Shown: piece by piece, positions 1 through 64,000 of the stretch
Layout: each line of letters starts with the position of its first letter
How positions within the stretch are numbered: position 1 is the first letter of the stretch
Source: Bacillus sp. ISL-51
GTDB taxonomy: Bacteria > Bacillota > Bacilli > Bacillales > Bacillaceae
Reading direction: 5' to 3'
DNA length: 64,000 nucleotides
Assembly: GCF_018613535.1 (NCBI RefSeq)
Contig: NZ_JAGGQB010000005.1
Location: 434,001 to 498,000 of the forward strand
Position numbers and translations under genes: made by a program
Notes under the pieces: model-generated
The model's input: only the letters and a program-made list of their open reading frames with translations
Told to the model about the DNA's origin: nothing
Database searches by the model: none

Positions 1-298
1 GCATTTCCAGAATGTAAACGTGATTTTCCCAGATGATTTTGTCGTTCACACGCAAAACGGCAGCTATCGGAAAATGAACGAGAAACCGCTGATACACCTT
101 GTGATCAGGCTCAAGCTGGATGAGCTGCTGCTGTTTTTCAGTGAAGCAGCACGGCACGTCATGTTCATCAGGCGTATCAGGATAAGTGAAAACAGGCTGG
201 AGCTTTTGCGCGGGAATTCCGAAGCGTCCGCTCTCCGGAACCGACTCCGTCTCATGATAAATATCACACCTGTCAGTAAGCAGCCGTTCGTAGCTCAT
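1..298 (-). CDS. xkdH: PBSX head-completion protein XkdH, 3' end cut by window
   Basis: The reverse strand from the ATG at 298 reads open to the window edge and begins MSYERLLTDRCDIYHE. It later contains QLIQLEPDHKVYQRFLVHFP and IIWENHVYIL. This matches my recollection of PBSX XkdH (YqbH-like, about 118 aa), a head-tail connector or stopper-type morphogenesis protein. Its ATG overlaps the stop of the upstream gene in an ATGA junction, so the two are translationally coupled. The C-terminal end lies outside the window. Function is inferred from the family and its place after the capsid gene. Confidence 0.85.
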   Translation of the reverse strand, partial: MSYERLLTDRCDIYHETESVPESGRFGIPAQKLQPVFTYPDTPDEHDVPCCFTEKQQQLIQLEPDHKVYQRFLVHFPIAAVLRVNDKIIWENHVYILEM

Positions 299-678
299 AA
301 CGTTCTCACCTTTACGCTTGAAGAAACCGGAGAATAGCCGGGCGTGACATAATCACTGAGCAGATGGTACACCGCGGGTTTTTCGATTCCGCCTTGTGCT
401 GCCACTGTATAAGAGTAATCACCTATTTTTTCAGACTGATAGGCGGAAGCGGCTGCTTCATTCTGATTCAAAAGCGCAAAATACTGGGCGAGCTTTAATA
501 TCGCGAGTTTCGCTTTTTCAGGGAGCGGTGCGTACACGGGATCAGTAAACTGATGACCCGTCAGCCTTGCCGCTTCTGCCTCCGCCTCCAGAATATCCTG
601 CACGAGCAATGACTCAGGCCTGTTTTTGACTTGATCATAAACCGAGTACGAGGCAACGTCAGACGGCTGAATTAACAT
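295..678 (-). CDS. YqbG-like head-tail adaptor (DUF3199 type)
   Basis: This 127-residue protein begins MLIQPSDVASYSVYDQVKNR. It has a helical body of the gp6/YqbG head-tail adaptor kind: an acidic/alanine-rich helix followed by PEKAKLAILKLAQYFALLNQ. Such proteins bind the portal ring and help complete the head. It lies between the capsid gene and xkdH, the position yqbG holds in the skin element. As I recall, B. subtilis 168 PBSX has xkdH directly after xkdG, so this may be an extra gene relative to that prophage. Family assignment is by recognition and gene order, not a search. Confidence 0.7.
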   Translation of the reverse strand: MLIQPSDVASYSVYDQVKNRPESLLVQDILEAEAEAARLTGHQFTDPVYAPLPEKAKLAILKLAQYFALLNQNEAAASAYQSEKIGDYSYTVAAQGGIEKPAVYHLLSDYVTPGYSPVSSSVKVRTL

Positions 679-698
679 AGCTGCCCCACCTCCATTTG

Positions 699-1634
699 TT
701 ATTCTTTGACGTTAATAATTTTCGCGCTTGCATCTTCTTCTTCAAACTTGCTGTCAAGTTTAGCAGTTAAGACAATGATAAATTTACGGCTGCGAATATC
801 CTTATCGACTTCAATTCTGATATTTCGGGAGAAGCCGAGAATGATATTTTTCGGATGGGTTAAAATGATATCAGACGCATCATACTGAGCGTCTCCTTCT
901 CCGGCTGTATACGGCTGCAGGTTGGAAATCCCTTTAACAGGGACGCCGAATGCCGAAGACAACCCGCCTTGCACCGCGAGATCCCCTAAGCCGGTTTGAC
1001 GATCAGCCACCCGGTCTTTCCATTCAATCTCCATGCCTTGAGATGTATAAAACCTGAATTCCTGAGGAAGACGCAAATATTTAGCAGGCACCGCCTTTAA
1101 ACCTTTTTTGAAAGTGGCTCTGGACAGTTCTTCCCCCTTAACGTCAATGACGTGAGAAACGGCCTGCTTGCGGATCCCGTCAAGCTGTGCAAGATACGGA
1201 TCAGATGAAGATGTATCGCCGTTTACGACAAGTTCTTCAATATCCACTGCCGCCCGTTCGGCTAAAATCTGCATGATCGTCTGCTGCAAGCCGTCTTTTT
1301 CAATGTTATTTTCAAGCGTGTCATACGTAATGTTAATTTCCGCGATGACTTCCTTCGTATTCAGCTGAACCGTGCTTGTTGACGGAACGGTCAGCTCATC
1401 ATTTGATAAAGCCTTTCCTTCTTCAGCGGCCCGCAGGATACGCTGGCCGAAACCGATTTTTTCAAATTTCTGCGAGTCGTTTTCCATTTGGATGACACGC
1501 GATTCACTGAAAATGGTCGGCGTGTTCTGCACCATTCGGATAAAAGCCGATGCTTGTGCAGGATTCATTAATCCGCCGCTTTTTAAAGCAGAAAGTGACA
1601 TTTCCGCTTTTCTGATGATATCTTGATTTCTCAC
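699..1634 (-). CDS. xkdG: PBSX major capsid protein XkdG
   Basis: A 311-residue HK97-fold-type capsid protein, close in sequence to B. subtilis XkdG. Shared stretches include [31 protein letters not shown] and [13 protein letters not shown]. An ATG-initiated frame extends further upstream to 1679, but the start is set at the GTG at 1634. It has an AAGGAGG sequence eight bases upstream, gives [14 protein letters not shown], and matches the 311-aa length I recall for the family. The longer frame would overlap xkdF. It assembles the PBSX head, which packages about 13 kb of host DNA. Confidence 0.93.
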
Positions 1635-1660
1635 TCTAGAGTTCCTCCTTCTGACTGGGT

Positions 1661-2518
1661 TTAGAGCAGTCCGCTCCAAATGGATTTTTTGACCGGCTCT
1701 TGGCTGCCGCTCATGTCATCTTCCGTCTGCTTTGAAGCCCCTCTTGCTTTTTCAAGCGCTTCAATGCGTTTAATAATCGGCGCAAGCATGTCCTCAACAA
1801 GCTTTTTCAGCTTTTCATCATCAGACGGCGCAGATGACCCGTCTTGTGCGTCCGTGTTTTGGTCCATATTGTCAAGACGCTTCAACAGCGGATGCAGCGC
1901 GTGTTCAATGGATTCTCTCAAGTCTTCTTTTTTCATCTTTTTCAAGTCCTCTCCCTTGCGGTATCTGGATTTACGGTCGCGGTCCAGCAATTGCTTGACC
2001 ACGCCGAATAAGCCGGCTTGTTTTTCCTCCGGCTCTTCATATACGTCAGCGGTTCCCGCCATGCTGTAGCCGGTAATGACGCCGGCTTTAATTTGTTCCC
2101 ATACTTCATCGGATGCTTTCGTGACAAGCACCCACGATCCTTTTCGGATCTGTGCTCCGCCGATTTGAAAATCATCCGGTGCGACATATGACTCCACCAC
2201 CTCGCCGGTGCCGCCTTCAAAGTTATGATTCGTGTCAATATTTCGGGCATCGGCCAGAAATCCGTGAGCGGCCTTTTCAATTTCTTCAGCTGTCATATAG
2301 TCGCCGTGGGCATCGGGGACATCCGGCTCATAAACAATGCCGTAGACGAGCTTTTGCTCATCGGGCTCGCTTTTCGTAAACACCTGCACCTTTTTTTCAA
2401 ATGACGGGAGGCCGGCTGCTTTTGTGAAAAAAAATTCCGTCTGATTCGCCGCCTTATCCACGTAGCTCACAAAGCTGATGACGGCATTTCTCAATTCCCT
2501 CGGCACTAGATTTTTCAC
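1661..2518 (-). CDS. xkdF: PBSX prohead protease/scaffold XkdF
   Basis: A 285-residue protein of the XkdF family, described as a putative phage serine protease (Peptidase_S78_2). The N-terminal two thirds carry the [21 protein letters not shown] core, followed by [33 protein letters not shown] and [14 protein letters not shown]. The C-terminal third is charged and probably coiled coil (residues about 190-265), typical of a fused scaffolding segment. It lies between portal and capsid genes, the usual place for a maturation protease. The catalytic residues are not certain from sequence alone. Confidence 0.88.
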
Positions 2519-2539
2519 CCCCTTTAAAGGACTGGTTCA

Positions 2540-3988
2540 TCATTTCTTTGCATTCTGATCTTGCGCCGCTTGTAATGGGGGACGGCTGTAAAACTCTTCC
2601 GGCCATTCCTCAAGCGTTTTGCCGAGCACTCTGCCTGCCAGATCACGCAAATCATTAGGCGAGACGGCACCGGCCGTGATGAATGGCGTGAGCACCTTCG
2701 CAATTTCAAGCGGATCACGAAAATCAGGACCCTTTAATGTCAGCTGCACATCATGAATGCCCAATTCAGGCAAAAACAAGGTGTTCAGCTTGTTGACAAG
2801 CGTTTTTCTCTCCGGCTGAAACACTTGCTCTTCCGTTATTTTCCGGGCGGTGTCCGCCGTCGCTTTGTTATATTCCTGCGCCTCGCCTGTATAAAGCGGC
2901 GGAAGGCGGAAGGCGGACCGGAGTTTATTTCTGCTCTTGTCGTCATATTCAAGAAACAGCGCATCATCCTGTAAAATTTCTGCAAGCGATTTGATTTCCA
3001 CGGAAACCGGTGTGATGTCTTCTCCGCCGTGAAGATCTTTTTCCTTGGCGATGCCTTCTGCCTCAATTAACAGAAACTTATGGGCGTTTTCCACCCCTTC
3101 CAAATCATTCATATAGTCTTGCAGCTCTTTATACGAGGTTTCAGACAGCATGCCGTTTTCGACCGTAATCGCAGCCGGCACGTGGCGGCCCTGCTTAAAA
3201 TACATGAAGTTAAGCTCTTCTGCTTTTCGCGCGCCGTATAGGTTGACGATATTGCCGACCCAGCGCGGAATGCCGTATGTGCCGCTGCCGATTTTCAGAT
3301 GAATCGCTTCATTTGCCTTGTATTGCTCAGACAGGGCGTTCACATATTCGCCGGTCCGCATGTCCATGATGCGCGGGTCGCCGTATTCTTTGAAGAAAAC
3401 TTTCCGGCCATTTTGCAATTGAACATATTTGCGGAAGCGCTTTTGCCTTTTGATCGTTTTGGACGTGCCGTTTTCTTCATAGGAAAACGTGACTTCAACA
3501 GGATCGGTTACGCCGCACACCCGCATATTTTTCACATCCAAATATTCGATCCCCGCCGGTTTTCCCGATCCGTCCCGAAGCACCTCCATAAAGCCGTTGC
3601 CCGTTTTTTCCCGGTCTTCAATCGCATACCCGAGAATCGTCTCGGCTGATTCGTCAAAGTGAAGACATTTGTAAAAGCTTTCAAGCTTCGTCCAGTTTTT
3701 TTCAGCCTGTTTCTTTTTAACCGGGGCCACATCTGAGCTGTTTATATCAAAGGTGTACTCGACATCAAATCCGAAGCCCGTAATGTTGACCCGATATGCA
3801 TCAATACATTGCTGAAGGATTGTAGAGTATTCGGCAATCGTTTTCAGCTCTATAATGTTATAAGGCGGAGAAATAATGTCTTCGCCGTAAAGGTCCGAAA
3901 ATTGATCATCGTACAGCTGTTTTGCCTGCGGCGCGGCCATATTTGATTTAAAAACGGTGGCTCTTACGCTTTGATTGTTCGGCACCAT
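2540..3988 (-). CDS. xkdE: PBSX portal protein XkdE
   Basis: A 482-residue phage portal protein forming the ring through which DNA enters the head. Visible features are the acidic/aromatic N-terminal part (DQFSDLYGEDIISPPYNI), the conserved YGIPRWVGNIVNLYGARKAE region near residues 240-260, and the C-terminal FRLPPLYTGEAQEYNKA segment typical of PBSX/SPP1-like portals. The ATG follows AAAGGAGGAGGTAA, which is embedded in the end of xtmB; the xtmB stop codon abuts the ATG. Length and order (terminase, portal, protease, capsid) support the call. Confidence 0.93.
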   Translation of the reverse strand: MVPNNQSVRATVFKSNMAAPQAKQLYDDQFSDLYGEDIISPPYNIIELKTIAEYSTILQQCIDAYRVNITGFGFDVEYTFDINSSDVAPVKKKQAEKNWTKLESFYKCLHFDESAETILGYAIEDREKTGNGFMEVLRDGSGKPAGIEYLDVKNMRVCGVTDPVEVTFSYEENGTSKTIKRQKRFRKYVQLQNGRKVFFKEYGDPRIMDMRTGEYVNALSEQYKANEAIHLKIGSGTYGIPRWVGNIVNLYGARKAEELNFMYFKQGRHVPAAITVENGMLSETSYKELQDYMNDLEGVENAHKFLLIEAEGIAKEKDLHGGEDITPVSVEIKSLAEILQDDALFLEYDDKSRNKLRSAFRLPPLYTGEAQEYNKATADTARKITEEQVFQPERKTLVNKLNTLFLPELGIHDVQLTLKGPDFRDPLEIAKVLTPFITAGAVSPNDLRDLAGRVLGKTLEEWPEEFYSRPPLQAAQDQNAKK

Positions 3989-5287
3989 TTACCTCCTCCT
4001 TTCTCGATTCGGGCGGGCCCGTTTCTGTGATGAATCTTTCAGATCCGCTACGTCGTAATCATCCAATGCGTACCAAATCGCTGAAAGTGTATGGGGATCA
4101 ATTGAAAATTCATCTTCCGACAGAGCGCCGTTTTTGTTCTTTGCATAGGTTAATGTTTGCAGTTCATAAATGGTATGCTGACAGCGGTCTGAGCAATAAA
4201 TGTTTCTGAACCGTTTCAGCTTTTTTGTGTATTGCAGCCGGGAGCCGGGAAACTTTTTCGCCGCGACCATGTGAAAGCCTTGCTGACGGAAATATTGAAT
4301 GCTTTTCGGCTCGGCTGAATCCGCTTTGATCAGCTCTTTTTTGTCTGCGAATTCGCGAAGCTCTTCAGCTGTTTTGTCATCGGTCATTTTGTTTTTATAA
4401 TATTCCCAGAAAATATAAAGCTCCTTGTTTTCCGGATCTACGGCAAGCCGAATAACGGCGTTGTATGACTCTTCAAAACCAAAATCCATGCCTGTCCGAA
4501 ACATCGGCTGCCTGATGCCTTCGATCCGCTGTTGTAAAACCTCATGTTTCATGACTTGAAACTGCGGAAACACACGGATGCCGTTTACGCCGAACTGTCC
4601 TTTGCGGGCAATTCGGTACAGATCAGGATCATATTGTTTTAAGCTGTCCAGCTGAGCAATGTAGCTTTCAGGCAAAAACATATTGTCGCAGGCGGTGGAA
4701 TGGTGGTAATACGTATCCCCTTTAATGACGGTGCCTTTTTCATACAGCTCCCGGTCATCCAATACGAACCGTTTGTTTTGCTCATCCTGAAAAAAATGCC
4801 GATACGTCCAATTGGAGGTGCCGACAGGATTTGTGGTGCATATCATGTGAAGCGAAAGCTCAGGATGCCGCAGACGGCCGATCAGCTCCTTAAAGCCCTC
4901 ATACTTCACCTCAGAGCATTCTTCAATCCAAATTAAAGAAATATGATGGATGGATTTTAATTTCGCCGGGTTGTCCATGCCCTTGAACATAACCCGGCTT
5001 CCGTTTGCAAATCTCAGCTGCATCGGTGAGGATACTGCCTTCACGGCATGTGCCAGCTCAAGCTCCTCGATGATATCCTCAAACAGCGCAAAGGTGGAAT
5101 CCCGATGCGTATCAAACACCTCGCGCACGACAAGCGCCGTCCGCTTTTCCTGAAGCAGCTTCAAGATGATTTTCAGCGCAGTGTGATAGCTTTTTGATGA
5201 GCCGTAGCCGCCGACGAGAAATTGGTACGTTTCATTCCAATTGAACAAATAATCCTCAAAGCGCGGGTTGACCGCTTTTTCCATCAT
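3989..5287 (-). CDS. xtmB: PBSX terminase large subunit XtmB
   Basis: A 432-residue Terminase_3-type ATPase/nuclease that drives DNA into the prohead. The N-terminal ATPase domain has the Walker-A-like [14 protein letters not shown] near residue 27 and the Walker-B-like LIWIEECSE near residue 118. The C-terminal nuclease part starts at about residue 263 with [16 protein letters not shown], whose Asp is the expected metal ligand. The start overlaps the xtmA stop by four bases, indicating coupled translation. In PBSX the enzyme packages chromosomal fragments rather than a phage genome. Confidence 0.93.
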
Positions 5288-6081
5288 GTCCGTTCCTCTT
5301 TCCGCGTGATCATAATATCAATCGGCTTTTGGGGGCCCTCTGTTTTTTCCAGCTTCTGCTGTGCCAGCTTTAATTTTTCATTTTCGATCTTTTGTTTAAA
5401 TTGATCCGGGAATAAGTCAAAATACAAGGAAAGCTTTTCGAGCGCCTTCATTTTGTCGGCAAGCTTAATGGCGATGCCTTCCTTGCCGAGTTTTGCTTCT
5501 GTCACAATCGTGCCGTCCACAAGACCCGAATCTTTTACGTCGACGTAGCTGATCTCCTGCATAATCGGATTGTCATTTTCATCAAACAGCGGCCCTGATT
5601 TTCCGAAGGCCTGAACCTCTTTTTTTCCGAATGTCACATAATCCGTGATGTCTGCGAAAGCGATTTTCACATACACTTGAAGGACGTCCATCGCTTCGAT
5701 AAACACTTTATTGACCATTTCCTTTTTCATGCGCCTGATTTCTCCGGCGACCTTTTCGTTTTTTAATAGCCTGCTTCCCGTCACATGTGCGCTGTCCGGA
5801 GAATACCCGGCTTTAATCGCGGATTGGGTGGCGTTAAAGCTTTTCACATAATAAAGGCAAAACAGCCGCTGGCGTTCGTTTAAATCATCATTGTCATAAG
5901 AGGCGTTTTTTCCGGGGCTTCTCTGTTTTTTATGTAACGCCTCTTTCCAGCGCCCTTCTTTTTTCCACCTGCCTATCGTCCTGGCGGATACGCCGGCTTC
6001 TTCGGCTACGGCCCGGTTTGTTATGCTGCCTTTATGCGCCTTATATACTGCAAATGCTTGTTCTCGCTGTGTGTTTTTCAT
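5284..6081 (-). CDS. xtmA: PBSX terminase small subunit XtmA
   Basis: A 265-residue terminase small subunit. An N-terminal helix-turn-helix ([20 protein letters not shown], residues about 23-42) should recognise DNA. The Terminase_2 core follows ([20 protein letters not shown], then [18 protein letters not shown]). It is the first gene of the late head operon, downstream of xpf and a terminator. In B. subtilis late PBSX transcription starts here under Xpf control; I infer the same but did not identify the promoter. Strongly similar to the B. subtilis protein. Confidence 0.93.
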
Positions 6082-6124
6082 GTTACGGCATCACCGCCAC
6101 CTCCGACATGGATGTCTATAATAA

Positions 6125-6148
6125 AAAGCGGCTTCTTTCGGCCGCTTT
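6125..6148 (-). terminator. Rho-independent terminator after xpf
   Basis: Read on the minus strand, AAAGCGGC pairs with GCCGCTTT around an 8-base loop and runs into TTTTTATT. It lies between the end of xpf and the start of xtmA, separating the middle gene from the late operon. Confidence 0.75.
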
Positions 6149-6195
6149 CATGTTTTCGTCTATTCACTTCTAGGTGGCAAACGTATGACAAGACC

Positions 6196-6705
6196 TTAAG
6201 CAGGTGACTGTTTTCTTTCTTCCTGCTGCTTTTGTATTTTTAACAGCGCCCGTTTGATCGTCGTCTGTACGGTTGATTTCTTTACATTCAAAAGCGCCGC
6301 TATCCGTTCATAGGAAAAGCACTCTGCTTTGTGAAGGAGAAGCATTTCTTTTTCTCTATCTGTTAATAGGGTTAATGCTTCCCGTATTCTTATCCTGTCT
6401 TCTTCAGTGATGCTCCCGCTCGGTTCAAACATCATCGCTTGTGAATAGGATTCTATAATTCTCGGATCTTTAATCAGCATTCTTTGATAGGCATCTCTGC
6501 GGTCAATTGCTCTTCTTATGCCGGGCTGCCGTCCTTTCTCAAGCCATTCCGTGACATATTCTAAATCTGTAATGATTGTTCTGATTATTTTTTTGTCCTT
6601 CAGCTCTTCTGCCGAAAGTGCTGCTTCATCAGCTTCCTCCAGCTGCTTGTACCATTTTTTCGTTTGCTTCAGCGTGCGTTTATATTCAAATAATAAGTCT
6701 TCCAT
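6196..6705 (-). CDS. xpf: PBSX late-gene activator, sigma-70-like Xpf
   Basis: A 169-residue sigma-factor-like positive control protein. The C-terminal half is a sigma region-4 helix-turn-helix (LTDREKEMLLLHKAECFSYE, then RIAALLNVKKSTVQTTIKRA). The N-terminal half is helical and basic. The start chosen is the ATG at 6705 (MEDLLFEYKRTLKQTKKW), preceded by AGAGGAGGATC; a longer upstream frame has no comparable signal and would run into the terminator stem. In B. subtilis Xpf activates late PBSX transcription after SOS induction. It is bracketed by two terminators. Confidence 0.92.
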   Translation of the reverse strand: MEDLLFEYKRTLKQTKKWYKQLEEADEAALSAEELKDKKIIRTIITDLEYVTEWLEKGRQPGIRRAIDRRDAYQRMLIKDPRIIESYSQAMMFEPSGSITEEDRIRIREALTLLTDREKEMLLLHKAECFSYERIAALLNVKKSTVQTTIKRALLKIQKQQEERKQSPA

Positions 6706-6733
6706 GATATGATCCTCCTCTTTTCGGGAACAA

Positions 6734-6781
6734 AAAAAGGACACCAATCAATGCACAGATATGCGCAATTGATCAGTGTCC
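6734..6781 (-). terminator. Long-stem terminator between xtrA and xpf
   Basis: On the minus strand, GGACACTGATCAATTG pairs imperfectly with a CATTGATTGGTGTCC arm around a short loop and runs into TTTTTTTG. It ends the early operon before xpf. Confidence 0.7.
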
Positions 6782-6820
6782 GCAGGCTTTCCGTCTTGGA
6801 CGTATTCTGTTTTTAAAAAT

Positions 6821-7024
6821 CTAATTCAATTTATAGCCGATTTCGTATTCAACCCGGGCCAAATCTCCCTTTCTCGTTTCGACAAGCGTTTTGCCGTGCT
6901 CCGGCGCTTCGGCGAGCCATGCTTCCCCCTTCAGCCCGTCTACAATAATGACGCGCACCTTACCTTCCTTTAATTGGCTTTGCAATGTCGTTGTTTCGAT
7001 GTTTGCCAGTTTTTTAGGATTCAT
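6821..7024 (-). CDS. xtrA: PBSX early protein XtrA
   Basis: A 67-residue protein starting MNPKKLANIETTTLQSQLKE and containing VIIVDGLKGEAWLAEAPEHG. This matches the XtrA family of small PBSX proteins. Its function is unknown. The gene overlaps the end of the upstream 113-aa gene by eleven bases and is the last gene of the early operon before a terminator, directly upstream of xpf as in B. subtilis. Confidence 0.85.
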   Translation of the reverse strand: MNPKKLANIETTTLQSQLKEGKVRVIIVDGLKGEAWLAEAPEHGKTLVETRKGDLARVEYEIGYKLN

Positions 7025-7355
7025 GATAAAAGTCCTCCGTCTGTTTTGTTATTTGTATGTCGTTTATGATGTGTTCGAGCTCACGAATGAACTCTTCCTT
7101 CCCCTCGGAAAGCTCTCCCTTTAACATGTGAAGAGCCGTTTCAGCCGCTTCATAAAGCTCCGGGGCTTTGGCCATCAATGCGGCGTTTATTTGCTGTGAG
7201 TATGAGCTTAAGTTGAAAACGGCTGCAATGAGCCTGCCGTTTGAATAAGGGAATCTTTCCCTGTCCGCTTCATTGTAAGCGGAATAAATGTAAATTGGTT
7301 TTTCTTCTCCGCTGTTTACGGCCCGCCATGGGGCGGGACTGTTTTCTAATTGCAA
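7014..7355 (-). CDS. Hypothetical early prophage protein, 113 aa
   Basis: The protein starts MQLENSPAPWRAVNSGEEKP and continues IYIYSAYNEADRERFP, then SQQINAALMAKAPELYEAAE and an acidic helical tail. The pattern 'AANAxLMAxAPELYEAA' is common in small phage proteins of unknown function, and the PAPWR-like N-terminus is typical of them. It lies in the early operon where B. subtilis PBSX carries xkdD. I cannot say whether it is homologous to XkdD. It overlaps xtrA. Confidence 0.7.
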   Translation of the reverse strand: MQLENSPAPWRAVNSGEEKPIYIYSAYNEADRERFPYSNGRLIAAVFNLSSYSQQINAALMAKAPELYEAAETALHMLKGELSEGKEEFIRELEHIINDIQITKQTEDFYHES

Positions 7356-7364
7356 TGAATGTCC

Positions 7365-7460
7365 TCACTTTCCGTCGGCTTCATGCCACGATTCAATTTG
7401 CTTTTCGATCCGTTTAGCCCGGAACAGCAGGCAAAAAAGCCATTTTATATATTTATACAT
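7365..7460 (-). CDS. Tiny prophage protein, 31 aa
   Basis: An ATG at 7460 gives MYKYIKWLFCLLFRAKRIEK and then QIESWHEADGK before a TGA. The N-terminal half is hydrophobic and aromatic, and could be a single membrane-associated helix with basic residues after it. It overlaps the end of the 55-aa zinc-finger gene by eight bases and ends nine bases before the next gene, so it fits a tightly packed early operon. It is too short for firm support, and no function can be assigned. Confidence 0.45.
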   Translation of the reverse strand: MYKYIKWLFCLLFRAKRIEKQIESWHEADGK

Positions 7461-7620
7461 GTGCACCCAGCCTCGCTTTACCGGCTTGAACCATTTGCTC
7501 CAGCCGGTTGATGACCGGTGTTAAATCAGCGCCTGCTTTGCAGTTTGGGCACGGGTGAAAGACAGCTCCGAAAGCAGTCGCTTTGACGATGACTTTTTTC
7601 GTTCGGCACAGTTTACACAT
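7453..7620 (-). CDS. Small zinc-ribbon prophage protein, 55 aa
   Basis: The ATG at 7620 overlaps the xkdC stop codon as TAATG, a strong sign of coupled translation. The protein begins MCKLCRTKKVIVKATAFG and continues with an HPCPNCKAG knuckle, so two Cys-x-x-Cys pairs (residues 2/5 and 24/27) could bind one zinc. The C-terminal half is helical. Small zinc-ribbon proteins of this type occur in early operons of Bacillus prophages; the role is unknown. It was found by reading the junction. Confidence 0.65.
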   Translation of the reverse strand: MCKLCRTKKVIVKATAFGAVFHPCPNCKAGADLTPVINRLEQMVQAGKARLGAHV

Positions 7621-8420
7621 TACCTCGCCCCCTCTAATCTGTGGTTCAGTTCATACGGATTTCCTTTAATAATGACTAAATAGTCGCTGCACATTTCATA
7701 AATTCTGGTCCCCAGCGCCTCATCAATCCGCACAAGCTCGTCACAGGCAAGCTCGCTGGAAAGAAGGATCGGCTTATGATTTAAGTAGCGGTAATTAATG
7801 ACGGCATACATCTGTTCAATCTGCCAGTCGGTCGCCCGCGGTTTTCCGTTTAACGGTTTAAACAAGTCATCTATAAAGAGCACATCAACCTGCTTCATGC
7901 GGGAAAGCTTTGCGTCCAGCAGGTCAAAATCATTTTTTAAATCCGTAAACCCCTCCACAAACGGAAAATACACAACCGGGGTTTGCTTTTGTTTCATGAC
8001 ATCATTGCTGAGAGCGGTAAGAAGATGCGTTTTTCCCGTTCCCGGCCGTCCCAAAAGGGCGATGCTGTTTTTCCGGCTGTTTTTGATCCTGTCAAAGTTC
8101 TCAATAAATTCAAGCGCACAGTCATAAGCATCGATGACGGCCTGCGGCTTTCCTGAGGTTCGAAACCCCTTGAAATTCAGCTTCCTGAAGGCATCGGTGA
8201 TTTCACTTGCGCCAAGCAAACGCTTCACTTTCCGATCATCGGCGCAGCCGCACTTCACCCATACATCCGTTCCGTTTTGCATTCTGAGAAACCCGCCCTG
8301 ATCTTTACAGAGCTGACAGTCATAGCGGCTTTCGTCTGATTCGCCCGGTCTGTCCGCCAGTAATGGACGTTTCCCGTTTTTCAGGTCGGCAAGAATCTGC
8401 TCGATTGTTCGTTTTGTCAT
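7620..8420 (-). CDS. xkdC: PBSX DnaC-like helicase-loader ATPase XkdC
   Basis: A 266-residue AAA+ protein of the DnaC/IstB type. The N-terminus has a four-cysteine zinc module (CQLCKDQGG near residue 36, then KCGCADDRK). The ATPase core has Walker A LLGRPGTGKTHLLTAL near residue 123 and Walker B VDVLFIDDLFKP. The C-terminal sensor part contains YLNHKPILLSSE and ALGTRIYEM. It probably loads the host replicative helicase for prophage replication. Its start lies about 100 bases inside the end of xkdB; I recall both protein ends being the same in B. subtilis, so the overlap looks genuine. Confidence 0.92.
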   Translation of the reverse strand: MTKRTIEQILADLKNGKRPLLADRPGESDESRYDCQLCKDQGGFLRMQNGTDVWVKCGCADDRKVKRLLGASEITDAFRKLNFKGFRTSGKPQAVIDAYDCALEFIENFDRIKNSRKNSIALLGRPGTGKTHLLTALSNDVMKQKQTPVVYFPFVEGFTDLKNDFDLLDAKLSRMKQVDVLFIDDLFKPLNGKPRATDWQIEQMYAVINYRYLNHKPILLSSELACDELVRIDEALGTRIYEMCSDYLVIIKGNPYELNHRLEGAR

Positions 8421-9150
8421 GTATTTTATTCCTCTCTCTTCTCATTGTGATTGTCTTTTTCGCGATTCGCGCATTCAAGCGGTCTTCTATAAACTTGGCA
8501 CAGTAGCTGAATGACTTAATCGTTTCAGCTGAAGAGGTGCGCCGCTGTTCAAAGGCTGTAAAGCATTCTCCGAGCCATTTGATTGCTTCGTGTGCTGAAA
8601 CACCGCGGGAAACAATGCGGGCGATGGCTTGATAATCTCTTGACGATGGGTACACGCTGCGCCCCTCCTGGGCAGACCTCAATCTGATAAAATGTCTGGC
8701 AATCTCGTTTATTTCATCTTCAGCAGTATAGTCTTTTGTTATATCTATATCTGACCTGACGTTTTTGTCCTCCGGATTTACCGTAAATGTCTGATCAGAG
8801 CCTTCGGGGCGGATATATGTGTCCGCTCTTTGCGTAAATTTTTTCGAATGCTTAACGGAGATCATCAATCCGTAAGGCGCCCGGACGACTTTGATATATT
8901 CATGCTTTTCCAAAAGATCAAGCCATCTTCTGACGGTTTTTTCACTGACGCCGAATACCTCGGCCATCTCTCTTGCTTTTACGGGCTTATGCCCAAGAAC
9001 GATGCCCCAATTGACTCCGTCGTGCTGCTGTTCCCTTGTCGTTGAGCTGATGAACCATAAAAACAGCCATACAGAGGAACCCATTTTGTCGTAATGTTCT
9101 GAATTCAGTAATCCCGAATAGGTAAAAAACGGATAGCTGTTATCATTCAT
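8320..9150 (-). CDS. xkdB: PBSX replication initiation protein XkdB
   Basis: A 276-residue protein starting MNDNSYPFFTYSGLLNSEH. An N-terminal winged helix-turn-helix is visible at residues about 50-90 (KAREMAEVFGVSEKTVRRWL). The C-terminal region includes YPSSRDYQAIARIVSRGVS and ends with TSITGGQTGRIRRK, nearly the same as B. subtilis XkdB. A start five codons upstream (9165) is possible, but the MNDNSYP start fits the homologue. It probably recruits XkdC to the origin. It overlaps the upstream 58-aa gene by eight bases and xkdC by about 100. Confidence 0.92.
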   Translation of the reverse strand: MNDNSYPFFTYSGLLNSEHYDKMGSSVWLFLWFISSTTREQQHDGVNWGIVLGHKPVKAREMAEVFGVSEKTVRRWLDLLEKHEYIKVVRAPYGLMISVKHSKKFTQRADTYIRPEGSDQTFTVNPEDKNVRSDIDITKDYTAEDEINEIARHFIRLRSAQEGRSVYPSSRDYQAIARIVSRGVSAHEAIKWLGECFTAFEQRRTSSAETIKSFSYCAKFIEDRLNARIAKKTITMRRERNKIHDKTNNRADSCRPEKRETSITGGQTGRIRRKPL

Positions 9151-9319
9151 GCCGTGAATCTCCATTTTTCTTTAAGCTTACATACAACTCATACTGCATT
9201 CGGTTCTCAAATCGGAACACCGGAAGTCCGCAAGCGGTAAACGAAATTGAACCGCCTGCTTGCCCTAAAAACTGCTGGTCAGCCAAATTGCGGCTGAAGC
9301 GGATGATAATCGGCTGCAT
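9143..9319 (-). CDS. Hypothetical first gene of the early prophage operon, 58 aa
   Basis: Chosen from the ATG at 9319, which has GGGAGGTTATCAT directly upstream and gives MQPIIIRFSRNLADQQFLGQ. A longer frame reaches 9409 but would start inside the operator array and lacks a ribosome site. The sequence contains GGSISFTACGLPVFRF and ends in a charged tail. No function is known to me. It is the first gene transcribed leftward from the Xre-controlled region. Confidence 0.65.
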   Translation of the reverse strand: MQPIIIRFSRNLADQQFLGQAGGSISFTACGLPVFRFENRMQYELYVSLKKNGDSRHE

Positions 9320-9332
9320 ATGATAACCTCCC

Positions 9333-9347
9333 GATACTTTTTTTATC
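9333..9347. promoter_or_regulatory. Xre operator 1 (imperfect)
   Basis: GATACTTTTTTTATC, a 15-bp site of the GATAC-N5-GTATC family with one arm degenerate. It lies 21 bp (two helical turns) from operator 2. Confidence 0.7.
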
Positions 9348-9353
9348 ACTTTT

Positions 9354-9368
9354 GATACATTTTGTATC
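9354..9368. promoter_or_regulatory. Xre operator 2
   Basis: GATACATTTTGTATC, a near-perfect match to the 15-bp palindrome known to be bound by PBSX Xre. It lies just upstream of the leftward early operon. Confidence 0.88.
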
Positions 9369-9389
9369 TCTATGAGTTCGATTATATAC

Positions 9390-9404
9390 GATACATTTCG
9401 TATC
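9390..9404. promoter_or_regulatory. Xre operator 3
   Basis: GATACATTTCGTATC, one change from the consensus 15-bp palindrome, in the centre of the divergent promoter region. Confidence 0.85.
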
Positions 9405-9418
9405 ATCAAGACATTTTT

Positions 9419-9433
9419 GATACTTTTTTTATC
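9419..9433. promoter_or_regulatory. Xre operator 4 (imperfect)
   Basis: GATACTTTTTTTATC, identical to operator 1 and 29 bp from operator 3. Confidence 0.7.
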
Positions 9434-9446
9434 TTCTCTTTATTTC

Positions 9447-9461
9447 GATACGTTTTGTATC
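9447..9461. promoter_or_regulatory. Xre operator 5
   Basis: GATACGTTTTGTATC, a good match to the Xre site. It is the one nearest the xre start and likely serves autoregulation. Confidence 0.82.
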
Positions 9462-9508
9462 TATAATCAGAAGTAAATTAGGGTGTTGAAAAAAGAGAGG
9501 TCATTCGG

Positions 9509-9850
9509 ATGATAGGCGGCAGATTGAAAAGTCTCAGAGGAAAAAAAACACAGGAAGAGATCGCTAATCATATCGGTGTCTCACGGGCCAGATACTCTCA
9601 TTATGAAAACGGCCGCTCAGAACCCGATTATGAAACGCTGCAAAAGCTGGCCGATTACTTCAAAGTGTCGACAGATTACTTGTTAACCGGAAAAGAAAAG
9701 CCTTCAGATGAAGATATGTTTTCAGATCCCGACTTGCAGATCGCGTATCGGGACATGCAGGATTTTTCCCCGGAAAGCAAACAGCAGGCGATTGAATTCA
9801 TTAATTATTTAAAAGAAAAAGAAAAAAACCGCAAGCCGAAAAAGAAATAA
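9509..9850 (+). CDS. xre: PBSX repressor Xre
   Basis: A 113-residue Cro/C1-type repressor. The helix-turn-helix spans about residues 6-60 ([20 protein letters not shown], then [20 protein letters not shown] and STDYLLTG). The C-terminal helical part is for dimerisation, and the tail is very basic. It faces the early operon across five 15-bp operators. In B. subtilis Xre holds PBSX silent and is relieved together with the protease-like XkdA after DNA damage. The start has GAGAGGTCATTCGG upstream. Confidence 0.93.
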
Positions 9851-9998
9851 TTCACTCTTTTCGTTAAATAAAACGAAAAATAAGCCGATATAAAGGCTGC
9901 ATGTTTATTTTTAAAAGAAAAGGGAAATGATTCAAAGTCCGATAAGGGCTTTTCTTTCTCACTCAAAAAGGAACATACGTTCGAAAGGGTGTATTCAA

Positions 9999-10595
9999 TT
10001 GGGCGATTTTTTAACACATCTGGAGGAATACGTAAAAAACTTATATTGCAGCTTGGGAATGACCGCCCCTCTTCATATTGATATGCAGACCATTGCGAGG
10101 GAACTTGATATTTGGATTCATTTTGAAGATACCCCCAGCATGATGCTGAAGCGTGACGGCATGTACAGCATTGTCCTTAATCAAAGAAAGTCGCCTGAAG
10201 AACAGTGGGAAGATTTTGCGCATGAGCTGTGCCACGCGCTGAAGCATACCGGAAACCATTTTCACATGAATAAGCTGTTCAGAGAGCTTCAGGAATTTCA
10301 AGCCAATCAATTTATGTACCACTTCTGTGTGCCGACCTTTATGCTGTTAAATATGGAGCTTCCCCAGTGGAGAAGCCATGCCGTCACTTTAATCGCAGCT
10401 GCCTTCCGCGTGACAAAATCATTTGCGGAAAAAAGGCTGGAGCTTTTTGAACGGCGTAAAGCAGGTATTCAATTTCAGAAGCAGCTGGCCTTTCATCTGT
10501 CAGGAAAACGAAAAACGGGAGGATATCAGCCGGCGGAACACCGCCTGGCTGCCGCCGAACACAAAGAAGCTTACAGCTTCAGCAGCTGCGAATAA
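9999..10595 (+). CDS. xkdA: PBSX XkdA, ImmA/IrrE-type metallopeptidase
   Basis: A 198-residue protein of the ImmA/IrrE family. Members cleave or antagonise phage Xre-type repressors. The zinc motif HELCHALKH (HExxH) follows a WEDFA lead-in at about residues 67-80, and the FQANQFMYHFCVPTFML helix supplies the downstream acidic ligand region. The start is taken as the TTG at 9999 with AAAGGGTG upstream, giving MGDFLTHLEEYVKNLY as in B. subtilis. A longer ATG frame from 9927 has no ribosome site. It sits immediately after xre, as a repressor/anti-repressor pair. Confidence 0.88.
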   Translation: MGDFLTHLEEYVKNLYCSLGMTAPLHIDMQTIARELDIWIHFEDTPSMMLKRDGMYSIVLNQRKSPEEQWEDFAHELCHALKHTGNHFHMNKLFRELQEFQANQFMYHFCVPTFMLLNMELPQWRSHAVTLIAAAFRVTKSFAEKRLELFERRKAGIQFQKQLAFHLSGKRKTGGYQPAEHRLAAAEHKEAYSFSSCE

Positions 10596-10620
10596 AAAAC
10601 GCCGGGCACCCAGCCCGGCG
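10593..10620 (-). terminator. Terminator for yjqB, overlapping the xkdA stop
   Basis: CGCCGGGC pairs with GCCCGGCG around a 5-base loop. On the minus strand it runs into GTTTTTTATT, so it ends leftward yjqB transcription; convergent xkdA also runs into the stem. Confidence 0.8.
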
Positions 10621-10633
10621 ACAGATCCTGCAA

Positions 10634-11242
10634 TCAATCTTCACAGTAAAACACACGTTTTACTGCTTTCACATAACGAAAAAAACAACCATTTTTAGAA
10701 AACCGCCGCCCGCCGAATGTAAAATGATCGAAAAATGCCCGGCGCTGGGCGGTGCTCAATTCAAGCTGTATGCCCAATGCTTTTTTGCTTTGATTTACGA
10801 TATTGGCCGGATGCGCCCCTTTGAACCTTCCGCTTTCAGCCGCAAGTTCGGCGCTGAATCCCGCCTCACGGAGACTTTCAACAATGGCTTTCGCGCCGGC
10901 AATATTTGAACCGCCGGCAATCGTGTGCCTTTTTGTTAGATCCCGATAGCCGTGAAACGCCAAAGCAGCGTCATGCTGCTTAACCATTCGAAGCGCAATC
11001 GGCTCATCAAATCGGGTGCTTGTCAGGTGCAGAAAATGATTATTGCGTTTTTTCATACCCTCAAATAAATAGATGGAGCAGCGGTCTGAAAAAGCGCGCA
11101 CGAGCTCGCTTACACCAGGTTCAATTCCGCCCCCATGAGGACTGAAAACGATACGGTCTGCCTCTTGTTTTTCCCGACACACGATGCGGTATTCCGATTC
11201 CGCCGCCTGTAACGCATGAAAATGATGATACATATCGTTCAT
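10634..11242 (-). CDS. yjqB: YjqB, gamma-PGA hydrolase-like prophage protein
   Basis: A 202-residue protein of the family (DUF867/PF05908) that includes the phage poly-gamma-glutamate hydrolase PghP. Expected metal-site motifs are present: [20 protein letters not shown] near residue 33, [10 protein letters not shown] near 95, and a late conserved [18 protein letters not shown]. The start is uncertain: the ATG at 11242 is used, with AAAGGAGAGCAC upstream, but a TTG at 11248 is better spaced. In phages such enzymes cut the host capsule; in a defective prophage it may act with XlyB. As I recall, the flanking genes yjqA and yjqC of B. subtilis are absent here. Confidence 0.85.
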
Positions 11243-11322
11243 ATTCAAGTGCTCTCCTTTACATATCAGCACCAGTTTACGCTACACCGGACAAAATGAA
11301 AATAGTTTTCTTTTGCCTTTGG

Positions 11323-12273
11323 TTAAGAGAGCTTTGCTTCCAGTTTTGCTTTTGTCTTCGGCCCGTATATTCCGTCAGCTGATAAGCCGGTCACAGATTG
11401 GAACCGTTTGACGGCATTTGCCGTTTTCGCTCCGTATACACCGTCAGCTCCATGATTTTTGGCGCCTTTGTCGGGATAAAAATAAAGCGAAGAGAGCGCC
11501 TCTTGCACTTGGAGAACCGCGCTGCCTTTCGTCAGAGGGCTTGTCACCTTAAGAATGCCCATTGGGAGCTTCCAGTGACCCGTTTGGCCGGCAGATGAAG
11601 CCGCAGAACCAAGCTTGATCGCTTGGCCGATCTTAATCAGATCAGGATTTCGAATATGGTTTATACGTTGCAGCGTCTTCAAGCTGACGCCGGTGCTTTG
11701 GGCTATTCCAGAAAGCGTATCGCCTTTTTTGACGTAATAAACGGAGCCCTTATGCACAGACGAGACCGTTTTAATATCGGCACTCCCGTTTACTTTTTTT
11801 TCAATCGCAGCCTTCACTTCATCCCAGCGGCCCTCGGACAAAATACGGTGCGGGCAATATTTTCCGTTCCAGTCCTGATGTTTTCTGATCCGATCAATCC
11901 CCCAGCCGCGCTCCTTCAGCAGCTGTGCGATAAATGTAATCGCCAGCTCCTCTGCGGCTCTGTACCGTGTGCCGCCTGACTTGCTGTAGCAGATTTCTAC
12001 AGCAATTGACTTCCGGTTGCCCGTACCGTTTGTACCGTCTCCCGAATGCCAGGCATTTCGGTCCAGGGGCACTCCTTGAATCACTTCTTTATCGTCGACA
12101 GCAAAATGATAGCTTGTTGATTCGCTGTTGCCGGTCATATAGCTGATTTCATTAGCGGCCGATGCGTCATTTGCCGTGTTATGAATGGTAATATACTCCG
12201 GCGTCATCGGATTGGGGCACTTTAATGCGTGTTTATCCGCAGATACGAGCCGTTTTTTTACTGCAATACTCAC
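11323..12273 (-). CDS. xlyB: N-acetylmuramoyl-L-alanine amidase XlyB
   Basis: A 316-residue wall lytic enzyme. The Amidase_2 (T7-lysozyme-like) domain occupies residues about 10-155 with zinc-ligand regions ITIHNTAND, SYHFAVDD and KYCPHRIL. A LysM repeat follows at about 177-221 (VYYVKKGDTLSGIAQSTGVS). A C-terminal PG_binding_1 repeat ends at 315 (GVYGAKTANAVKRFQ, then GIYGPKTKAKLEAKL). It releases peptides from glycan strands. It lies at the host-proximal end of PBSX as in B. subtilis. A start a few codons in is possible but not favoured. Confidence 0.94.
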   Translation of the reverse strand: MSIAVKKRLVSADKHALKCPNPMTPEYITIHNTANDASAANEISYMTGNSESTSYHFAVDDKEVIQGVPLDRNAWHSGDGTNGTGNRKSIAVEICYSKSGGTRYRAAEELAITFIAQLLKERGWGIDRIRKHQDWNGKYCPHRILSEGRWDEVKAAIEKKVNGSADIKTVSSVHKGSVYYVKKGDTLSGIAQSTGVSLKTLQRINHIRNPDLIKIGQAIKLGSAASSAGQTGHWKLPMGILKVTSPLTKGSAVLQVQEALSSLYFYPDKGAKNHGADGVYGAKTANAVKRFQSVTGLSADGIYGPKTKAKLEAKLS

Positions 12274-12397
12274 TCTTCATCTCTCCTTATGCCTTTTTCA
12301 CTAATAGGTGGCATTCGTAGGACGGATGTCCGAGCAGAAAGGCCTTGATATTTGGATAAAAATGCCTCAACGGGAAGAAGAAGAGCGGAAACTAAAT

Positions 12398-12422
12398 AAG
12401 ACCCTTTCGAGGAAGGGTCTTC
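12398..12422 (-). terminator. Hairpin after rapA-phrA
   Basis: AAGACCCTT pairs with AAGGGTCTT around a short loop, downstream of phrA on the minus strand. The T tract after it is weak (ATTTAGTTT), so termination efficiency is uncertain. Confidence 0.6.
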
Positions 12423-12429
12423 ACGTATT

Positions 12430-12564
12430 TTATGTTTGGTTCCGCGCGGCAATGTGGAATGTGCCATCCGTTTGATCCGCTGAATGGCTTTCATAGCTGA
12501 TCACCTGAGTAAAGCTGAACCCGACAGCAACAAGCATCAATCCTGACAACAATTTAGATTTCAT
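12430..12564 (-). CDS. phrA: Phr signalling peptide precursor PhrA
   Basis: A 44-residue Phr precursor: a basic start (MKSKLLSG), a hydrophobic export segment (LMLVAVGFSFTQV), and a C-terminus ending FHIAARNQT. The last five residues, ARNQT, are the mature PhrA pentapeptide known in B. subtilis. After export, processing and import by Opp it inhibits RapA. The start overlaps the end of rapA by eleven bases, the usual Rap-Phr arrangement. The middle part of the precursor differs from B. subtilis, but signal and pentapeptide are intact. Confidence 0.95.
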   Translation of the reverse strand: MKSKLLSGLMLVAVGFSFTQVISYESHSADQTDGTFHIAARNQT

Positions 12565-13690
12565 AGAGACAATCTCCTCTCTGGATTTGTTTTTGGGCGT
12601 GCACCATTTTCTCATAAAACGTGAGCGCTTTTTCAGGCTGCCCATGTTCCATGTAGAATTTGGCAGCATCATGCGCCAGTTCTTCTACATACGGATACAG
12701 CATGTGTTCTTCCAGAAAATCAAACGTGTGCTTGACGGATGCGTTATCCATTTTCTTTCCATATAACGCATGTAAAAATCGAAACAGCTCTACAAACAAT
12801 TCATCATTGTACTCGCGGGCAATGTCCAGTCCCAGGCGATATTGCTTCTCTGCTTCTGCAGTTGTGTTTTGTTTATAAAGAACCTGTGTTAATGAGTAAA
12901 TAGAATGCGGAAGATTATCGAACTTTTCTGACTTGCAAATGGAAACGGATGTCTCAAAATATTCGGCTGCTTTAGAGAGGTCTCCCATTTTTTCGTAACA
13001 GTTTCCGAGATTATATAAGGCTGAACTGATAAGACGGGGATTGCCTTCTTTTTTTGCAAGATCTAAAGCCAGTTCTAAGTGGGGCAATGCTCTTTCTGGA
13101 TACTGCATGTCATCATAATTCCCTGCAATAACGAATTCACATTGGATTCTGCGGACGTTGTACGTTTCATACGATTGGTACGTTTCAAGCGCTTGAACGG
13201 CGTAACTCATGGAGACGTAGGTTTGTTTCAGATTGTAAAATATCTCGGCCATTTTAAAAGCAAACTCAGCTTTTTCGATGTCGTCAGAGACGAGGGCAAG
13301 GTTTTTTTCAGCCCGTTTGTAATACATCATGGCGTTTAAGAACATTTTTTGTTTGAATTCATACATTCCTCGAAAAAAATTAAAATAGTAATCAAGCAAC
13401 CCTGTCAGTTTGTACTGATTGCCTTCAATGTCTTCCAATAATTCTGAAAACTCAGGCTGAGAAGGGTCCTCTTTTAAGGGCTTGATGTAATCCAGCATAA
13501 CACGGTGCCTGAATTCCATTAATGAATAATACAGCAATAAATCCTGGTCTTCTTCCATATCCTCAATTTCTCTCTCTACTTCACGTTTGACGCGTTCCGC
13601 TTCAAGCACGTGAAACTGTCGGATATGGGTGTACCATTCATTAATTTTGAGCCCGACAAAAGAGGACGGAATAGTCTGCTTCATCCTCAA
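12554..13690 (-). CDS. rapA: Response regulator aspartate phosphatase RapA
   Basis: A 378-residue Rap protein. An N-terminal three-helix bundle (residues about 1-70) is followed by TPR repeats (for example SALYNLGNCYEKMGDLSKAA, then AAEYFETSVSICKSE) that bind the Phr peptide. It is nearly identical to B. subtilis RapA over long stretches, including the start MRMKQTIPSS and the end KQIQRGDCLYEI. RapA dephosphorylates Spo0F~P and so delays sporulation; PhrA encoded downstream relieves this. A ComA-box-like site lies upstream. The yjoB gene found between yjoA and rapA in B. subtilis, as I recall, is not here. Confidence 0.96.
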   Translation of the reverse strand: MRMKQTIPSSFVGLKINEWYTHIRQFHVLEAERVKREVEREIEDMEEDQDLLLYYSLMEFRHRVMLDYIKPLKEDPSQPEFSELLEDIEGNQYKLTGLLDYYFNFFRGMYEFKQKMFLNAMMYYKRAEKNLALVSDDIEKAEFAFKMAEIFYNLKQTYVSMSYAVQALETYQSYETYNVRRIQCEFVIAGNYDDMQYPERALPHLELALDLAKKEGNPRLISSALYNLGNCYEKMGDLSKAAEYFETSVSICKSEKFDNLPHSIYSLTQVLYKQNTTAEAEKQYRLGLDIAREYNDELFVELFRFLHALYGKKMDNASVKHTFDFLEEHMLYPYVEELAHDAAKFYMEHGQPEKALTFYEKMVHAQKQIQRGDCLYEI

Positions 13691-13766
13691 TTAATCCCCC
13701 CTTTTGGAATGACCGAGATATGTCATATTTTATCATATTTGCAAGAAAAAGAAGAACGCAAAAAGA

Positions 13767-13796
13767 CCGCAATTGTCGAATTTCGGCTAACCGCAA
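13767..13796 (-). promoter_or_regulatory. ComA box and half-site upstream of rapA
   Basis: Plus-strand 13781-13796 reads TTTCGGCTAACCGCAA, which on the minus strand is TTGCGG-TTAG-CCGAAA, one mismatch from the ComA consensus TTGCGG-N4-CCGCAA. A second CCGCAA half-site is at 13767-13772. An A+T-rich -10 candidate (TATGAT or TAAAAT on the minus strand) lies about 40 bases closer to rapA. In B. subtilis rapA is ComA-activated, which fits. Confidence 0.75.
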
Positions 13797-13907
13797 AGGT
13801 TCAGCCGCTGTTTTTTCTGCTGAGCCGGGGCTTTTTGCTTGTTTCTTCCCTCTCAATTGATATAGCATGTCAGTACAGCATTTATCTTTTTAAATGGAGG
13901 AAAACAC

Positions 13908-14372
13908 ATGACAACACAAAATCAACTGGTCAGCCACTTTTTATCACATCGAAACGTGACGATTGAATTGGCGGAAAAAATCAGCCGGGAGCATTACGAT
14001 TACAAACCTGCAGAGACATCAATGTCTGCTGAAGAACTTGTGAAACACATTTTTTCTTCATTCCTCATGTTCGCAACAATCATTAAAGAAGGAAATGGAT
14101 CAGCGCTCCAAAACATGCCTAAGGAAGAAGAAACAGATCTCATAAAACTGGCGAAAACGCACACAGAAAAAACGACAAACATTTTGTCAGAGCTGACTGA
14201 TGAGCAGCTGAACCGCGAAATTGACCTGACCGCTTCTTTTGGGAGATATGTAACTGGAGCCGCTCTCCTTCAGCTTGCCATGGAGCATGAGATTCATCAT
14301 AAAGGGAATTTGTTTGTATATGTCAGAGAAATGGGCCATACGGATCTTCCGTTTTATCAGCAAAAATCATAA
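13908..14372 (+). CDS. yjoA: DinB-family protein YjoA
   Basis: A 154-residue four-helix DinB/YfiT-type protein, usually a metal-dependent thiol-using enzyme or a stress protein. Histidines expected to bind metal are at SHRNVTIELAEKI (start of helix 1), VKHIFSSF (near residue 46) and MEHEIHHKGNLF (near 126). The ATG follows ATGGAGGAAAACAC. In B. subtilis it is the neighbour of yjnA; the order is kept here. No substrate is known. It is monocistronic with its own terminator. Confidence 0.88.
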   Translation: MTTQNQLVSHFLSHRNVTIELAEKISREHYDYKPAETSMSAEELVKHIFSSFLMFATIIKEGNGSALQNMPKEEETDLIKLAKTHTEKTTNILSELTDEQLNREIDLTASFGRYVTGAALLQLAMEHEIHHKGNLFVYVREMGHTDLPFYQQKS

Positions 14373-14378
14373 CCTGAT

Positions 14379-14420
14379 TATCCGCCAAACCAGTCATATT
14401 ACGCTGGGCGGCGGATTTTT
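14379..14420 (+). terminator. Terminator after yjoA
   Basis: ATCCGCC pairs with GGCGGAT around a long loop and is followed by TTTTTTCT. Confidence 0.65.
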
Positions 14421-14516
14421 TCTATTCATTAAAAAATTCTAAAAATTAAATTGATTATAGCCTTCGAATCATATATAATCTGATAAAAATAGTCGGATTA
14501 TTCAGGAGGCTTTCAG

Positions 14517-15281
14517 ATGAGTGTAAGCATTTTATTCATGGGTTTCATTGTCGGAACGCTGGTCGGATTGACGGGTGTCGGGGGAGCGGCGCTTTTAACT
14601 CCCTTATTGATTATTTTAGGAATCAACCCGTCTATCGCGGTCGGCACCGATCTTTTATATAACTCGATCACCAAACTGTTTGGCGTTGTTTCTCATTGGA
14701 AACAAAAGACTGTTCATTTCAAGCTTGCAGGATACTTGGCAATCGGAAGCGTGCCCAGCGCATCCATAGCCATCGGCGTACTCCACCTGTTCCCCGCTTT
14801 TCATCAGCATCAGGAGCAGATTATTAAACACGCTCTCGGCTATGTTCTGACGCTGGTCGCGGCCTCCATTATCCTGCGCCTCTTTTTTGATAAAAAACTG
14901 CGCCCGAACCGCTGGCAGCAAAAGCCGCTTGAAGAGAAACGGACACTTATGATTATTATCGGCGTGATTTTCGGCTTCATCGTCGGGTTGACATCGATCG
15001 GTTCCGGCTCTTTATTTGCGATCGCCATGCTGTATTTGTTTAAAATGAAAACGTCAGAGATTGTAGGAACAGACATCGCGCACGCATTTTTGCTCGTAAC
15101 CGCAGCCGGCCTGTTAAACGCCGGCTTTGGAAGCGTCAATTACTTGCTGGCGGCGAATCTGCTGCTCGGCTCAATTCCCGGCGTGCTCCTCGGCAGCTTC
15201 TTCTCGCCAAAATTCTCCCCGCGCCCGCTGCAGTTTGTGATGGCGGCGATTATTTTGATAAGCGGGTTGAAATTAATCTAA
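14517..15281 (+). CDS. yjnA: TauE/SafE-family membrane exporter YjnA
   Basis: A 254-residue polytopic membrane protein with about eight hydrophobic segments. It has the two TauE/SafE repeats, each starting with a glycine-rich turn (GLTGVGGAALLTPLLI near residue 19 and GLTSIGSGSLFAIAMLY near 155) followed by VGTD motifs. The family exports sulfite, sulfoacetate or related organic anions; the substrate here is unknown. The ATG follows TTCAGGAGGCTTTCAG. It marks the left edge of the host backbone before the lantibiotic cluster. Confidence 0.88.
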   Translation: MSVSILFMGFIVGTLVGLTGVGGAALLTPLLIILGINPSIAVGTDLLYNSITKLFGVVSHWKQKTVHFKLAGYLAIGSVPSASIAIGVLHLFPAFHQHQEQIIKHALGYVLTLVAASIILRLFFDKKLRPNRWQQKPLEEKRTLMIIIGVIFGFIVGLTSIGSGSLFAIAMLYLFKMKTSEIVGTDIAHAFLLVTAAGLLNAGFGSVNYLLAANLLLGSIPGVLLGSFFSPKFSPRPLQFVMAAIILISGLKLI

Positions 15282-15282
15282 A

Positions 15283-15313
15283 AAAAGCGTCCTTTACGGA
15301 TCGCTTTTTTTCT
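15283..15313 (+). terminator. Terminator after yjnA, at the cluster edge
   Basis: AAAAAGCG-TCC pairs with GGA-TCGCTTTTT around TTTAC and ends in a T run. Convergent transcription from the lantibiotic cluster ends 16 bases to the right; I see no separate terminator for lanM there. Confidence 0.65.
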
Positions 15314-15328
15314 TTTCGAAAAAGTTCG

Positions 15329-18211
15329 CTAATCTAAAGCCAATGGGGTGGGAATTTCTTTATTAACTGATCTCAATAGTGCAAATAATTGTCCTGTTTT
15401 CCCTAACATCATCCCCAGTCCCGAATGATCATTTCTTATTCCATTTTGCCAGCCATGCATCAATAAGGTTTCTTTAAAATTGTTAACCCATATATTAATT
15501 GTATTCTCAATTTCTTGTTTGCGATTTTTAAAGAGAGACAATTCCTTAATAGCATGAAGTATATCTATATTGCCCATCGTGCCATGACACAATGAGTAAC
15601 CCTGCCGATGGGAATTGCCATTTTGCAATGTGTCATTTAATGACTCATTAATATACCCAACATGAATACGCCCATCTACATTTTCATGTATCCTGCTTCT
15701 CCCAAGAAGAATACCGCAAGACCCATGACACCACATTGGGGACGAATAATCCGACCCATTTTTTCTGTTATCTTTCCACTTATTTATTTTAGTATCAAAA
15801 AATCTATCTTCGTATTTGAGAGCTGATTCAATCAGTCTGAGTACTTCCTCGGATGGCTCAATATGTGCATAATATTCAGATAGTGCATAACAAATTCCAG
15901 TAATTCCGTGAGAAAACCCTGCTAAAATTATATTCTCATCCGCGTCAGATTTCCAATATGCTTCATTTCGGTTTTGAATCGCTCTTTTGCATATTTCCGT
16001 ACAAACTGCCCTTGCAGTATCTTTCACTATTTCAGTCCGATAATGCTTGCCGAGTTGAACCACAACCTTTAATATTCCCGCGAGTCCGCCGATAAAATCA
16101 GTATGTTTTATTTGGGAGGTTTCCTCACGAAGCTTCTCTAAGTATGCTTTACACACCCTGTTCACTTCATTTTCTGAATAAAGTCCGGTATCTCTCATTT
16201 TATTGACAAAATAGATATAAGAACTTGATCCGTAAAAAGCTGAAAAATTTGTTTTATAAATACTATGCTCATATATTTGATTAATGGAATTAACTATTTT
16301 ACGAAGAACTGGCTTGATTTTTTCATCATTATATATAAGATTATAAGCTGAAAAATACAGCCCTACTCCAGCTAAACCATCGTACAGTCCAAAGCTTAGC
16401 GGTCCTGCAGATAAAGTGCCATTGGGAGCCGAGACTATTGATACCCATTGAAGATCATTCTCTGATTCCATTGCTTGTTTTAAAATACAATCTGTTTCTA
16501 TTTGAATCAGTTCTTTAATTTGTATTTCATTTTTAAATTGCCTAGGTACAAAATCATCACTTTGATTAGTACAAATGATATCCAAATTAGCTGCTGTGGA
16601 GCTTAAGGCCATATTTATCAATCTCACTTGCTGGTACATGTCTTCTTCCGACATATTCGCTAAACGAGTTAAGACTTCTTGTTTAGCGCTTCTTTTCATA
16701 ATCCCTGTACCCACCACTTGTACTGAATTTGAATAAACCTGTTTTTCACTAATAAAAGTATTAAAATAGGGTATATCACCGATCATCATATCCTTGATCT
16801 CAAATGGGCTGATGGAATCAAATGCTTCATATTTTGTGTAGGCATCCTTAATAAAAGATAAAACTCTTCTCCTTTCTCCATAATCTTTTAAATACATAGG
16901 ATGGAGAAGAGTTTCAAGAAATGCAGCGTAAACATATGTAGGTCTGACAATAATTCTAATAGGGGCATTGCTAAAATTGCTTATGAGGTTCGGGATATAT
17001 AAATCTTTTTTCAAAATAATGTATATTCTTTCGAAACCTTCAATAAACTCTTTTTCAAATTCAAAGCATTCTGCTACTTTATTTTTATAAACAGGAAGGT
17101 TACTTCCCCTTTTGAAGAAATAATGTTTCTTTCTCATAGAAATTTTATCAGTTTTTATATGAAGCACTTCTTCTTTTTCACCTTTTTGATTTTCTGTATT
17201 TATCAAACCTCCTATATTTGTCAAGCCGTTATCTTCCGGAAAACTCATATAGTTGAAAAATGCAGATTTTAATATTGTTTTATTTACTTGCGCTGATGCC
17301 ATCAAATTAACATTTTCTTTGTTCTCTTCAGAAAAAACAAGGCTGCTTTGAAACAAAGTCTCAAGATCAACCAACACAGGTTTGTCACGACATGCAATTA
17401 TATTTTCAAAATGAAAATCTGATCCTTGAAAAGCATAAATAAAGCCTAAATGCATTCCAAATTGATAATAATAATTTCTTACCTGTTCAATATTATCGCA
17501 AGGTTCAGCCTGTACGTATTCTTGCCATCCATACTCACCTTGATCCAAAGATAAAGGAGTTTTTAAATTAGTTTGATAATGCTGATTGACATAATCAATG
17601 ACCTTTTCATAAAAAACATCAATTTTAAGTGAACGGGGTTTATAAACGAGTTTATCATTTTCAAATTCTATAATAACGACACTTTTACCGCCGTTATGAA
17701 CATCACCCGCATTCATTTCAATCTTTCTCATTTTTCCGAGCGAAAAATTGAATTTTTTTTGGATGTTTTTATAATCATTAACCCAATGTTTAATAATAGA
17801 TATAGTGAAGCGTATAAAATCAGAGGTGGATCTGGAGATTAAATCTTCCAATACAGGATAGTTATTTAATATTTCTTCAACAAATGCGGAATTTTTCAGC
17901 CTTTCTGAGAATAGATCATAATTTTTAGATTCATTTTTTTCATCAAACTCATCAAAAGTCTGATGAAACTCATGGATAAGTGTTTTCTCCGCCAAATGGT
18001 ATATTTTTTTCTTATAATTAATTAATATCGATTCAATAAGACACATTTTATCCAGACTTTCTGATTGTATTCTATCCATTTCTTTAACAAGACGAGTTTT
18101 ACAAATATTTATAAAATACTTTGCAAAACCTTCAAAATAGTCATCTTCTTTAAATATGTCTAATACAGAGTTTTTATAATAATGGTTATCTGATTTCTGT
18201 GTTTTGTTCAT
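15329..18211 (-). CDS. Class II lanthionine synthetase LanM (beta-side)
   Basis: A 960-residue LanM. The N-terminal dehydratase (DUF4135) has the kinase-like motifs GDVHNGGKSVVIIEFENDKL, VYKPRSL and FHFENIIACRDKPVLVDLET. It phosphorylates and eliminates Ser/Thr of the precursors. The C-terminal LanC-like cyclase has zinc ligands in MWCHGSCGILLG and YSLCHGTMGNID. It follows the three GG-leader precursors and a hairpin, so it most likely modifies the beta-type peptides. The start is taken at the ATG at 18211 (MNKTQKSDN); a GTG three codons upstream is also possible. It shares only motif-level similarity with the second LanM of the cluster. Confidence 0.94.
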   Translation of the reverse strand: MNKTQKSDNHYYKNSVLDIFKEDDYFEGFAKYFINICKTRLVKEMDRIQSESLDKMCLIESILINYKKKIYHLAEKTLIHEFHQTFDEFDEKNESKNYDLFSERLKNSAFVEEILNNYPVLEDLISRSTSDFIRFTISIIKHWVNDYKNIQKKFNFSLGKMRKIEMNAGDVHNGGKSVVIIEFENDKLVYKPRSLKIDVFYEKVIDYVNQHYQTNLKTPLSLDQGEYGWQEYVQAEPCDNIEQVRNYYYQFGMHLGFIYAFQGSDFHFENIIACRDKPVLVDLETLFQSSLVFSEENKENVNLMASAQVNKTILKSAFFNYMSFPEDNGLTNIGGLINTENQKGEKEEVLHIKTDKISMRKKHYFFKRGSNLPVYKNKVAECFEFEKEFIEGFERIYIILKKDLYIPNLISNFSNAPIRIIVRPTYVYAAFLETLLHPMYLKDYGERRRVLSFIKDAYTKYEAFDSISPFEIKDMMIGDIPYFNTFISEKQVYSNSVQVVGTGIMKRSAKQEVLTRLANMSEEDMYQQVRLINMALSSTAANLDIICTNQSDDFVPRQFKNEIQIKELIQIETDCILKQAMESENDLQWVSIVSAPNGTLSAGPLSFGLYDGLAGVGLYFSAYNLIYNDEKIKPVLRKIVNSINQIYEHSIYKTNFSAFYGSSSYIYFVNKMRDTGLYSENEVNRVCKAYLEKLREETSQIKHTDFIGGLAGILKVVVQLGKHYRTEIVKDTARAVCTEICKRAIQNRNEAYWKSDADENIILAGFSHGITGICYALSEYYAHIEPSEEVLRLIESALKYEDRFFDTKINKWKDNRKNGSDYSSPMWCHGSCGILLGRSRIHENVDGRIHVGYINESLNDTLQNGNSHRQGYSLCHGTMGNIDILHAIKELSLFKNRKQEIENTINIWVNNFKETLLMHGWQNGIRNDHSGLGMMLGKTGQLFALLRSVNKEIPTPLALD

Positions 18212-18259
18212 ATTAATCACATCCCATATTTATTTCTTGACTGCTTGAATAACAAAAAA

Positions 18260-18295
18260 GAAAAAGAATATGTACGCATATACATATTCTTTTTC
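18260..18295 (-). terminator. Attenuator hairpin between precursor genes and lanM
   Basis: On the minus strand, GAAAAAGAATATGTA pairs with TACATATTCTTTTTC around a 6-base loop, followed by TTTTTTG. Placed between the last precursor and lanM, it should lower synthetase expression relative to precursor, as in other lantibiotic operons. Confidence 0.75.
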
Positions 18296-18303
18296 GGATA
18301 TAT

Positions 18304-18480
18304 TTAGTCGTTACATGGGCTGACGATGGACGCACACTTTGTCGTCGGACAGCCTGCCAACGATATTGGAATTGTGATGGTTGTCGGAGTTATCGTCATC
18401 GGGGCTGCATCTGAACCCCCTGCAAGATCTTTTAATTCTTCTTCAGTCATTGGAGTCAGTGCTTGGAAATCTTTTTTCAT
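18304..18480 (-). CDS. Lanthipeptide precursor, beta type, copy 1
   Basis: A 58-residue precursor found on the minus strand. The leader MKKDFQALTPMTEEELKDLA ends in a double glycine (residues 21-22). The 36-residue core starts SDAAPM, is rich in Thr, and contains AGCPTTKCASIVSPCND with three cysteines. CPTTKC is the conserved C-terminal ring motif of beta peptides of two-component lantibiotics such as haloduracin and lichenicidin. The extra SIVSPCND end is unusual. From the proline five residues into the core onward it is identical to copy 2. Confidence 0.92.
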   Translation of the reverse strand: MKKDFQALTPMTEEELKDLAGGSDAAPMTITPTTITIPISLAGCPTTKCASIVSPCND

Positions 18481-18516
18481 TTTTAATTCCTCCTATAGTT
18501 TAATTTTTTAAAATTT

Positions 18517-18693
18517 TCAGTCGTTACATGGGCTGACGATAGACGCACATTTAGTTGTCGGACAGCCTGCTAAAGATATTGGAATTGTGATAGTTGTCGG
18601 TGTAATCGTCATTGGAGTTGCCTCCGATCCTCCCGCCAATTCCTTTAATTCTTCTTCAGTCATTTGTTCCAATGCTAAAAACTCTTTTTTCAT
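18517..18693 (-). CDS. Lanthipeptide precursor, beta type, copy 2
   Basis: A 58-residue paralogue of copy 1. The leader MKKEFLALEQMTEEELKELA and GG site differ at several positions, and the core begins SEATPM instead of SDAAPM. The remaining residues, including TTITIPISLAG and CPTTKCASIVSPCND, are identical. Many synonymous third-position differences separate the copies, so the core has been held constant by selection after duplication. It is preceded by GGAGGGATTTATA. It probably shares the synthetase and exporter with copy 1. Confidence 0.92.
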   Translation of the reverse strand: MKKEFLALEQMTEEELKELAGGSEATPMTITPTTITIPISLAGCPTTKCASIVSPCND

Positions 18694-18714
18694 TATAAAT
18701 CCCTCCGATTATTT

Positions 18715-18870
18715 TTATATTTGCTTTTGCGGACATGCGCAGCCTACTGTGACAGTTGCACACAGATGTGTGAATGGAATTGTTGTTATCGATATTAAGT
18801 TTTGCCCTCCAACAAGGTCTTTCAATTCTTGTTCCGAAGTTTCATGCAATGCGCTAAAGTTTTTTTTCAT
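18715..18870 (-). CDS. Third lanthipeptide precursor, divergent core
   Basis: A 51-residue precursor. The leader MKKNFSALHETSEQELKDLV ends in GG (residues 21-22) and resembles the beta leaders. The 29-residue core starts QNLISITTIPF and ends HLCATVTVGCACPQKQI, with three cysteines and seven Ser/Thr. It lacks CPTTKC; CATV resembles the first ring of haloduracin-type beta peptides, but no known peptide matches in my memory. A good ribosome site (AAAGGAGGTGAAAT) precedes it, right after lanT. Whether it is active, a third component or a decayed copy is unknown. Confidence 0.85.
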   Translation of the reverse strand: MKKNFSALHETSEQELKDLVGGQNLISITTIPFTHLCATVTVGCACPQKQI

Positions 18871-18888
18871 ATTTCACCTCCTTTCAAG

Positions 18889-21036
18889 CTAATTAGTCTG
18901 CTGCAGCCGAGATTCATATTTGCTCTTTATTGCCTTTAAGTTTCCATTTTCAATCTCGTAGATAGATTCGGAGAATTCGAGCCATTCCGTTCTATGGGTA
19001 ATAGAAATTACAGTTATATCCTTATTGTAGATGTTATTTAATATATTTAATTCCGTATCCTTATCCAAATTGCTTGTTCCTTCATCTATAAAGAGAATTT
19101 GCGGATTTTTCGCTAACACTCTGGCTATTGAGATCCTCTGCCGCTGCCCGCCCGATAAGGTAATACCATTTTCTCCAATTATCGTATGGTAACCCATGGG
19201 CATTTTTATAATATCCTCATGAATACATGCTTCTTTTGCAGCTTGCACAACTTCTTCCATTGTTATTTTTTCACTAAAATATTTTATATTATTTATAATA
19301 GTGTCATTAAACAGATTGACATCTTGAACAATGTAACCTAATGTTTCTCTCAGCTTAACCATATTTACGTCCTCTATTTTGAATTCACCATAGCAAATTT
19401 CTCCCGCAGTTTTTTGATAAAGGCCGGCAATGATTTTAATCAATGTAGACTTTCCGCTTCCGGTTTTTCCGATTAATGTGATTTTTTCTCGCGGGCGGAT
19501 CATTAAATTCACATTATTCAGAATACAGTCAGTTCCATTGTAGCTGAAGTCAATATTTTTCAAGCTGATATTATGAACAGCCGGGTTAAATCGTTCACTG
19601 CTTTTATCATTTACTTCCTCATCTTTTTCATCCAGCACGGCCTCAACTCGGTCTACCATTTCTTCGACTAATTTAATAGATTCGAGACTGCCAATTATAG
19701 ATCCAAGCGGTGACATAAACCGTCCGGCAATGTTAGAAAAAGCAATTACTGCTCCAAGTGTTAAACCTATGGATGACGCTGACCAGGTACCTACAATTAA
19801 AATAAGTAACGGCAAAGATAGATTGATTGCATTGGAGACCGCACCCAGTAAGGACGAATAATTCATTCTTTTTGAGAAATAATCTAATTGATGATCAAAA
19901 TTATAATTTAATTGGCTTTCAATATTCTTTGTTTCTCCTATTGTTTTTATAAATGTCATGGATCTTAAAATTTCGATTAGCTGACTCTGAAAGTTTGATT
20001 GACTGTTTACTTCCTGTTTTGTAAACATTTCAATTTTCGGAAGCAAAAATTTAGTACTCAGCACCTGTATCATCGCTCCCGATAAAACTATAAAAGATAA
20101 AACCGGAGAATAAACAAACATTACAATGAAAAATACAAAGATAAGACTGATATCCAATATTAAAGTCGACGCAAGCCTGGAAATGACTTCGCGAATTACA
20201 GCAATGTTATGAATTCTTGTCGAAATATCCCCGGCGGTATTCGCCTCAAAAAACTTTAAGGGAAGAGAAAATATTTTACTGATTATTTTATCAGTCATAC
20301 TTTTATTAATTTTTAATTGCAGTTTGATAATGAATTTCATTCTGATTAAAGACAGACTAAAGAATAATACGATTGAAACAATAACAAACGTTAAAAGCAT
20401 AGGTATAGGGAGACTTTTCTCATCTCCGCTAATAAATGAATCAATGATATATTGAGTCAAAAAAGGAGTCATTAAGTTTAATGCTTGAAAAATAAAGGTA
20501 AAGATTATAATAAACCCCAATAATTTTTTATCTTTCAGAAGATATTTTCCGATCTTTTTAAATGAAGACACGTCTTTTAATGATGCAGCAATTTTATCTT
20601 TTCTCTCAAATTCGTTCTTTCTAGTTAACATAATAGAAATACCATTATAAAACGTCTTGAACTCTTCTAATGTGATTGTCAGTCGGCCAGTCGAAGGGTC
20701 TATAATTTTTACGGTATCCGTGCCAAATGATTCGACAACTACAAAATGATTATGATTCCAATGAACAATTAGCGGATGGATTTTGTTTATCTCTTTAAGC
20801 TGATTTAAGTTGTCTGTACGAAAAGCTTTAAAATCATAATCGAATGTTTCGGAAATCTTTTTCATTACAATTAAATCTGTGCCGTCTCTTCCGATAATTT
20901 CTTTATTTAATTTCAATTTGTTAGGATTGATTTTTATTCCTTCAGCCCTGCTCAAAACCATAGCTAAACAAGTAATACCGCAATCAAATTGATTTCTTTG
21001 AAGAATAACCGGAAGTTTTTTTTTACTAATTTTCAT
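18889..21036 (-). CDS. Lantibiotic exporter/leader peptidase LanT
   Basis: A 715-residue bifunctional ABC transporter. The N-terminal C39 cysteine peptidase (residues about 5-130) has the catalytic Cys in RNQFDCGITCLAMVL, His in VHWNHNHFVVVE and Asp in KIIDPSTGRL. It cuts precursors after the double glycine. A six-helix membrane domain follows (about 165-440). The ATPase has Walker A LIGKTGSGKSTLIKI, signature LSGGQRQRISIARVLA and Walker B ILFIDEGTSNLD. It is the only exporter in the cluster, so it should handle all four precursors. It follows the second LanM by nine bases. Confidence 0.95.
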   Translation of the reverse strand: MKISKKKLPVILQRNQFDCGITCLAMVLSRAEGIKINPNKLKLNKEIIGRDGTDLIVMKKISETFDYDFKAFRTDNLNQLKEINKIHPLIVHWNHNHFVVVESFGTDTVKIIDPSTGRLTITLEEFKTFYNGISIMLTRKNEFERKDKIAASLKDVSSFKKIGKYLLKDKKLLGFIIIFTFIFQALNLMTPFLTQYIIDSFISGDEKSLPIPMLLTFVIVSIVLFFSLSLIRMKFIIKLQLKINKSMTDKIISKIFSLPLKFFEANTAGDISTRIHNIAVIREVISRLASTLILDISLIFVFFIVMFVYSPVLSFIVLSGAMIQVLSTKFLLPKIEMFTKQEVNSQSNFQSQLIEILRSMTFIKTIGETKNIESQLNYNFDHQLDYFSKRMNYSSLLGAVSNAINLSLPLLILIVGTWSASSIGLTLGAVIAFSNIAGRFMSPLGSIIGSLESIKLVEEMVDRVEAVLDEKDEEVNDKSSERFNPAVHNISLKNIDFSYNGTDCILNNVNLMIRPREKITLIGKTGSGKSTLIKIIAGLYQKTAGEICYGEFKIEDVNMVKLRETLGYIVQDVNLFNDTIINNIKYFSEKITMEEVVQAAKEACIHEDIIKMPMGYHTIIGENGITLSGGQRQRISIARVLAKNPQILFIDEGTSNLDKDTELNILNNIYNKDITVISITHRTEWLEFSESIYEIENGNLKAIKSKYESRLQQTN

Positions 21037-21045
21037 AAAAATCTC

Positions 21046-24000
21046 CTAATAAGTTTTTTTCATACAACCTATTTCAAGATTAAGAATATTCGGTAATCCG
21101 GTATCTGCTGCATAGAGCATCCCATACAAGATCCCTGCTAAACCCAGCATTAAGTTTGGTGTTTCCACATCTCTTCCCACTCCGCATTGATAGAAACCTA
21201 TATTTTTGTCTTGTACACTCTCTGCGATTAAATTTTTTCCAATCGTTACAAATTGACTTTCACCAGTCTTTTTTCCATATTCGATCAATATTAACGCGTT
21301 CCCCATGTCTCCATGACATAGGCTTTGCTCTCGGCCAAAACCGTCATAAAAAATATTGGAAACGGCTTGGTTCATATCATTTTTGGCCTCTTCAGCAATG
21401 TCGGCGTGTTTTGAATCTTTCAATTCTAATCTGCTTAATAGAATTCCAGGGGAACCATGACACCAAGCAGATGCAGCTTCTTCATTAACCGGTTTTCTCA
21501 GGTCAATCCAGTTACCGTGTACTATTTTGGAATTTTCAAAAGCAAGTCCTTTTCGAATATACTTACTTATATCTTGATGTTCTGAATGTTTCTGGAGCAA
21601 TTGAAGGGCGAATATCATTCCAGCATTTCCATGAGAAAAGCCCGTTAACGGCTTATTTGCAATACCTTCCCAAGTGATAAAATCCTGATCAAGAAAGATA
21701 GCTTGTTTCATTAAGAATGAACCGCATTGTTCAGCCAACGATAAAAAGAATGTATCATTCTCTATTTCAAACGAACGTATCAATACAGTAAGAGCCCCTG
21801 CTGCTCCACCGATTATATCCAATTCTTTATCATATGGAAGCAATTGCGGAATAAGCTGAGCTATTTGTTTTGCATCCTGTTTATATTTTTCGCGTTTAGT
21901 AAACATATAGAAATTCATTAATGCATATACAATCGAAGACACTCCGGAAAAAGCCCCTACAGACATATTGCTGCCTTCCTCCGGTTTTATCTCAATATGA
22001 ATAAAACGAGAGACGACATCATTCATAATTTTTTCTGCCATGTCCAGATATTTTTGTTTTTTCGTGACGCGCCATAAAGCAAGATAGGTGAAGGCCATCC
22101 CGGAAAGTCCGTCATAAAAGGTATCACCCATAACAGACAAATTCCATTGAATTTCATCAACCCCAATAGGAGTAGCGTTTAGCCAAGAGTATGAACTTCC
22201 TTTATCTGTATGTGCTTTGTATGATTGATTATAAATATAAGCTGCCAATTCTTCTGCTTTTTCTATTAAGATACTCTCTTGGTCACTATTGAAAATATTT
22301 AAATATCTGCTGGGTTCTTTTGTTATAAATTCTTTCAAAACTATTTGTCGGTCATCCTCCGAAGCAAGCATTGACAGTTCGATAACATTAAGCTGAAACT
22401 CTAAATCGTCTTTTGTTAAATTTGAAATTCTTTCTTTTACACTTTGAGCCGGTGTTTCTGCAAAGTAATTCTCAATTTTTTTATTTTTTGAGCTCAGTAA
22501 ATCTTTTTCATTGAGCTTTACTTTGAAATAAGGGATATCATTATTGATTAAATCATTGAACTCATATTTAACAAGGGATTGATATTCATCTTCTCGCTTG
22601 GGCCTCTCCCATATTTTAGATAAGAAAATTTCTCTATCAATAGAGTTATGTAAAAATCTTGGGTGGAAACTTAATTCTAATAAAGCAGAATATTTTATTG
22701 TCGGTTTCGAAATAAACCGAACATATATCTTGTTTTCATTCTTTTCTATTATGCGAATTAATTCCGAAGCATGTTTTAGTATTGTCATATATATTTTCGA
22801 AAAACCTTGTTTCAGTTCTTTGACATAATCTTTTGCGTATACAAATTCATTGTCAAGCATAGGGTGATTATTAGCTGAATCAATTTCGACATAGTCTCGT
22901 TTGACAGACATTTCTGCTGTCTTTAAATTTTTAAGCTGAGGAACTTTAATGATCGACTTTGCTTTCCCTTTCCGCCCTATACCGCTAATATCAGCTTTGC
23001 CAGCAAAGAAAAAAGGAAGCAGGCCTAATGCTCTGACAGATTCATGAAGCTGCGTCTCAGCTTTTTCATAAGCGTCCATCGCATTCGTTTTTTTCTGGTA
23101 TGCGGGATGAAATAAGGACTCTAAATCAATGAGAACTGGATAACTTCCGTTGGCAATAAGATTTTCCGAATGAAAATCGACGGCTTTCAATGCATATAAC
23201 AAACCGATTTGGGCTCCTGTGCGCCGATAAAAGCTTTGAATATCTTTTAAACAATTGCATGCTTTAAAAGATATAAATTCAGTCCATCCATATCCGTCTC
23301 TGCTAAGAACATTTGGAGTGCTCAATTTTATATCATGATCTCTATTTCTCTCATTCAGAAATTCAATTATCTTTTTATATAACAGATCAATTTCTAAGCT
23401 TCTCGGCTTATAAATAAGCTTGCCTTCGTTTAATATAATTTTAGTTACCTTTCTCCCATCAGAATGGGAATCACCCATTCCTAATTCAATGTCCCTTATT
23501 TTGACTTGTTCTGAAAAACCAAATGAAGAGAGTAGTTCAGGCCTGTCTTTTTCAAAACGGGAGATAAATTCCGCCAAGAATTTTTTAAATTTTCTCAATT
23601 CATTACCGATCACTCTCAATAAAACTGGATATTGTTGAAAAAAGCTTTTAAGGTACTCGGGATTGCCCAAAAGAGTTTTATTATAATAATCATATTTTTC
23701 TTTAGGGGTCTCCCCTGATAAAAGACCTTTTTCCCGATTCATATTCATATCCAATACAAGTGTTCTATAGGATACTTTTAAAATGGTTTTTTCTAATTGA
23801 TTTGATATACTATTATGAAGAAATGCTGGTTGTTCTAGCAGATAATCATAAGAAGAAAATTTTGATTTTTGAAGAAGCTCATCGAAGTAAGAAGACACTT
23901 TTAAGGCAAAAATATGAAACATGATTTCTTCATTTACGTTCTCTTTCTTAAAAGTTTGGTGAGCAATCCCTGTTTTTAAGTTTTCGAAAACATGGACTGT

Positions 24001-24213
24001 AAAAGCGGATTTATGTAGTGGGGTTTGATATAAGTTTTTCACTTTATCAATTGACTGAATGGATAACACATTATGAATGCTTTCCTGGGCCATTTGAATA
24101 TCATTCTTATATATCAATTCCAAGTTTCGATCAAGCAGATTTTCATTTCCATTATAGTGAGAGGCGGCAGCTTTTTTTTCTTTACTTAATAGAATATTAG
24201 TTATCGAATTCAT
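21046..24213 (-). CDS. Class II lanthionine synthetase LanM (alpha-side)
   Basis: A 1055-residue LanM. Dehydratase motifs are GMGDSHSDGRKVTKIILNEG, LIYKPRSLEID and VDFHSENLIANGSYPVLIDL. The LanC-like cyclase domain has LTGFSHGNAGMIFAL and the zinc-ligand segments SAWCHGSPGILLSRL and EQSLCHGDMGNALIL. The start is the ATG at 24213 (MNSITNILLSKEKKAA), with AAAGGAGATGAATATCAA upstream; an in-frame ATG at 24267 lies beyond the attenuator hairpin and is rejected. It is directly downstream of the alpha-type precursor and probably modifies it. Confidence 0.94.
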   Translation of the reverse strand: MNSITNILLSKEKKAAASHYNGNENLLDRNLELIYKNDIQMAQESIHNVLSIQSIDKVKNLYQTPLHKSAFTVHVFENLKTGIAHQTFKKENVNEEIMFHIFALKVSSYFDELLQKSKFSSYDYLLEQPAFLHNSISNQLEKTILKVSYRTLVLDMNMNREKGLLSGETPKEKYDYYNKTLLGNPEYLKSFFQQYPVLLRVIGNELRKFKKFLAEFISRFEKDRPELLSSFGFSEQVKIRDIELGMGDSHSDGRKVTKIILNEGKLIYKPRSLEIDLLYKKIIEFLNERNRDHDIKLSTPNVLSRDGYGWTEFISFKACNCLKDIQSFYRRTGAQIGLLYALKAVDFHSENLIANGSYPVLIDLESLFHPAYQKKTNAMDAYEKAETQLHESVRALGLLPFFFAGKADISGIGRKGKAKSIIKVPQLKNLKTAEMSVKRDYVEIDSANNHPMLDNEFVYAKDYVKELKQGFSKIYMTILKHASELIRIIEKNENKIYVRFISKPTIKYSALLELSFHPRFLHNSIDREIFLSKIWERPKREDEYQSLVKYEFNDLINNDIPYFKVKLNEKDLLSSKNKKIENYFAETPAQSVKERISNLTKDDLEFQLNVIELSMLASEDDRQIVLKEFITKEPSRYLNIFNSDQESILIEKAEELAAYIYNQSYKAHTDKGSSYSWLNATPIGVDEIQWNLSVMGDTFYDGLSGMAFTYLALWRVTKKQKYLDMAEKIMNDVVSRFIHIEIKPEEGSNMSVGAFSGVSSIVYALMNFYMFTKREKYKQDAKQIAQLIPQLLPYDKELDIIGGAAGALTVLIRSFEIENDTFFLSLAEQCGSFLMKQAIFLDQDFITWEGIANKPLTGFSHGNAGMIFALQLLQKHSEHQDISKYIRKGLAFENSKIVHGNWIDLRKPVNEEAASAWCHGSPGILLSRLELKDSKHADIAEEAKNDMNQAVSNIFYDGFGREQSLCHGDMGNALILIEYGKKTGESQFVTIGKNLIAESVQDKNIGFYQCGVGRDVETPNLMLGLAGILYGMLYAADTGLPNILNLEIGCMKKTY

Positions 24214-24229
24214 TTGATATTCATCTCCT

Positions 24230-24260
24230 TTAAAAAAAGAGGGAGACAACTGGATCTCCC
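24230..24260 (-). terminator. Attenuator between alpha precursor and lanM
   Basis: On the minus strand, GGGAGATCCAGTTGTCTCCC forms a 6-bp stem, followed by TCTTTTTTT and then the lanM ribosome site. Partial readthrough would set the precursor-to-enzyme ratio. Confidence 0.75.
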
Positions 24261-24297
24261 AGGGCATTGGAAATCTTTTGTTACTTTTGCGTTTGTT

Positions 24298-24480
24298 TTA
24301 ACAGAAGCAGGTGTGAGTAGGACAAAGGCCGCATTCCCAAGTTAATGTACAAAGCTTACCATCATTACCTTGAGAAATCCCTCGTTGTTCAGCACCGCCC
24401 CCTCCGCTGAATTCACTTAAAGAAATTTCCTCAAGTTCCTCTCTTAAATCCCCGGCAAAACAATACATTTTCTCATTCAT
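24298..24480 (-). CDS. Lanthipeptide precursor, alpha (mersacidin-like) type
   Basis: A 60-residue precursor. The acidic leader MNEKMYCFAGDLREELEEIS ends near LSEFSGGGGA. The core, probably starting at Ala30 or just before, ends KLCTLTWECGLCPTHTCFC with five cysteines and five Ser/Thr. CTLTxEC is the lipid II-binding ring of mersacidin and of alpha peptides of two-component lantibiotics. The acidic leader differs in kind from the basic-start leaders of the three other precursors, consistent with a different synthetase. GGGGGAATACTA precedes the ATG. The exact cleavage site within GGGGA is uncertain. Confidence 0.93.
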   Translation of the reverse strand: MNEKMYCFAGDLREELEEISLSEFSGGGGAEQRGISQGNDGKLCTLTWECGLCPTHTCFC

Positions 24481-24513
24481 TAGTATTCCCCCTTAATGTT
24501 TTTTGAAATATAT

Positions 24514-24527
24514 TGGATTTAAATCCA
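24514..24527. promoter_or_regulatory. Perfect palindrome upstream of alpha precursor
   Basis: TGGATTTAAATCCA is a 14-bp perfect palindrome set in a longer near-symmetric ATATAT flank, 34 bases upstream of the precursor start. It is a candidate operator overlapping the promoter or 5' leader. Confidence 0.5.
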
Positions 24528-24585
24528 TATATTTCTATAATCCTATGATAAACATCTTTTCCCAGTAAGGCACCGAAAAGTCATA

Positions 24586-24620
24586 TTCGGAAAAGCGCTT
24601 TTTTTTTGCGCCTTTCCGAA
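24586..24620. promoter_or_regulatory. Long inverted repeat with ComA-box-like arm
   Basis: TTCGGAAAAGCGC and GCGCCTTTCCGAA form arms around nine T residues. The right arm read on the plus strand (24606-24621) is TTGCGC-CTTT-CCGAAG, related to the ComA box TTGCGG-N4-CCGCAA (9 of 12 fixed positions). It lies upstream of the alpha precursor promoter and downstream of the ComA-like regulator gene, so it may be that regulator's binding site; a plain hairpin is the alternative. Confidence 0.45.
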
Positions 24621-24665
24621 GTGATATTATTTATTGTGAGGCATCATTTATTTATCCGGTACAAA

Positions 24666-24701
24666 GAAAAATCGGGATTAACTATTCTGTTAATCCCGAT
24701 T
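24666..24701 (-). terminator. Terminator after the ComA-like regulator
   Basis: On the minus strand, AATCGGGATTAAC pairs perfectly (13 bp) with GTTAATCCCGATT around a 6-base loop and runs into TTTTCTTTG. It separates the regulatory genes from the biosynthetic operon. Confidence 0.88.
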
Positions 24702-24704
24702 CAT

Positions 24705-25370
24705 TTACTCATATATAGTTTTCAAAGAGATTAAAGAATATCGATTTGCTTTAATCAGTGCCTCTGTTCTAGATTTCACACCAAGCTTGTTGTACACACC
24801 CGTAAGAATGTATTCAACTGCTCTCTGACTGATTAACAGCTTAGCCGATAATTCCCGATTTGTCATTCCTTCGGCAACTCCTGCTAAGATATCTTGTTCT
24901 CTTTCATTTAATGTAATATCTCTTATTCTATCTTCAAGCTTATCAATATTGAACATATTTGCTTCTGTCCTTCTTAATTGCTTAAAAAGATGAGTAGGAA
25001 TAATGGTATCTCCTTCAATGACACATTCAATTACTTTTATCATTTGCTCTTCCGTTGATGACTTACTTATGAAACCGGAAATACCGACTTCCACTAAAAG
25101 GTTGAAGTGTGCAGGGATATCAAATCCAGTATAAATTATAATTTTTTGATCGGGACTTTCTCTAAGAATCATTTTTGACAATTCCATTCCATTTAATTCC
25201 GGCATATATAGATCAAGTAAAATTAAGTCATACTCGTAATGCTTAAGATGATTAAGTACTTCTTTACTGTGAGACAATATTGTTACTTCCATTCTATCGC
25301 TTTTTTCTAGAATGGCTTTTGTCCCTTGAGCAACACCAATATGATCATCAATTAATAGAATCTTTATCAT
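24705..25370 (-). CDS. ComA-like LuxR/NarL-family response regulator
   Basis: A 221-residue response regulator. The receiver domain has the acidic pocket LLIDDH, the phospho-acceptor Asp in LILLDLYMPELNGMELSK, the switch Thr in IIIYTGFDI and Lys in ISKSS. The C-terminal LuxR-type helix-turn-helix contains TLNEREQDILAGVAEGMTNR, then ISQRAVEYILTGVYNKLGVK. Overall and in the DNA-recognition helix (RAVEY.LT...NKL.V.SRTEA) it resembles ComA rather than LanR proteins of OmpR type. It lies twelve bases from the sensor kinase gene and probably controls the precursor operon. Confidence 0.9.
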   Translation of the reverse strand: MIKILLIDDHIGVAQGTKAILEKSDRMEVTILSHSKEVLNHLKHYEYDLILLDLYMPELNGMELSKMILRESPDQKIIIYTGFDIPAHFNLLVEVGISGFISKSSTEEQMIKVIECVIEGDTIIPTHLFKQLRRTEANMFNIDKLEDRIRDITLNEREQDILAGVAEGMTNRELSAKLLISQRAVEYILTGVYNKLGVKSRTEALIKANRYSLISLKTIYE

Positions 25371-25381
25371 AGCAGCGCTCC

Positions 25382-26632
25382 CTATTCATTTTTCGTACTT
25401 ATTTCAAACCTTACCAGCAATCCTTCATTTTCAACTGATGCTATATTATGAATACCATTCATACAGTTTATACGTTCTTTGATCCCTGTTAACCCGAAGC
25501 TGTTTGTTTTTGTATTCACTGTATTCCAATTAATGCCGATTCCGTTATCCTCGTAAACAAACATAAGACTTGTTTCTTTTTGAATCATTGTCAAAACAAT
25601 ATAATTGGCTTTTGAGTGTTTTACAGCATTGATAAGCAGTTCTTGAACAATCCGGTAAATGTTTATTGTTATATCTTCTGTAAAAATAGAATCGTCTTTT
25701 ACATCTAAAAGGAATTCAATATCAAGCTGATGGTTACTTTTATATTTATCAATTAAAACTTGAATGCTGCTAAGAAGTCCCATCTCCATTAAAAAAGGGG
25801 GTCTTAAATCAAAGCATTTTTCTCTTATATATTGGATATTATCCAACAAAATTTCTCTTATGTAATAAATATCCTTATATTCCCCAACATGATACTCTAA
25901 TTCTCTGCATATAAATATTAGCTCTTGAATGATAGAGTCATGAATATCCTGTGCAAGTTTGGTTCTCTCTATCTCTGAAATTGAAAATAAAACCTTAGAA
26001 AGTACAGCCGACTTACATTTATATTGATCGCTTATGATGATTTCATCAATTTTTTGCCGGATTAATAATTTGTTCTGAAGTGCAGATGCTGTGCAAAATG
26101 CCAGCATTCTCAGCCAATCTGCTTCATTTTCACGGATCTTTATAGGATAACCTCTATCTGATAAAAGAATATAAACAAATGTATCATACTTCTCCCCAAT
26201 AAAGAGAATTGATCCACTAACGGTTTCACTGATTTCTCCTATCTTAAGATTTGTAATGTTTTTGTTAGGGATCTGAATATGTTCTTCTTTAAATTCTAAT
26301 GTTTTTTTATCATAGTGTATAAGAGAAATCTGCTCTCCTGAGAAGACACTCTGTATTTCATTGGTCAGCTCTTTTATTAATTGATCTGCATCTGATTCCT
26401 CTTGACAAGATTCTGAAAAACGGATCAAGCTGCGGAGGTATGTCTTATTCTTGTCACCACAAAGAGAGCATAAAAAACTACTGCCAAATATACTTAGAAC
26501 AAAAAATAGACTATACTGTTTAAACTGTAATTGGCCGCCTGTTATAAGTAAAAGCATAAATAACAATAATAAGGAGAAAACAAAGGCCCTTGCATACTGC
26601 TCTGCATTAAGCTTCACCCAATAATCTTTCAT
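25382..26632 (-). CDS. ComP-like sensor histidine kinase
   Basis: A 416-residue HisKA_3-type kinase. Only two membrane segments are evident (residues about 14-33 and 41-58), far fewer than in ComP, which has a multi-span sensor. A cytosolic GAF-like region follows (about 80-200). The phospho-acceptor His is in IERTKLAQDIHDSIIQELIF. The ATP-binding domain has RIVQELLINAVKHSKA and VYEDNGIGINW. The short sensor suggests a signal at the membrane or inside the cell, perhaps the mature lantibiotic or its intermediates. It is paired with the ComA-like regulator. Confidence 0.9.
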   Translation of the reverse strand: MKDYWVKLNAEQYARAFVFSLLLLFMLLLITGGQLQFKQYSLFFVLSIFGSSFLCSLCGDKNKTYLRSLIRFSESCQEESDADQLIKELTNEIQSVFSGEQISLIHYDKKTLEFKEEHIQIPNKNITNLKIGEISETVSGSILFIGEKYDTFVYILLSDRGYPIKIRENEADWLRMLAFCTASALQNKLLIRQKIDEIIISDQYKCKSAVLSKVLFSISEIERTKLAQDIHDSIIQELIFICRELEYHVGEYKDIYYIREILLDNIQYIREKCFDLRPPFLMEMGLLSSIQVLIDKYKSNHQLDIEFLLDVKDDSIFTEDITINIYRIVQELLINAVKHSKANYIVLTMIQKETSLMFVYEDNGIGINWNTVNTKTNSFGLTGIKERINCMNGIHNIASVENEGLLVRFEISTKNE

Positions 26633-26699
26633 TCGTCTCCAAACCCCTTACTAAAGAAAATAAGGGAACTCTCCCTTTGAATTCCCCTAAAACGGAATG

Positions 26700-26891
26700 T
26701 TACTTTACACTTATTAAAATATAAACAGCGAACGCAACAATGTATACCAGAAATGATCCCGTCATAAATTTTACGGGTTTTCTTGAGAAGTTTAATACTC
26801 CTCTTAATCCGTCATTCAAAATCATTCCGAAAAATGTAACCAGCGTAACTCCTAAAGCCAGCATTGAAATCACAAAAATAATTTGCTCCAT
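26700..26891 (-). CDS. Small two-helix membrane protein, possible immunity protein
   Basis: A 63-residue protein with two hydrophobic spans (IIFVISMLALGVTLVTFFGM and TGSFLVYIVAFAVYILI) joined by a basic loop with RGVLNFSRKPVK. It has a good ribosome site (AATGGAGGATGATTTTAG) and follows the ABC permease gene by 17 bases, so it belongs to the same transcript. In lantibiotic clusters this position is often held by LanG or a LanI/LanH-like accessory immunity protein. I do not recognise the family; the immunity role is inferred from context. Confidence 0.75.
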   Translation of the reverse strand: MEQIIFVISMLALGVTLVTFFGMILNDGLRGVLNFSRKPVKFMTGSFLVYIVAFAVYILISVK

Positions 26892-26908
26892 CTAAAATCA
26901 TCCTCCAT

Positions 26909-27640
26909 TTACATTCTGTATTTTTTTGAATATACATATAAGCCTGATAAGGAAACCAAAACATACAGCCCCATTATCAGTAATCCCCAGATTAAAAAAA
27001 TTGAATTTGAATATCCCATATCACTTTCTAAAATTTGAATACTGAAACGATAAATAAAAGAAAAAGGAAAGACAATTGAGATATCACTTGCTAACAGCAT
27101 TGTCATTACTAGAAATGAAGCTACACCTGTTATCATCACAACCACTATATTTTTACTTATGAATGCAATTAAAGCGGCAATCGGAATGGTAAGCAGACTC
27201 ATAGTAGTAGAAGTAAAGGATGTCGCTATTAACCTTAATAAGTCGCTTGCCGTGAGGTCTTCTCCAAAAAAGAAAAACAAGGTTGTTAAGTGAATAAAGT
27301 GATTAATTGCCGAAATGAAAAACAAAAACAGAAAAGCTGCAGCTAGCTTTGATAATATCAATTTGAATTTATGATAAGGATAAGACATCCAGTTCAACAT
27401 TGTCTTGTTTTTAAATTCTAAATAAAAATAAAAACCTGAAAATATAAAAATAACAGTCGGAAAAAGGACGGAATACTGATTAAAAACAAACATATAAAAT
27501 TTGTACCAATCTGTTTTTTCATTCATAGTCAGAAGACCGATTCCATTTATGAGAAATGGCAAAAAACTTAGAAAGAAAATAACATAAATTGATTTTAGCC
27601 TTTTCAGTTTCATAAATTCGTTACGCACTAACAGACTCAT
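26909..27640 (-). CDS. Lantibiotic immunity ABC transporter permease (LanE/G-like)
   Basis: A 243-residue permease with six hydrophobic segments of the ABC-2 type. The N-terminal cytosolic start MSLLVRNEFMKLKRLKSIYV is typical, as is the large first loop. The gene start overlaps the end of the ATPase gene by 20 bases with AAGGAGGAAGGTC directly upstream. Such permeases with a BcrA-like ATPase expel the lantibiotic from the membrane and give self-protection. There is one full permease here plus a tiny membrane protein, instead of the usual LanE and LanG pair. Confidence 0.88.
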   Translation of the reverse strand: MSLLVRNEFMKLKRLKSIYVIFFLSFLPFLINGIGLLTMNEKTDWYKFYMFVFNQYSVLFPTVIFIFSGFYFYLEFKNKTMLNWMSYPYHKFKLILSKLAAAFLFLFFISAINHFIHLTTLFFFFGEDLTASDLLRLIATSFTSTTMSLLTIPIAALIAFISKNIVVVMITGVASFLVMTMLLASDISIVFPFSFIYRFSIQILESDMGYSNSIFLIWGLLIMGLYVLVSLSGLYVYSKKYRM

Positions 27641-28556
27641 GACCTTCCTCCTTTGCCAGCAGTTTTAAATAAAGATCTTCCAAAGATAGCTTAAATCCGT
27701 CAATAGATTCCTTGTTAACTCCATAAGAATTTAAATTCTCTTTCATTTCCGACGGATGCATTATTGAAATAAATTCAAATTGCTGTTTATTTCTTGAAAT
27801 AATATGATCGGCAAATTCCTCAATATCCGCCCAATCAATACCTGCTTCCGCTGGTATTTTGTATAAATAAAGATGTTGTTTATTTTTCATAAAGGCTGAC
27901 TCAAAAATAATTTGTCCCTTATTCATAATAAGCAATTCATCAGCCATGAGATTAATCTCACTTAAGAGATGACTTGAGATAACGACTGTGGTTCCATTTT
28001 TCATTACTTCTTGTATCAGCATTTCCCTCACTTCTTTAATACCATAAGGATCTAAACCGTTCGTCGGTTCATCCAGCAAAAGCAATGCGGGAGCGTGCGC
28101 AATTGCTCTGGCGATTCCCAGCCTCTGTTTCATTCCTAATGAAGTTTGTGAAAACAGCTTATCTTTGTGTTCATAAAGTCCAACCGCTCCTAAAACCTCA
28201 TTTATTTCTTCTTCCGAAGCTGATCTTTTTAAATAGTTAAGATGCAGCTTGATATTCTCAAAAAGAGTCAAATTTTCATAAAAACCGGGAAATTCGATAA
28301 TGCTTCCGATAGACTGAATCACATCATGATTTGGATTGCGATATAGGTTGTTCCCCTCAAAAATCACTTCTCCTGAAGTTGGAGGAAAAATCCCTAAAAG
28401 AACTTTAAGCAATGTCGTTTTCCCTGCACCGTTCGGACCTAACAAACCGTATATTTTCCCTTTTTCCAGTGTTAAATTTATATCATGTAAAATTTCTTTC
28501 TTTTTTATAGAAACATTGATACCTTTGGATATTAAAGCTGGATCAGCCTTCTTCAC
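27621..28556 (-). CDS. Lantibiotic immunity ABC transporter ATPase (LanF-like)
   Basis: A 311-residue ATPase of the BcrA/LanF class. Walker A is LLGPNGAGKTTLLKVLLGIF, the signature region is TSLGMKQRLGIARAIA, and Walker B is ALLLLDEPTNGLDPYG. Its Q-loop holds IIEFPGFYENLTLFENIKLH, where the Glu is characteristic of LanF-type proteins. The start is a GTG at 28556 after AAAGGATGATGATAA. Together with the permease it should form the immunity exporter. A direct-repeat element upstream suggests control by the OmpR-type regulator encoded next to it. Confidence 0.92.
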   Translation of the reverse strand: MKKADPALISKGINVSIKKKEILHDINLTLEKGKIYGLLGPNGAGKTTLLKVLLGIFPPTSGEVIFEGNNLYRNPNHDVIQSIGSIIEFPGFYENLTLFENIKLHLNYLKRSASEEEINEVLGAVGLYEHKDKLFSQTSLGMKQRLGIARAIAHAPALLLLDEPTNGLDPYGIKEVREMLIQEVMKNGTTVVISSHLLSEINLMADELLIMNKGQIIFESAFMKNKQHLYLYKIPAEAGIDWADIEEFADHIISRNKQQFEFISIMHPSEMKENLNSYGVNKESIDGFKLSLEDLYLKLLAKEEGHESVSA

Positions 28557-28583
28557 TTATCATCATCCTTTCCATCTTGTTCT

Positions 28584-28633
28584 GTTTATAATATAAACTT
28601 ACAAGGTTAAAAAGAAGATATAATCAAGGTTAA
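28584..28633 (-). promoter_or_regulatory. Promoter with direct repeats for immunity operon
   Basis: Two identical CAAGGTTAA repeats (28602-28610 and 28625-28633, plus strand; TTAACCTTG on the coding strand) are spaced 23 bp apart, about two helical turns. A -10-like palindrome GTTTATAATATAAAC (28584-28598) lies next to them. This is the layout expected for an OmpR/VanR-type regulator binding upstream of an activated promoter. Confidence 0.65.
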
Positions 28634-28662
28634 TTTAAGTTTAAATTTCTCAACATAAAAAT

Positions 28663-28690
28663 ACGTGAAACCGCTATGGCTTCACGTTTC
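28663..28690 (-). terminator. Terminator overlapping the end of the second kinase gene
   Basis: On the minus strand, CGTGAAGCC pairs with GGTTTCACG around a short loop and runs into TATTTTTATG. It overlaps the last codons of the kinase gene. Confidence 0.7.
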
Positions 28691-30034
28691 TTCACTGCTG
28701 TTTTGGTAAATAATAAAAACCGTTCCGTTTTGATTACTTTTTATTTTATGTTCCAGTTTCATTTGTTTGAGCATCATATTAATGATAGATAATCCAATTC
28801 CGGCGCCTTTTCTTTCAGATTTATAATCCATTCCCGGGCCCATATCCTCAATTATGATAACGGGTTTGTTTTCAATAAATTTTGTCTGTACTGAAACGTA
28901 TTTTCCTGAATTAGCATGGCGCAAAACATTTTGAAAAATGTTATCAAGAATTCTTTTTAGCCAAGTCTCGTCTATTTCCCATACGATGTTTTCCTTTAGA
29001 TTAATATCTATTGTAAAGTGCTCTTTCTCAAAAATCGGATACCAAGCTGTTAACGAAGAACGTATAATCTTTAATATGTCACAACTCTTTTTATGAAGCG
29101 GCAATTTACCTGCAGCAAGAAGAGAAAATGATGACAAATTGTCAATCAGTTCGCCCATAAAAGTTATTTTATCATTTATGATGCCTAGTGAATGCTTTCC
29201 ATTTTCACTGCTTATTTCATTCTTTAATGAAAATGTATGCCCTCTTATAACCGTAAGAGGTGTCCTTAAATCATGGGATAAATCAGCAATCAAGTTTTTT
29301 CGTATTTCAGCTTCTTCCCGCTCTTTTTGTCTGCTGTTCTTCAATTCCTCAACCATTTGATTGAATGAATATTCCACTTGACCCAGTTCATCGTACTGTT
29401 TAACTGTTACAAATTCTGGTATTCCGTCATTATCTTGTTTTTTCATATGATTCCCCAGAGAAATTAACCTTTTTTGTATTTTCGCAAAAAACATCCATGA
29501 ATTAATCACAAAAAGTGAACAGACAAAAATCAAGGCGATAAACCATATATAGGAATACTTGGCTCTCATAACTTCCCATTGAGATCCTATAATTGAGCGG
29601 GGAGTTTCTAAAAATGCATACCCGCTGTCTTCACTCCCATTTAAATAAGCACTCAGTAATAAATATTTCTTTTGGTTTTGTTCCATTAATTTGATCAATT
29701 CGCTTACGTGAATAATCTCACCTTTTTTGGCGAACCGATCTGAGGTTGAAAAAATCACCTTTCCCTTATCATTTATCCAAATGATATCAGAGTGTTTATA
29801 TTGCTTCATATGCGGGAATGCGGCTGTAATTTCTCGATTAGACTTTCCTGAAAAATCATCTATATCGGACTTCCAATCACTTTCCAATTTATTTGGTTCA
29901 TAATGTACTTGACCCTGGTGATCAATAATGTATGTTAATGTGACATAATATAGAAAATTAACGCCTAAAAAGGCTATCGGAAAAAATAAAATTGAGGCAA
30001 TGATATTAAGAAGGTACTTTGTCGATAATCTCAT
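28682..30034 (-). CDS. VanS-like membrane sensor histidine kinase
   Basis: A 450-residue kinase. Two membrane spans (about residues 8-33 and 163-186) bracket an extracytoplasmic sensor of about 130 residues. A HAMP segment follows. The phospho-His is in LIADLSHDLRTPLTVIRGH, and the ATPase motifs are DNIFQNVLRHA, IIEDMGPGMD and GAGIGLSI. Mersacidin clusters carry a comparable K2/R2 pair that controls immunity genes. It is translationally coupled to its regulator (4-base overlap). The C-terminal codons overlap a terminator. Confidence 0.9.
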   Translation of the reverse strand: MRLSTKYLLNIIASILFFPIAFLGVNFLYYVTLTYIIDHQGQVHYEPNKLESDWKSDIDDFSGKSNREITAAFPHMKQYKHSDIIWINDKGKVIFSTSDRFAKKGEIIHVSELIKLMEQNQKKYLLLSAYLNGSEDSGYAFLETPRSIIGSQWEVMRAKYSYIWFIALIFVCSLFVINSWMFFAKIQKRLISLGNHMKKQDNDGIPEFVTVKQYDELGQVEYSFNQMVEELKNSRQKEREEAEIRKNLIADLSHDLRTPLTVIRGHTFSLKNEISSENGKHSLGIINDKITFMGELIDNLSSFSLLAAGKLPLHKKSCDILKIIRSSLTAWYPIFEKEHFTIDINLKENIVWEIDETWLKRILDNIFQNVLRHANSGKYVSVQTKFIENKPVIIIEDMGPGMDYKSERKGAGIGLSIINMMLKQMKLEHKIKSNQNGTVFIIYQNSSEET

Positions 30035-30702
30035 TGTTTAATCCTATATCCTATCCCTCTGATTGTTTCAAGAATCTCTGGCTCATTTGGGTTTATCTCG
30101 ATTTTTTGCCGTAAATGCCGGATATGTACCATTAACGTCTTATCCCCTTCGATATAAGTCTGTTCCCAAATATTTTCGTAAATTTGTTCCTTTGTTAATA
30201 TTTGATTGGGATGTCTAAGCAAAAGCAAAAAAATCCTTAACTGCTTGTCAGTTAAAAATATTTCCTCATTGCTTTGATTATTTAAAATCCTTTTTTCTTT
30301 CAAGTAAATACTTAAGTGTTTTAGCTTCAACTCATGAATAGCAGTCTTATCAAACCTTCTTAACAATACTTCAATTCGTGCGACCAGTTCATCGGGATGA
30401 AATGGCTTTGTCACATAATCATCCGCAAACCCTAAGCCTTTCAGTTTATCTTCTAAACCTGTTCTGGCTGTTAAAAGCAAAATAGGGATCTGCGGATGAG
30501 TTTTTTTCATCCTTTGACCTATTGTAAATCCGTCTAAACCAGGCATCATAATATCAAGTACAATCAGGTCTGCCTTTTCTATATATTTTTCATAATGATA
30601 GGAAGAAGTGAGCCACTTAATCATATAACCCCGTTCTTCTAAGTCATCCTTTACAAATTGTCCAATTTCTTGGTCATCTTCAATATATAAAATGTTATTC
30701 AT
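30031..30702 (-). CDS. OmpR/VanR-like response regulator
   Basis: A 223-residue regulator. The receiver has IEDDQE, the phospho-acceptor Asp in LIVLDIMMPGLDGFTIG, Thr in LLLTARTG and Lys in TKPFHPDELVARIEVLL. The C-terminal winged helix ends KTLMVHIRHLRQKI, then RGIGYRIKQ. It is the first gene of a two-gene operon with its kinase. It is the likely binder of the TTAACCTTG direct repeats in front of the immunity transporter genes. It lies at the right edge of the inserted cluster. Confidence 0.92.
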   Translation of the reverse strand: MNNILYIEDDQEIGQFVKDDLEERGYMIKWLTSSYHYEKYIEKADLIVLDIMMPGLDGFTIGQRMKKTHPQIPILLLTARTGLEDKLKGLGFADDYVTKPFHPDELVARIEVLLRRFDKTAIHELKLKHLSIYLKEKRILNNQSNEEIFLTDKQLRIFLLLLRHPNQILTKEQIYENIWEQTYIEGDKTLMVHIRHLRQKIEINPNEPEILETIRGIGYRIKQ

Positions 30703-30917
30703 TAGGCCCTCCTCTGAAATGACATGATCAAAAAATCAATCTCCATAATAATTATATGTATTATAAAAATCTCCTTTATTTAAGGCACCATTACATAATT
30801 ATAACTTAATTTGGTATTCACTAAAAAATTTCTTCTGCTTGTTTAGTGGCTATCATTCAGTTTTCGTGCACTCCATTCCACAATTCATTTTAAGATTCAA
30901 AGTAATAGGTCAATACG
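30703..30917. other. A+T-rich junction between lantibiotic cluster and uxaA
   Basis: About 215 bases without a gene. It holds the presumed promoter of the kinase/regulator pair (several TATAAT-like strings) and the right boundary of the inserted cluster. I see no obvious direct repeat, IS end or tRNA. Confidence 0.5.
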
Positions 30918-30947
30918 AAAAGGCGACCCTTCCACGGATCGCCTTTT
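30918..30947 (-). terminator. Terminator after uxaA
   Basis: On the minus strand, AAAAGGCGA pairs with TCGCCTTTT around a partly paired loop. It follows the last gene of the hexuronate operon. Confidence 0.75.
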
Positions 30948-30950
30948 CCC

Positions 30951-32444
30951 TTATAATGTCACACCTGACTTGAAAATCGCGAGCTCTCGAAAATCGTTTT
31001 TTTCGTTATTGACAAACTCACCGCTTGCGACTTGTATGATGTATTGAATAAAATCTCTTACCATATCACCCTCTGCTGTTTGTTCTTCTGTTAATCGGCC
31101 TGCATTATAGTCAATCCAATGAGGTTTTGATTGATAAAGGCTTGTATTCGTTGACACCTTTACAGTCGGAACAAATGTGCCGAAAGGTGTGCCTCTTCCG
31201 GTTGTAAACAGTACGATGTGGCAGCCTGCTGCGGCGAGTGCTGAGGAAGCGATTAAATCATTGCCGGGCGCACTAAGCAGTGTCAGTCCCTTTGTTTTCA
31301 GTGTTTCGCCGTATGCCAGTACATCAGAAACCGGTGAAATTCCGGCTTTTTGTGTGCAGCCAAGCGACTTGTCTTCAAGCGTTGAAATACCGCCTTCCTT
31401 GTTCCCGGGTGACGGATTTTCATAAATCGGCTGCTCGTGCTTTATAAAATATTGCTTGAAATCATTGATCAAGCGGACCGTTTTATGAAACACTTCTTCG
31501 TTGGCCGCCCGCTGCATGAGAATCGTTTCAGCGCCGAACATCTCAGGCACCTCAGTCAAGACGGTGCTTCCTCCCTGTGCAATCAAGTAATCTGAAAACC
31601 TCCCTAATAAAGGGTTTGCAGTAATGCCGGAAAAACCGTCAGATCCGCCGCATTTTAAACCGATGCTCAATTCTGACAGCGGGATATCTTCCCGTTTATC
31701 CCCTTTCGCTGCTTGATGAATCTCCTTTAAGAGCGCAGCACCTGTCTCGATTTCATCTGTGACAGATTGTGATTCGAGAAATTTTACCCGATCCCCGTTT
31801 ATATCGCGGAGCGCTTCTTTTATCGCTGACAGCTCATTATTTTCACAGCCGAGCCCCAATACAAGGACACCGCCGGCATTGGGATGACGAATGGCGTTTA
31901 TTAGGATTTGTTTCGTATTCTCATGATCATCGCCAAGCTGTGAGCATCCGTATTGATGCTTTAATACTAAAACATTATCAAATGGCGCAATGTCTCCCGC
32001 TTCCTTTACGAAGCGCTGAATGATTTTCTCGGCGACGCCGTTTACACAGCCGACTGTGGGGACAATCCACAGTTCATTCCGCACGCCGGCCGTGCCGTTT
32101 TCTCTACTGTAGCCTTTAAATGTCCGGTTTTCATTTGTAAAGGGATTGTCTTCGAAAACCGGTGTGTAGGCGTATGTCTGCACATCTGATAAATTTGTTT
32201 TTACATTATGGACATGAATATGCTCGCCGATGGAAATGCGTCTTGTCGCGTGTCCGATCGGAAAGCCGTATTTGATAATGCCGCTGTTTTCTTCTATTGT
32301 TTCGAGAGCAATTTTATGCCCCCGTTTCATATCGTCTTTCGCTTCAATGACCAGGCCGTCCATATGAAGCATTTCCCCTTTTTTAATATCACGCAAAGCG
32401 AGAAGCACATTATCGTTTGGATGAATTTTCATGATCTCTTTCAT
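30951..32444 (-). CDS. uxaA: Altronate dehydratase UxaA
   Basis: A 497-residue enzyme that converts D-altronate to 2-keto-3-deoxygluconate in galacturonate breakdown. An N-terminal SAF domain (residues about 10-80) is followed by the UxaA catalytic region, with conserved VPTVGCVNGVAEKI, LKHQYGCSQLGDDHENT, GLKCGGSDGFSGITANPLLG and FTTGRGTPFG segments. The ATG at 32444 follows GGGGAGTGTCAA and overlaps the end of uxaB by 35 bases; an in-frame ATG four codons later is also possible. It is the last gene of the operon. Confidence 0.95.
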   Translation of the reverse strand: MKEIMKIHPNDNVLLALRDIKKGEMLHMDGLVIEAKDDMKRGHKIALETIEENSGIIKYGFPIGHATRRISIGEHIHVHNVKTNLSDVQTYAYTPVFEDNPFTNENRTFKGYSRENGTAGVRNELWIVPTVGCVNGVAEKIIQRFVKEAGDIAPFDNVLVLKHQYGCSQLGDDHENTKQILINAIRHPNAGGVLVLGLGCENNELSAIKEALRDINGDRVKFLESQSVTDEIETGAALLKEIHQAAKGDKREDIPLSELSIGLKCGGSDGFSGITANPLLGRFSDYLIAQGGSTVLTEVPEMFGAETILMQRAANEEVFHKTVRLINDFKQYFIKHEQPIYENPSPGNKEGGISTLEDKSLGCTQKAGISPVSDVLAYGETLKTKGLTLLSAPGNDLIASSALAAAGCHIVLFTTGRGTPFGTFVPTVKVSTNTSLYQSKPHWIDYNAGRLTEEQTAEGDMVRDFIQYIIQVASGEFVNNEKNDFRELAIFKSGVTL

Positions 32445-33885
32445 TTGACACTCCCCTTTTCATACAGCACTCTTTTAGCGCATATTCCATTCTCCCCTCA
32501 TGAATGGTTCTGAGGAAAAAAGCAGTACGTTCGGTCAGTTCCGGAAGATCATTCAGATTCATTCCCCATAGGCGCTCTTCACCTAAAATTGCAGCAGAAG
32601 CCTGAACCATATCCTCTTTTTTTGCGGACCAAACCGCTTGAAAAAAAGCCAGGACATCCGCATCGTCCTCCAGCTCATACCGGCCGTTCCAATATGAATA
32701 AATGAGAGCGCTTAACGCAAACACCAGCCGCTCCGGAAGACGGCCCTTCTGTTTGACATAGGCCTGAAGCGTCGGAAGATTTCTCGTTTTGAATTTGGAC
32801 ACGGCATTGAGCGATATACTTTGTAAATAATGTTTCATATATGGATTTTTAAATCGGTTTAAAACATCCTCCGCATATGGTGTAAGTTCCTTCATATTTA
32901 ACACAGGGAGAATTTCTTCACTTATCAGCTCTTCGATAAATCGGCCGGTCACATTATTTTCTGCAGCTTCCCGAACGGTCTGTAATCCGTATAAAGAGGC
33001 AACCGGCGCCATTGCCGTGTGGACGCCGTTTAAAATTCTGACCTTTTTCGTCCGATACGGAGTGAGATCACCGGTGATAATCACGTTCAGCCCGGCGTCG
33101 GCAAAAGGGAGTTCATTTTGAATATACTCAGGCCCCTCTATCACCCATAAGTAATATTGCTCGCCCACCACAAGCAAGCGGTCTTCATATCCGAGAGAAG
33201 CTGTGAGCTCCTCCGAGGCGCCGACAGGAAAACCGGGAACAATCCGGTCTACTAAGGTATTACAAAAGAGGTTTGCATAATGAATCCAATGTGTAAAACC
33301 TTCCTCCAGCTTCCACAGCTCAGCATATTGAAGAACGGTTTCTTTCAGTTTCCGGCCGTTTTCTTCAATCAGCTCACACGGCAGCACTATACAGCCTTTT
33401 TCAGCATCGCCTGCAAAAGCCTTGTAACGAAAATAAAGAAAAGCCGTTAATTTCCCAGGGAATGTTTTTTGCGGCGTATCCTCCAAACGATCCCCTTCAT
33501 CAAATGTAATGCCGGCTTCTGTCGTATTTGAAATAATAAAACGCAGCTCCTCCGCCTTTGCCAGCCGTTTAAATGATGCATAATCAGAAAAAAGATCAAT
33601 GCCCCGGCTGATGGATTTTACAATCGTATGTTCATTTACGGGTTTTCCATCCTTCATTCCCTGCAAAAAAAGCGTAAACAAACCGTCCTGCTCGTTTAAT
33701 ATTTTCATTTTTCCAGATCCCCTCGGCTGAACGGCGACAACGCTGCCCTTAAAATCCGTCAATTGATTCAATTGATCAATCTGCCAATCCGCAAACGCCC
33801 GCAAAAAGTTGCCTTCACCGAATTGAAGAACTTTTTCCGGATATTGAATGAATTCCTTACACAGTGTCTTATTTAAACGCTGCAA
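32410..33885 (-). CDS. uxaB: Tagaturonate (altronate) oxidoreductase UxaB
   Basis: A 491-residue member of the mannitol dehydrogenase family that reduces D-tagaturonate to D-altronate with NADH. The N-terminal nucleotide-binding part holds KVLQFGEGNFLRAFADWQID. The catalytic region has RIVPGFP near residue 210 and KVRILNGVHTAMAPVASLYG, whose Lys/Asn/His pattern is conserved. The start is taken as the TTG at 33885, preceded by GTGAAGGAGGCGAACAGC; an ATG frame from 33963 would cross the operator and the exuR stop. It overlaps uxaA by 35 bases. Confidence 0.93.
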   Translation of the reverse strand: MQRLNKTLCKEFIQYPEKVLQFGEGNFLRAFADWQIDQLNQLTDFKGSVVAVQPRGSGKMKILNEQDGLFTLFLQGMKDGKPVNEHTIVKSISRGIDLFSDYASFKRLAKAEELRFIISNTTEAGITFDEGDRLEDTPQKTFPGKLTAFLYFRYKAFAGDAEKGCIVLPCELIEENGRKLKETVLQYAELWKLEEGFTHWIHYANLFCNTLVDRIVPGFPVGASEELTASLGYEDRLLVVGEQYYLWVIEGPEYIQNELPFADAGLNVIITGDLTPYRTKKVRILNGVHTAMAPVASLYGLQTVREAAENNVTGRFIEELISEEILPVLNMKELTPYAEDVLNRFKNPYMKHYLQSISLNAVSKFKTRNLPTLQAYVKQKGRLPERLVFALSALIYSYWNGRYELEDDADVLAFFQAVWSAKKEDMVQASAAILGEERLWGMNLNDLPELTERTAFFLRTIHEGRMEYALKECCMKRGVSNERDHENSSKR

Positions 33886-33907
33886 GCTGTTCGCCTCCTT
33901 CACATTT

Positions 33908-33923
33908 ATGCACACGTTAACAT
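33908..33923 (-). promoter_or_regulatory. LacI-type operator before uxaB
   Basis: Minus strand ATGTTAACGTGTGCAT, an imperfect palindrome around AACGT, resembles the TTGTTAACGTTAACAA site upstream of uxaC. It lies between exuR and uxaB and could bind ExuR or CcpA. Confidence 0.5.
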
Positions 33924-33959
33924 TTTTCAGTGTGGAAAACCGAGGTGTATGCATACGGG

Positions 33960-34961
33960 TCATCGCTCAAGCTTTTTAACAGAATCCCTTATCATAACCT
34001 CGGTATTTTCATAGATTTTTTCCGCCGCCATGCACGGATCAGCGATCAGCGCTAAAATCTTCTCGGCGCCGAGTTTGCTGATGTTTTCAACGGGCCGCTT
34101 CACTGTTGAAAGCCTTGGCGTCATGTATTGGGAAATGCCGATGTCATCAAATCCGATGATCGATATGTCTTTGGGAACCTGCATCCCTTTGGCAAAAATC
34201 GCATTCATTGCCCCTATGGCCATGTCATCATTTGAACAAAAGACAGCCGAAGGAGAGGATTGAAGAGACATGAGCTTTTCCATCGCCTGATAACCGCTTT
34301 CCATATCATAACGCCCTTTTACACTGTATTCCTGCTTGATCGGAACATGATGCCGGATCAGCGATGACAAGTAGCCTTCTTTTCGCTGCTGGGACGATTT
34401 AAATCCTTCCTTTCCTTCAATAATGGCGATGTCTCTGTGGCCATTTTCGATCAGGCAGTCAACGGCCTGCATGGAGCCTTCTTTATCGTTTGATAAAATA
34501 TTGATGATGCTCCTGTCATCAATATCTCTGTTCAGCACAACAAGCGGGATGTTTTTTTCGCGGATATGATAAATAAAAGAATTATCAGTATCGCTTTGGC
34601 TCATTAAAATGATGCCGTCGTATCTCATAGGGTTGATAGTGTCATAGCTTTTAAGATCATCAATGCCGCGCACGAACAAATTGTATTCCTCGCTGATGAC
34701 GCGGTTTACCCCTTTTATGGTGTCGGAAAAGAAGCTGTGTGAAGTTCCGTTTGTGATGCTTGTAAAAAACAGTCCGATCGTATGAGATTTTTGCATGGCA
34801 AGGCTTTTCGCATTGACATTGGGTGTATAATTCAGCTGTGCAGCGAGCTTTAGTATTTTCTGTTTTGTATGCTCTTTAATGTAAGGGCTGCCGTTCAGCG
34901 CCCGGGAAACGGTGGTGTGGGATACATTGGCTAGTTTTGCGATATCTTTTATGGTTACCAT
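33960..34961 (-). CDS. exuR: Hexuronate operon repressor ExuR (LacI family)
   Basis: A 333-residue LacI-family regulator. The N-terminal helix-turn-helix is TIKDIAKLANVSHTTVSRAL, followed by the hinge LNYTPNVNAKSLAMQKSHTI and a periplasmic-binding-like effector domain (about 60-330). The start chosen is the ATG at 34961 (MVTIKDIAKL), with AGAAAGGAAAACCG upstream, matching B. subtilis ExuR in position and length. It should repress the uxa operon in the absence of galacturonate or a derived inducer. It is internal to the operon, between yjmB and uxaB. Confidence 0.93.
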   Translation of the reverse strand: MVTIKDIAKLANVSHTTVSRALNGSPYIKEHTKQKILKLAAQLNYTPNVNAKSLAMQKSHTIGLFFTSITNGTSHSFFSDTIKGVNRVISEEYNLFVRGIDDLKSYDTINPMRYDGIILMSQSDTDNSFIYHIREKNIPLVVLNRDIDDRSIINILSNDKEGSMQAVDCLIENGHRDIAIIEGKEGFKSSQQRKEGYLSSLIRHHVPIKQEYSVKGRYDMESGYQAMEKLMSLQSSPSAVFCSNDDMAIGAMNAIFAKGMQVPKDISIIGFDDIGISQYMTPRLSTVKRPVENISKLGAEKILALIADPCMAAEKIYENTEVMIRDSVKKLER

Positions 34962-35029
34962 CGGTTTTCCTTTCTCCATCGTCATCTGACATTTATTTCT
35001 ATTGTACCATTAATGGAGGGCCCATAAAA

Positions 35030-36424
35030 TCACAAATGATGAGGTTTGGCGCTGTTTAACTCCTGAACGAGTTCTGCGTGCTGTTTGTCTGTCAGTTTAT
35101 ACATGAAACCGATGATCAGCATGGCGCACAGTAAAGCGGCAGCGGGATATAAAAGCAGCAGACCTTTTATTCCTATTAAGGTGCCGGCTGTTTGGGAGAC
35201 ATTTGGGACGTAGCCGATTAAGCTCAGCCCAACACCTGAAAGAAAACCGGACAAAGATTGGGCCAGTTTTCTTGAGAAATTAAACAGCGAATAGGTGGTG
35301 GCCTCTTTCCGCTCGCCCGTTTTCCATTCGCCGTAATCAATAATATCCGACACAAGCGCCCACGTGATGCCATTCGGAATGCTGATGCCGATAAAAGCAA
35401 TGCTCGCTAAAATCGTAAAAACGTATACATTTGCCGGCAGACAGAAATTCACTGCATCAGCGGCGGCACTGACGGCAAAACCGATTATTACCGTTTGCTT
35501 TTTTCCAAACCGTTTGACAAGCTTCGGCAGAAACAGAACGCCCAAAAAAGAAGATCCGATAATTATAAAACTCAAGTAGGACATAAGCTCTGCGTTGTGA
35601 AGATTGTACTGCGCGAAATACACAAGCATTGCTGATTTAATGTTATAAGCCGATATCGAAAAAATCGTCATAAAAACGACTGTCAATAAAGGTTTATTGC
35701 CGATAAAGCTTTTTAGAACCGCCCCCGCAGACAGCTTTTCCTTCGGGGCGTCGCGGACGATGATTCTTTCTTTACAATTCCGATAACAGATCATAAATCC
35801 TGCGATCCCGATGACGGCCATCATTCCCATGACAGCGGGGTATCCGATGTGAACGTTATCAAATTGAACGAGGATCGGTATAACGATGACACTCGTAATC
35901 AATAGCGCCCCAAGCGATCCGATCTGCCGAAATGCGGAAAGCGCGGTTCTGTCCTCCGCATCCTGTGTAATGGCGGCGCCAAGTGATCCGTACGGGATGT
36001 TGACGAAAGAATAGGCGACACCCCAAAGCATGTAGGATGCATAAGCATAGACGAGTTTCCACGTTACTGACACATCCGGTGACACAAAAATCAATACGGT
36101 CAGGATCGCAAGAACAATACTTCCGAATAACAAATACGGCCTGAACTTCCCCCTCGGACCGATATTTTTTCTGTAATCAATAGCCGATCCGACAATCGGA
36201 TCAGTTACAGCCGCGAACAGCTTGCTGACTAAAAATATACTGCCGGCGAAGGCTGCCGGGATGCCTGCAACATCAGTGAAAAATTTCAGCAGATATATTT
36301 GTCCAAGGTCAAACATAAATCCGTTTCCGAAATCACCGAAACCGTAGGACACTTTTTCCTTCAAGCTCAGCTTATGTCCTTTCACTTCTGCGGGTGATGC
36401 TGTAACGACAGGCACATTATTCAT
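35030..36424 (-). CDS. yjmB: GPH-family sugar/uronide cation symporter YjmB
   Basis: A 464-residue transporter of the glycoside-pentoside-hexuronide (MelB-like) family with about twelve membrane spans. Family motifs are KVSYGFGDFGNGFMFDLGQI, LVSKLFAAVTDPIVGSAIDY, FRPYLLFGSI and DIIDYGEWKTGERKEATTYS. It resembles B. subtilis YjmB, not the major-facilitator exporter-type ExuT. As ExuT is missing from this operon, YjmB is the only uronate transporter candidate here. It is preceded by uxaC with 22 bases between. Confidence 0.92.
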   Translation of the reverse strand: MNNVPVVTASPAEVKGHKLSLKEKVSYGFGDFGNGFMFDLGQIYLLKFFTDVAGIPAAFAGSIFLVSKLFAAVTDPIVGSAIDYRKNIGPRGKFRPYLLFGSIVLAILTVLIFVSPDVSVTWKLVYAYASYMLWGVAYSFVNIPYGSLGAAITQDAEDRTALSAFRQIGSLGALLITSVIVIPILVQFDNVHIGYPAVMGMMAVIGIAGFMICYRNCKERIIVRDAPKEKLSAGAVLKSFIGNKPLLTVVFMTIFSISAYNIKSAMLVYFAQYNLHNAELMSYLSFIIIGSSFLGVLFLPKLVKRFGKKQTVIIGFAVSAAADAVNFCLPANVYVFTILASIAFIGISIPNGITWALVSDIIDYGEWKTGERKEATTYSLFNFSRKLAQSLSGFLSGVGLSLIGYVPNVSQTAGTLIGIKGLLLLYPAAALLCAMLIIGFMYKLTDKQHAELVQELNSAKPHHL

Positions 36425-36446
36425 AAGTCACCTCTCCGGTTAAATT

Positions 36447-37844
36447 TTAAAAACCGAAATATTCCTGTGCGTTCCGGCAGCAAATTCCCTCGACAATCCC
36501 CCCTAAAAGCTCCATATCGTATGGCGCTTCCCCATTCTCTGCCCAGGTGCCGATCAGGTTACAGACAACTCGTCTGAAGTATTCGTGGCGTGTATAGGAC
36601 AAGAAACTTCTTGAGTCAGTAAGCATGCCGATAAAGCGGCTGAAAAGCCCTGTATTTGATAATGCTTTCATCTGTTGAAGCATTCCGTCCTTCGTATCAT
36701 TAAACCACCAGGCTGTGCCGAATTGAATTTTCCCCGGCGTTTTTCCATCCTGAAAGCTGTTCATCATGCTGGCAATAATATAGTTATCGTTAGGATTCAG
36801 TGAATATAAAATGGTTTTTGGCAATTGCTGTTTCATTTCTGCGGAGTTTAGAAGCTGTGCCAGAGGTTTTGCGATATGTTCATCATTTATCGAGTCATAG
36901 CCTGTGTCAGGACCGAGGGTATTGAACATTCTCGTATTTGTGTTTCTTAATGCGTTGATATGATACTGCATCGCCCAATCCAGTTCAGCGTACAGACCGC
37001 AAAGAAATTGCAGCGTCCATGTTTTAAATTTCATTTCGTCTTCAAAAGACACATGCCCTCCGCTTAATCCGGCAGCAAAAATACCAGCCGCTTCGTCTTC
37101 GGTTGTTTCGGCATATACCATTTGATCTAAGGCGTGATCAGACACCCTGCCACCGGCAGCATGGAAAAAACGCACACGTGATTCCAACGCTTCTAAAAAC
37201 GTTTTATAGGAAGTGATGGAGATTCCCGCAGCTTTCTCAAGCGCCTTAACCCACTCGGCAAAACCCGGCCGGTTGATCTCGAGTCCCTTATCCGGGCGGA
37301 ACCCCGGTAAAACTTTTACAGGGAAATCGCTATCTTTTAACAGCATATGATATTCCAGCGAATCAACGGGATCATCTGTTGTGCAAATGACTTTTACATT
37401 CGATTTTAAAATGAGGTCCCGTGCGCCAAAACCTTCTCCTTGCAGCAAGACATTTGTTTTTTTCCAAATAGAGTCGGCTGTTTTTTCATTCAGCACGTCA
37501 TAAATGCCGAAGAAACGCTGCAGCTCTAAATGAGTCCAGCTGTACAGCGGGTTTCCTATTGCCATCGGCACTGTTTTTGCCCAAGCCGCAAACTTCTCTT
37601 CATCTGCAGCGTTTCCGGTAATGAAGCGCTCCTCAACACCATTTGCTCTCATGAGGCGCCACTTATAATGATCACCGTAAAGCCATGCCTCCGTAATCGT
37701 GGCGAATGTTCTATTTTCATAGATTTCCTTGGGGCTTAAGTGACAGTGATAATCAATAATCGGCATTCCTTCCGCATATTCTTTGTACAGTTTGACAGCG
37801 GTTTCATTATCCAGTAAGAAATCGGTTCCCATAAATGCTTTCAT
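36447..37844 (-). CDS. uxaC: Uronate isomerase UxaC
   Basis: A 465-residue amidohydrolase-superfamily enzyme that isomerises D-galacturonate to D-tagaturonate (and D-glucuronate to D-fructuronate). The metal motif is IIDYHCHLSPKEI near residue 30. Other conserved parts are CTTDDPVDSLEYH, PGFRPDKGLEINR, VSDHALDQM, NPNDNYIIASMMNSFQDG and MLTDSRSFLSYTRHEYFRR. The start is the ATG at 37844 after AGAAAGGATGAGAAA; an upstream frame would overlap the operator. It is the first gene of the shortened operon. Confidence 0.95.
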   Translation of the reverse strand: MKAFMGTDFLLDNETAVKLYKEYAEGMPIIDYHCHLSPKEIYENRTFATITEAWLYGDHYKWRLMRANGVEERFITGNAADEEKFAAWAKTVPMAIGNPLYSWTHLELQRFFGIYDVLNEKTADSIWKKTNVLLQGEGFGARDLILKSNVKVICTTDDPVDSLEYHMLLKDSDFPVKVLPGFRPDKGLEINRPGFAEWVKALEKAAGISITSYKTFLEALESRVRFFHAAGGRVSDHALDQMVYAETTEDEAAGIFAAGLSGGHVSFEDEMKFKTWTLQFLCGLYAELDWAMQYHINALRNTNTRMFNTLGPDTGYDSINDEHIAKPLAQLLNSAEMKQQLPKTILYSLNPNDNYIIASMMNSFQDGKTPGKIQFGTAWWFNDTKDGMLQQMKALSNTGLFSRFIGMLTDSRSFLSYTRHEYFRRVVCNLIGTWAENGEAPYDMELLGGIVEGICCRNAQEYFGF

Positions 37845-37863
37845 TTTCTCATCCTTTCTAATA

Positions 37864-37879
37864 TTGTTAACGTTAACAA
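37864..37879 (-). promoter_or_regulatory. Operator/cre palindrome upstream of uxaC
   Basis: TTGTTAACGTTAACAA is a perfect 16-bp palindrome and matches the cre consensus WTGNNARCGNWWWCAW at every fixed position. It lies 20 bases before the uxaC start. It may serve CcpA, ExuR, or both, since both are LacI-family proteins. Confidence 0.8.
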
Positions 37880-37972
37880 AATGATTCCTTTTCATTTTAT
37901 CTTTCTCTTTTTCATATATCAATCACTTTTGTTTGATTTTTCAAAATAGTCTGCCGCCTCTTTTTCAGAAAA

Positions 37973-38021
37973 AAAGACATTGCCGTCAGGCTCTGAATTC
38001 AGAGCGCCGGGCAATGTCTTT
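37973..38021 (-). terminator. Terminator after ndh
   Basis: On the minus strand, AAAGACATTGCC pairs with GGCAATGTCTTT, with an inner stem CTCTGAATTCAGAG, and runs into TTTTTCTG. It isolates ndh from uxaC. Confidence 0.88.
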
Positions 38022-38035
38022 AAACAACTAAAGGA

Positions 38036-39214
38036 TTAGTAAGCGAGACTGAATAACCCTTTAATATGTGTTAAGTAACGTACGTTACTAGCTTCTTTCA
38101 TTAAAGATGCAGGAAGGCCTTTCAGCGGAGTAGAGTTCGCTCCAATAATGGCAACAGCGTCTTTACGGCCGAGGCTTGCAAGCGTACCAGAGTTTACAGG
38201 CTTGAATGTTTCAAGCGTTTTTCCTTCTAAGTAAGCGAATAGGTTGTACCCGATCAGCTCACCCATTTGCCAAGCGATTTGCGCTGTCGGCGGGTACGGA
38301 CGGCCGTCCGGTGCGAAGTATACCGCGCTGTCTCCGGCAACGAATACATCTTCGTGAGAAGTAGATTGTAAGAAATCGTTAACTGTCGCGCGTCCGCGGT
38401 TCACTTCAAGACCTGATTCGCCGACTAATGGATTTCCTTGTACGCCGCCTGTCCAGACAAACGTGTTAGCAACGACTTTTGATCCGTCTTTCAGATCAAT
38501 TACGTTTCCTTCAACATTTGTAACAGGAAGACCTGTTAAGAACTCAACGCCGCGTTTTTCAAGGCTTGCTGTCGCGCGTTCGATAAGATCATCCGGAAGA
38601 ACAGGAAGGATTTTCGGACCTGCTTCAACCAATTTCAGTTTGATTTCTTTTGGATCTACGCCGTATTTTTTCGCCAGGTTCGGCATGATGTCAGCAAGCT
38701 CACCGACAAGCTCGACGCCTGTTAAACCGCCGCCGCCGATAAGAATTGTTGCATCAGCTTCGTTTTTCGTTTTAGAGTACTCACGCACACGGTCTTCCAC
38801 GTGATTGTAGACTTTATTGGCATCAGCCGCAGATTTCAGCACCATGCTGTTTTCTTCGAGGCCAGGAATGCCGAAATAAGCCGTAACTGAACCAAGACCG
38901 ACAACAAGGGCGTCATATGTTAATTTAGAACCGTCACTAAGCGCAACTTCTTTCTTATCAACTGAGAAAGAGCTGACTTCCGCGATTTTAAGATCAACGT
39001 CCTTACCTTTTAAAAGTTTTTCAAGCGGCATAGCAATCGCTTGTTCAGATACGTTTCCGGCTGCAAGACGGTGCAATTCCGTAATGATTTGGTGAGTCGG
39101 GTATTTGTTCACAACGGTTACGCGGGCTTCATCTTTACTGTAATGTTTGCGAACGGTTAGAGCAGAAAGAATTCCGCCATAACCAGCGCCTAAAATGACA
39201 ATATGTTTTGACAT
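38036..39214 (-). CDS. ndh: Type II NADH dehydrogenase Ndh (YjlD)
   Basis: A 392-residue non-proton-pumping NADH:menaquinone oxidoreductase at the inner face of the membrane. The FAD-binding motif is HIVILGAGYGGILSALTVRK. The NADH-binding motif is TILIGGGGLTGVELVGELAD near residue 157. The C-terminal FAD contact is VFVAGDSAVYFAPDGRPYPP, followed by AQIAWQMGELIGYNL. A hydrophobic tail serves as the membrane anchor. It follows yjlC. In B. subtilis the operon is repressed by Rex, and a Rex-type site is present here. Confidence 0.95.
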   Translation of the reverse strand: MSKHIVILGAGYGGILSALTVRKHYSKDEARVTVVNKYPTHQIITELHRLAAGNVSEQAIAMPLEKLLKGKDVDLKIAEVSSFSVDKKEVALSDGSKLTYDALVVGLGSVTAYFGIPGLEENSMVLKSAADANKVYNHVEDRVREYSKTKNEADATILIGGGGLTGVELVGELADIMPNLAKKYGVDPKEIKLKLVEAGPKILPVLPDDLIERATASLEKRGVEFLTGLPVTNVEGNVIDLKDGSKVVANTFVWTGGVQGNPLVGESGLEVNRGRATVNDFLQSTSHEDVFVAGDSAVYFAPDGRPYPPTAQIAWQMGELIGYNLFAYLEGKTLETFKPVNSGTLASLGRKDAVAIIGANSTPLKGLPASLMKEASNVRYLTHIKGLFSLAY

Positions 39215-39256
39215 CGTATATCCTCCGTCCTTTATATCAATTTGTGCGGTAGTTGA

Positions 39257-39673
39257 TTATTTTTGTTTTTCAGACATGATTTGCAGGTAGCTTTGAGCAA
39301 AACGGAAAAGCTTTTGCGCCTGCGGGTCTTTCAGCATTTTCAGCAGGCCGAAAATTCCGATCACTTCATTGCTTGCATCCGCGCGGTCTTTTGCTTCGAT
39401 CGCAGTAGCAGCCACTTCTTTCGCTGTTTCTTTCACAGGCTCAAGAATTTCTGTAAGCGCACCCACTGTATCGCTCTTCAATACTTCGTCTGTCGCTACA
39501 GACTGTGCAAAATCGTAAGACTTCGTTAAAATATTAACTAACTCAGTCAGTTTTGGAAGCTGGTCTACTAAAGCAGTCAGTGATTCTTGAACTTCCGGTT
39601 TTAACAGCTGATCAATGAGATCGCGTTGGCCTTGGCTGACAGATTCATTTGTTTGATCGATTGTTTCTGGCAT
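39257..39673 (-). CDS. yjlC: DUF1641 protein YjlC
   Basis: A 138-residue helical protein starting MPETIDQTNESVSQGQRDLI and containing LTALVDQLPKLTELVNILTK and GIFGLLKMLKDPQAQKLFRF. This DUF1641 pattern is shared with YjgD, encoded about 7.5 kb away beside formate dehydrogenase. DUF1641 proteins often accompany redox enzymes; the role is unknown. The start is the ATG at 39673 after AAAGGAGAATCGGAT; a longer frame to 39736 lacks such a signal. It is the first gene of the yjlC-ndh operon. Confidence 0.88.
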   Translation of the reverse strand: MPETIDQTNESVSQGQRDLIDQLLKPEVQESLTALVDQLPKLTELVNILTKSYDFAQSVATDEVLKSDTVGALTEILEPVKETAKEVAATAIEAKDRADASNEVIGIFGLLKMLKDPQAQKLFRFAQSYLQIMSEKQK

Positions 39674-39764
39674 ATCCGATTCTCCTTTACTATAAGCAGT
39701 ATGCTGATTTTTTTTGGAAAGGGTAGCCTTCCCCATTTCACGCAGAAAGCATGAAAAAACAGGA

Positions 39765-39782
39765 TTGTGAATTCATGCACAA
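39765..39782. promoter_or_regulatory. Rex-type operator upstream of yjlC-ndh
   Basis: TTGTGAATTCATGCACAA matches the Rex box TTGTGAA-N4-TTCACAA with one mismatch. It lies 92 bases upstream of yjlC. In B. subtilis Rex represses this operon when NADH is low relative to NAD+, which fits. Confidence 0.78.
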
Positions 39783-40026
39783 TCATTTACAAAAATAAAT
39801 GTTTACTACCCAGTTTTTCACTTTGCCATATTCAGTATTATTTTTATATCAACAAAAACAATTGAATAAGTCAAAATTCCTTTTTCCTCTCTGAAAATAG
39901 CAAACATAAAAAACCCCAATTTGATTTACTTCTATATGATAACACTTTTTGAACAAAATTTGAACGTGAATTGTTTCGTTTATGAAATTATTTATATGGA
40001 GGCAGAGTTATAACGTTTCTTTGACA
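39783..40026. other. Non-coding stretch between Rex site and yjlB
   Basis: A+T-rich spacer with no supported gene. It should contain the yjlC promoter and the end of the yjlB transcript. I see no clear hairpin, repeat or riboswitch. Confidence 0.5.
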
Positions 40027-40557
40027 CTATTTTTTTACAGGCATTCCGCTTCTCTCCTGTCCTTTGTCCCAAATCTCTAAAAGCGGCGCTTTATGTCCCG
40101 TAAAAGGGTCATGCTTCGGAAGCGGGACGCAGCTGATTTCTGTTACTGCACTTTTACTTTTTTCTGTTTTTATATCATACTTCCGGCCGCCGGGATAAGC
40201 GCCCATAACCTTAAAATCAGAACTTCCGGTCATTTTTTTATGGCCGATTCCGGCGGGTATGACCGCAGCATCTCCCGTTTGAACGCTGATATCGGTTCCG
40301 TTTTCGCCTCCGAATCTCAAAACAGCGCTGCCTTTTATCGTAATAAGAACTTCATGAGTTGTACTGTGAAAATGATGATAAGGAAATACCCCTCCCGTCC
40401 AGCTGTTTGACCAGTCATGTTGACGGAGGATTTTCTCCGCTTTCTTTACCGTATCACCTTTGAAGATCCCTTTATAAATCACAAGCGGGAGCCCGGGGTT
40501 GTTCGGGATGCGTCCGTCATCTTCAAAATAAAATGTTTGGATGTCCTCTTTCTGCAT
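40027..40557 (-). CDS. yjlB: Cupin-fold protein YjlB
   Basis: A 176-residue single-domain cupin. The metal-binding half-motifs are visible in GVFPYHHFHSTTHEVLITIK (HxHxxxHE-like, near residue 58) and GDAAVIPAGIGHKKM (near 92). The C-terminal part has MGAYPGGRKYDI, typical of the YjlB family. It could be a small dioxygenase or isomerase, but no substrate is known. It is divergent from yjlA, as in B. subtilis. The start is preceded by ACGGAGGTGATACC. Confidence 0.88.
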   Translation of the reverse strand: MQKEDIQTFYFEDDGRIPNNPGLPLVIYKGIFKGDTVKKAEKILRQHDWSNSWTGGVFPYHHFHSTTHEVLITIKGSAVLRFGGENGTDISVQTGDAAVIPAGIGHKKMTGSSDFKVMGAYPGGRKYDIKTEKSKSAVTEISCVPLPKHDPFTGHKAPLLEIWDKGQERSGMPVKK

Positions 40558-40689
40558 GGTATCACCTCCGTACTATTTTGTATTCCACAATTCTTCATCG
40601 GTTAAAACGCTATTTTCTGATATTCCATTGCGAAGCATTCCGGTGAATAGTATAGTATAAAAAATAATGTGTCAAAATGAGGGATTTTA

Positions 40690-41673
40690 ATGAAAGCAAT
40701 TGTACTCGGAATATTGTCATCTCTGTTTTTTGCAGTTACTTTTATTTTAAACAGGGCAATGGAGCTGTCAGGCGGGAGCTGGATGTGGAGCTCTTCCCTG
40801 CGCTTCATTTTTATGGTTCCGTTTTTATTTATGATTGTTGCGGCAAAAGGAAAATGGAGGCCGCTTTGGCTTGAAATGCGGAGCAAGCCGTTTTTTTGGC
40901 TGAAGTGGAGCTTTATCGGTTTCGTGCTTTTTTACGCACCGATTACCTTTGCGGCAGCTTACGGGCCCGGCTGGCTCATCGCCGGCACGTGGCAGATTAC
41001 GATTGTCGCCGGAGTGCTGTTATCTCCTTTTTTCTATGAGAAAAAAGATTCACCCGCCGGCCCAATTTTTGTTAGGCAAAAGATTCCTCTTATCTCACTT
41101 GTTACTTCCGTCATTATCTTGATCGGAGCCGGGCTGATTCAGCTTCAGCATGCGGGCTCACTATCGGGCCGCACGCTTTTATTCAGTGTTGCGCCAGTCG
41201 TGATCGCCGCTTTTGCCTATCCCCTCGGCAACCGCAAAATGCTTGAACAATACGGAGGAAAACTCGATACGTTTCAGCGCGTGCTCGGCATGACGCTTGC
41301 AAGCCTTCCTTTCTGGCTGTTAATCGCAGCTTTCGGATGGCATTCAGACGGTCTTCCGGCTCCCGGCCAGACGTTTCAGTCCTTTATCGTCGCTGTCAGC
41401 TCAGGAATTATCGCGACCGTTTTATTTTTCCGGGCCACTGACCTGGTAAGAAACGAGCCGCAAAAACTTGCCGCTGTCGAGGCGACGCAGTCGGGCGAGG
41501 TTCTTTTCGCTCTGATTGGCGAAATCGTCTTTTTATCCGCGGCTTTCCCGTCACTTCTTTCTTTTGCCGGGTTATTCATTATTATTGCCGGAATGGTTAT
41601 GCATACTTTCGCTTCCCATCAGCCAAGCCCGAAACCTGCGGAGAAACCGTCAGCCAATCTCACAGAATCATAA
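40690..41673 (+). CDS. yjlA: DMT-family multidrug/metabolite transporter YjlA
   Basis: A 327-residue membrane protein with about ten spans in two EamA-like repeats. It begins MKAIVLGILSSLFFAVTFIL and has the family-typical RAMELSGGSWMWSSSLRF and, in the second half, AVEATQSGEVLFALIGEIVF. The YjlA/YwfM-type group is thought to move metabolites or drugs, but no substrate is established. The C-terminal tail is hydrophilic and proline-rich. The ATG follows TGAGGGATTTTA. Confidence 0.85.
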   Translation: MKAIVLGILSSLFFAVTFILNRAMELSGGSWMWSSSLRFIFMVPFLFMIVAAKGKWRPLWLEMRSKPFFWLKWSFIGFVLFYAPITFAAAYGPGWLIAGTWQITIVAGVLLSPFFYEKKDSPAGPIFVRQKIPLISLVTSVIILIGAGLIQLQHAGSLSGRTLLFSVAPVVIAAFAYPLGNRKMLEQYGGKLDTFQRVLGMTLASLPFWLLIAAFGWHSDGLPAPGQTFQSFIVAVSSGIIATVLFFRATDLVRNEPQKLAAVEATQSGEVLFALIGEIVFLSAAFPSLLSFAGLFIIIAGMVMHTFASHQPSPKPAEKPSANLTES

Positions 41674-41727
41674 TTTTTTTAAAAGAGCCGTTTCATTACG
41701 GCTCTCCTATGAAAGGTGTAATACTCT

Positions 41728-42468
41728 ATGAATGAAGAACACATTCCCGCAATTTCTTTTCTGTCAGTCAATAAAAGCTACGAACAAAACGATACCCGCT
41801 ATGACGTACTGCTCGATGTAACCGGTCATATTCGGCATGGCTCGATAACGGCAATCATAGGGCCGTCGGGTTCAGGGAAAAGCACGCTGCTGTCGCTGTG
41901 CAGCCTTATGAATTCACCGGATAAAGGCGAAGTGCTTGTATTCGGAAAAGAGGTAAGGAATTGGGATATCAAAGAGCTCAGAAAAACGTCCGGGCTTGCT
42001 TTCCAGTCTGCTCCTGTCATAGAGGGTACGGTGCGGGACAACCTCCTGCTCGCGGAAAAGCTCCATCAGACACAGGCTTATACACCGGAAGAGCTTGCCG
42101 ATTTTACAGATCTTCCTTACGAGCTGCTGGATCGAAACGCAAAAGAATTGTCAGGCGGACAGCGGCAAAAGCTTTCATTAGCCAGAACGCTTGCGAATCC
42201 GCCGTCCATTTTGCTGCTGGATGAAATCACGTCCGCTTTAGACCCTGCATCGGTTCTCGTGATTGAGAAACTTATTACAAGCTGGCATCAGCAAAAAAAA
42301 CTGACTGTCTTATGGATTACCCATAACCTCGAACAAGCCGAACGGATATCCGATACGATATGGTTTATGGCGGAAGGGCGGCTTTTAGAAACCGCAGACA
42401 CCGAAACATTTTTTAAAGATCCGAAACACGAAGCGGCCAGAGCGCTTTTACAAGGGAGCGGCCGATAA
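41728..42468 (+). CDS. yjkB: FetA-like ABC transporter ATPase YjkB
   Basis: A 246-residue ATPase. Walker A is IIGPSGSGKSTLLSLCSL, the signature is LSGGQRQKLSLARTLA, Walker B is ILLLDEITSALD, and the switch His is in VLWITHNLEQAE. It pairs with YjkA, whose start lies two bases after its stop. The pair is homologous to E. coli FetA/FetB, implicated in iron homeostasis and oxidative stress resistance; the actual substrate in Bacillus is unproven. It is transcribed with yjkA. Confidence 0.92.
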   Translation: MNEEHIPAISFLSVNKSYEQNDTRYDVLLDVTGHIRHGSITAIIGPSGSGKSTLLSLCSLMNSPDKGEVLVFGKEVRNWDIKELRKTSGLAFQSAPVIEGTVRDNLLLAEKLHQTQAYTPEELADFTDLPYELLDRNAKELSGGQRQKLSLARTLANPPSILLLDEITSALDPASVLVIEKLITSWHQQKKLTVLWITHNLEQAERISDTIWFMAEGRLLETADTETFFKDPKHEAARALLQGSGR

Positions 42469-42469
42469 T

Positions 42470-43222
42470 ATGGATTATCTTTCTCTTTTATTTACCAGTG
42501 TTTTTGTCATCATCGCTTTATTTTTATCTAAATCTTTTAAAGCCGGCGTAGAAAAGGATATGATCATCGCGACTGTAAGGGCGGTAATACAGCTTTTAAT
42601 TATCGGTTATATCCTATCGCTGATTTTTCACGGCGATCACCCGGTGTTTATCATTTTAATGGTGCTTCTCATGCTTACTGCCGCCTCGCAAAATGTCGTA
42701 AAACGAAAAAAAATGCAGATCGGCTCATTTTGGCGAGTTTTCCTGACGCTGGCTATCGTAGAAATTGTAACACAGGGAATTTTATTGGCCCTTCACATCA
42801 TTCCTTTCACCTCACGATATGTCATCCCGATAAGCGGAATGGTGATCGGAAATTCTATGGTGCTGTCGAGCTTGTTTTTAAACCGCCTCGGATCAGAGGC
42901 TGAAATGCGGAAAGAAGAGATTCAATTGATTCTTTCTCTTGGCGGAACACCTAAGCAGGCAATCCGGCACATTTTAACGTCGAGTATGAAGCTCAGTATG
43001 ATTCCGACGCTTGAAAGCCAGAAAACATTAGGCCTCGTCCAGCTTCCCGGCATGATGACGGGACAGATTTTAGCCGGCGCAGATCCTATACAGGCGGTGC
43101 GCTTTCAATTGCTGATCGTTTTTACGACCATGGCCTCCGCCCTGCTGACATGTGTCATATTAAGCACCTTGACTTACCCTTCTCTTTTCACAGCTCACTG
43201 GCAGTTAAAAAAAATTCAATAG
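42470..43222 (+). CDS. yjkA: FetB-like ABC transporter permease YjkA
   Basis: A 250-residue permease of the UPF0014 family with about six to seven membrane spans. The family signature occurs in the middle (MIGNSMVLSSLFLNRL with a VIPISGM lead-in), followed by EEIQLILSLGGTPKQAI and LVQLPGMMTGQILAGADPIQ. It forms a transporter with YjkB. Its start follows the yjkB stop by two bases and has AAGGGAGCGGCCGATAAT upstream. Confidence 0.92.
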   Translation: MDYLSLLFTSVFVIIALFLSKSFKAGVEKDMIIATVRAVIQLLIIGYILSLIFHGDHPVFIILMVLLMLTAASQNVVKRKKMQIGSFWRVFLTLAIVEIVTQGILLALHIIPFTSRYVIPISGMVIGNSMVLSSLFLNRLGSEAEMRKEEIQLILSLGGTPKQAIRHILTSSMKLSMIPTLESQKTLGLVQLPGMMTGQILAGADPIQAVRFQLLIVFTTMASALLTCVILSTLTYPSLFTAHWQLKKIQ

Positions 43223-43252
43223 GAAAAGAGTAGGCTCTTTCCCTATTGAATC
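43214..43252 (-). terminator. Terminator for yjjA, facing yjkA
   Basis: On the minus strand, CAATAGGGAAAGAG pairs with CTCTTTTCCTATTG and runs into AATTTTTTTTAAC. It overlaps the end of convergent yjkA. Confidence 0.78.
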
Positions 43253-43253
43253 A

Positions 43254-44069
43254 TCAAGAGTTCAGAGATTCATAGTAACGGGACAGCTCGATAATCATCG
43301 CCCCCATCCGCTCAATTTCCGGAGCAAGGAGCCTCATTATCCCTTCATCGCGAATGGCTTCAGCTGTCACTTTTCCGACAGCCGCAGCCAGAACGCGTTC
43401 TTCGAATACTTGTTTTATTTCATTTGCCATCCCTTTCTCTCTTGCATAATCAAAAAGGGAGCGCACTTGAATGGCTGTCGTAAAACACACCGCGTCAATT
43501 TCATGGTCCATCAGCTCCCGGCACAGCTTATCAACGGTTTCCCTTTCAGGCGGAATGTGCTGATAAGGCAGGATAGGGAAAACCTGCGCTCCCTTTCCCT
43601 CAAGAAAGTCTGTTAACACAGGCGCTTTCTCACCATGGAGCTGTATCATTACCTTTTGCCCTTGGAAATCAAACCGCTCCAGAGAACGGATCAGCCCTCT
43701 TGTTGTTCCGTCTTCATCTGAAGCTGACGGTGTCATGCCGAGTTTTTTTAAAGCTGCAAAGGTTTTATAGCCTCTGCAGCCTATTTTTGCTTGTTGGATG
43801 GCCAGCAGAAACTCTTCTTTCAGACCGATTTTTTCTGAAACTGATCGTAAGGTTTCCATTCCGATTCCGGTTGTAAATATGGCCCAATCTGCTTTTTCTT
43901 TAACAAATCTCCGCACATCTGGTTCAATTTGTTCTTCGGCCAGGTACACGGTCCCTTGGAGGGAGCGGATAACTGCGGTGCCGCCTTGTTTTTCAATTAA
44001 TGTGCTGATTTCTTCTGTTTTCCGCGAACCGCCGATTGCAATCCGCTTACCGTTCAATCCTTTTCCCAT
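43254..44069 (-). CDS. yjjA: Uroporphyrinogen-III synthase-like protein YjjA
   Basis: A 271-residue protein with the HemD (HEM4) two-lobed fold pattern. It opens with GKRIAIGGSRKTEEISTLIE; later come DWAIFTTGIGMETL in lobe one and DAVCFTTAIQVRSLFDYARE plus LAAAVGKVTAEAIRDEGI in lobe two. It closely resembles B. subtilis YjjA. It is not in a heme operon, and the true HemD is elsewhere in Bacillus, so it may be a degraded or repurposed paralogue. A similar domain is found in response-regulator fusions in other Bacilli. Function is unproven. Confidence 0.82.
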   Translation of the reverse strand: MGKGLNGKRIAIGGSRKTEEISTLIEKQGGTAVIRSLQGTVYLAEEQIEPDVRRFVKEKADWAIFTTGIGMETLRSVSEKIGLKEEFLLAIQQAKIGCRGYKTFAALKKLGMTPSASDEDGTTRGLIRSLERFDFQGQKVMIQLHGEKAPVLTDFLEGKGAQVFPILPYQHIPPERETVDKLCRELMDHEIDAVCFTTAIQVRSLFDYAREKGMANEIKQVFEERVLAAAVGKVTAEAIRDEGIMRLLAPEIERMGAMIIELSRYYESLNS

Positions 44070-44288
44070 CGCTGTACTCCTCTTCCCTTCAGATGCCGGA
44101 CAGCCGCTCGGTTTTTCGAAAACTGACTGTCCGATTCTCTCTCAATTTTGCTCATCCATTTCTATTGATGATATCATTTATTTTCACGCAATCGTGAGGG
44201 AAAATCAAGACAGCCCCCGTTGAATCCCGCATGCGGTTGCTGTATGATTAACCGCAGAACGATTAGATTGGCGGAGGGGTTTTCAATA

Positions 44289-44474
44289 ATGGAAACGAAA
44301 AAAGAGTTTGAAACAAAAGGGTATGATACATCAGTGATTTATGAGTTTAACGAATATCCTGACGCGCATAGCGGACGCTGTGATAATTGTGACTATACAC
44401 TGTTTAAAAGCTCGGTAAAAGGCGGAAAGTTTTTGCGAGAATGCCGGAGATGCGGGATGAAGAAAAACATTTAA
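44289..44474 (+). CDS. Small zinc-ribbon protein, 61 aa
   Basis: A 61-residue protein starting METKKEFETKGYDTSVIYEF, with GRCDNCDYTLFKSSVKGG and RECRRCGMKKNI. Two Cys-x-x-Cys knuckles (CDNC and CRRC) should bind one zinc. The start is the ATG at 44289 after CGGAGGGGTTTTCAATA; the frame extends upstream, but without a good signal. I do not recognise the family. It is a single gene between yjjA and yjiC, convergent with yjiC across a shared terminator. Confidence 0.7.
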   Translation: METKKEFETKGYDTSVIYEFNEYPDAHSGRCDNCDYTLFKSSVKGGKFLRECRRCGMKKNI

Positions 44475-44476
44475 CA

Positions 44477-44509
44477 AAACAGGCAGCGGAATCTGTCCGC
44501 TGCCTGTTT
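44477..44509. terminator. Bidirectional terminator between small gene and yjiC
   Basis: AAACAGGCAGCGGA pairs perfectly with TCCGCTGCCTGTTT around a 5-base loop, serving the convergent 61-aa gene and yjiC. Confidence 0.85.
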
Positions 44510-44514
44510 ACATA

Positions 44515-45702
44515 TCAATTTTCCACAACCGCCTCTTTTATAAAATCTTCAATTGCGGCTGCAGCCTGTTTAGCGCCGCCGGTTTCTTCAATTTTCTGCT
44601 GCATGTTTTTCACCCGGCTGAGGATGTTTTTATCTTGGTAAACCTTCTGAACGTCTTTTTGCAAACGGGACACACTGACCTCTCTCGGCGGCAGATGAAC
44701 GCCGAGGCCCAATTCATCTACGCGCATGGCGGTTACCTCTTGTTCTTGCATTTGCGGCACCACAACGAGCGGGACACCCGCATTCATCGCTTCCATCGTA
44801 CTGTTCATCCCGCCGTGAGAAACGAAGAGCTGGGCTTTTTCCAATATATCAAGCTGCGGGACGTGCTGGCGGATGATAAAGTGATCAGGCACATCGGTAA
44901 AGCTTTCCGGATCAATTGATGTGCCGACTGACATGACGACACGCCATTTTGAATCCCGAAATGCATCAATGCACATTTGATAAAATTCAGGCCATGCATT
45001 AAATGCCGTTCCGAGAGAAATGAGCATAAGCGGCCGGTCATCGGCATTCTCAAGCTCCAGACTTCCTGTATTTGTGCGTTCACCAAGAGACGGGCCCACA
45101 AAACAGAAGCTGGCATCAAAGGTTTCTTGTTTCGGCTGAAATGCCCTCGGCATAAAGACGATATTCAGTTTTTCAGGCTTAAAGAATTCTTCCATGGTCA
45201 TATGTTTCACTTGCTCATTTTCGACCTCTTCCTGAAACTCCTCTATCGCTTGTTTTGCCGCTTCAATTATATTTTGGTCTTTTTTTATTTGAAAATGCTC
45301 ATTTATCGCATAACTCGGGCAGAATTTCACAGCCGGAATACCGCATTTGTCGGAAAACAATCTTCCTGACAGAGCGAGAAAATCATAAAGAACGGCGTCG
45401 GGGAGGTCATCTTTGTACAGCTCTTCCAACTGCGGGAGCACTTCAGCCGCTTCTTTCAAAAACATCACAAAGGCATCGCTTTTATTCACCTGCTCTTTTA
45501 TTGTCTCAGGGTCAGGCTTAATGCTCGTGCGGTATAAAACCGGGACGGCGCCGGTTTGTGAAACGGCATGTGCGAAGTCCTCCGTCGTAGCATATGTAAC
45601 TCTGTGCCCTAGTTTGACAAGCTCCTCCGCTACCGGCAATGTGGGATTGACATGACCGTGAGCGGCCACATTAATAATGGCAATGTGATTTTTTTTCATC
45701 AT
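44515..45702 (-). CDS. yjiC: Macrolide/flavonoid-type glycosyltransferase YjiC
   Basis: A 395-residue GT1-family UDP-sugar transferase. The N-terminal acceptor domain has HIAIINVAAHGHVNPTLPVA, with the catalytic-type His near residue 14. The C-terminal donor-binding domain has RPLMLISLGTAFNAWPEFY and the conserved FVSHGGMNSTMEAMNAGVPL, then VVVPQMQEQEVTA. B. subtilis YjiC glucosylates many flavonoids and polyketides. The start is taken at the ATG at 45702 after AGGGGAGAAGAGA; one codon later is equally plausible. A longer frame would overlap yjiB. It is expressed with yjiB. Confidence 0.93.
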   Translation of the reverse strand: MMKKNHIAIINVAAHGHVNPTLPVAEELVKLGHRVTYATTEDFAHAVSQTGAVPVLYRTSIKPDPETIKEQVNKSDAFVMFLKEAAEVLPQLEELYKDDLPDAVLYDFLALSGRLFSDKCGIPAVKFCPSYAINEHFQIKKDQNIIEAAKQAIEEFQEEVENEQVKHMTMEEFFKPEKLNIVFMPRAFQPKQETFDASFCFVGPSLGERTNTGSLELENADDRPLMLISLGTAFNAWPEFYQMCIDAFRDSKWRVVMSVGTSIDPESFTDVPDHFIIRQHVPQLDILEKAQLFVSHGGMNSTMEAMNAGVPLVVVPQMQEQEVTAMRVDELGLGVHLPPREVSVSRLQKDVQKVYQDKNILSRVKNMQQKIEETGGAKQAAAAIEDFIKEAVVEN

Positions 45703-45718
45703 TCTCTTCTCCCCTATA

Positions 45719-46909
45719 TTAATTTGTCTTAAGTTCAAATACTGTTAAGCCGTACATGACGCTGTTTTGAATCGGCTCAACCCGGACGGGCTTCAGCTTG
45801 TGATATGTTTTTAAAAGCCCTCTCAGCGCGACCTCTGCTTCAAGCCTGGCAAGCGGCGCGCCTAAACAAAAATGAATGCCGAATCCAAAAGAAAGATGCG
45901 GATTCGGTTGACGGCGGATATCAAACACTTCGGCATTCTCGAATTTCTTCTCATCACGATTGGCTGACGCAATATAACCAAGAACCATTTCCCCGCTCTT
46001 CAAGAGGCGGCCGCTCAGCTCAATATCGTGTTTGACCGTCCTCCGGACAAACGGAGCAGGAGCGCGAAAACGCAACGTTTCTTCAATGACCAGCGGGATG
46101 AGCGAAGGATCCTGTCTCAGCTCTTCGTAAAGTCCCGGTGTTTCTAATATGCTGTATACCGTATTGGAGATGAGATTGGTCGTTGTTTCATTTCCCGCCA
46201 CCAAAAGCAAGGTGCAAAACGGGAGCAGATCTTCTCCTGAGAGCTTTTCTCCTTCTGCTTTAATTAAAATAGAAATAATATCCTGGCCGGGCTGTTTTCT
46301 TTTTCCTTCTATAATCCTTGCAAAAAATGAGGCCAGTTCCCGCTCACATTCATCCCGTTCTTGCTCATTCACTTTCGCCGCTTCAGGGCTGTCATCCTTA
46401 GGCGTGCTGACAAGAATATCCGACCATTCTTTAAATTGGTCCATATGCTCGGACGGAACACCCAATAACTCCGAAATCACGATTACCGGCAAAGGATAAG
46501 ATAAATCTTTAACAATATCAATGCTTCCCCTGCCCTGTGCCTGTTTCAGCAGGTCATCTGTGATTTGCTGAATTCTCGGCTCCCATTCTTTCAAAACCCG
46601 GGGAGTAAAAGCGCGATTGACGGCTGATCTGATACGGGTATGCTTTGGCGGGTCCATATTCAGAATGGAATTTCCGATCGAACTGATCATTTGCGGCATA
46701 TGGCTGGAGAATGCCTCTTTATCACCAATGACTTTTTTTACATCATCATACAAAAACACGCTCCATACCTTGTTTTCTTCATCAAAATGAACGGGGTTTT
46801 CCCGCCTCATTTCTTCGTACCACGAAAAAGGGTCATATGCGTCTAGGCCGTTCTTTCCTTTCATCAGGGTTCTCTGGATCGCTTGTCTAGGATTCTTAAG
46901 CTTGCTCAT
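45719..46909 (-). CDS. yjiB: Cytochrome P450 YjiB (CYP109 type)
   Basis: A 396-residue soluble P450. The oxygen-activating I-helix is TLLLVAGNETTTNLISNTV, the ExxR is in IEETLRFRAPAPF, and the heme-thiolate loop is LSFGFGIHFCLGAPLARLEA, with the Cys ligand near residue 346. It is close to B. subtilis YjiB (CYP109B1), which hydroxylates fatty acids, terpenes and steroids in vitro. It is followed by glycosyltransferase YjiC with a short gap, so hydroxylation followed by glycosylation of a common substrate is possible. Confidence 0.94.
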   Translation of the reverse strand: MSKLKNPRQAIQRTLMKGKNGLDAYDPFSWYEEMRRENPVHFDEENKVWSVFLYDDVKKVIGDKEAFSSHMPQMISSIGNSILNMDPPKHTRIRSAVNRAFTPRVLKEWEPRIQQITDDLLKQAQGRGSIDIVKDLSYPLPVIVISELLGVPSEHMDQFKEWSDILVSTPKDDSPEAAKVNEQERDECERELASFFARIIEGKRKQPGQDIISILIKAEGEKLSGEDLLPFCTLLLVAGNETTTNLISNTVYSILETPGLYEELRQDPSLIPLVIEETLRFRAPAPFVRRTVKHDIELSGRLLKSGEMVLGYIASANRDEKKFENAEVFDIRRQPNPHLSFGFGIHFCLGAPLARLEAEVALRGLLKTYHKLKPVRVEPIQNSVMYGLTVFELKTN

Positions 46910-47083
46910 GTTTTCTCACTCCTGATTGTGTCAATTTTTGAACTTTTGACGCCTTGATTTTTATCGTAGCACATCTTTTCAATTTTTTTCTATTCATAAC
47001 CTTAACTATTAACATAACACAACAAAAGTCATAACAACGGGCGTGAAATTTATCCCAAGAAACCGTTCACAGCGCACAAAAAA

Positions 47084-47106
47084 CCCGAGCCGCCTTCAGG
47101 CTCGGG
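47084..47106 (-). terminator. Terminator after yjgD
   Basis: CCCGAGCC pairs with GGCTCGGG around 7 bases; on the minus strand it runs into TTTTTTGTG. Confidence 0.88.
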
Positions 47107-47114
47107 AATGATCG

Positions 47115-47645
47115 TTACTCATTTGTATGGTGCTTTTGATTTTCGGGAGGCTGCGTGTTTCTCTCCATATCACTTGTATCCCCGCCCATTCCCTTTAAAA
47201 AAGAAAACAGCAGGGTGACGGCCTTGTTGATGTCCGGGTCTTTCAAAGCGCGGACGATATCAAAATAACCTGTCTTCTTATCATCGTCTTTTTCTTCAAC
47301 AGCCTTTGTCACGCCCGCGTTGATTTTGACGATGAAAGGCTCAAGCTGTTTAACGTCAATCATGCCGAGCACGCCCGTCAAAAGCAGGAGGTTTTTTAAC
47401 GTATTGGCGGTTTCTGGCGTATCAGCTTTTTTCACCATAATATCCATCACTTTGTCTCCCTGTCCGAAAAGCCCCCGCAGAAGGGCCAAAACGCCGCGCT
47501 CATTCATATGATGAAGAATGTTCAGGGATTCTAAAATAGCGTCCTTATTGTGTAAAAGGGCGGTCTCAATTTCTTCTAAATCCCGCCTGCGTTTCTCTTC
47601 GTCCGTTACGGTCTGTTTGCGAATGGTCTTGATTGCCTTAGCCAT
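47115..47645 (-). CDS. yjgD: DUF1641 protein YjgD, partner of formate dehydrogenase
   Basis: A 176-residue helical protein with the DUF1641 pattern ([37 protein letters not shown], then [20 protein letters not shown]) and a hydrophilic tail. Its start overlaps the end of yjgC by eight bases, so the two are coupled. FdhD-independent accessory or structural roles have been proposed for such proteins; none is proven to my knowledge. It is a paralogue of YjlC in this window, so both lie next to redox enzymes. Confidence 0.88.
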
Positions 47646-50595
47646 TTTGCTTTTTCCCCCTTTTTACCGCGTCTCCCGGAAACACATAATCCTTCCGCGC
47701 CCATTTCCGCTGGACTTGAACTCCGATCTGCGGCTGCGGGTTTCCGTGGCGGAAATTGATCTTCGGCAGCGGATTGATGCCTTCTTTCTTCAAGATTTCC
47801 ATCTTGGCGGATGTTTCTTTATAAGCCGGTGTATCGGTATCCTTATCAGAATAGCTGCTCGTTAAAAGATTGACGGCTGCATCATTCGAATCGTTCATCG
47901 GCAAATACACTTGCTTGCCTTGGACACGGTCTGTGATGACGCATTTGACCTTCACATTCCCGTACGGCGATGTCAGGCGGACGAGCGTTCCGTCTTCAAG
48001 CCCTCTTTCTTCTGCCAATTCAGGCGATACTTCTAAAAACACACTCGGTGTTTTTTCAGAAATCCCTTTTGATTTATAAGTAAGGTTGCCTTCATGAAAA
48101 TGCTCAAGCAGACGGCCGTTATTTACATGGATATCGTATTGTTCATCAAATTCCTTCGGCTCCGTCCACTGAACGGGATAGAGAATCGCCTTGCCGTCAG
48201 AAAACGGAAATTTGTCTGTAAATAAAAGCGGTGAATCGGTTCCGTCAGCCCCGACCGGCCACTGCAGAGATTTATAGCCTTCAAGACGTTCATATGTGAC
48301 GCCGGCATAAAGCGGTGAAAGCATCGCTGCTTCTTCCATGATGTCCGCGGGATGATCGTAATGCCAATTTGCGCCTAACCGGTTTGCGACATCCATAATG
48401 ATTTTCCAATCCGGTTTTGAGTCGCCAAGCGGCTCAAATACTTCGTAAAGGCGCTGCACCCGGCGTTCCGTATTAGTAAATGTGCCTTCTTTTTCAAGGC
48501 TCGGGCTTGCGGGAAGCACCACATCGGCAAACTCGGCCGTACGTGACAGAAAGATATCCTGTACAACGAAGAAATCAAGCTTTTCAAACGCAGCGTGGAC
48601 GTGATTAATATTAGAATCAACAAGTCCCATCTCTTCGCCTTTCAGGTACATTGATTTCAGCTTTCCTGAATGGATGCCCTCAATCATTTCATGGTTTGTC
48701 ATGCCGATTTCTTTCGGGAGATCCGTTCCCCAGCCCCGCTCGTATTTTTTGCGGGCCTTTTCGTCCGTTACTTTTTCATACCCCGGGAAGCTGTCCGGCA
48801 TACTGCCGAAATCACTGGCCCCCTGCACGTTATTATGGCCGCGCAGCGGATAAGAGCCGGAACCCGGTTTTCCGTAGTTGCCGGTCACCAGAAGCAAATT
48901 AGAAATAGCGGTGCTCGTATCACTGCCTCCGATATGCTGGGTGACACCCATCGCCCACAGTGCGCACACACTGCCGGCCTCATGAATCATATGGGCGATT
49001 TTGATCAATGTGTCCTTGGCAACGCCGGTATGTTTTTCAGCGTATTCCATCGTGTACGGCTCGAGGCTCTCTACAAACTCATCTATCCCGTTGACCCGTT
49101 CACGCAAAAATTCCGAATCCGCCATATCATGATCGAGCAAGTATTTTGAAACGGCGTTGAGCCATACAATGTCAGATCCCGCGCGCGGCTGGAAGAACAG
49201 GTCTGAACGCTCAGCCATCTCATGTTTTCTCAAATCAGCGACAATCAGTTTTTGTCCGTGCAGCTTATGTGAACGTTTAATCCTGGTGGATAAGACGGGG
49301 TGCGATTCAGATGTATTTGAGCCGATAATCAGCACAAGCCCTGCTTTTTCAATGTCTTTAATGGATCCTGAATCACCGCCGTAGCCGACCGTCCTGAACA
49401 ATCCGGCTGTCGCGGGAGACTGGCAGTAGCGTGAGCAGTTATCGACATTGTTGGTTCCGATGACGGCCCTTGCAAGCTTTTGCATTAAGTACGATTCTTC
49501 ATTGGTGCACTTCGAAGATGTAATAAAGGCAAGGGCGTCAGGGCCGAATGTTTCTTTGATATCGGTAAATTTATCGGCAATCAGCTCAAGCGCTTCCTCC
49601 CATTCCGCCTCCCGAAACGCGTCTCCTTCGCGGATAAGCGGTTTAGTGAGGCGCTCTTCACTATTGACGAAATCCCAGCCGAACTTCCCTTTGACACATG
49701 TTGAAATTCCGTTGGCAGGCGCCTCCGTCTGCGGTTCAACCTTTAATATGTCTCTTCCTTTCGTCCATATATCAAAGCTGCATCCGACACCGCAATACGT
49801 ACACACGGTTTTCGTTTTTTTAATTCTTTCGTCTCGCATGGCTGATTCCATGTCTGATATGGCAAGGATGGAGCCGTATCCGGTTTCAACGCCTTTTGTG
49901 ATGTCAATCATCGGACGAAGCGTCTCTTTATTGATGCCTGTTAAATACCCCGCCTCGCCTTCCATTCCTTTTTCCATCATGGCATTGCACGGACAGACCG
50001 TTGAACAGTGCCCGCAAGACACACATGAAGATTCATTGATCGGAACATCATTGTCCCAAATGACCCGCGGGCGTTTGCGCTCCCAATCTATCGTAAGGGT
50101 TTCGGTGACCTGTACGTCTTGACACGCTTCAACGCAGCGTCCGCATAAAATACACTGATCCGGATCATATCGGTAAAACGGATTTGATTCGTCTTTGTGA
50201 TACGGCTTTTGATCAAACGGAATGCTTTGGTGGTTGATTCTCATTTCTTTCACCGTGTTATGTACTTCGCATCCCCCATTGTTGTAATCACAAACAGTGC
50301 AATATAATTCATGGTTATATAAAATCTTGTCCATGCCGATAATTTGCGCTTTTTTCACATCTGACGAAAGTGTGTCAATTACATCTCCGTCCTTTATGTT
50401 CGCTGAGCAGGATCTCACCAATTCTCCATTTACATTAACGATACAGGTGTCACACGTCTCAATCGGGCCAAGGCTTGGATGATAGCATACTTGCGGCACT
50501 TCGATTGAGCTGTTGTTTAAAAGCTGCAGCACGGTTTGTCCGTCTGCGGCCTCCATCTCAACACCATTGATTGTTACTTTCTTTGTATCAGGCAT
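47638..50595 (-). CDS. yjgC: Molybdopterin formate dehydrogenase-like oxidoreductase YjgC
   Basis: A 985-residue enzyme. The N-terminal 2Fe-2S plant-ferredoxin-type domain (residues about 1-80) has [20 protein letters not shown]. The Cys/His-rich [19 protein letters not shown] follows, then two 4Fe-4S clusters ([15 protein letters not shown] and [16 protein letters not shown]). The FdhA-like domain starts with [15 protein letters not shown]; its active-site region is [19 protein letters not shown], where Cys stands in the selenocysteine position. It oxidises formate, with electrons going to an unidentified acceptor. The start is the ATG at 50595 ([11 protein letters not shown]) after AAAGGGGAAATCAA. 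Confidence 0.95.
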
Positions 50596-50719
50596 TTTGA
50601 TTTCCCCTTTCTGCACCCCTTTATACATCATCTATGATTCCCCAACCGGCCATTCAGTAAAACATCGCGTTTAGCCCGGAAGACCTTCGGGTACAAGAGG
50701 AAAAAAGGAGGCATTACAT

Positions 50720-51289
50720 ATGTTGAAGAAAAAAACGCTCATCACGGGATTATCGGCAGTTGTCCTGACAGGAACCGTTTTCGGTGCCGAAGCGTTTTCT
50801 GATTCAGAGCCCGTTCATGCTGCGGCTGCTTCTGAGACACCAGATCAAAGTGCAAAAGAGCTGGTGAACCGCCTTTATCAATCAGCCTTTAAAGGAGAAA
50901 TGCCGCAAGACGTTAAGGGCTTGAAAATAAATCAAAGCACAAAGCAGGATGTGTATGATAAAATCGGCGAGCCTGAACGGAAAGCGGACGGCAGCAATCC
51001 ATTTGACCTGTACAGCTGGAATATGGGACATCCCGGCTATGGATTTTCCTACCGCGAAAACGGAACAATCTCAGAAATCCGCTATTTCGGCACCGGTGTT
51101 GAACGCCGCTTTAACCTTGGCAGCGTAACGCCTGACGTCTTAAGCAAACAAATCGGCAGCGCCGATAAAACCCTTGCCGTACCGGGAACCGGTGAAACGG
51201 ATTATGTTTACAATACAGGGGATTACGAACTCCATTTTGTCATCGGCAGCGGACAAAAAGCCGATCATGTGAATGTAAAAGCCAGATAG
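50720..51289 (+). CDS. yjgB: Secreted DUF4309 protein YjgB
   Basis: A 189-residue exported protein. The signal peptide is MLKKKTLITGLSAVVLTGTV followed by FGAEAFSDSEPVHAAA, with likely cleavage after the AAA cluster near residue 37. The mature part has ELVNRLYQSAFKGEMPQDVK, KQDVYDKIGEPERK and YSWNMGHPGYGFSYRENGTI, the pattern of the YjgB/DUF4309 family. Function is unknown. A good AAAGGAGGCATTACAT signal precedes the ATG. It has its own terminator. Confidence 0.88.
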   Translation: MLKKKTLITGLSAVVLTGTVFGAEAFSDSEPVHAAAASETPDQSAKELVNRLYQSAFKGEMPQDVKGLKINQSTKQDVYDKIGEPERKADGSNPFDLYSWNMGHPGYGFSYRENGTISEIRYFGTGVERRFNLGSVTPDVLSKQIGSADKTLAVPGTGETDYVYNTGDYELHFVIGSGQKADHVNVKAR

Positions 51290-51296
51290 CACAAAT

Positions 51297-51325
51297 AAAA
51301 CAGCGGCCTTGGAGCCGCTGTTTTT
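51297..51325 (+). terminator. Terminator after yjgB
   Basis: AAAACAGCGGC pairs with GCCGCTGTTTT around 6 bases and ends in a T run. Confidence 0.88.
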
Positions 51326-51391
51326 CATAGACAGCTTACCCATAAATCCTTACAATACATGGGAGAACCTGTGTAAAGGGGAACAAGTGAC

Positions 51392-51799
51392 GTGAGAAGA
51401 AATCGATTGGCATATGGCGCTTTGACCATACTCATCATTGCGCTCGGCTTATTATCCAGAACAGCATATACGACTGCCCTGCTTCCCGATGCGGTAAACG
51501 CTTATCTAGGGGATGCTCTGTGGGCCGCGATGATCTTTACGGGGTGCGGTTTCCTGTTTCGGCACGCACAAACAAAAACAGCCGCTGTGATAAGCCTTTC
51601 GTTTTGCTATATGATTGAATGCAGCCAGCTGTATCACGCGGCGTGGATCGACGCCATCAGAAACAATCCGCTCGGCGGGCTCGTCCTCGGCTATGAATTT
51701 GTTTGGAGTGACATCATCGCATATACAGTCGGGGTGTGCGCTTCTGCCTTTCTAGAATGGACAACGAAAAGCAAAAAAAGCCGGGCGCTCTCTTTATAA
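51392..51799 (+). CDS. yjgA: DUF2809 membrane protein YjgA
   Basis: A 135-residue protein with four hydrophobic segments, beginning MRRNRLAYGALTILIIALGL. The family motif FCYMIECSQLYHAAWIDAIR and the GLVLGYEFVWSDIIAYTVGV segment identify DUF2809. Function is unknown. The start is GTG at 51392, with AAAGGGGAACAAGTGAC upstream. It precedes yjfB in an arrangement like that of B. subtilis (which has yjfC between). Confidence 0.85.
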   Translation: MRRNRLAYGALTILIIALGLLSRTAYTTALLPDAVNAYLGDALWAAMIFTGCGFLFRHAQTKTAAVISLSFCYMIECSQLYHAAWIDAIRNNPLGGLVLGYEFVWSDIIAYTVGVCASAFLEWTTKSKKSRALSL

Positions 51800-51842
51800 T
51801 TGGCGTAAGCCGCCGATATGAAGAAATAAGGAGGTGGAATTT

Positions 51843-52016
51843 GTGGACATTCCCGCATTATCAATCGCTATGCACCAGACATCTCTGGCGCAAAATGTAA
51901 ACATCGCTTTAACAAAAACGGCCTTACAAAATGCTCAGACTGCTTCGGAGGAGACCGTGAAAATGCTCTCCCCCCAGCATCCGACATCCGGCCATTCTAT
52001 CGATCTGAAGGTATAA
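51843..52016 (+). CDS. yjfB: YjfB-family putative motility protein
   Basis: A 57-residue protein read from the GTG at 51843 (MDIPALSIAMHQTSLAQNVN), with AAGGAGGTGGAATTT upstream; the in-frame GTG nine bases earlier lies inside the ribosome site. The PALSIAMxQ start and the ALTKTALQNAQ helix match the YjfB family, annotated as putative motility proteins. In Bacillus yjfB is SigD-controlled; I did not identify a SigD promoter. It is followed by a terminator. Confidence 0.82.
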   Translation: MDIPALSIAMHQTSLAQNVNIALTKTALQNAQTASEETVKMLSPQHPTSGHSIDLKV

Positions 52017-52054
52017 AAAAAAGGCTGTCAGGTATATTCTGGGCAGCCTTTTCT
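52017..52054 (+). terminator. Terminator after yjfB
   Basis: AAAAGGCTG pairs with CAGCCTTTT around a long loop, followed by CTCC; the T run is only partly present. Confidence 0.65.
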
Positions 52055-52076
52055 CCTCCCTTGGAATTGTACGTAC

Positions 52077-52104
52077 ACCATATCAGGGGAATAGGCATAT
52101 GGTA
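52077..52104 (+). promoter_or_regulatory. SigK-like promoter before cotT
   Basis: CATATGGTA (52096-52104) matches the SigK -10 consensus CATANNNTA. An ACC at 52077-52079 lies 16 bases upstream, where the AC -35 is expected. It precedes a coat-protein gene by about 35 bases, which fits late mother-cell expression. Confidence 0.65.
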
Positions 52105-52138
52105 AAGAGAATAAAAATTTCTTAGGGAGGTTTTCCTC

Positions 52139-52312
52139 TTGTACGATCCTTTTTTAACCGAATTTGCGCCCGGTGACGAACGGGTTCCTTATTATTATCC
52201 GAGGCCGCGCCCGCCTTATTATTACCCGAGACCCTATCCATACTATCCAAGACCGTACCCATACCCTTATTATCCGCGTCCCTATTTTCCGTACCATCCT
52301 TGGTATTATTGA
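52139..52312 (+). CDS. cotT: Short CotT-like spore coat protein, 57 aa
   Basis: Read from a TTG at 52139 with TTAGGGAGGTTTTCC upstream: MYDPFLTEFAPGDERVPYYY followed by repeated PRP-YYYP units and a C-terminal FPYHPWYY. About 70% of residues are Pro, Tyr or Arg. This is the composition and repeat pattern of CotT, a basic Tyr/Pro-rich inner coat protein made in the mother cell. B. subtilis CotT is about 82 residues and has a Gly-rich end, which is missing here. A SigK-like promoter lies upstream. Identity as CotT is by pattern and approximate map position. Confidence 0.78.
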   Translation: MYDPFLTEFAPGDERVPYYYPRPRPPYYYPRPYPYYPRPYPYPYYPRPYFPYHPWYY

Positions 52313-52491
52313 TGTTGAACACCCGTATTCCAAACAGAATATGCCCTGTACTCCGATCCTTTTCCGCCCGGATAATGGTGTGATTTTGTCATAAAAGAAA
52401 GAAAATGGCGGCTTCAGCAGAAAAACACGGCCTCCCCCATCCGGATACGATCAAACCTGAGCACGGCTTTAGACAAATGTATGATAATCGC

Positions 52492-52517
52492 AAAAAAGGG
52501 GATTGCCCCCTTTTTTT
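52492..52517. terminator. Terminator after the MgtC-like gene
   Basis: AAAAAGGGG pairs with CCCCTTTTT around 4-5 bases. T runs on either strand could stop both the MgtC-like gene and rightward transcripts. Confidence 0.82.
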
Positions 52518-52518
52518 G

Positions 52519-53154
52519 CTATTCAACCTTTACAGACACCATGTATGGGACGGATTGAACGTTCTCCATCACTGCCGCTTTTCCGCTCCTGCTTTTCGCT
52601 CTGCCCTTCACTTCAAGAATGCCTTTATTCAGCTCATAGGAAGTAATGAGAATACCTTTCGCTTCAAGTGATTTTAAAATATCATAAGTAGCGGCCTGCT
52701 CCTCCGCTTGAAAGCTGATCACTAAAGAATAGGCTGCCGATCTAAAAAGAAAATTTAAAAGTTCTAGACCGATTAACGCTAAAATCGTGCCGCTGATCCC
52801 GATGACATACATACCGGCTCCGACCGTCAAGCCGATTCCAGACGTTGCCCAAATCCCCGCCGCCGTCGTGAGCCCGCGCACAACATGCCTTTGCAAAATA
52901 ATTGTGCCGGCGCCTAAAAATCCGACGCCGCTGACCACTTGTGCCGCTACCCGGCTCGGATCAAAAGACGTATGATCTTTAGACAACAAATCAAAAAAAC
53001 CGTATTTGGACACAATCATCATCAAGGCGCTGCCGACAGCAACTAAAAAATGTGTCCTCAATCCGGCCTCCTTTGCCCTGAACTCCCTTTCCAAACCGAT
53101 GAGAGCACCAAGCAGCCCGGCAACCGCTAAACGAATCACAAAATCAAGTTCCAT
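52519..53154 (-). CDS. MgtC/SapB-family membrane protein
   Basis: A 211-residue protein. The N-terminal half has about four to five membrane spans with family motifs LLGALIGLEREFRAKEAGLR, HFLVAVGSALMMI, RVAAQVVSGVGFLGAGTIIL and VRGLTTAAGIWATSGIGLTV. The C-terminal half is an ACT-like cytosolic domain (about 145-211). MgtC proteins modulate ATP synthase or magnesium homeostasis in pathogens; the role of Bacillus homologues is not established. The start follows GGAAAGGGGAGAGACG. It is a single gene with its own terminator. Confidence 0.9.
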   Translation of the reverse strand: MELDFVIRLAVAGLLGALIGLEREFRAKEAGLRTHFLVAVGSALMMIVSKYGFFDLLSKDHTSFDPSRVAAQVVSGVGFLGAGTIILQRHVVRGLTTAAGIWATSGIGLTVGAGMYVIGISGTILALIGLELLNFLFRSAAYSLVISFQAEEQAATYDILKSLEAKGILITSYELNKGILEVKGRAKSRSGKAAVMENVQSVPYMVSVKVE

Positions 53155-53229
53155 CGTCTCTCCCCTTTCCTTATCTTCTTACCCGATCTTACAGCACAAT
53201 CATGCGGTGATCTTTTTTCAACTATCGGT

Positions 53230-53500
53230 ATAAGGAGGTTTTATGAAATATATTCTTTGGTTCTTTAAATTATTGTGATTGATTTGCGGAGGATATAAAG
53301 CATCCGTTTCCAGGTATCTTATTTGCCTGCACGGCAAAACAAAGGAATATAAAAAAATACATACCGTTTCGCGAGAGAAGAAGAAGGCCCAAGCGGTTTA
53401 TACCAATTGGGCATCGCCGAAAAAGGCTGGGAGGACTTATCAAAACCTATGAAAAAATGGAGAGCGTGTTTCTCTTTTTTATAGCACGGGAGAAATAGAT
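53230..53500 (+). pseudogene. Possible PadR-type regulator remnant
   Basis: After a strong TAAGGAGG site at 53231-53238, an ORF MKYILWFFKLL stops after eleven codons. About 130 bases on, one frame (53381-53483) reads GPSGLYQLGIAEKGWEDLSK, then PMKKWRACFSFL before a stop. The YxL-x-EKGWEDL-KW string resembles the wing and following helix of PadR-family regulators. No start, HTH or continuous frame remains. This could be chance; the rest of 53155-53887 holds no gene I can support. Confidence 0.3.
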
Positions 53501-53887
53501 GTCATTGAAGAATAATCATTACAAAAAAACAGGATGAAACCCGCAAACCGGCTTGTCTTTTTCGGCGGCCATCATCCTTTCGGATCGAACACCATCTCTC
53601 GGTAAGGAGAACACCTTATTCTAAGCCGAAAAAACAACAGCTGCACTCCCCTTCACCGCCATTTAACCGAAGATCATGATTTCTAGTAAACCAATCTTAT
53701 TTTTTTAAATAGATATTCCGAAATAAACGATCGAAACAAGATATTGTAATAAATCCCTGTTCACCCTTAAAATACTAATTGATAGAATGGTATAAGGAGG
53801 TGAAAAAATATTCAAAGCGAACAAATATAGATCTCACCTAAATACATATTCATTGTTTTGCTGGTCATTATATTTATAAAGGAGGAA

Positions 53888-54336
53888 ATGCTCAGCTAAA
53901 GGGATGCTATTTGCCGTATCTTTAGCCCTTGCTTCCGCTTCTTGTCCCAACATCAGTAGCTAAAGAAACCAATACTAACGCTACTAACGTCACCGGAATT
54001 ACGAACTCGATTACTTATAATGAAAATATTCCCTCTATGATTAACATACAAAGCGATACCTCTGTGTCAAAACCTATTAAAGATGCTATTAGAACAATTT
54101 TAAAAAACAAACCAAAGCTTTTTATCTCGCAGAAAAAATAGCAGGCAAAATTATAAGAAATGATCTCGACTGAATATATTGAACCAGTATTAAAAGACTT
54201 ATTGAATGAATATGCAGCCTTGAATTGGTCTGATGTGCAAAATAAGCTTTATCATTCACTTAAAAAGTCAGGACTGTCTGATAGTAAGGCTAAGAGTCTC
54301 GCCTACTGGACAACTTTGGCTATGAAAACTCTTTAA
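53888..54336 (+). pseudogene. Frameshifted secreted peptide or bacteriocin-like gene
   Basis: A strong AAAGGAGGAA site is followed by signal-peptide-like MLFAVSLALASAS (from 53904). The reading continues only in shifted frames: VPTSVAKETNTNATNVTGIT to about 54110, then KAFYLAEKIAGKIIRNDLD, then STEYIEPVLKDLLNEYAALN and WSDVQNKLYHSLKKSGLSDS, ending AYWTTLAMKTL at 54336. Joined, this would be a protein of about 140 residues with a cleaved signal and a helical C-terminus. Frames alternate 0-1-0-1, so at least three indels exist. I do not recognise the family; a toxin or peptide role is a guess from size and secretion. Confidence 0.6.
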
Positions 54337-54441
54337 TTTTTATTTATTAGGGGAAAAGCAAGAAAAAAAACGCACCATAATGTTAAGCCAACTAATTATG
54401 GCACTATCTTACTGGTTCTAGCCATTTTAAATTAAGTTAAA

Positions 54442-54660
54442 GTGCTGCTAGTTTCCGCTATGGTTTTTCGTGAGCTGAACAAGACAATCTTTACAGCTGT
54501 AATACTTGCTATTCCGGCCTGTCTGGCAATATTCGTTTTAACATTTATGATTCTTTTAAAAAATAAAATCGTTGATACTCCACCTAACCGTTTAGCATCA
54601 ATATCATTTATTATTCCTGTTGGATTCTCTGTTCTTTGCGTACTATTGTACCTAGTTTAG
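54442..54660 (+). CDS. Small membrane protein or fragment, 72 aa
   Basis: The frame opens at a GTG (54442) and reads MLLVSAMVFRELNKTIFTAV, then two hydrophobic spans (TAVILAIPACLAIFVLTFMI and SISFIIPVGFSVLCVLLYLV) joined by KNKIVDTPPNRLA. There is no good ribosome site, and similar hydrophobic fragments continue in other frames upstream, so it may be the end of a decayed gene. Its position after the broken secreted peptide suggests an old toxin/immunity-like pair, but this is inference. Confidence 0.4.
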   Translation: MLLVSAMVFRELNKTIFTAVILAIPACLAIFVLTFMILLKNKIVDTPPNRLASISFIIPVGFSVLCVLLYLV

Positions 54661-55054
54661 TCATACATTTTTTTCGCAGCAATGCTGCAAATCATTTTTC
54701 AGGTGTTATACCCTTTACAACTCGTTTTCAAAACTATACATATTCACTTTACTGGTCAGCATGTTAGCTCTAGTCTGCATGCTTATTTTTATGACGATTG
54801 TAAAAGGGGTTGCACTCATTCTTAAAACTGCCTAATTGGTCGGCCTGCATTCTTAAGTTAATCTGCATAGGTTGTTATCTGCTTCTCTATAAAATATGTT
54901 TCGCATAGTACTGTTGGAAATATATCTATATTCTAAAGAGGAGAAATTCTTCTTTCATTCTTTATAGCTTTCTATTCCCGGGCTAAGACATGCTTTTACT
55001 AACCTGGGTAAAATCAGAAAAGAAAAACCAGGAGAAATGGAGGGATTAACACAT
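54661..55054. other. Gene-poor stretch with hydrophobic reading-frame scraps
   Basis: About 390 bases with no supported gene. One 24-codon frame at 54761-54835 (MLALVCMLIFMTIVKGVALI) encodes a single hydrophobic helix but has no ribosome site. A hairpin-like CGCAGCAATGCTGC is at 54674-54687. It looks like decayed membrane-protein sequence. Confidence 0.4.
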
Positions 55055-55234
55055 ATGGATAATATTAAATACACATTGTATTTTTCTATTTCTTTCGTTT
55101 TACAGCTCCTGTGGTTCTTCTTAATAAAGGAGAATTTTAATGTAACTATACTAGACATGGCAGTTATGTCTTTCTTCATCACCTTTTTCATGTTCATCAT
55201 AGACAAATTGTTCAAAAAAAAGCAGGCCGCATAA
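55055..55234 (+). CDS. Small two-helix membrane protein, 59 aa
   Basis: The protein reads MDNIKYTLYFSISFVLQLLW, then FFLIKENFNVTILDMAVMSF and a second span ending MFIIDKLFKKKQAA. GGAGGGATTAACACAT precedes the ATG at 55055. A clear terminator follows, so this gene looks intact, unlike the fragments upstream. Two spans with a basic tail resemble bacteriocin immunity proteins or small toxin components, but I do not recognise the family. Confidence 0.6.
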   Translation: MDNIKYTLYFSISFVLQLLWFFLIKENFNVTILDMAVMSFFITFFMFIIDKLFKKKQAA

Positions 55235-55246
55235 GGCCTGCTTTTT
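55221..55246 (+). terminator. Terminator after the 59-aa membrane protein
   Basis: AGCAGGCC pairs with GGCCTGCT around 6 bases, followed by TTTT. It overlaps the last codons of the gene. Confidence 0.85.
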
Positions 55247-55326
55247 CAATTGGTATTCTTCACTTTTAAATAATTCCAGCTTTCCTGCACACTATCAGCT
55301 GCCATGAAACATTGAATGAGAAAAAG

Positions 55327-56013
55327 TTACGGAAATATAGATGAACCAGCAATTACATCAAAAAACGCAGTAAAATCAGTGATAATCCCACCGCTCGCCA
55401 GTTGTTTTTCCTCAAATAACGAGCGGTTTTTTCCGAATGGATCAATGGCAATAATCTTGCCGATGCCCGCTTTCTTCGCCGCTGTAAGTCCTGAAAAGGC
55501 ATCTTCAATGACTAAACATTCGTTTGGCATAAGACCTAATTTATTCGACGCAATCATAAATATGTCCGGTGCCGGTTTGCCAGGAAAGCTTCCGTCATCA
55601 AACGTTACTTTGTCAAAATCAAACCACTGGTCTAAATGAAAAACGTCAAAGTAAAATTCGACATTTTCCTTTACCGTAGCGGTCGCAATGGTCATTGGCA
55701 TTCCTGATTTTTTCAGCCGGTTCAGTATATCCGCAAGTCCCTTTGTCAGCCTTAGTTCATCTTTGTTTTTAAGGCATAATTCTCTGTAATAGGCTTCTTT
55801 TTCAAAAGACATTTTTTCGATTTCCTCACTTGTTAAATCTTTCGAAATAAAATAAGTGAGGATTTCCTTGTTCGTTCTTCCATGAATGTTAATTAAAATG
55901 TCTTTATCCGAAATCGCTTTTGATGAATACTTCTTTACCATGAAAAACCATGCTTTTTCATGTAAATGCGAATCTTGAAACATAGTGCCGTTGAAATCAA
56001 AAATAATCCCTTT
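55327..56013 (-). CDS. HAD-superfamily sugar phosphatase/mutase-like protein
   Basis: A 228-residue HAD subfamily IA protein of the beta-phosphoglucomutase type. Motif I is GIIFDFNGTMFQDS: nucleophile Asp, but the usual second Asp (DxD) is Asn. Motif II is TIATATVKENVEF, motif III the Lys in FPGKPAPDIF, and motif IV is VIEDAFSGLTAAKKAG. A cap domain lies between motifs I and II. The start is the ATG at 56013 after AGGAGAGCGATTCA. It is cotranscribed with lacR and divergent from the lac-gal operon. It may dephosphorylate galactose-6-phosphate; this is inferred from context only. Confidence 0.85.
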   Translation of the reverse strand, partial: KGIIFDFNGTMFQDSHLHEKAWFFMVKKYSSKAISDKDILINIHGRTNKEILTYFISKDLTSEEIEKMSFEKEAYYRELCLKNKDELRLTKGLADILNRLKKSGMPMTIATATVKENVEFYFDVFHLDQWFDFDKVTFDDGSFPGKPAPDIFMIASNKLGLMPNECLVIEDAFSGLTAAKKAGIGKIIAIDPFGKNRSLFEEKQLASGGIITDFTAFFDVIAGSSIFP

Positions 56014-56038
56014 CATTGAATCGCTCTCCTGCCTTATT

Positions 56039-56806
56039 TTATTTTTTTGCGATTTTAACATCTACATATTGTTCGTAATGGATTTGAACATCCTTCATCA
56101 CTTTATCATCCGTAATCAGGTAATCTATATCATGCAAATTATAGAAAACGTAAAAATCTTCCCGGTTGAATTTTTTATTATCAACAAGCAGAAATTTAGT
56201 TCTCGAATTATTCAGCGCAATTTGATGTGCTTCTCCTTCTTCAATGCTGTAAGAAGAAATTTCATCATTATGTATACCATTTGCACTAATGAACGCCTTT
56301 GTAAAATTGAATTTTTGCAGATTGCCGTTGACGATGGGACCTACGAATGCACCTGTATTTTTTCTGAAGTCCCCCCCAATCAGGATAATATCGGCAACGT
56401 CACCATGCTTTAAAATATCAAACACAGGATAGTTATTGGTAATAATTCGGATTCGCTTATGTAAAAGATGTTTAGCTAAAAGTTCAATTGTCGTACCCGG
56501 TCCCAGAAAAATGGTATCGCCGTCGTTAATATAGGATGCTGCCAGTTCTGCAATTGTACTTTTTTCCTCCATTTGAACGCCGAGTTTTTCGTGATGCGAT
56601 AATTCCTGATCAATTGAGTAAGAAATACTCTGGGCGCCGCCATGAATACGCACAATTTTCCCGGCTTTATCAAGTTCATCTAAATCTCTTCTGACTGTCA
56701 TGTCGGAAACATCCAGTCCATCAATAATGTCATTCACCGTAACAAACCCTCGGGAGTTAACGATATCAATGATTTTTAATAATCGTTCTCTTTTTAACAT
56801 GTTCAA
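56039..56806 (-). CDS. lacR: DeoR-family repressor of the lactose operon (LacR-like)
   Basis: A 255-residue DeoR-type regulator. The N-terminal helix-turn-helix is SRGFVTVNDIIDGLDVSDMT followed by VRRDLDELDKAGKIVRIHGG. The C-terminal sugar-phosphate-binding domain has DTIFLGPGTTIELLAKHL, IITNNYPV, VGPIVNGNLQKF and the KFLLVDNKKFNREDFY segment. It lies divergent from lacGFE-galKET. In Gram-positive lac systems LacR responds to a phosphorylated sugar (tagatose-6-phosphate in lactococci); here galactose-6-phosphate is a plausible inducer. The symbol is given by analogy. Confidence 0.82.
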   Translation of the reverse strand: MNMLKRERLLKIIDIVNSRGFVTVNDIIDGLDVSDMTVRRDLDELDKAGKIVRIHGGAQSISYSIDQELSHHEKLGVQMEEKSTIAELAASYINDGDTIFLGPGTTIELLAKHLLHKRIRIITNNYPVFDILKHGDVADIILIGGDFRKNTGAFVGPIVNGNLQKFNFTKAFISANGIHNDEISSYSIEEGEAHQIALNNSRTKFLLVDNKKFNREDFYVFYNLHDIDYLITDDKVMKDVQIHYEQYVDVKIAKK

Positions 56807-56867
56807 TCATCCCCTTAACTTTAAACACAATTTAACACACGCGCAAACTCCGGTCAACAAAAACAAA

Positions 56868-56902
56868 CACAAATGAACAACTTTACAAAACCCCTGTCAC
56901 GC
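56868..56902. promoter_or_regulatory. AACAAA-type repeats between lacR and lacG
   Basis: The stretch contains repeated ACAAA units (AACAAAAACAAACACAAATG, then AACAACTTTACAAAAC), about ten bases apart. On the other strand these are TTTGT repeats like those bound by DeoR-family repressors. It lies in the divergent control region. Confidence 0.45.
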
Positions 56903-56957
56903 CAATAGAAATCGTCATTAAGTCTATAATTAGAGCCTTTATTTCTCAATGAAACTA

Positions 56958-56986
56958 TTGACAACAAAAATGTATGCGTTTACTAT
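56958..56986 (+). promoter_or_regulatory. SigA promoter of the lac-gal operon with cre-like overlap
   Basis: TTGACA (56958-56963), a 17-base spacer and TACTAT (56981-56986) make a good SigA promoter. ATGTATGCGTTTACTA (56970-56985) overlaps it and resembles a degenerate cre. The promoter lies inside the 5' extension of the lacG reading frame, which supports the downstream lacG start. Confidence 0.7.
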
Positions 56987-57056
56987 TAAACAAAAGATAA
57001 CAATTGTAAACATTAATAAACTTAATTTTTACATTGTTTTGAGGAGGATTCCAGTA

Positions 57057-58457
57057 ATGCTCAAATTACCTCATGATTTTATTTTAGGCGGCGCGACTGC
57101 AGCGTATCAAGCAGAAGGCGCAACAAAAGAAGGCGGCAAAGGACCTGTTGCCTGGGATGAATTTCTTGAAAAACAAGGAAGATTCAGCCCTGATCCGGCG
57201 AGTGATTTTTACCGTCAATATCCGGAAGATATAAAGTTATGTGAAAAATTCGGAATTAACGGCATCCGACTTTCCATTGCCTGGACAAGAATTTTTCCGA
57301 ACGGCACGGGTGAAGTCAATCAAGAAGGCGTAGATTACTATCATCATATGTTCGCAGAATGCCAAAAACGAAATGTCACTCCTTTTGTCACGCTTCATCA
57401 TTTCGATACACCGAAAGAATTATTCGATAAAGGCGATTTTTTACATCGTGACACAATAGAAGCGTTTGTTAACTATGCGGAGTTTTGTTTTGAAGAATTT
57501 ACCGAAGTCAGATATTGGAGTACTTTTAATGAAATTTATCCCGTAGCCACTAACCAGTATTTACTGGGTGTTTTTCCGCCGTCTATTGAAAGCGATCTCA
57601 CAAAGGTCATTCAATGCTTACATAATATGATGGTGGCGCACGCAATGACCGTTAACCTATTCAAGGAGGGCAGCTATCCTGGTGAAATCGGCGTCGTTCA
57701 CTCGCTGGAGACAAAATATCCCGCCAGTGACTCAGAAGAAGATCGCCACGCCTGTTTCCTTGATGATGCGTTATCAGTCAGACTCCTCCTCGATGCAACT
57801 TACCTCGGTTACTATTCAGAGGAAACCATGCTTGCTCTAAATGAAATCTGTCAAGCAAATGGAGCTTCATACGAGTTTTCAGACAGCGATTTTGAAATCA
57901 TGAAAAAGGCTTCAACGCGAAATGATTATCTCGGCATTAATCATTATCAATGCCATTTCGTTAAAGCGTACAACGGTGAAACCATGATTCACCATAATGG
58001 AACCGGAGACAAAGGCACTTCGGTTTATAAAGTAAAAGGGATCGGCGAAAGAATCTACAAAGAAGGGCTGAAAAGAACCGATTGGGACTGGCTCATCTAC
58101 CCTGAAGGAATGTACGACATCCTGATGCGTATTAAACAAGATTATCCGCAGTATAACAAAATTTACATTACCGAAAATGGCATGGGGTATAAGGACGAAT
58201 TTGAAGACGGCATCATTATGGATAAAGCAAGAATCGAATACTTAAAAGTGTATTTAGAAGCGATCAGTAAAGCGATTACTGACGGCGTCAATGTAAAAGG
58301 GTATTTCTTATGGTCCTTAATGGATTTATTTTCTTGGACAAACGGATATAACAAACGCTACGGTCTTTTCTATGTCGATTTCGAAACTCAGAAACGATAT
58401 CCGAAAGAATCCGCCTACTGGTACAAACTGGTGAGTGAAACAAAAACGATTATTTAA
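57057..58457 (+). CDS. lacG: 6-phospho-beta-galactosidase LacG
   Basis: A 466-residue GH1 enzyme that hydrolyses lactose-6-phosphate (or other 6-phospho-beta-galactosides) to galactose-6-phosphate and glucose. The acid/base Glu is in [12 protein letters not shown], the nucleophile Glu in [13 protein letters not shown], and the phosphate-binding loop is [17 protein letters not shown]. The start is the ATG at 57057 ([20 protein letters not shown]) after GAGGAGGATTCCAGTA; the upstream in-frame ATG at 56949 lies before the -35 element. Specificity for galactose over glucose is inferred from lacF/lacE/gal context and the LacG-like length of about 468. Confidence 0.93.
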
Positions 58458-58462
58458 CGATG

Positions 58463-58497
58463 ACACATGGTGAAAAGGATCTCTTTTCATCATGTGT
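58463..58497 (+). repeat. Intercistronic stem-loop between lacG and lacF
   Basis: ACACATGGTGAAAAG pairs with CTTTTCATCATGTGT (one G-T pair) around a 5-base loop. No T run follows, so it is more likely an mRNA-stabilising or processing hairpin than a terminator. Confidence 0.65.
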
Positions 58498-58517
58498 TGC
58501 CTTAGGAGGTTTTTTTA

Positions 58518-58832
58518 ATGACTAAAGAAGAATTACAAATGCTCGGTTTTGAAATTGTGGCTTATGCCGGAGATGCCAGAAGCACACTATTAACATTACT
58601 AAAAGAAGTGCGTGCCGGAAACTTCGAAAATGTGGAAGCAGGATTAGAAAGTGCCGATGAAAATTTACATCTCGCCCACAATGCACAAACGAAAATTTTA
58701 GCAGAAGAAGCCCAAGGCAAAGACATGGAATTAGGTTTTATTTTTATACACGGGCAAGACCACTTAATGACAACTCTGCTTATTCGGGATCTCATCCAAG
58801 ATTTTATAGAGCTCTATCGAAGCCGTCAATAA
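58518..58832 (+). CDS. lacF: PTS lactose-type EIIA component LacF
   Basis: A 104-residue helical EIIA of the Lac family. The phospho-acceptor His is residue 78 in FIFIHGQDHLMTTLLIRDLI, with Asp81 the conserved metal ligand of the trimer. The N-terminal helix is FEIVAYAGDARSTLLTLLKE. It passes phosphate from HPr to the EIIB domain of LacE. The start follows TTAGGAGGTTTTTTTA. It lies eleven bases before lacE. Confidence 0.95.
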   Translation: MTKEELQMLGFEIVAYAGDARSTLLTLLKEVRAGNFENVEAGLESADENLHLAHNAQTKILAEEAQGKDMELGFIFIHGQDHLMTTLLIRDLIQDFIELYRSRQ

Positions 58833-58843
58833 GGAGTGGAATA

Positions 58844-60541
58844 ATGAACGGTATCATCAAGCAAATCGAAAAGGGAAAACCCTTTTTCGAAAACATTTCA
58901 AGAAACATTTATTTAGGCGCAATCCGTGACGGCTTCTTAACCGCCATGCCTGTCATTTTGTTTGCAAGTATTTTTATTCTGATTGCTGCTGTACCGGAAG
59001 TATTAGGATTCTCCTTCCCTAAAAGCGTATCCAAATGGCTCTGGAAAGTGTATAACTATTCAATGGGAGCCCTTGGTCTGATTGTGTCGGCAACCACAGC
59101 AAGATGTCTGAGTGAATCAATGAACCGCAGATTGCCAAAAAACAAAGTGATTAACTCCGCCTCCGCGATGCTTGCTTCTATTGTTGGGTTTCTTATTTTA
59201 AGCGTTACTCAAATTGACGGCGGTTTTTCAACAGAATATTTAGGTACAAAAGGTCTTTTAGCTGCTTTTGTCTCTGCATTTATTACGGTGAATGTTTATA
59301 AGTTCTGCGTGCTGAAAAATATCACAATTAAAATGCCCAAAGAAGTTCCGGGAACCATTTCACAAACGTTTAAAGATGTCTTTCCGTTCGCCTTTTCCGT
59401 ACTGACAATGGTGATCATAGATTTAATCGTCAGAAATATGCTGAACGTGTCTTTCGCAGAAGCTCTCACTGCTCTGCTATCACCGTTGTTTACTGCCGCT
59501 GATGGTTATCTGGGAATCTGTATGATTTGGGGGATGATGGCCCTTTTCTGGTTTGTCGGCGTACACGGGCCTTCTATTGTAGAGCCGGCTATCGCGGCTA
59601 TTATTTATGCAAATGTGGAAACAAACTTGCAGCTTCATAATGCCGGTGAACAAGCATCCAACGTGCTGACAGTCGGACTTGGAAACTTCGTCGGTACAAT
59701 GGGAGGAACCGGCGCAACCCTTGTTGTTCCATTTATTTTCCTTCTTATTGCAAAATCCAAACAATTGAAAGCAGTCGGAAAAGCGTCTGTAGTACCAGTA
59801 TCTTTTGCAGTGAACGAACCACTTCTCTTTGCTGCACCAATGATTTTAAATCCTTATTTTTTCATCCCATTTATTTTAACACCGATGGTTAATGTCTGCC
59901 TGTTTAAGTTTTTTGTTGATGTGATCGGAATGAACAGCTTTATGTATGTTCTTCCATGGGCAACGCCTGCACCAATCGGCCTGATTCTCGGAACAGGTAT
60001 GGGACTCTCGGCTTTTATTCTTGCAGCCGTATTAATTATCGTCGATTTCCTTATTTATCTTCCATTCTGTAAAGCTTATGACAGCGAATTAGCGGCTAGA
60101 GAAGCTAAAAGTACTGAATCGGAAATTGCTGCTGAAACTTCTCACGCAGCACAGGCAGCAGAAGATACAGCCTCTGTCATAGATACAAATCTTCAAATGA
60201 AAGAATCTTCACCGGCCCTGGAACAAAGCACCAATGTTTTAGTATTATGCGCAGGCGCAGGAACAAGCGCTATGCTTGCTAACGCACTGACAGAAGGCGC
60301 TGAAGAATACAATGTGCCGATCACTGCCTCAGCAGGCGCCTACGGATCTCATTACGACATCTTGAAAGACTTCGATATCGTCATTCTAGCTCCGCAAGTA
60401 GGCTCTTATTATGATGACATTAAAGAAGATACAGACCGCTTACAAATTAAACTCGTCGCCACAAAAGGTGCAGAATATATCAACCTCACCAGAAATTCGG
60501 AAAAAGCAATTACATTCATACTGGAACATACCGCTGAATAA
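58844..60541 (+). CDS. lacE: PTS lactose-type EIICB permease LacE
   Basis: A 565-residue fused EIIC-EIIB. The EIIC membrane domain (about 1-420) has the start IYLGAIRDGFLTAMPVILFA, the conserved GVHGPSIVEPAIAAIIYANV near residue 240, and SFAVNEPLLFAAPMILNPYF. A flexible Ala/Ser/Glu-rich linker (about 425-460) precedes EIIB, whose phospho-Cys lies in VLVLCAGAGTSAMLANAL. It imports and phosphorylates lactose or a related beta-galactoside. The domain order and length match LacE of lactococci and staphylococci. Confidence 0.95.
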   Translation: MNGIIKQIEKGKPFFENISRNIYLGAIRDGFLTAMPVILFASIFILIAAVPEVLGFSFPKSVSKWLWKVYNYSMGALGLIVSATTARCLSESMNRRLPKNKVINSASAMLASIVGFLILSVTQIDGGFSTEYLGTKGLLAAFVSAFITVNVYKFCVLKNITIKMPKEVPGTISQTFKDVFPFAFSVLTMVIIDLIVRNMLNVSFAEALTALLSPLFTAADGYLGICMIWGMMALFWFVGVHGPSIVEPAIAAIIYANVETNLQLHNAGEQASNVLTVGLGNFVGTMGGTGATLVVPFIFLLIAKSKQLKAVGKASVVPVSFAVNEPLLFAAPMILNPYFFIPFILTPMVNVCLFKFFVDVIGMNSFMYVLPWATPAPIGLILGTGMGLSAFILAAVLIIVDFLIYLPFCKAYDSELAAREAKSTESEIAAETSHAAQAAEDTASVIDTNLQMKESSPALEQSTNVLVLCAGAGTSAMLANALTEGAEEYNVPITASAGAYGSHYDILKDFDIVILAPQVGSYYDDIKEDTDRLQIKLVATKGAEYINLTRNSEKAITFILEHTAE

Positions 60542-60570
60542 AAATCAGACTGTAAAATTGGAGGCTTGTC

Positions 60571-61740
60571 ATGGAAACAAAACTTTTGAAAACAAAATTC
60601 GAAGACGTTTTCAATCGGCAGGACGGAGAATTATTTTTCGCACCGGGACGGATTAACCTTATCGGAGAGCATACGGATTATATTGGCGGGCATGTTCTTC
60701 CTTGTGCCATTACACTCGGGACATATGCTGCAGGTGCGAAACGGGAAGATCATCAAATTCGGCTCTACTCGGAAAACTTCCCGGACATCGGCATGGTTTG
60801 TTTCGATCTTCACGATACAGCTTACAGAAAAGAAGATAACTGGACCAATTATCCGAAGGGAATGATTCGTTACCTGCAAGAAGCCGGCCATAAAATAGAC
60901 AGCGGATTGGATATTTTCTTTAACGGGAATATCCCGAACGGGGCCGGATTAAGTTCCTCTGCTTCAATTGAAATGCTGACAGGCGTTGTCTTAAGAGACA
61001 TATTTGACCTGGATGTTTCTGATCATGATTTAGTGTTAACCGGAAAAAAAGTTGAAAATGAATTTATCGGTGTCAATTCCGGAATTATGGATCAGTTTGC
61101 GGTACAAAAGGGAAAAAAGGATATGGCCATTTTATTGGATTGCGAAAAGCTTGAATATGAAATGATACCGGTTGTTTTAGATGGATATAAAATCGTCATC
61201 ATGAACACGAACAAGCGCAGGGAGCTTGCGGCTTCAAAATATAATGAGCGCCGCTCTGAATGCGAAGCGGCCCTTTTGGAACTGCAGCAATATCAGAAAG
61301 TGAACTCGCTTGCACAGCTTACAGTGAAAGAGTTCGAAAAATTGGAAACTCATCTGTCTTGTGAAACGTTGCGTAAAAGAGCCCGCCACGGGGTCAGCGA
61401 AAATGAACGGACCCTCTTAGCCGCAAAAGCATTAAAAGCGAACGATTTAAAAACCTTCGGGGAACTGATAAATGCGTCACACAGATCTTTGCGTGATGAT
61501 TATGAAGTAACGGGTGCCGAATTAGACATATTAGCAGAAACAGCCTGGGAAGAAGGAGCCCTCGGAGCAAGAATGACAGGCGCGGGTTTCGGCGGCTGTG
61601 CGATAGCGATCGTGGAAAGCGAAAAAACCGACAGCTTTATCCGGGGCGTTTCATCTAAATATCTTGATAATACAGGACACGAAGCTTCATTTTACATAGC
61701 AGATATTAGTGATGGAGCGAATAAATGGAAGGAGAAATAG
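60571..61740 (+). CDS. galK: Galactokinase GalK
   Basis: A 389-residue GHMP-family kinase that phosphorylates free galactose at C1. The galactose-binding signature is APGRINLIGEHTDYIGGHVL near residue 29, the ATP loop is IPNGAGLSSSASIEMLTGVV, the catalytic Asp is in GVNSGIMDQFAVQ, and the third motif is ARMTGAGFGGCAIAI. The start follows TTGGAGGCTTGTC. It lies 29 bases after lacE and runs directly into galE, whose start follows its stop without a gap. Confidence 0.96.
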   Translation: METKLLKTKFEDVFNRQDGELFFAPGRINLIGEHTDYIGGHVLPCAITLGTYAAGAKREDHQIRLYSENFPDIGMVCFDLHDTAYRKEDNWTNYPKGMIRYLQEAGHKIDSGLDIFFNGNIPNGAGLSSSASIEMLTGVVLRDIFDLDVSDHDLVLTGKKVENEFIGVNSGIMDQFAVQKGKKDMAILLDCEKLEYEMIPVVLDGYKIVIMNTNKRRELAASKYNERRSECEAALLELQQYQKVNSLAQLTVKEFEKLETHLSCETLRKRARHGVSENERTLLAAKALKANDLKTFGELINASHRSLRDDYEVTGAELDILAETAWEEGALGARMTGAGFGGCAIAIVESEKTDSFIRGVSSKYLDNTGHEASFYIADISDGANKWKEK

Positions 61741-62742
61741 ATGATGACAGTTCTGGTTCTGGGCGGAGCAGGTTATATTGGTTCTCATGCCGTCGATCAG
61801 TTAATTAACAAAGGATATGAAACGGCAGCAGTGGATAATTTGCAGACAGGCCATAGAAAAGCCGTTCATGAAAAAGCACGGTTTTATCACGGTGATATTC
61901 GCGATAAAGAGTTTCTTCGTTCTGTTTTTGAAAAAGAGAGTGTGACAGGGGTGCTCCATTTTGCGGCTCATTCCCTTGTCGGCGAATCTATGAAAACTCC
62001 CCTTTCCTACTTCAATAATAATATTTACGGTACACAAATTACACTGGAAGTGATGAAGGAATTCGAAGTAAAAAACATTATATTCTCTTCTTCCGCCGCT
62101 GTCTACGGCGAACCTGAGCGTGTACCCATTACAGAAGAAATGCCGACGAATCCGAAAAGCGCATATGGCGATACAAAACTCATAATGGAAAAAATGATGA
62201 AATGGTGCGATATTGCCTGCGGTATAAAATATGTTTCTCTCCGGTATTTTAATGTTGCCGGAGCGAAAATGGACGGCTCCATCGGCGAAGATCACAAACC
62301 CGAAACACACCTTGTCCCTATTATTTTACAAGCAGCGCTCGGTCAGCGTGAGGAGCTTTCGATATTCGGTAATGACTACAATACAAAGGACGGCACGTGC
62401 GTACGCGACTATATCCATGTCGTTGATTTAATCGATGCCCACATTCTCGCGCTGGAATACTTGAAGAACGGCGGGGACAGCAGCATTTTCAACTTAGGTT
62501 CAAGCACGGGATTTACAGTCATGCAGATGGCGGAAGCTGCACGTGAAGTGACTCGCAGGGAAATTAAAACAAAAGTCGCAGAAAGAAGAGCAGGAGATCC
62601 AAGCACGCTCATTGCTTCAAGCGATAAAGCAAGAAACATTTTGGGATGGAATCCGAAACATACAAGTGTCTCGGAAATCATCGGAACTGCATGGAAATGG
62701 CATCAGGGGCATCCAAACGGATACAATGATGAATTCAATTAA
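61741..62742 (+). CDS. galE: UDP-glucose 4-epimerase GalE
   Basis: A 333-residue short-chain dehydrogenase-fold enzyme. The NAD-binding motif is VLVLGGAGYIGSHAVDQLIN. Catalytic residues are Ser in IIFSSSAAVYGEP and Tyr/Lys in KSAYGDTKLIMEKM. Substrate-site segments are LRYFNVAGA and DGTCVRDYIHVVDL. The ATG abuts the galK stop, with AAGGAGAAATAG inside the galK end as ribosome site. Another galE probably exists elsewhere in the chromosome; this copy serves the operon. Confidence 0.96.
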   Translation: MMTVLVLGGAGYIGSHAVDQLINKGYETAAVDNLQTGHRKAVHEKARFYHGDIRDKEFLRSVFEKESVTGVLHFAAHSLVGESMKTPLSYFNNNIYGTQITLEVMKEFEVKNIIFSSSAAVYGEPERVPITEEMPTNPKSAYGDTKLIMEKMMKWCDIACGIKYVSLRYFNVAGAKMDGSIGEDHKPETHLVPIILQAALGQREELSIFGNDYNTKDGTCVRDYIHVVDLIDAHILALEYLKNGGDSSIFNLGSSTGFTVMQMAEAAREVTRREIKTKVAERRAGDPSTLIASSDKARNILGWNPKHTSVSEIIGTAWKWHQGHPNGYNDEFN

Positions 62743-62756
62743 GGTGGATGGTAATC

Positions 62757-64000
62757 GTGATTTTTGAATCAGTGGCAGGGTTTTTACAGGCCAGTATCGC
62801 CTCGGGTGATATGGATGAAATGGATGTTATCTACAAGCGAAATCGGCTTCTTGATTTACTCGGGCTGACAGATTATACAGAGCCTAAGCGGATTAAAAAA
62901 CAGAGCCGCCTTCTCTGCCTGGACGAAATGGTCGAAGATGCGGTGAAACGAGCAATTATTAACGATACACTGGCTGAAAAAGAAATGTTAGAAAGCAAAA
63001 TAATGGATGTCATTACGCCGGCGCCTTCGTTTATCAATGCCAAATTTAACGAACTGTTTTTAGATCACCCGAAAAAAGCAACAGATTATTTTTATCAGCT
63101 GAGTAAGAACAATGATTATATTAAAACGCGTGCGATTCAAAAAAATATTGTTTACAGTTCAAAAACGCCTTTTGGAGAACTCGAAATCACAATCAATCTA
63201 TCAAAGCCGGAAAAAGACCCTAAAGAAATCGCCGCGGTGAAAAACAGTCCAGCGGGCGGCTATCCCAAATGTCCGCTTTGTATGGAAAACGAAGGATATG
63301 CCGGAAGATTAAATCACCCCGCGCGTTCGAATCATCGCATCATTCGATTTGACTTAGCCGGCGAAAAATGGGGATTTCAATATTCCCCATATGCGTATTA
63401 TGGCGAGCATGCGATTTTTCTGTCAAGCGTGCACAAACCGATGAAAATCGATCGTGACAGTTTCAGAAGGCTCCTTTTGATTACGGAGAAATTTCCGCAT
63501 TATTTTGTCGGCTCAAATGCAGATTTACCCATCGTAGGAGGATCGATTCTTTCACATGATCACTATCAAGGCGGAGCCCATCATTTTGCAATGGCAAAGG
63601 CGGAGTCCTTTTACCCTTTTGAAATGCAGCATTTTCCGCAAGTTCAGGCAAGTGTCGTGAAATGGCCGATGTCAGTTATTCGCCTCCGGGCAAAAGATCC
63701 CAAAATGCTGACAGATGCGGCAGCTGCTGTTCTTGAAAAGTGGCGCGCTTATACAGATGAAGCCGTTAACATCATTGCTAAAACAAGTGAATGGCATAAT
63801 ACCGTTACCCCCATCGCAAGACGCCGGGGAACAGATTTTGAAATGGATCTCGTCCTAAGAAATAATCGCACGACTGAAGAATACCCTGATGGAATTTTTC
63901 ATCCGCATCAAGATGTTCAGCACATAAAAAAAGAAAATATCGGCTTGATTGAAGTGATGGGGCTGGCCGTTTTACCGCCGCGGCTTAAAAACGAGCTATT
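62757..64000 (+). CDS. galT: Galactose-1-phosphate uridylyltransferase GalT (class II), cut by window end
   Basis: The frame opens at a GTG (62757) after AAGGTGGATGGTAATC, reading MIFESVAGFLQASIASGDMD, and stays open to the window edge (414 complete codons). It has the class II GalT features: KCPLCMENEGYAGRLNHPAR with NHRIIRF after it, and ILSHDHYQGGAHHFAMAKAE. Full-length family members have about 490-515 residues, so roughly the last fifth is missing. It completes the Leloir pathway with galK and galE. Confidence 0.93.
   Translation, partial: MIFESVAGFLQASIASGDMDEMDVIYKRNRLLDLLGLTDYTEPKRIKKQSRLLCLDEMVEDAVKRAIINDTLAEKEMLESKIMDVITPAPSFINAKFNELFLDHPKKATDYFYQLSKNNDYIKTRAIQKNIVYSSKTPFGELEITINLSKPEKDPKEIAAVKNSPAGGYPKCPLCMENEGYAGRLNHPARSNHRIIRFDLAGEKWGFQYSPYAYYGEHAIFLSSVHKPMKIDRDSFRRLLLITEKFPHYFVGSNADLPIVGGSILSHDHYQGGAHHFAMAKAESFYPFEMQHFPQVQASVVKWPMSVIRLRAKDPKMLTDAAAAVLEKWRAYTDEAVNIIAKTSEWHNTVTPIARRRGTDFEMDLVLRNNRTTEEYPDGIFHPHQDVQHIKKENIGLIEVMGLAVLPPRLKNEL

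Follow-up and report, generated by a model that had tools for sequence, protein, structure and literature searches.

A predicted two-component class II lantibiotic island in Bacillus sp. ISL-51, orthologous to WS-8 amyA/amyB/amyC and carrying a further candidate precursor

Introduction

Two-component lantibiotics of the haloduracin/lichenicidin type consist of an alpha and a beta peptide, each served by its own LanM synthetase, with a CTLTxEC motif in the alpha peptide and a CPT motif in the beta peptide. Mersacidin has a single precursor and a single LanM. Velezensicidin of B. velezensis CE2 is likewise two-component, with two lanM genes and one lanT, and its peptide sequence was not printed (PMC6346160). 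For B. amyloliquefaciens WS-8, the main text of a 2019 paper describes a cluster of three LanA, two LanM, one LanT, one LanI and five regulatory genes, in which the precursor, synthetase and transport genes are expressed (PMC9728402). Its peptides amyA, amyB and amyC were published in 2026, and the main text reports enzyme-peptide pairing, dehydration and predicted rings from work in E. coli (PMC13172255). According to that text, characteristic peaks were obtained only for amyA with LanM A and amyC with LanM B, neither LanM yielded a noteworthy peak with amyB, amyC carried seven dehydrations (m/z 1087.53), and amyB and amyC are 85.88% identical. No antibacterial or synergy assay of amyA or amyC was found in the consulted text of the two papers.

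Architecture of the cluster

The window analysed here is a stretch of 64,000 nucleotides from Bacillus sp. ISL-51 (positions 434,001 to 498,000 of contig NZ_JAGGQB010000005.1), in which the open reading frame (ORF) list places the cluster at 15329-30702, on the minus strand throughout (Table 1). A preliminary description had proposed a haloduracin/lichenicidin-type alpha/beta system with two distinct LanMs, four precursor genes, one C39 LanT, an immunity ABC transporter with a small membrane protein and two two-component systems, all on one strand, and all of these genes are present at the stated coordinates. The strand, the C39 LanT, the LanFE-like pair with its 63-aa protein and, by their domains, both HK1/RR1 and HK2/RR2 are as described; three of the four precursors score above a family cut-off and the fourth below; and both LanMs are present, the start of the larger one alone being probably in need of revision. 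We put at a little over nine in ten the probability of the reading to which the sequence points, namely a class II two-component (alpha plus beta) lantibiotic island in which one LanM would serve the alpha peptide and the other the betas, the ABC pair and the 63-aa protein would provide self-protection, and the whole is the ortholog of the WS-8 cluster. A mersacidin-type single-peptide system was rejected, as the window has four precursors and two LanMs.

Table 1. Positions of the cluster genes and associated sequence elements in the window.
Feature	Position	Strand	Basis
Terminator-like repeat, yjnA end of island	15282..15314	.	aligns to uxaA-end copy
LanM-beta, 963 aa	15329..18220	-	TIGR03897, 683 bits
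Beta/lanM-beta intergenic hairpin with T-run	18260..18295	-	16 pairs; likely attenuator
Beta precursor copy 1, 58 aa	18304..18480	-	NF038161 LchA2/BrtA2 family, 39.5 bits (cut-off 26)
Beta precursor copy 2, 58 aa	18517..18693	-	NF038161, 42 bits (cut-off 26)
P3, fourth precursor, 51 aa	18715..18870	-	ORF; ortholog in B. velezensis DMB05
LanT, C39 peptidase-ABC exporter	18889..21036	-	Peptidase_C39 (PF03412), ABC_membrane, ABC_tran
LanM-alpha, probable 1055-aa form	21046..24213	-	TIGR03897, 851 bits
Terminator-like hairpin between alpha and lanM-alpha	24241..24260	-	scan match; possible attenuator
Alpha precursor, 60 aa	24298..24480	-	plantaricin C family, 35.1 bits (cut-off 29)
Terminator-like hairpin between RR1 and alpha	24669..24702	-	14 pairs
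RR1, LuxR/NarL-type response regulator	24705..25370	-	Response_reg, GerE
HK1, HisKA_3-type sensor kinase	25382..26632	-	HATPase_c (above cut-off), HisKA_3 (slightly below)
63-aa membrane protein, candidate immunity peptide	26700..26891	-	ORF, intact in deletion alleles G002 and G026
ABC-2 permease (LanE-like)	26909..27640	-	PF12730
ABC ATPase (LanF-like)	27621..28556	-	ABC_tran; best NCBIfam match TIGR03740, 232 bits
HK2, HisKA-type sensor kinase	28682..30034	-	HisKA, HATPase_c
RR2, OmpR-type response regulator	30031..30702	-	Trans_reg_C, Response_reg
Terminator-like repeat, uxaA end of island	30918..30952	.	aligns to yjnA-end copy

Core biosynthetic genes

The precursor set comprises a single alpha, a pair of nearly identical betas and a peptide unlike either, P3. 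The 29-aa alpha core, QRGISQGNDGKLCTLTWECGLCPTHTCFC, whose start was set to give that length, contains the mersacidin-type lipid II motif CTLTWEC, and the precursor scores above the NF000539 cut-off. The core of beta copy 1, AAPMTITPTTITIPISLAGCPTTKCASIVSPCND, had its start set to give 34 aa; copy 2 is one core residue apart, the two genes being identical at 146/177 nt, and the CPTxxC motif of beta precursors is present as GCPTTKC. The cluster thus resembles the haloduracin/lichenicidin type in its alpha/beta pair with one LanM each, its CTLTxEC and its CPT motif. However, CTLTWEC is followed by three Cys in the alpha of the window (tail CPTHTCFC), compared to one in the alpha of G050, a genome with a two-LanM alpha/beta pair that was used to represent this type.

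The longest ORF of LanM-alpha, whose best solved relative is LicM2 (6st5), starts at 24267, but translation probably begins at 24213, because a terminator-like hairpin adjoins the upstream ATG and the annotation of the B. velezensis ortholog uses a later one. In the proposed mechanism, LanM-alpha would dehydrate and cyclise the alpha peptide and LanM-beta the beta peptides, LanT would strip the leaders and export the products, and the alpha peptide, with its CTLTWEC, may bind lipid II and recruit the beta peptide for pore formation.

Relationship to described lantibiotics

Matched via published descriptors and the allele of B. velezensis DMB05, the cluster is orthologous to WS-8 amyA/amyB/amyC but belongs to a different species. 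Both have one alpha, two betas, two LanMs and one LanT. With the core starts set for length, the Ser/Thr/Cys positions that the WS-8 main text names, ten for the 29-residue amyA and twelve for the 34-residue amyC, all fit the alpha and beta cores of the window, respectively. The DMB05 beta pair is identical at 152/177 nt, which equals the published amyB/amyC identity, and the DMB05 beta core with eight dehydrations gives m/z 1087.537, matching the amyC mass for which the paper states seven. The window beta cores miss this mass by plain dehydration (copy 1 gives 1088.21 at seven and 1082.21 at eight), and other fits to it are copy 1 with eight dehydrations and oxidation (1087.537), copy 2 with ten and sodium (1087.529), and the DMB05 beta with nine and oxidation at the second isotope (1087.534). 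Similarly, the amyA m/z of 1035.45 needs an added assumption, either pyroglutamate on the DMB05 allele or a sodium adduct on the window allele, each at the first isotope peak. The window differs from DMB05 in alpha (F28 for W28), in both betas (I6 for V6) and in beta copy 1 (A2 for T2), and its departure from the published identity and mass is as expected of a sister allele. None of the alpha, beta and P3 cores was found in print when the main text of papers was searched.

The earlier suggestion that the cluster may already be described, with amyloliquecidin among the candidates, is answered by the match of alpha and the duplicated beta to the WS-8 peptides, whereas amyloliquecidin (GF610/AD2) is contradicted by the GF610 beta precursor. 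Amyloliquecidin comes from the same species group and likewise pairs one alpha and one beta with two LanMs, which speaks for the cluster being this already fully described system. The leader and core of the published GF610 beta precursor (PMC11897483, table 4) are nevertheless unlike those of the betas here (P1/P2), the published account of the amyloliquecidin cluster includes lanP and a double set of lanFEG, which are not seen in the window, and the main text of the WS-8 authors treats amyloliquecidin as a separate system (PMC13172255). Amyloliquecidin was rejected by this comparison of betas, and such an identity is hardly credible.

Relatives of the WS-8-type cluster extend beyond the genus, as the gene order of the window recurs in four further genera, represented by five genomes. 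The aligned alpha cores of these five and of DMB05 all keep S5, T14, T16, T24 and T26 together with C13, C19, C22, C27 and C29, and the other-genus cores end in CPTHTC[WF]C; an HK2 ortholog was detected in five of these five clusters and an HK1 ortholog in two. Of 44 genomes of the genus searched with LanM-alpha, 13 (counting the own genome) have some LanM at E<=1e-20, and the best match from another genome is 34% identical; in the own-family search, 5/80 genomes matched at E<=1e-130 (own included), with the next best at 35%. Scans of genome contigs with LanM-alpha, and with an alignment of P3, gave no match. An S. hsinchuensis H164 plasmid and S. aureus pC871_1 (short piece only) encode an alpha ending CPTHTCFGC or CPTHTCWC; the S. 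hsinchuensis system also has a related beta, but its gene order is different and its alpha has one Cys fewer.

The fourth precursor

The P3 ORF, with the core QNLISITTIPFTHLCATVTVGCACPQKQI, is absent from the DMB05 gene table and from the consulted text of both WS-8 papers (PMC13172255, PMC9728402). Its family matches both fall below cut-off, at 20.6 bits for TIGR04149 (cut-off 25, residues 9-47) and 17.7 bits for PF04604 (cut-off 21.7). Between the window and DMB05 the leader is under purifying selection (omega 0.05, p=0.0008) and the core has an omega of 2.4, without a significant excess over 1 (p=0.41); the difference between leader and core is significant (Fisher p=0.019). Changes have occurred at 9 of 29 aligned core residues and at none of the window core's nine Ser/Thr/Cys (p=0.017), three Cys and six Ser/Thr being conserved. 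We infer from these comparisons that P3 is a third kind of lanthipeptide, so far found only in the two Bacillus clusters, and it would most likely be handled by LanM-beta because it shares the beta-type leader.

There is also a good possibility, not far short of an even chance, that P3 derives from a duplicated beta gene, is decaying and yields no product. The constrained leader, its difference from the core, the sparing of all nine Ser/Thr/Cys, a frame intact in both genomes and a strong start context in the window (GGAGG six bases upstream of the ATG) speak against decay. However, the whole-gene omega is 0.42 compared to 0.04-0.06 in the remaining precursors, changes show no excess at third positions (9/20, p=0.19), the core omega does not significantly exceed 1 by the test given above, and in DMB05 extra bases lie between the Shine-Dalgarno sequence and the ATG, with an overlapping ATG intervening. 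Furthermore, a P3-like ORF was found in 0/5 other-genus clusters, the G373 contig break falling close by. A P3 profile run against 397 genomes of the order gave seven matches at E<=0.01, own included, of which those in alpha-bearing G373 and G405 fall on betas; the four that remain are short, each crossing a stop codon.

That P3 is instead secreted as a signal sensed by HK1 or HK2, and is no component of the antibiotic, seems rather unlikely: a core that is accessory and changes fast, encoded alongside two sensor kinases, would suit such a role, but its conserved Cys and Ser/Thr suit a lanthipeptide, and the other-genus clusters have HK2 (five of five) and HK1 (two of five) with no P3 detected.

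Regulation and self-protection

RR1 with HK1 may control the biosynthetic genes, and the ABC pair with the 63-aa membrane protein would give self-protection, driven by HK2/RR2. On the ATPase, TIGR03740 (lantibiotic-protection ATPase) scores below its cut-off of 309.75. The 63-aa protein has no match in Pfam or NCBIfam, its gene is found in 5/5 other-genus clusters and is retained in deleted alleles of the island, and it is a candidate immunity peptide.

Region-wide counts of terminator-like sites (8, compared to 8.1 in shuffles) and promoter-like sites (53, compared to 69.3) are no richer than shuffles and therefore uninformative, so the hairpins were judged one by one. The one between beta and lanM-beta has a fold z of -5.7 in the window and -4.5 in DMB05, and the stretch 24600-24704, with the RR1-alpha hairpin, has -3.55. 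That between alpha and lanM-alpha has a similar sequence in DMB05 but is not clearly stabler than shuffles (fold z only -0.9 and -0.2). The hairpin after the betas, and perhaps also that after alpha, would likely keep precursor mRNA above synthetase mRNA.

Insertion site and history of the island

The flanking genes have TauE and altronate dehydratase domains and bear the names that the preliminary description gave them, yjnA and uxaA. Their matched frames are 39-46 bases apart in 11 of the 13 genus genomes in which both were found, and because of this spacing the cluster is read as an insertion, in agreement with the preliminary description. Its remark that the cluster is richer in A+T also holds (GC 0.30-0.37 inside; flanks largely 0.44-0.49, dipping to 0.40 around 12.5-14.5 kb), whereas its framing as B. 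velezensis does not: the flanking DNA is 82-84% identical to that species, and the source organism is therefore another one.

By sequence comparison, this one site is filled, partly deleted or empty across related genomes. The deletion alleles G002 and G026 keep an intact 63-aa ORF, and the empty site (G040) has one terminator-like stretch, judged by eye. The alignment score of the two repeats at the ends of the filled island was reached by 0/1000 base shuffles.

The divergence of the island, as estimated from synonymous sites, does not follow that of the chromosome. Between DMB05 and G002, dS is 0.42 for HK2 and 0.38 for RR2 compared to 0.11-0.31 for six flanking genes; between the window and G002 it is 0.33 and 0.24 compared to 0.59-0.90 in four of the six and 0.35 in the other two. 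Vertical descent from the group's ancestor, with the low synonymous divergence reflecting only an A+T-rich composition, would agree with the occupation of the same site in several species, and because 0/59 other orthologs are as A+T-rich (GC3 below 0.36), the dS test alone is compatible with composition as the cause. That test set the window and 20 stretches of its own contig against roughly 246 kb out of the 806-kb DMB05 record and took in 9 of the 14 cluster proteins (those of at least 120 aa). Against it, the distances of the island conflict with those of the chromosome in both comparisons, and we consider descent of this kind improbable.

Implications

Compared to the consulted text of the WS-8 publications, P3, the relatives in other genera and the occurrence of the island site in filled, partly deleted and empty form are new. 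Tentatively, and at odds clearly below even, the cluster may make a third, unreported lanthipeptide, P3, whose leader is fixed and whose core diversifies around constant ring-forming residues, which would give Bacillus a three-component weapon with one component tuned per species. The same reading would place the cluster in a multi-genus family whose alpha, with five constant Ser/Thr and five Cys, could form five rings, and would have the island exchanged between species at one site, leaving behind the 63-aa immunity gene.

The published but isolated pair amyA/amyC thereby becomes part of a conserved family that spans several bacilli genera, and a correction is offered for the amyC dehydration count, eight compared to the published seven. 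P3 and the 63-aa candidate immunity peptide would add a further precursor and a directly testable candidate, and the filled, partly deleted and empty alleles form a natural set for studying the gain and loss of lantibiotic immunity.

Composition and insertion site of the island

Everything the preliminary description had listed is present, namely four precursors, two LanM synthetases, one LanT, an ABC transporter pair, a small membrane protein and two two-component systems, all on one strand. The A+T-richness likewise stands, with GC of 0.30-0.37 inside the cluster and mostly 0.44-0.49 in the flanks (0.40 at about 12.5-14.5 kb). Judged by its sequence, the island appears to be a real and complete two-component lantibiotic cluster, and no mobile-element protein was found among the 14 cluster proteins scanned. 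For LanM-alpha, the larger synthetase, the later start is likely, because a terminator-like hairpin adjoins the ATG of the listed frame and annotation of the B. velezensis ortholog uses a later ATG.

Features of the island in order of transcription (genes on the minus strand; window coordinates)
Feature	Coordinates
Whole cluster	15329-30702
RR2	
HK2	
ABC ATPase	
ABC-2 permease	
63-aa membrane protein	
HK1	
RR1	
Alpha precursor	
LanM-alpha	start 24213 likely (ORF listed from 24267)
LanT	
P3 (fourth precursor)	18715-18870
Beta copy 2	18517-18693
Beta copy 1	18304-18480
Hairpin	18260-18295
LanM-beta	

The proposed insertion between yjnA and uxaA is borne out by searches of 44 genomes of the genus, own included. 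Of these, 16 yielded yjnA, 36 uxaA and 13 both, with 39-46 bases between the matched frames in 11 of the 13; the distance is 15.7 kb in the own genome and about 3 kb in genome G002, where uxaA is matched in part only. Reading terminators by eye, the empty site of genome G040 has one terminator-like stretch between the two genes and the filled site of the window has one at either end of the island, these two stretches aligning better than in 1000 base shuffles. The flanks of G040 are 98.7-99.2% identical to those of B. velezensis DMB05. Since DMB05 has the orthologous cluster in this position (about 90% DNA identity), empty and filled alleles occur in one species. In partly deleted alleles, G002 (L034, 7293-9931) retains RR2, HK2 and the 63-aa gene, and genome G026 (L035, near 5222-5464) retains only the 63-aa gene of the cluster; in both, this gene is an intact 63-residue frame with a Shine-Dalgarno-like stretch. 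The 806-kb DMB05 record NZ_CP083716.1 (pDMB05-1; L017, L076-L079), labelled plasmid, carries ftsZ, ileS, murG, pyr genes, motAB and an altronate dehydratase gene and looks like a piece of chromosome.

Relationship to known lantibiotics

The suggestion that this lantibiotic may already have been described holds in part. Amyloliquecidin (cluster described in PMC5637498) is rejected as its identity, the beta precursor printed in the accessible part of PMC11897483 being different, and the alpha/beta pair appears to be a sister allele of the pair published for B. amyloliquefaciens WS-8. Velezensicidin of strain CE2, announced without a printed sequence (PMC6346160), may be a relative.

For WS-8, the accessible parts of two reports describe three precursors, two LanMs and one LanT (PMC13172255) and three LanA, two LanM, one LanT, one LanI and five regulatory genes (PMC9728402), with expression of the precursor, synthetase and transport genes (PMC9728402) and characteristic peaks only for amyA with LanM A and amyC with LanM B (PMC13172255). 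All 10 named Ser/Thr/Cys positions of amyA fit the window alpha core with the start set for 29 residues, as do all 12 of amyC the beta core with the start set for 34. The amyB/amyC identity of 85.88% given there (PMC13172255) is exactly 152/177, the identity of the DMB05 beta genes; the window beta genes share 146/177. The same accessible text gives an m/z of 1087.53 for amyC, states seven dehydrations and names 6000 ppm as the default precursor tolerance (PMC13172255), and the computed DMB05 beta core lies at 1087.537 with eight dehydrations and at 1093.54 with seven. Within 0.05 the published value is also reached by the window beta cores, at 1087.537 for copy 1 (eight dehydrations, oxidation) and 1087.529 for copy 2 (ten dehydrations, sodium), and by the DMB05 core at 1087.534 (nine dehydrations, oxidation, second isotope). 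Of all these readings, the DMB05 core with eight dehydrations and nothing else assumes least and is in line with the 152/177 match. The amyA m/z of 1035.45 needs one added assumption for either allele, fitting DMB05 alpha with five dehydrations plus pyroglutamate and window alpha as a sodium adduct, each at the first isotope.

Core position 6 is I in both window beta copies and V in both DMB05 copies, and silent sites differ between the copies despite this common residue, which may reflect parallel change or partial gene conversion.

Relatives in other genera

The alpha precursor was searched in 397 genomes of the order (E<=0.01) and, as a profile, in 398 genomes of the class (E<=0.001), the samples overlapping in part. 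Six order genomes matched: the own genome, four close relatives (63-74% identity) and G050, whose alpha is classical. In the class five did: own, G706 as a fifth close relative and, more weakly, G790, G602 and G050 (E 7e-7 to 1e-5), of which G050 was inspected. The five close relatives span four other genera, and the order alpha, LanM-alpha, LanT, RR1, 63-aa protein, permease, ATPase, HK2, RR2 is common to all five; beta and LanM-beta lie on the same contig in four, and HK1 was detected in two. In relative G373 the contig stops inside a beta gene and a beta piece with LanM-beta lies on a second contig, a break (L050 end, L075 start) as expected with more than one near-identical beta copy. The cluster of G050 (L053, 2670-9836; same family) is a classical alpha/beta one with two LanMs, and its CTLTKEC motif is followed by a single Cys.

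The aligned alpha cores of the window, the five relatives and DMB05 share five Ser/Thr and five Cys and end in CPTHTC[WF]C, and five dehydrations with up to five rings would be possible; the top WS-8 model in the accessible part of PMC13172255 has three rings. Plasmids of two staphylococci encode alphas with the same tail, that of S. hsinchuensis having only four of the five Cys.

The fourth precursor

P3 combines a beta-like leader with a differing core that has no CPTTKC motif, and is with moderate confidence a predicted lanthipeptide. Its DMB05 ortholog (78% identity) is absent from the gene table of that record, a table that by design does not list every gene. Between the two, the leader evolves under purifying selection (omega 0.05, p=0.0008) and the core has an omega of 2.4, not significantly above 1 (p=0.41); leader and core differ (Fisher p=0.019), and third-position changes over the whole gene are without significant excess (9/20, p=0.19). 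Of 29 aligned core residues 9 have changed, and all nine Ser/Thr/Cys present in the window core are spared (p=0.017). The DMB05 core has one Ser more, and extra bases in the start region of the DMB05 gene shift the Shine-Dalgarno away from the ATG. A P3-like ORF was not found in the five other-genus clusters, the G373 contig breaking close by.

History of the island

Nine cluster genes show dS of 0.29-0.42 against their DMB05 orthologs, and 59 other orthologs have a median of 0.77 (10 below 0.44), a comparison confounded by A+T-richness, which none of the 59 equals. Cleaner is a three-way comparison of the window, DMB05 and G002 over six flanking genes, HK2, RR2 and the 63-aa gene. In each of the six flanking genes, the smallest distance is that between DMB05 and G002. 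By contrast, dS in HK2 is 0.42 for DMB05-G002, above 0.34 for window-DMB05 and 0.33 for window-G002; the corresponding values are 0.38, 0.42 and 0.24 in RR2, and 0.28 against 0.27 and 0.22 for the window pairs in the short 63-aa gene. Since these distances conflict with the flanks, the island appears, from two full-length genes and a short one, to have a history partly separate from that of the chromosome, most simply explained by interspecies exchange.

Proposed mechanism and significance

In the established mode of action of two-component lantibiotics, the alpha peptide docks on lipid II and brings in beta for pore formation (accessible part of PMC10715183), and for the WS-8 peptides the accessible part of PMC13172255 demonstrates enzyme-peptide pairing and dehydration. 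The window alpha would similarly bind lipid II and form a pore with beta, the ABC pair and 63-aa protein would act in immunity, and of the two sensor systems HK2/RR2 would drive immunity and RR1, with HK1, would control the biosynthetic genes. The hairpin (fold z -5.7; DMB05 counterpart -4.5) may act in attenuation, and P3 would be processed by LanM-beta. New, within the reach of the literature searches and the cited papers, are P3, the cross-genus family, the island alleles with their retained 63-aa gene and the eight-dehydration reading of amyC.
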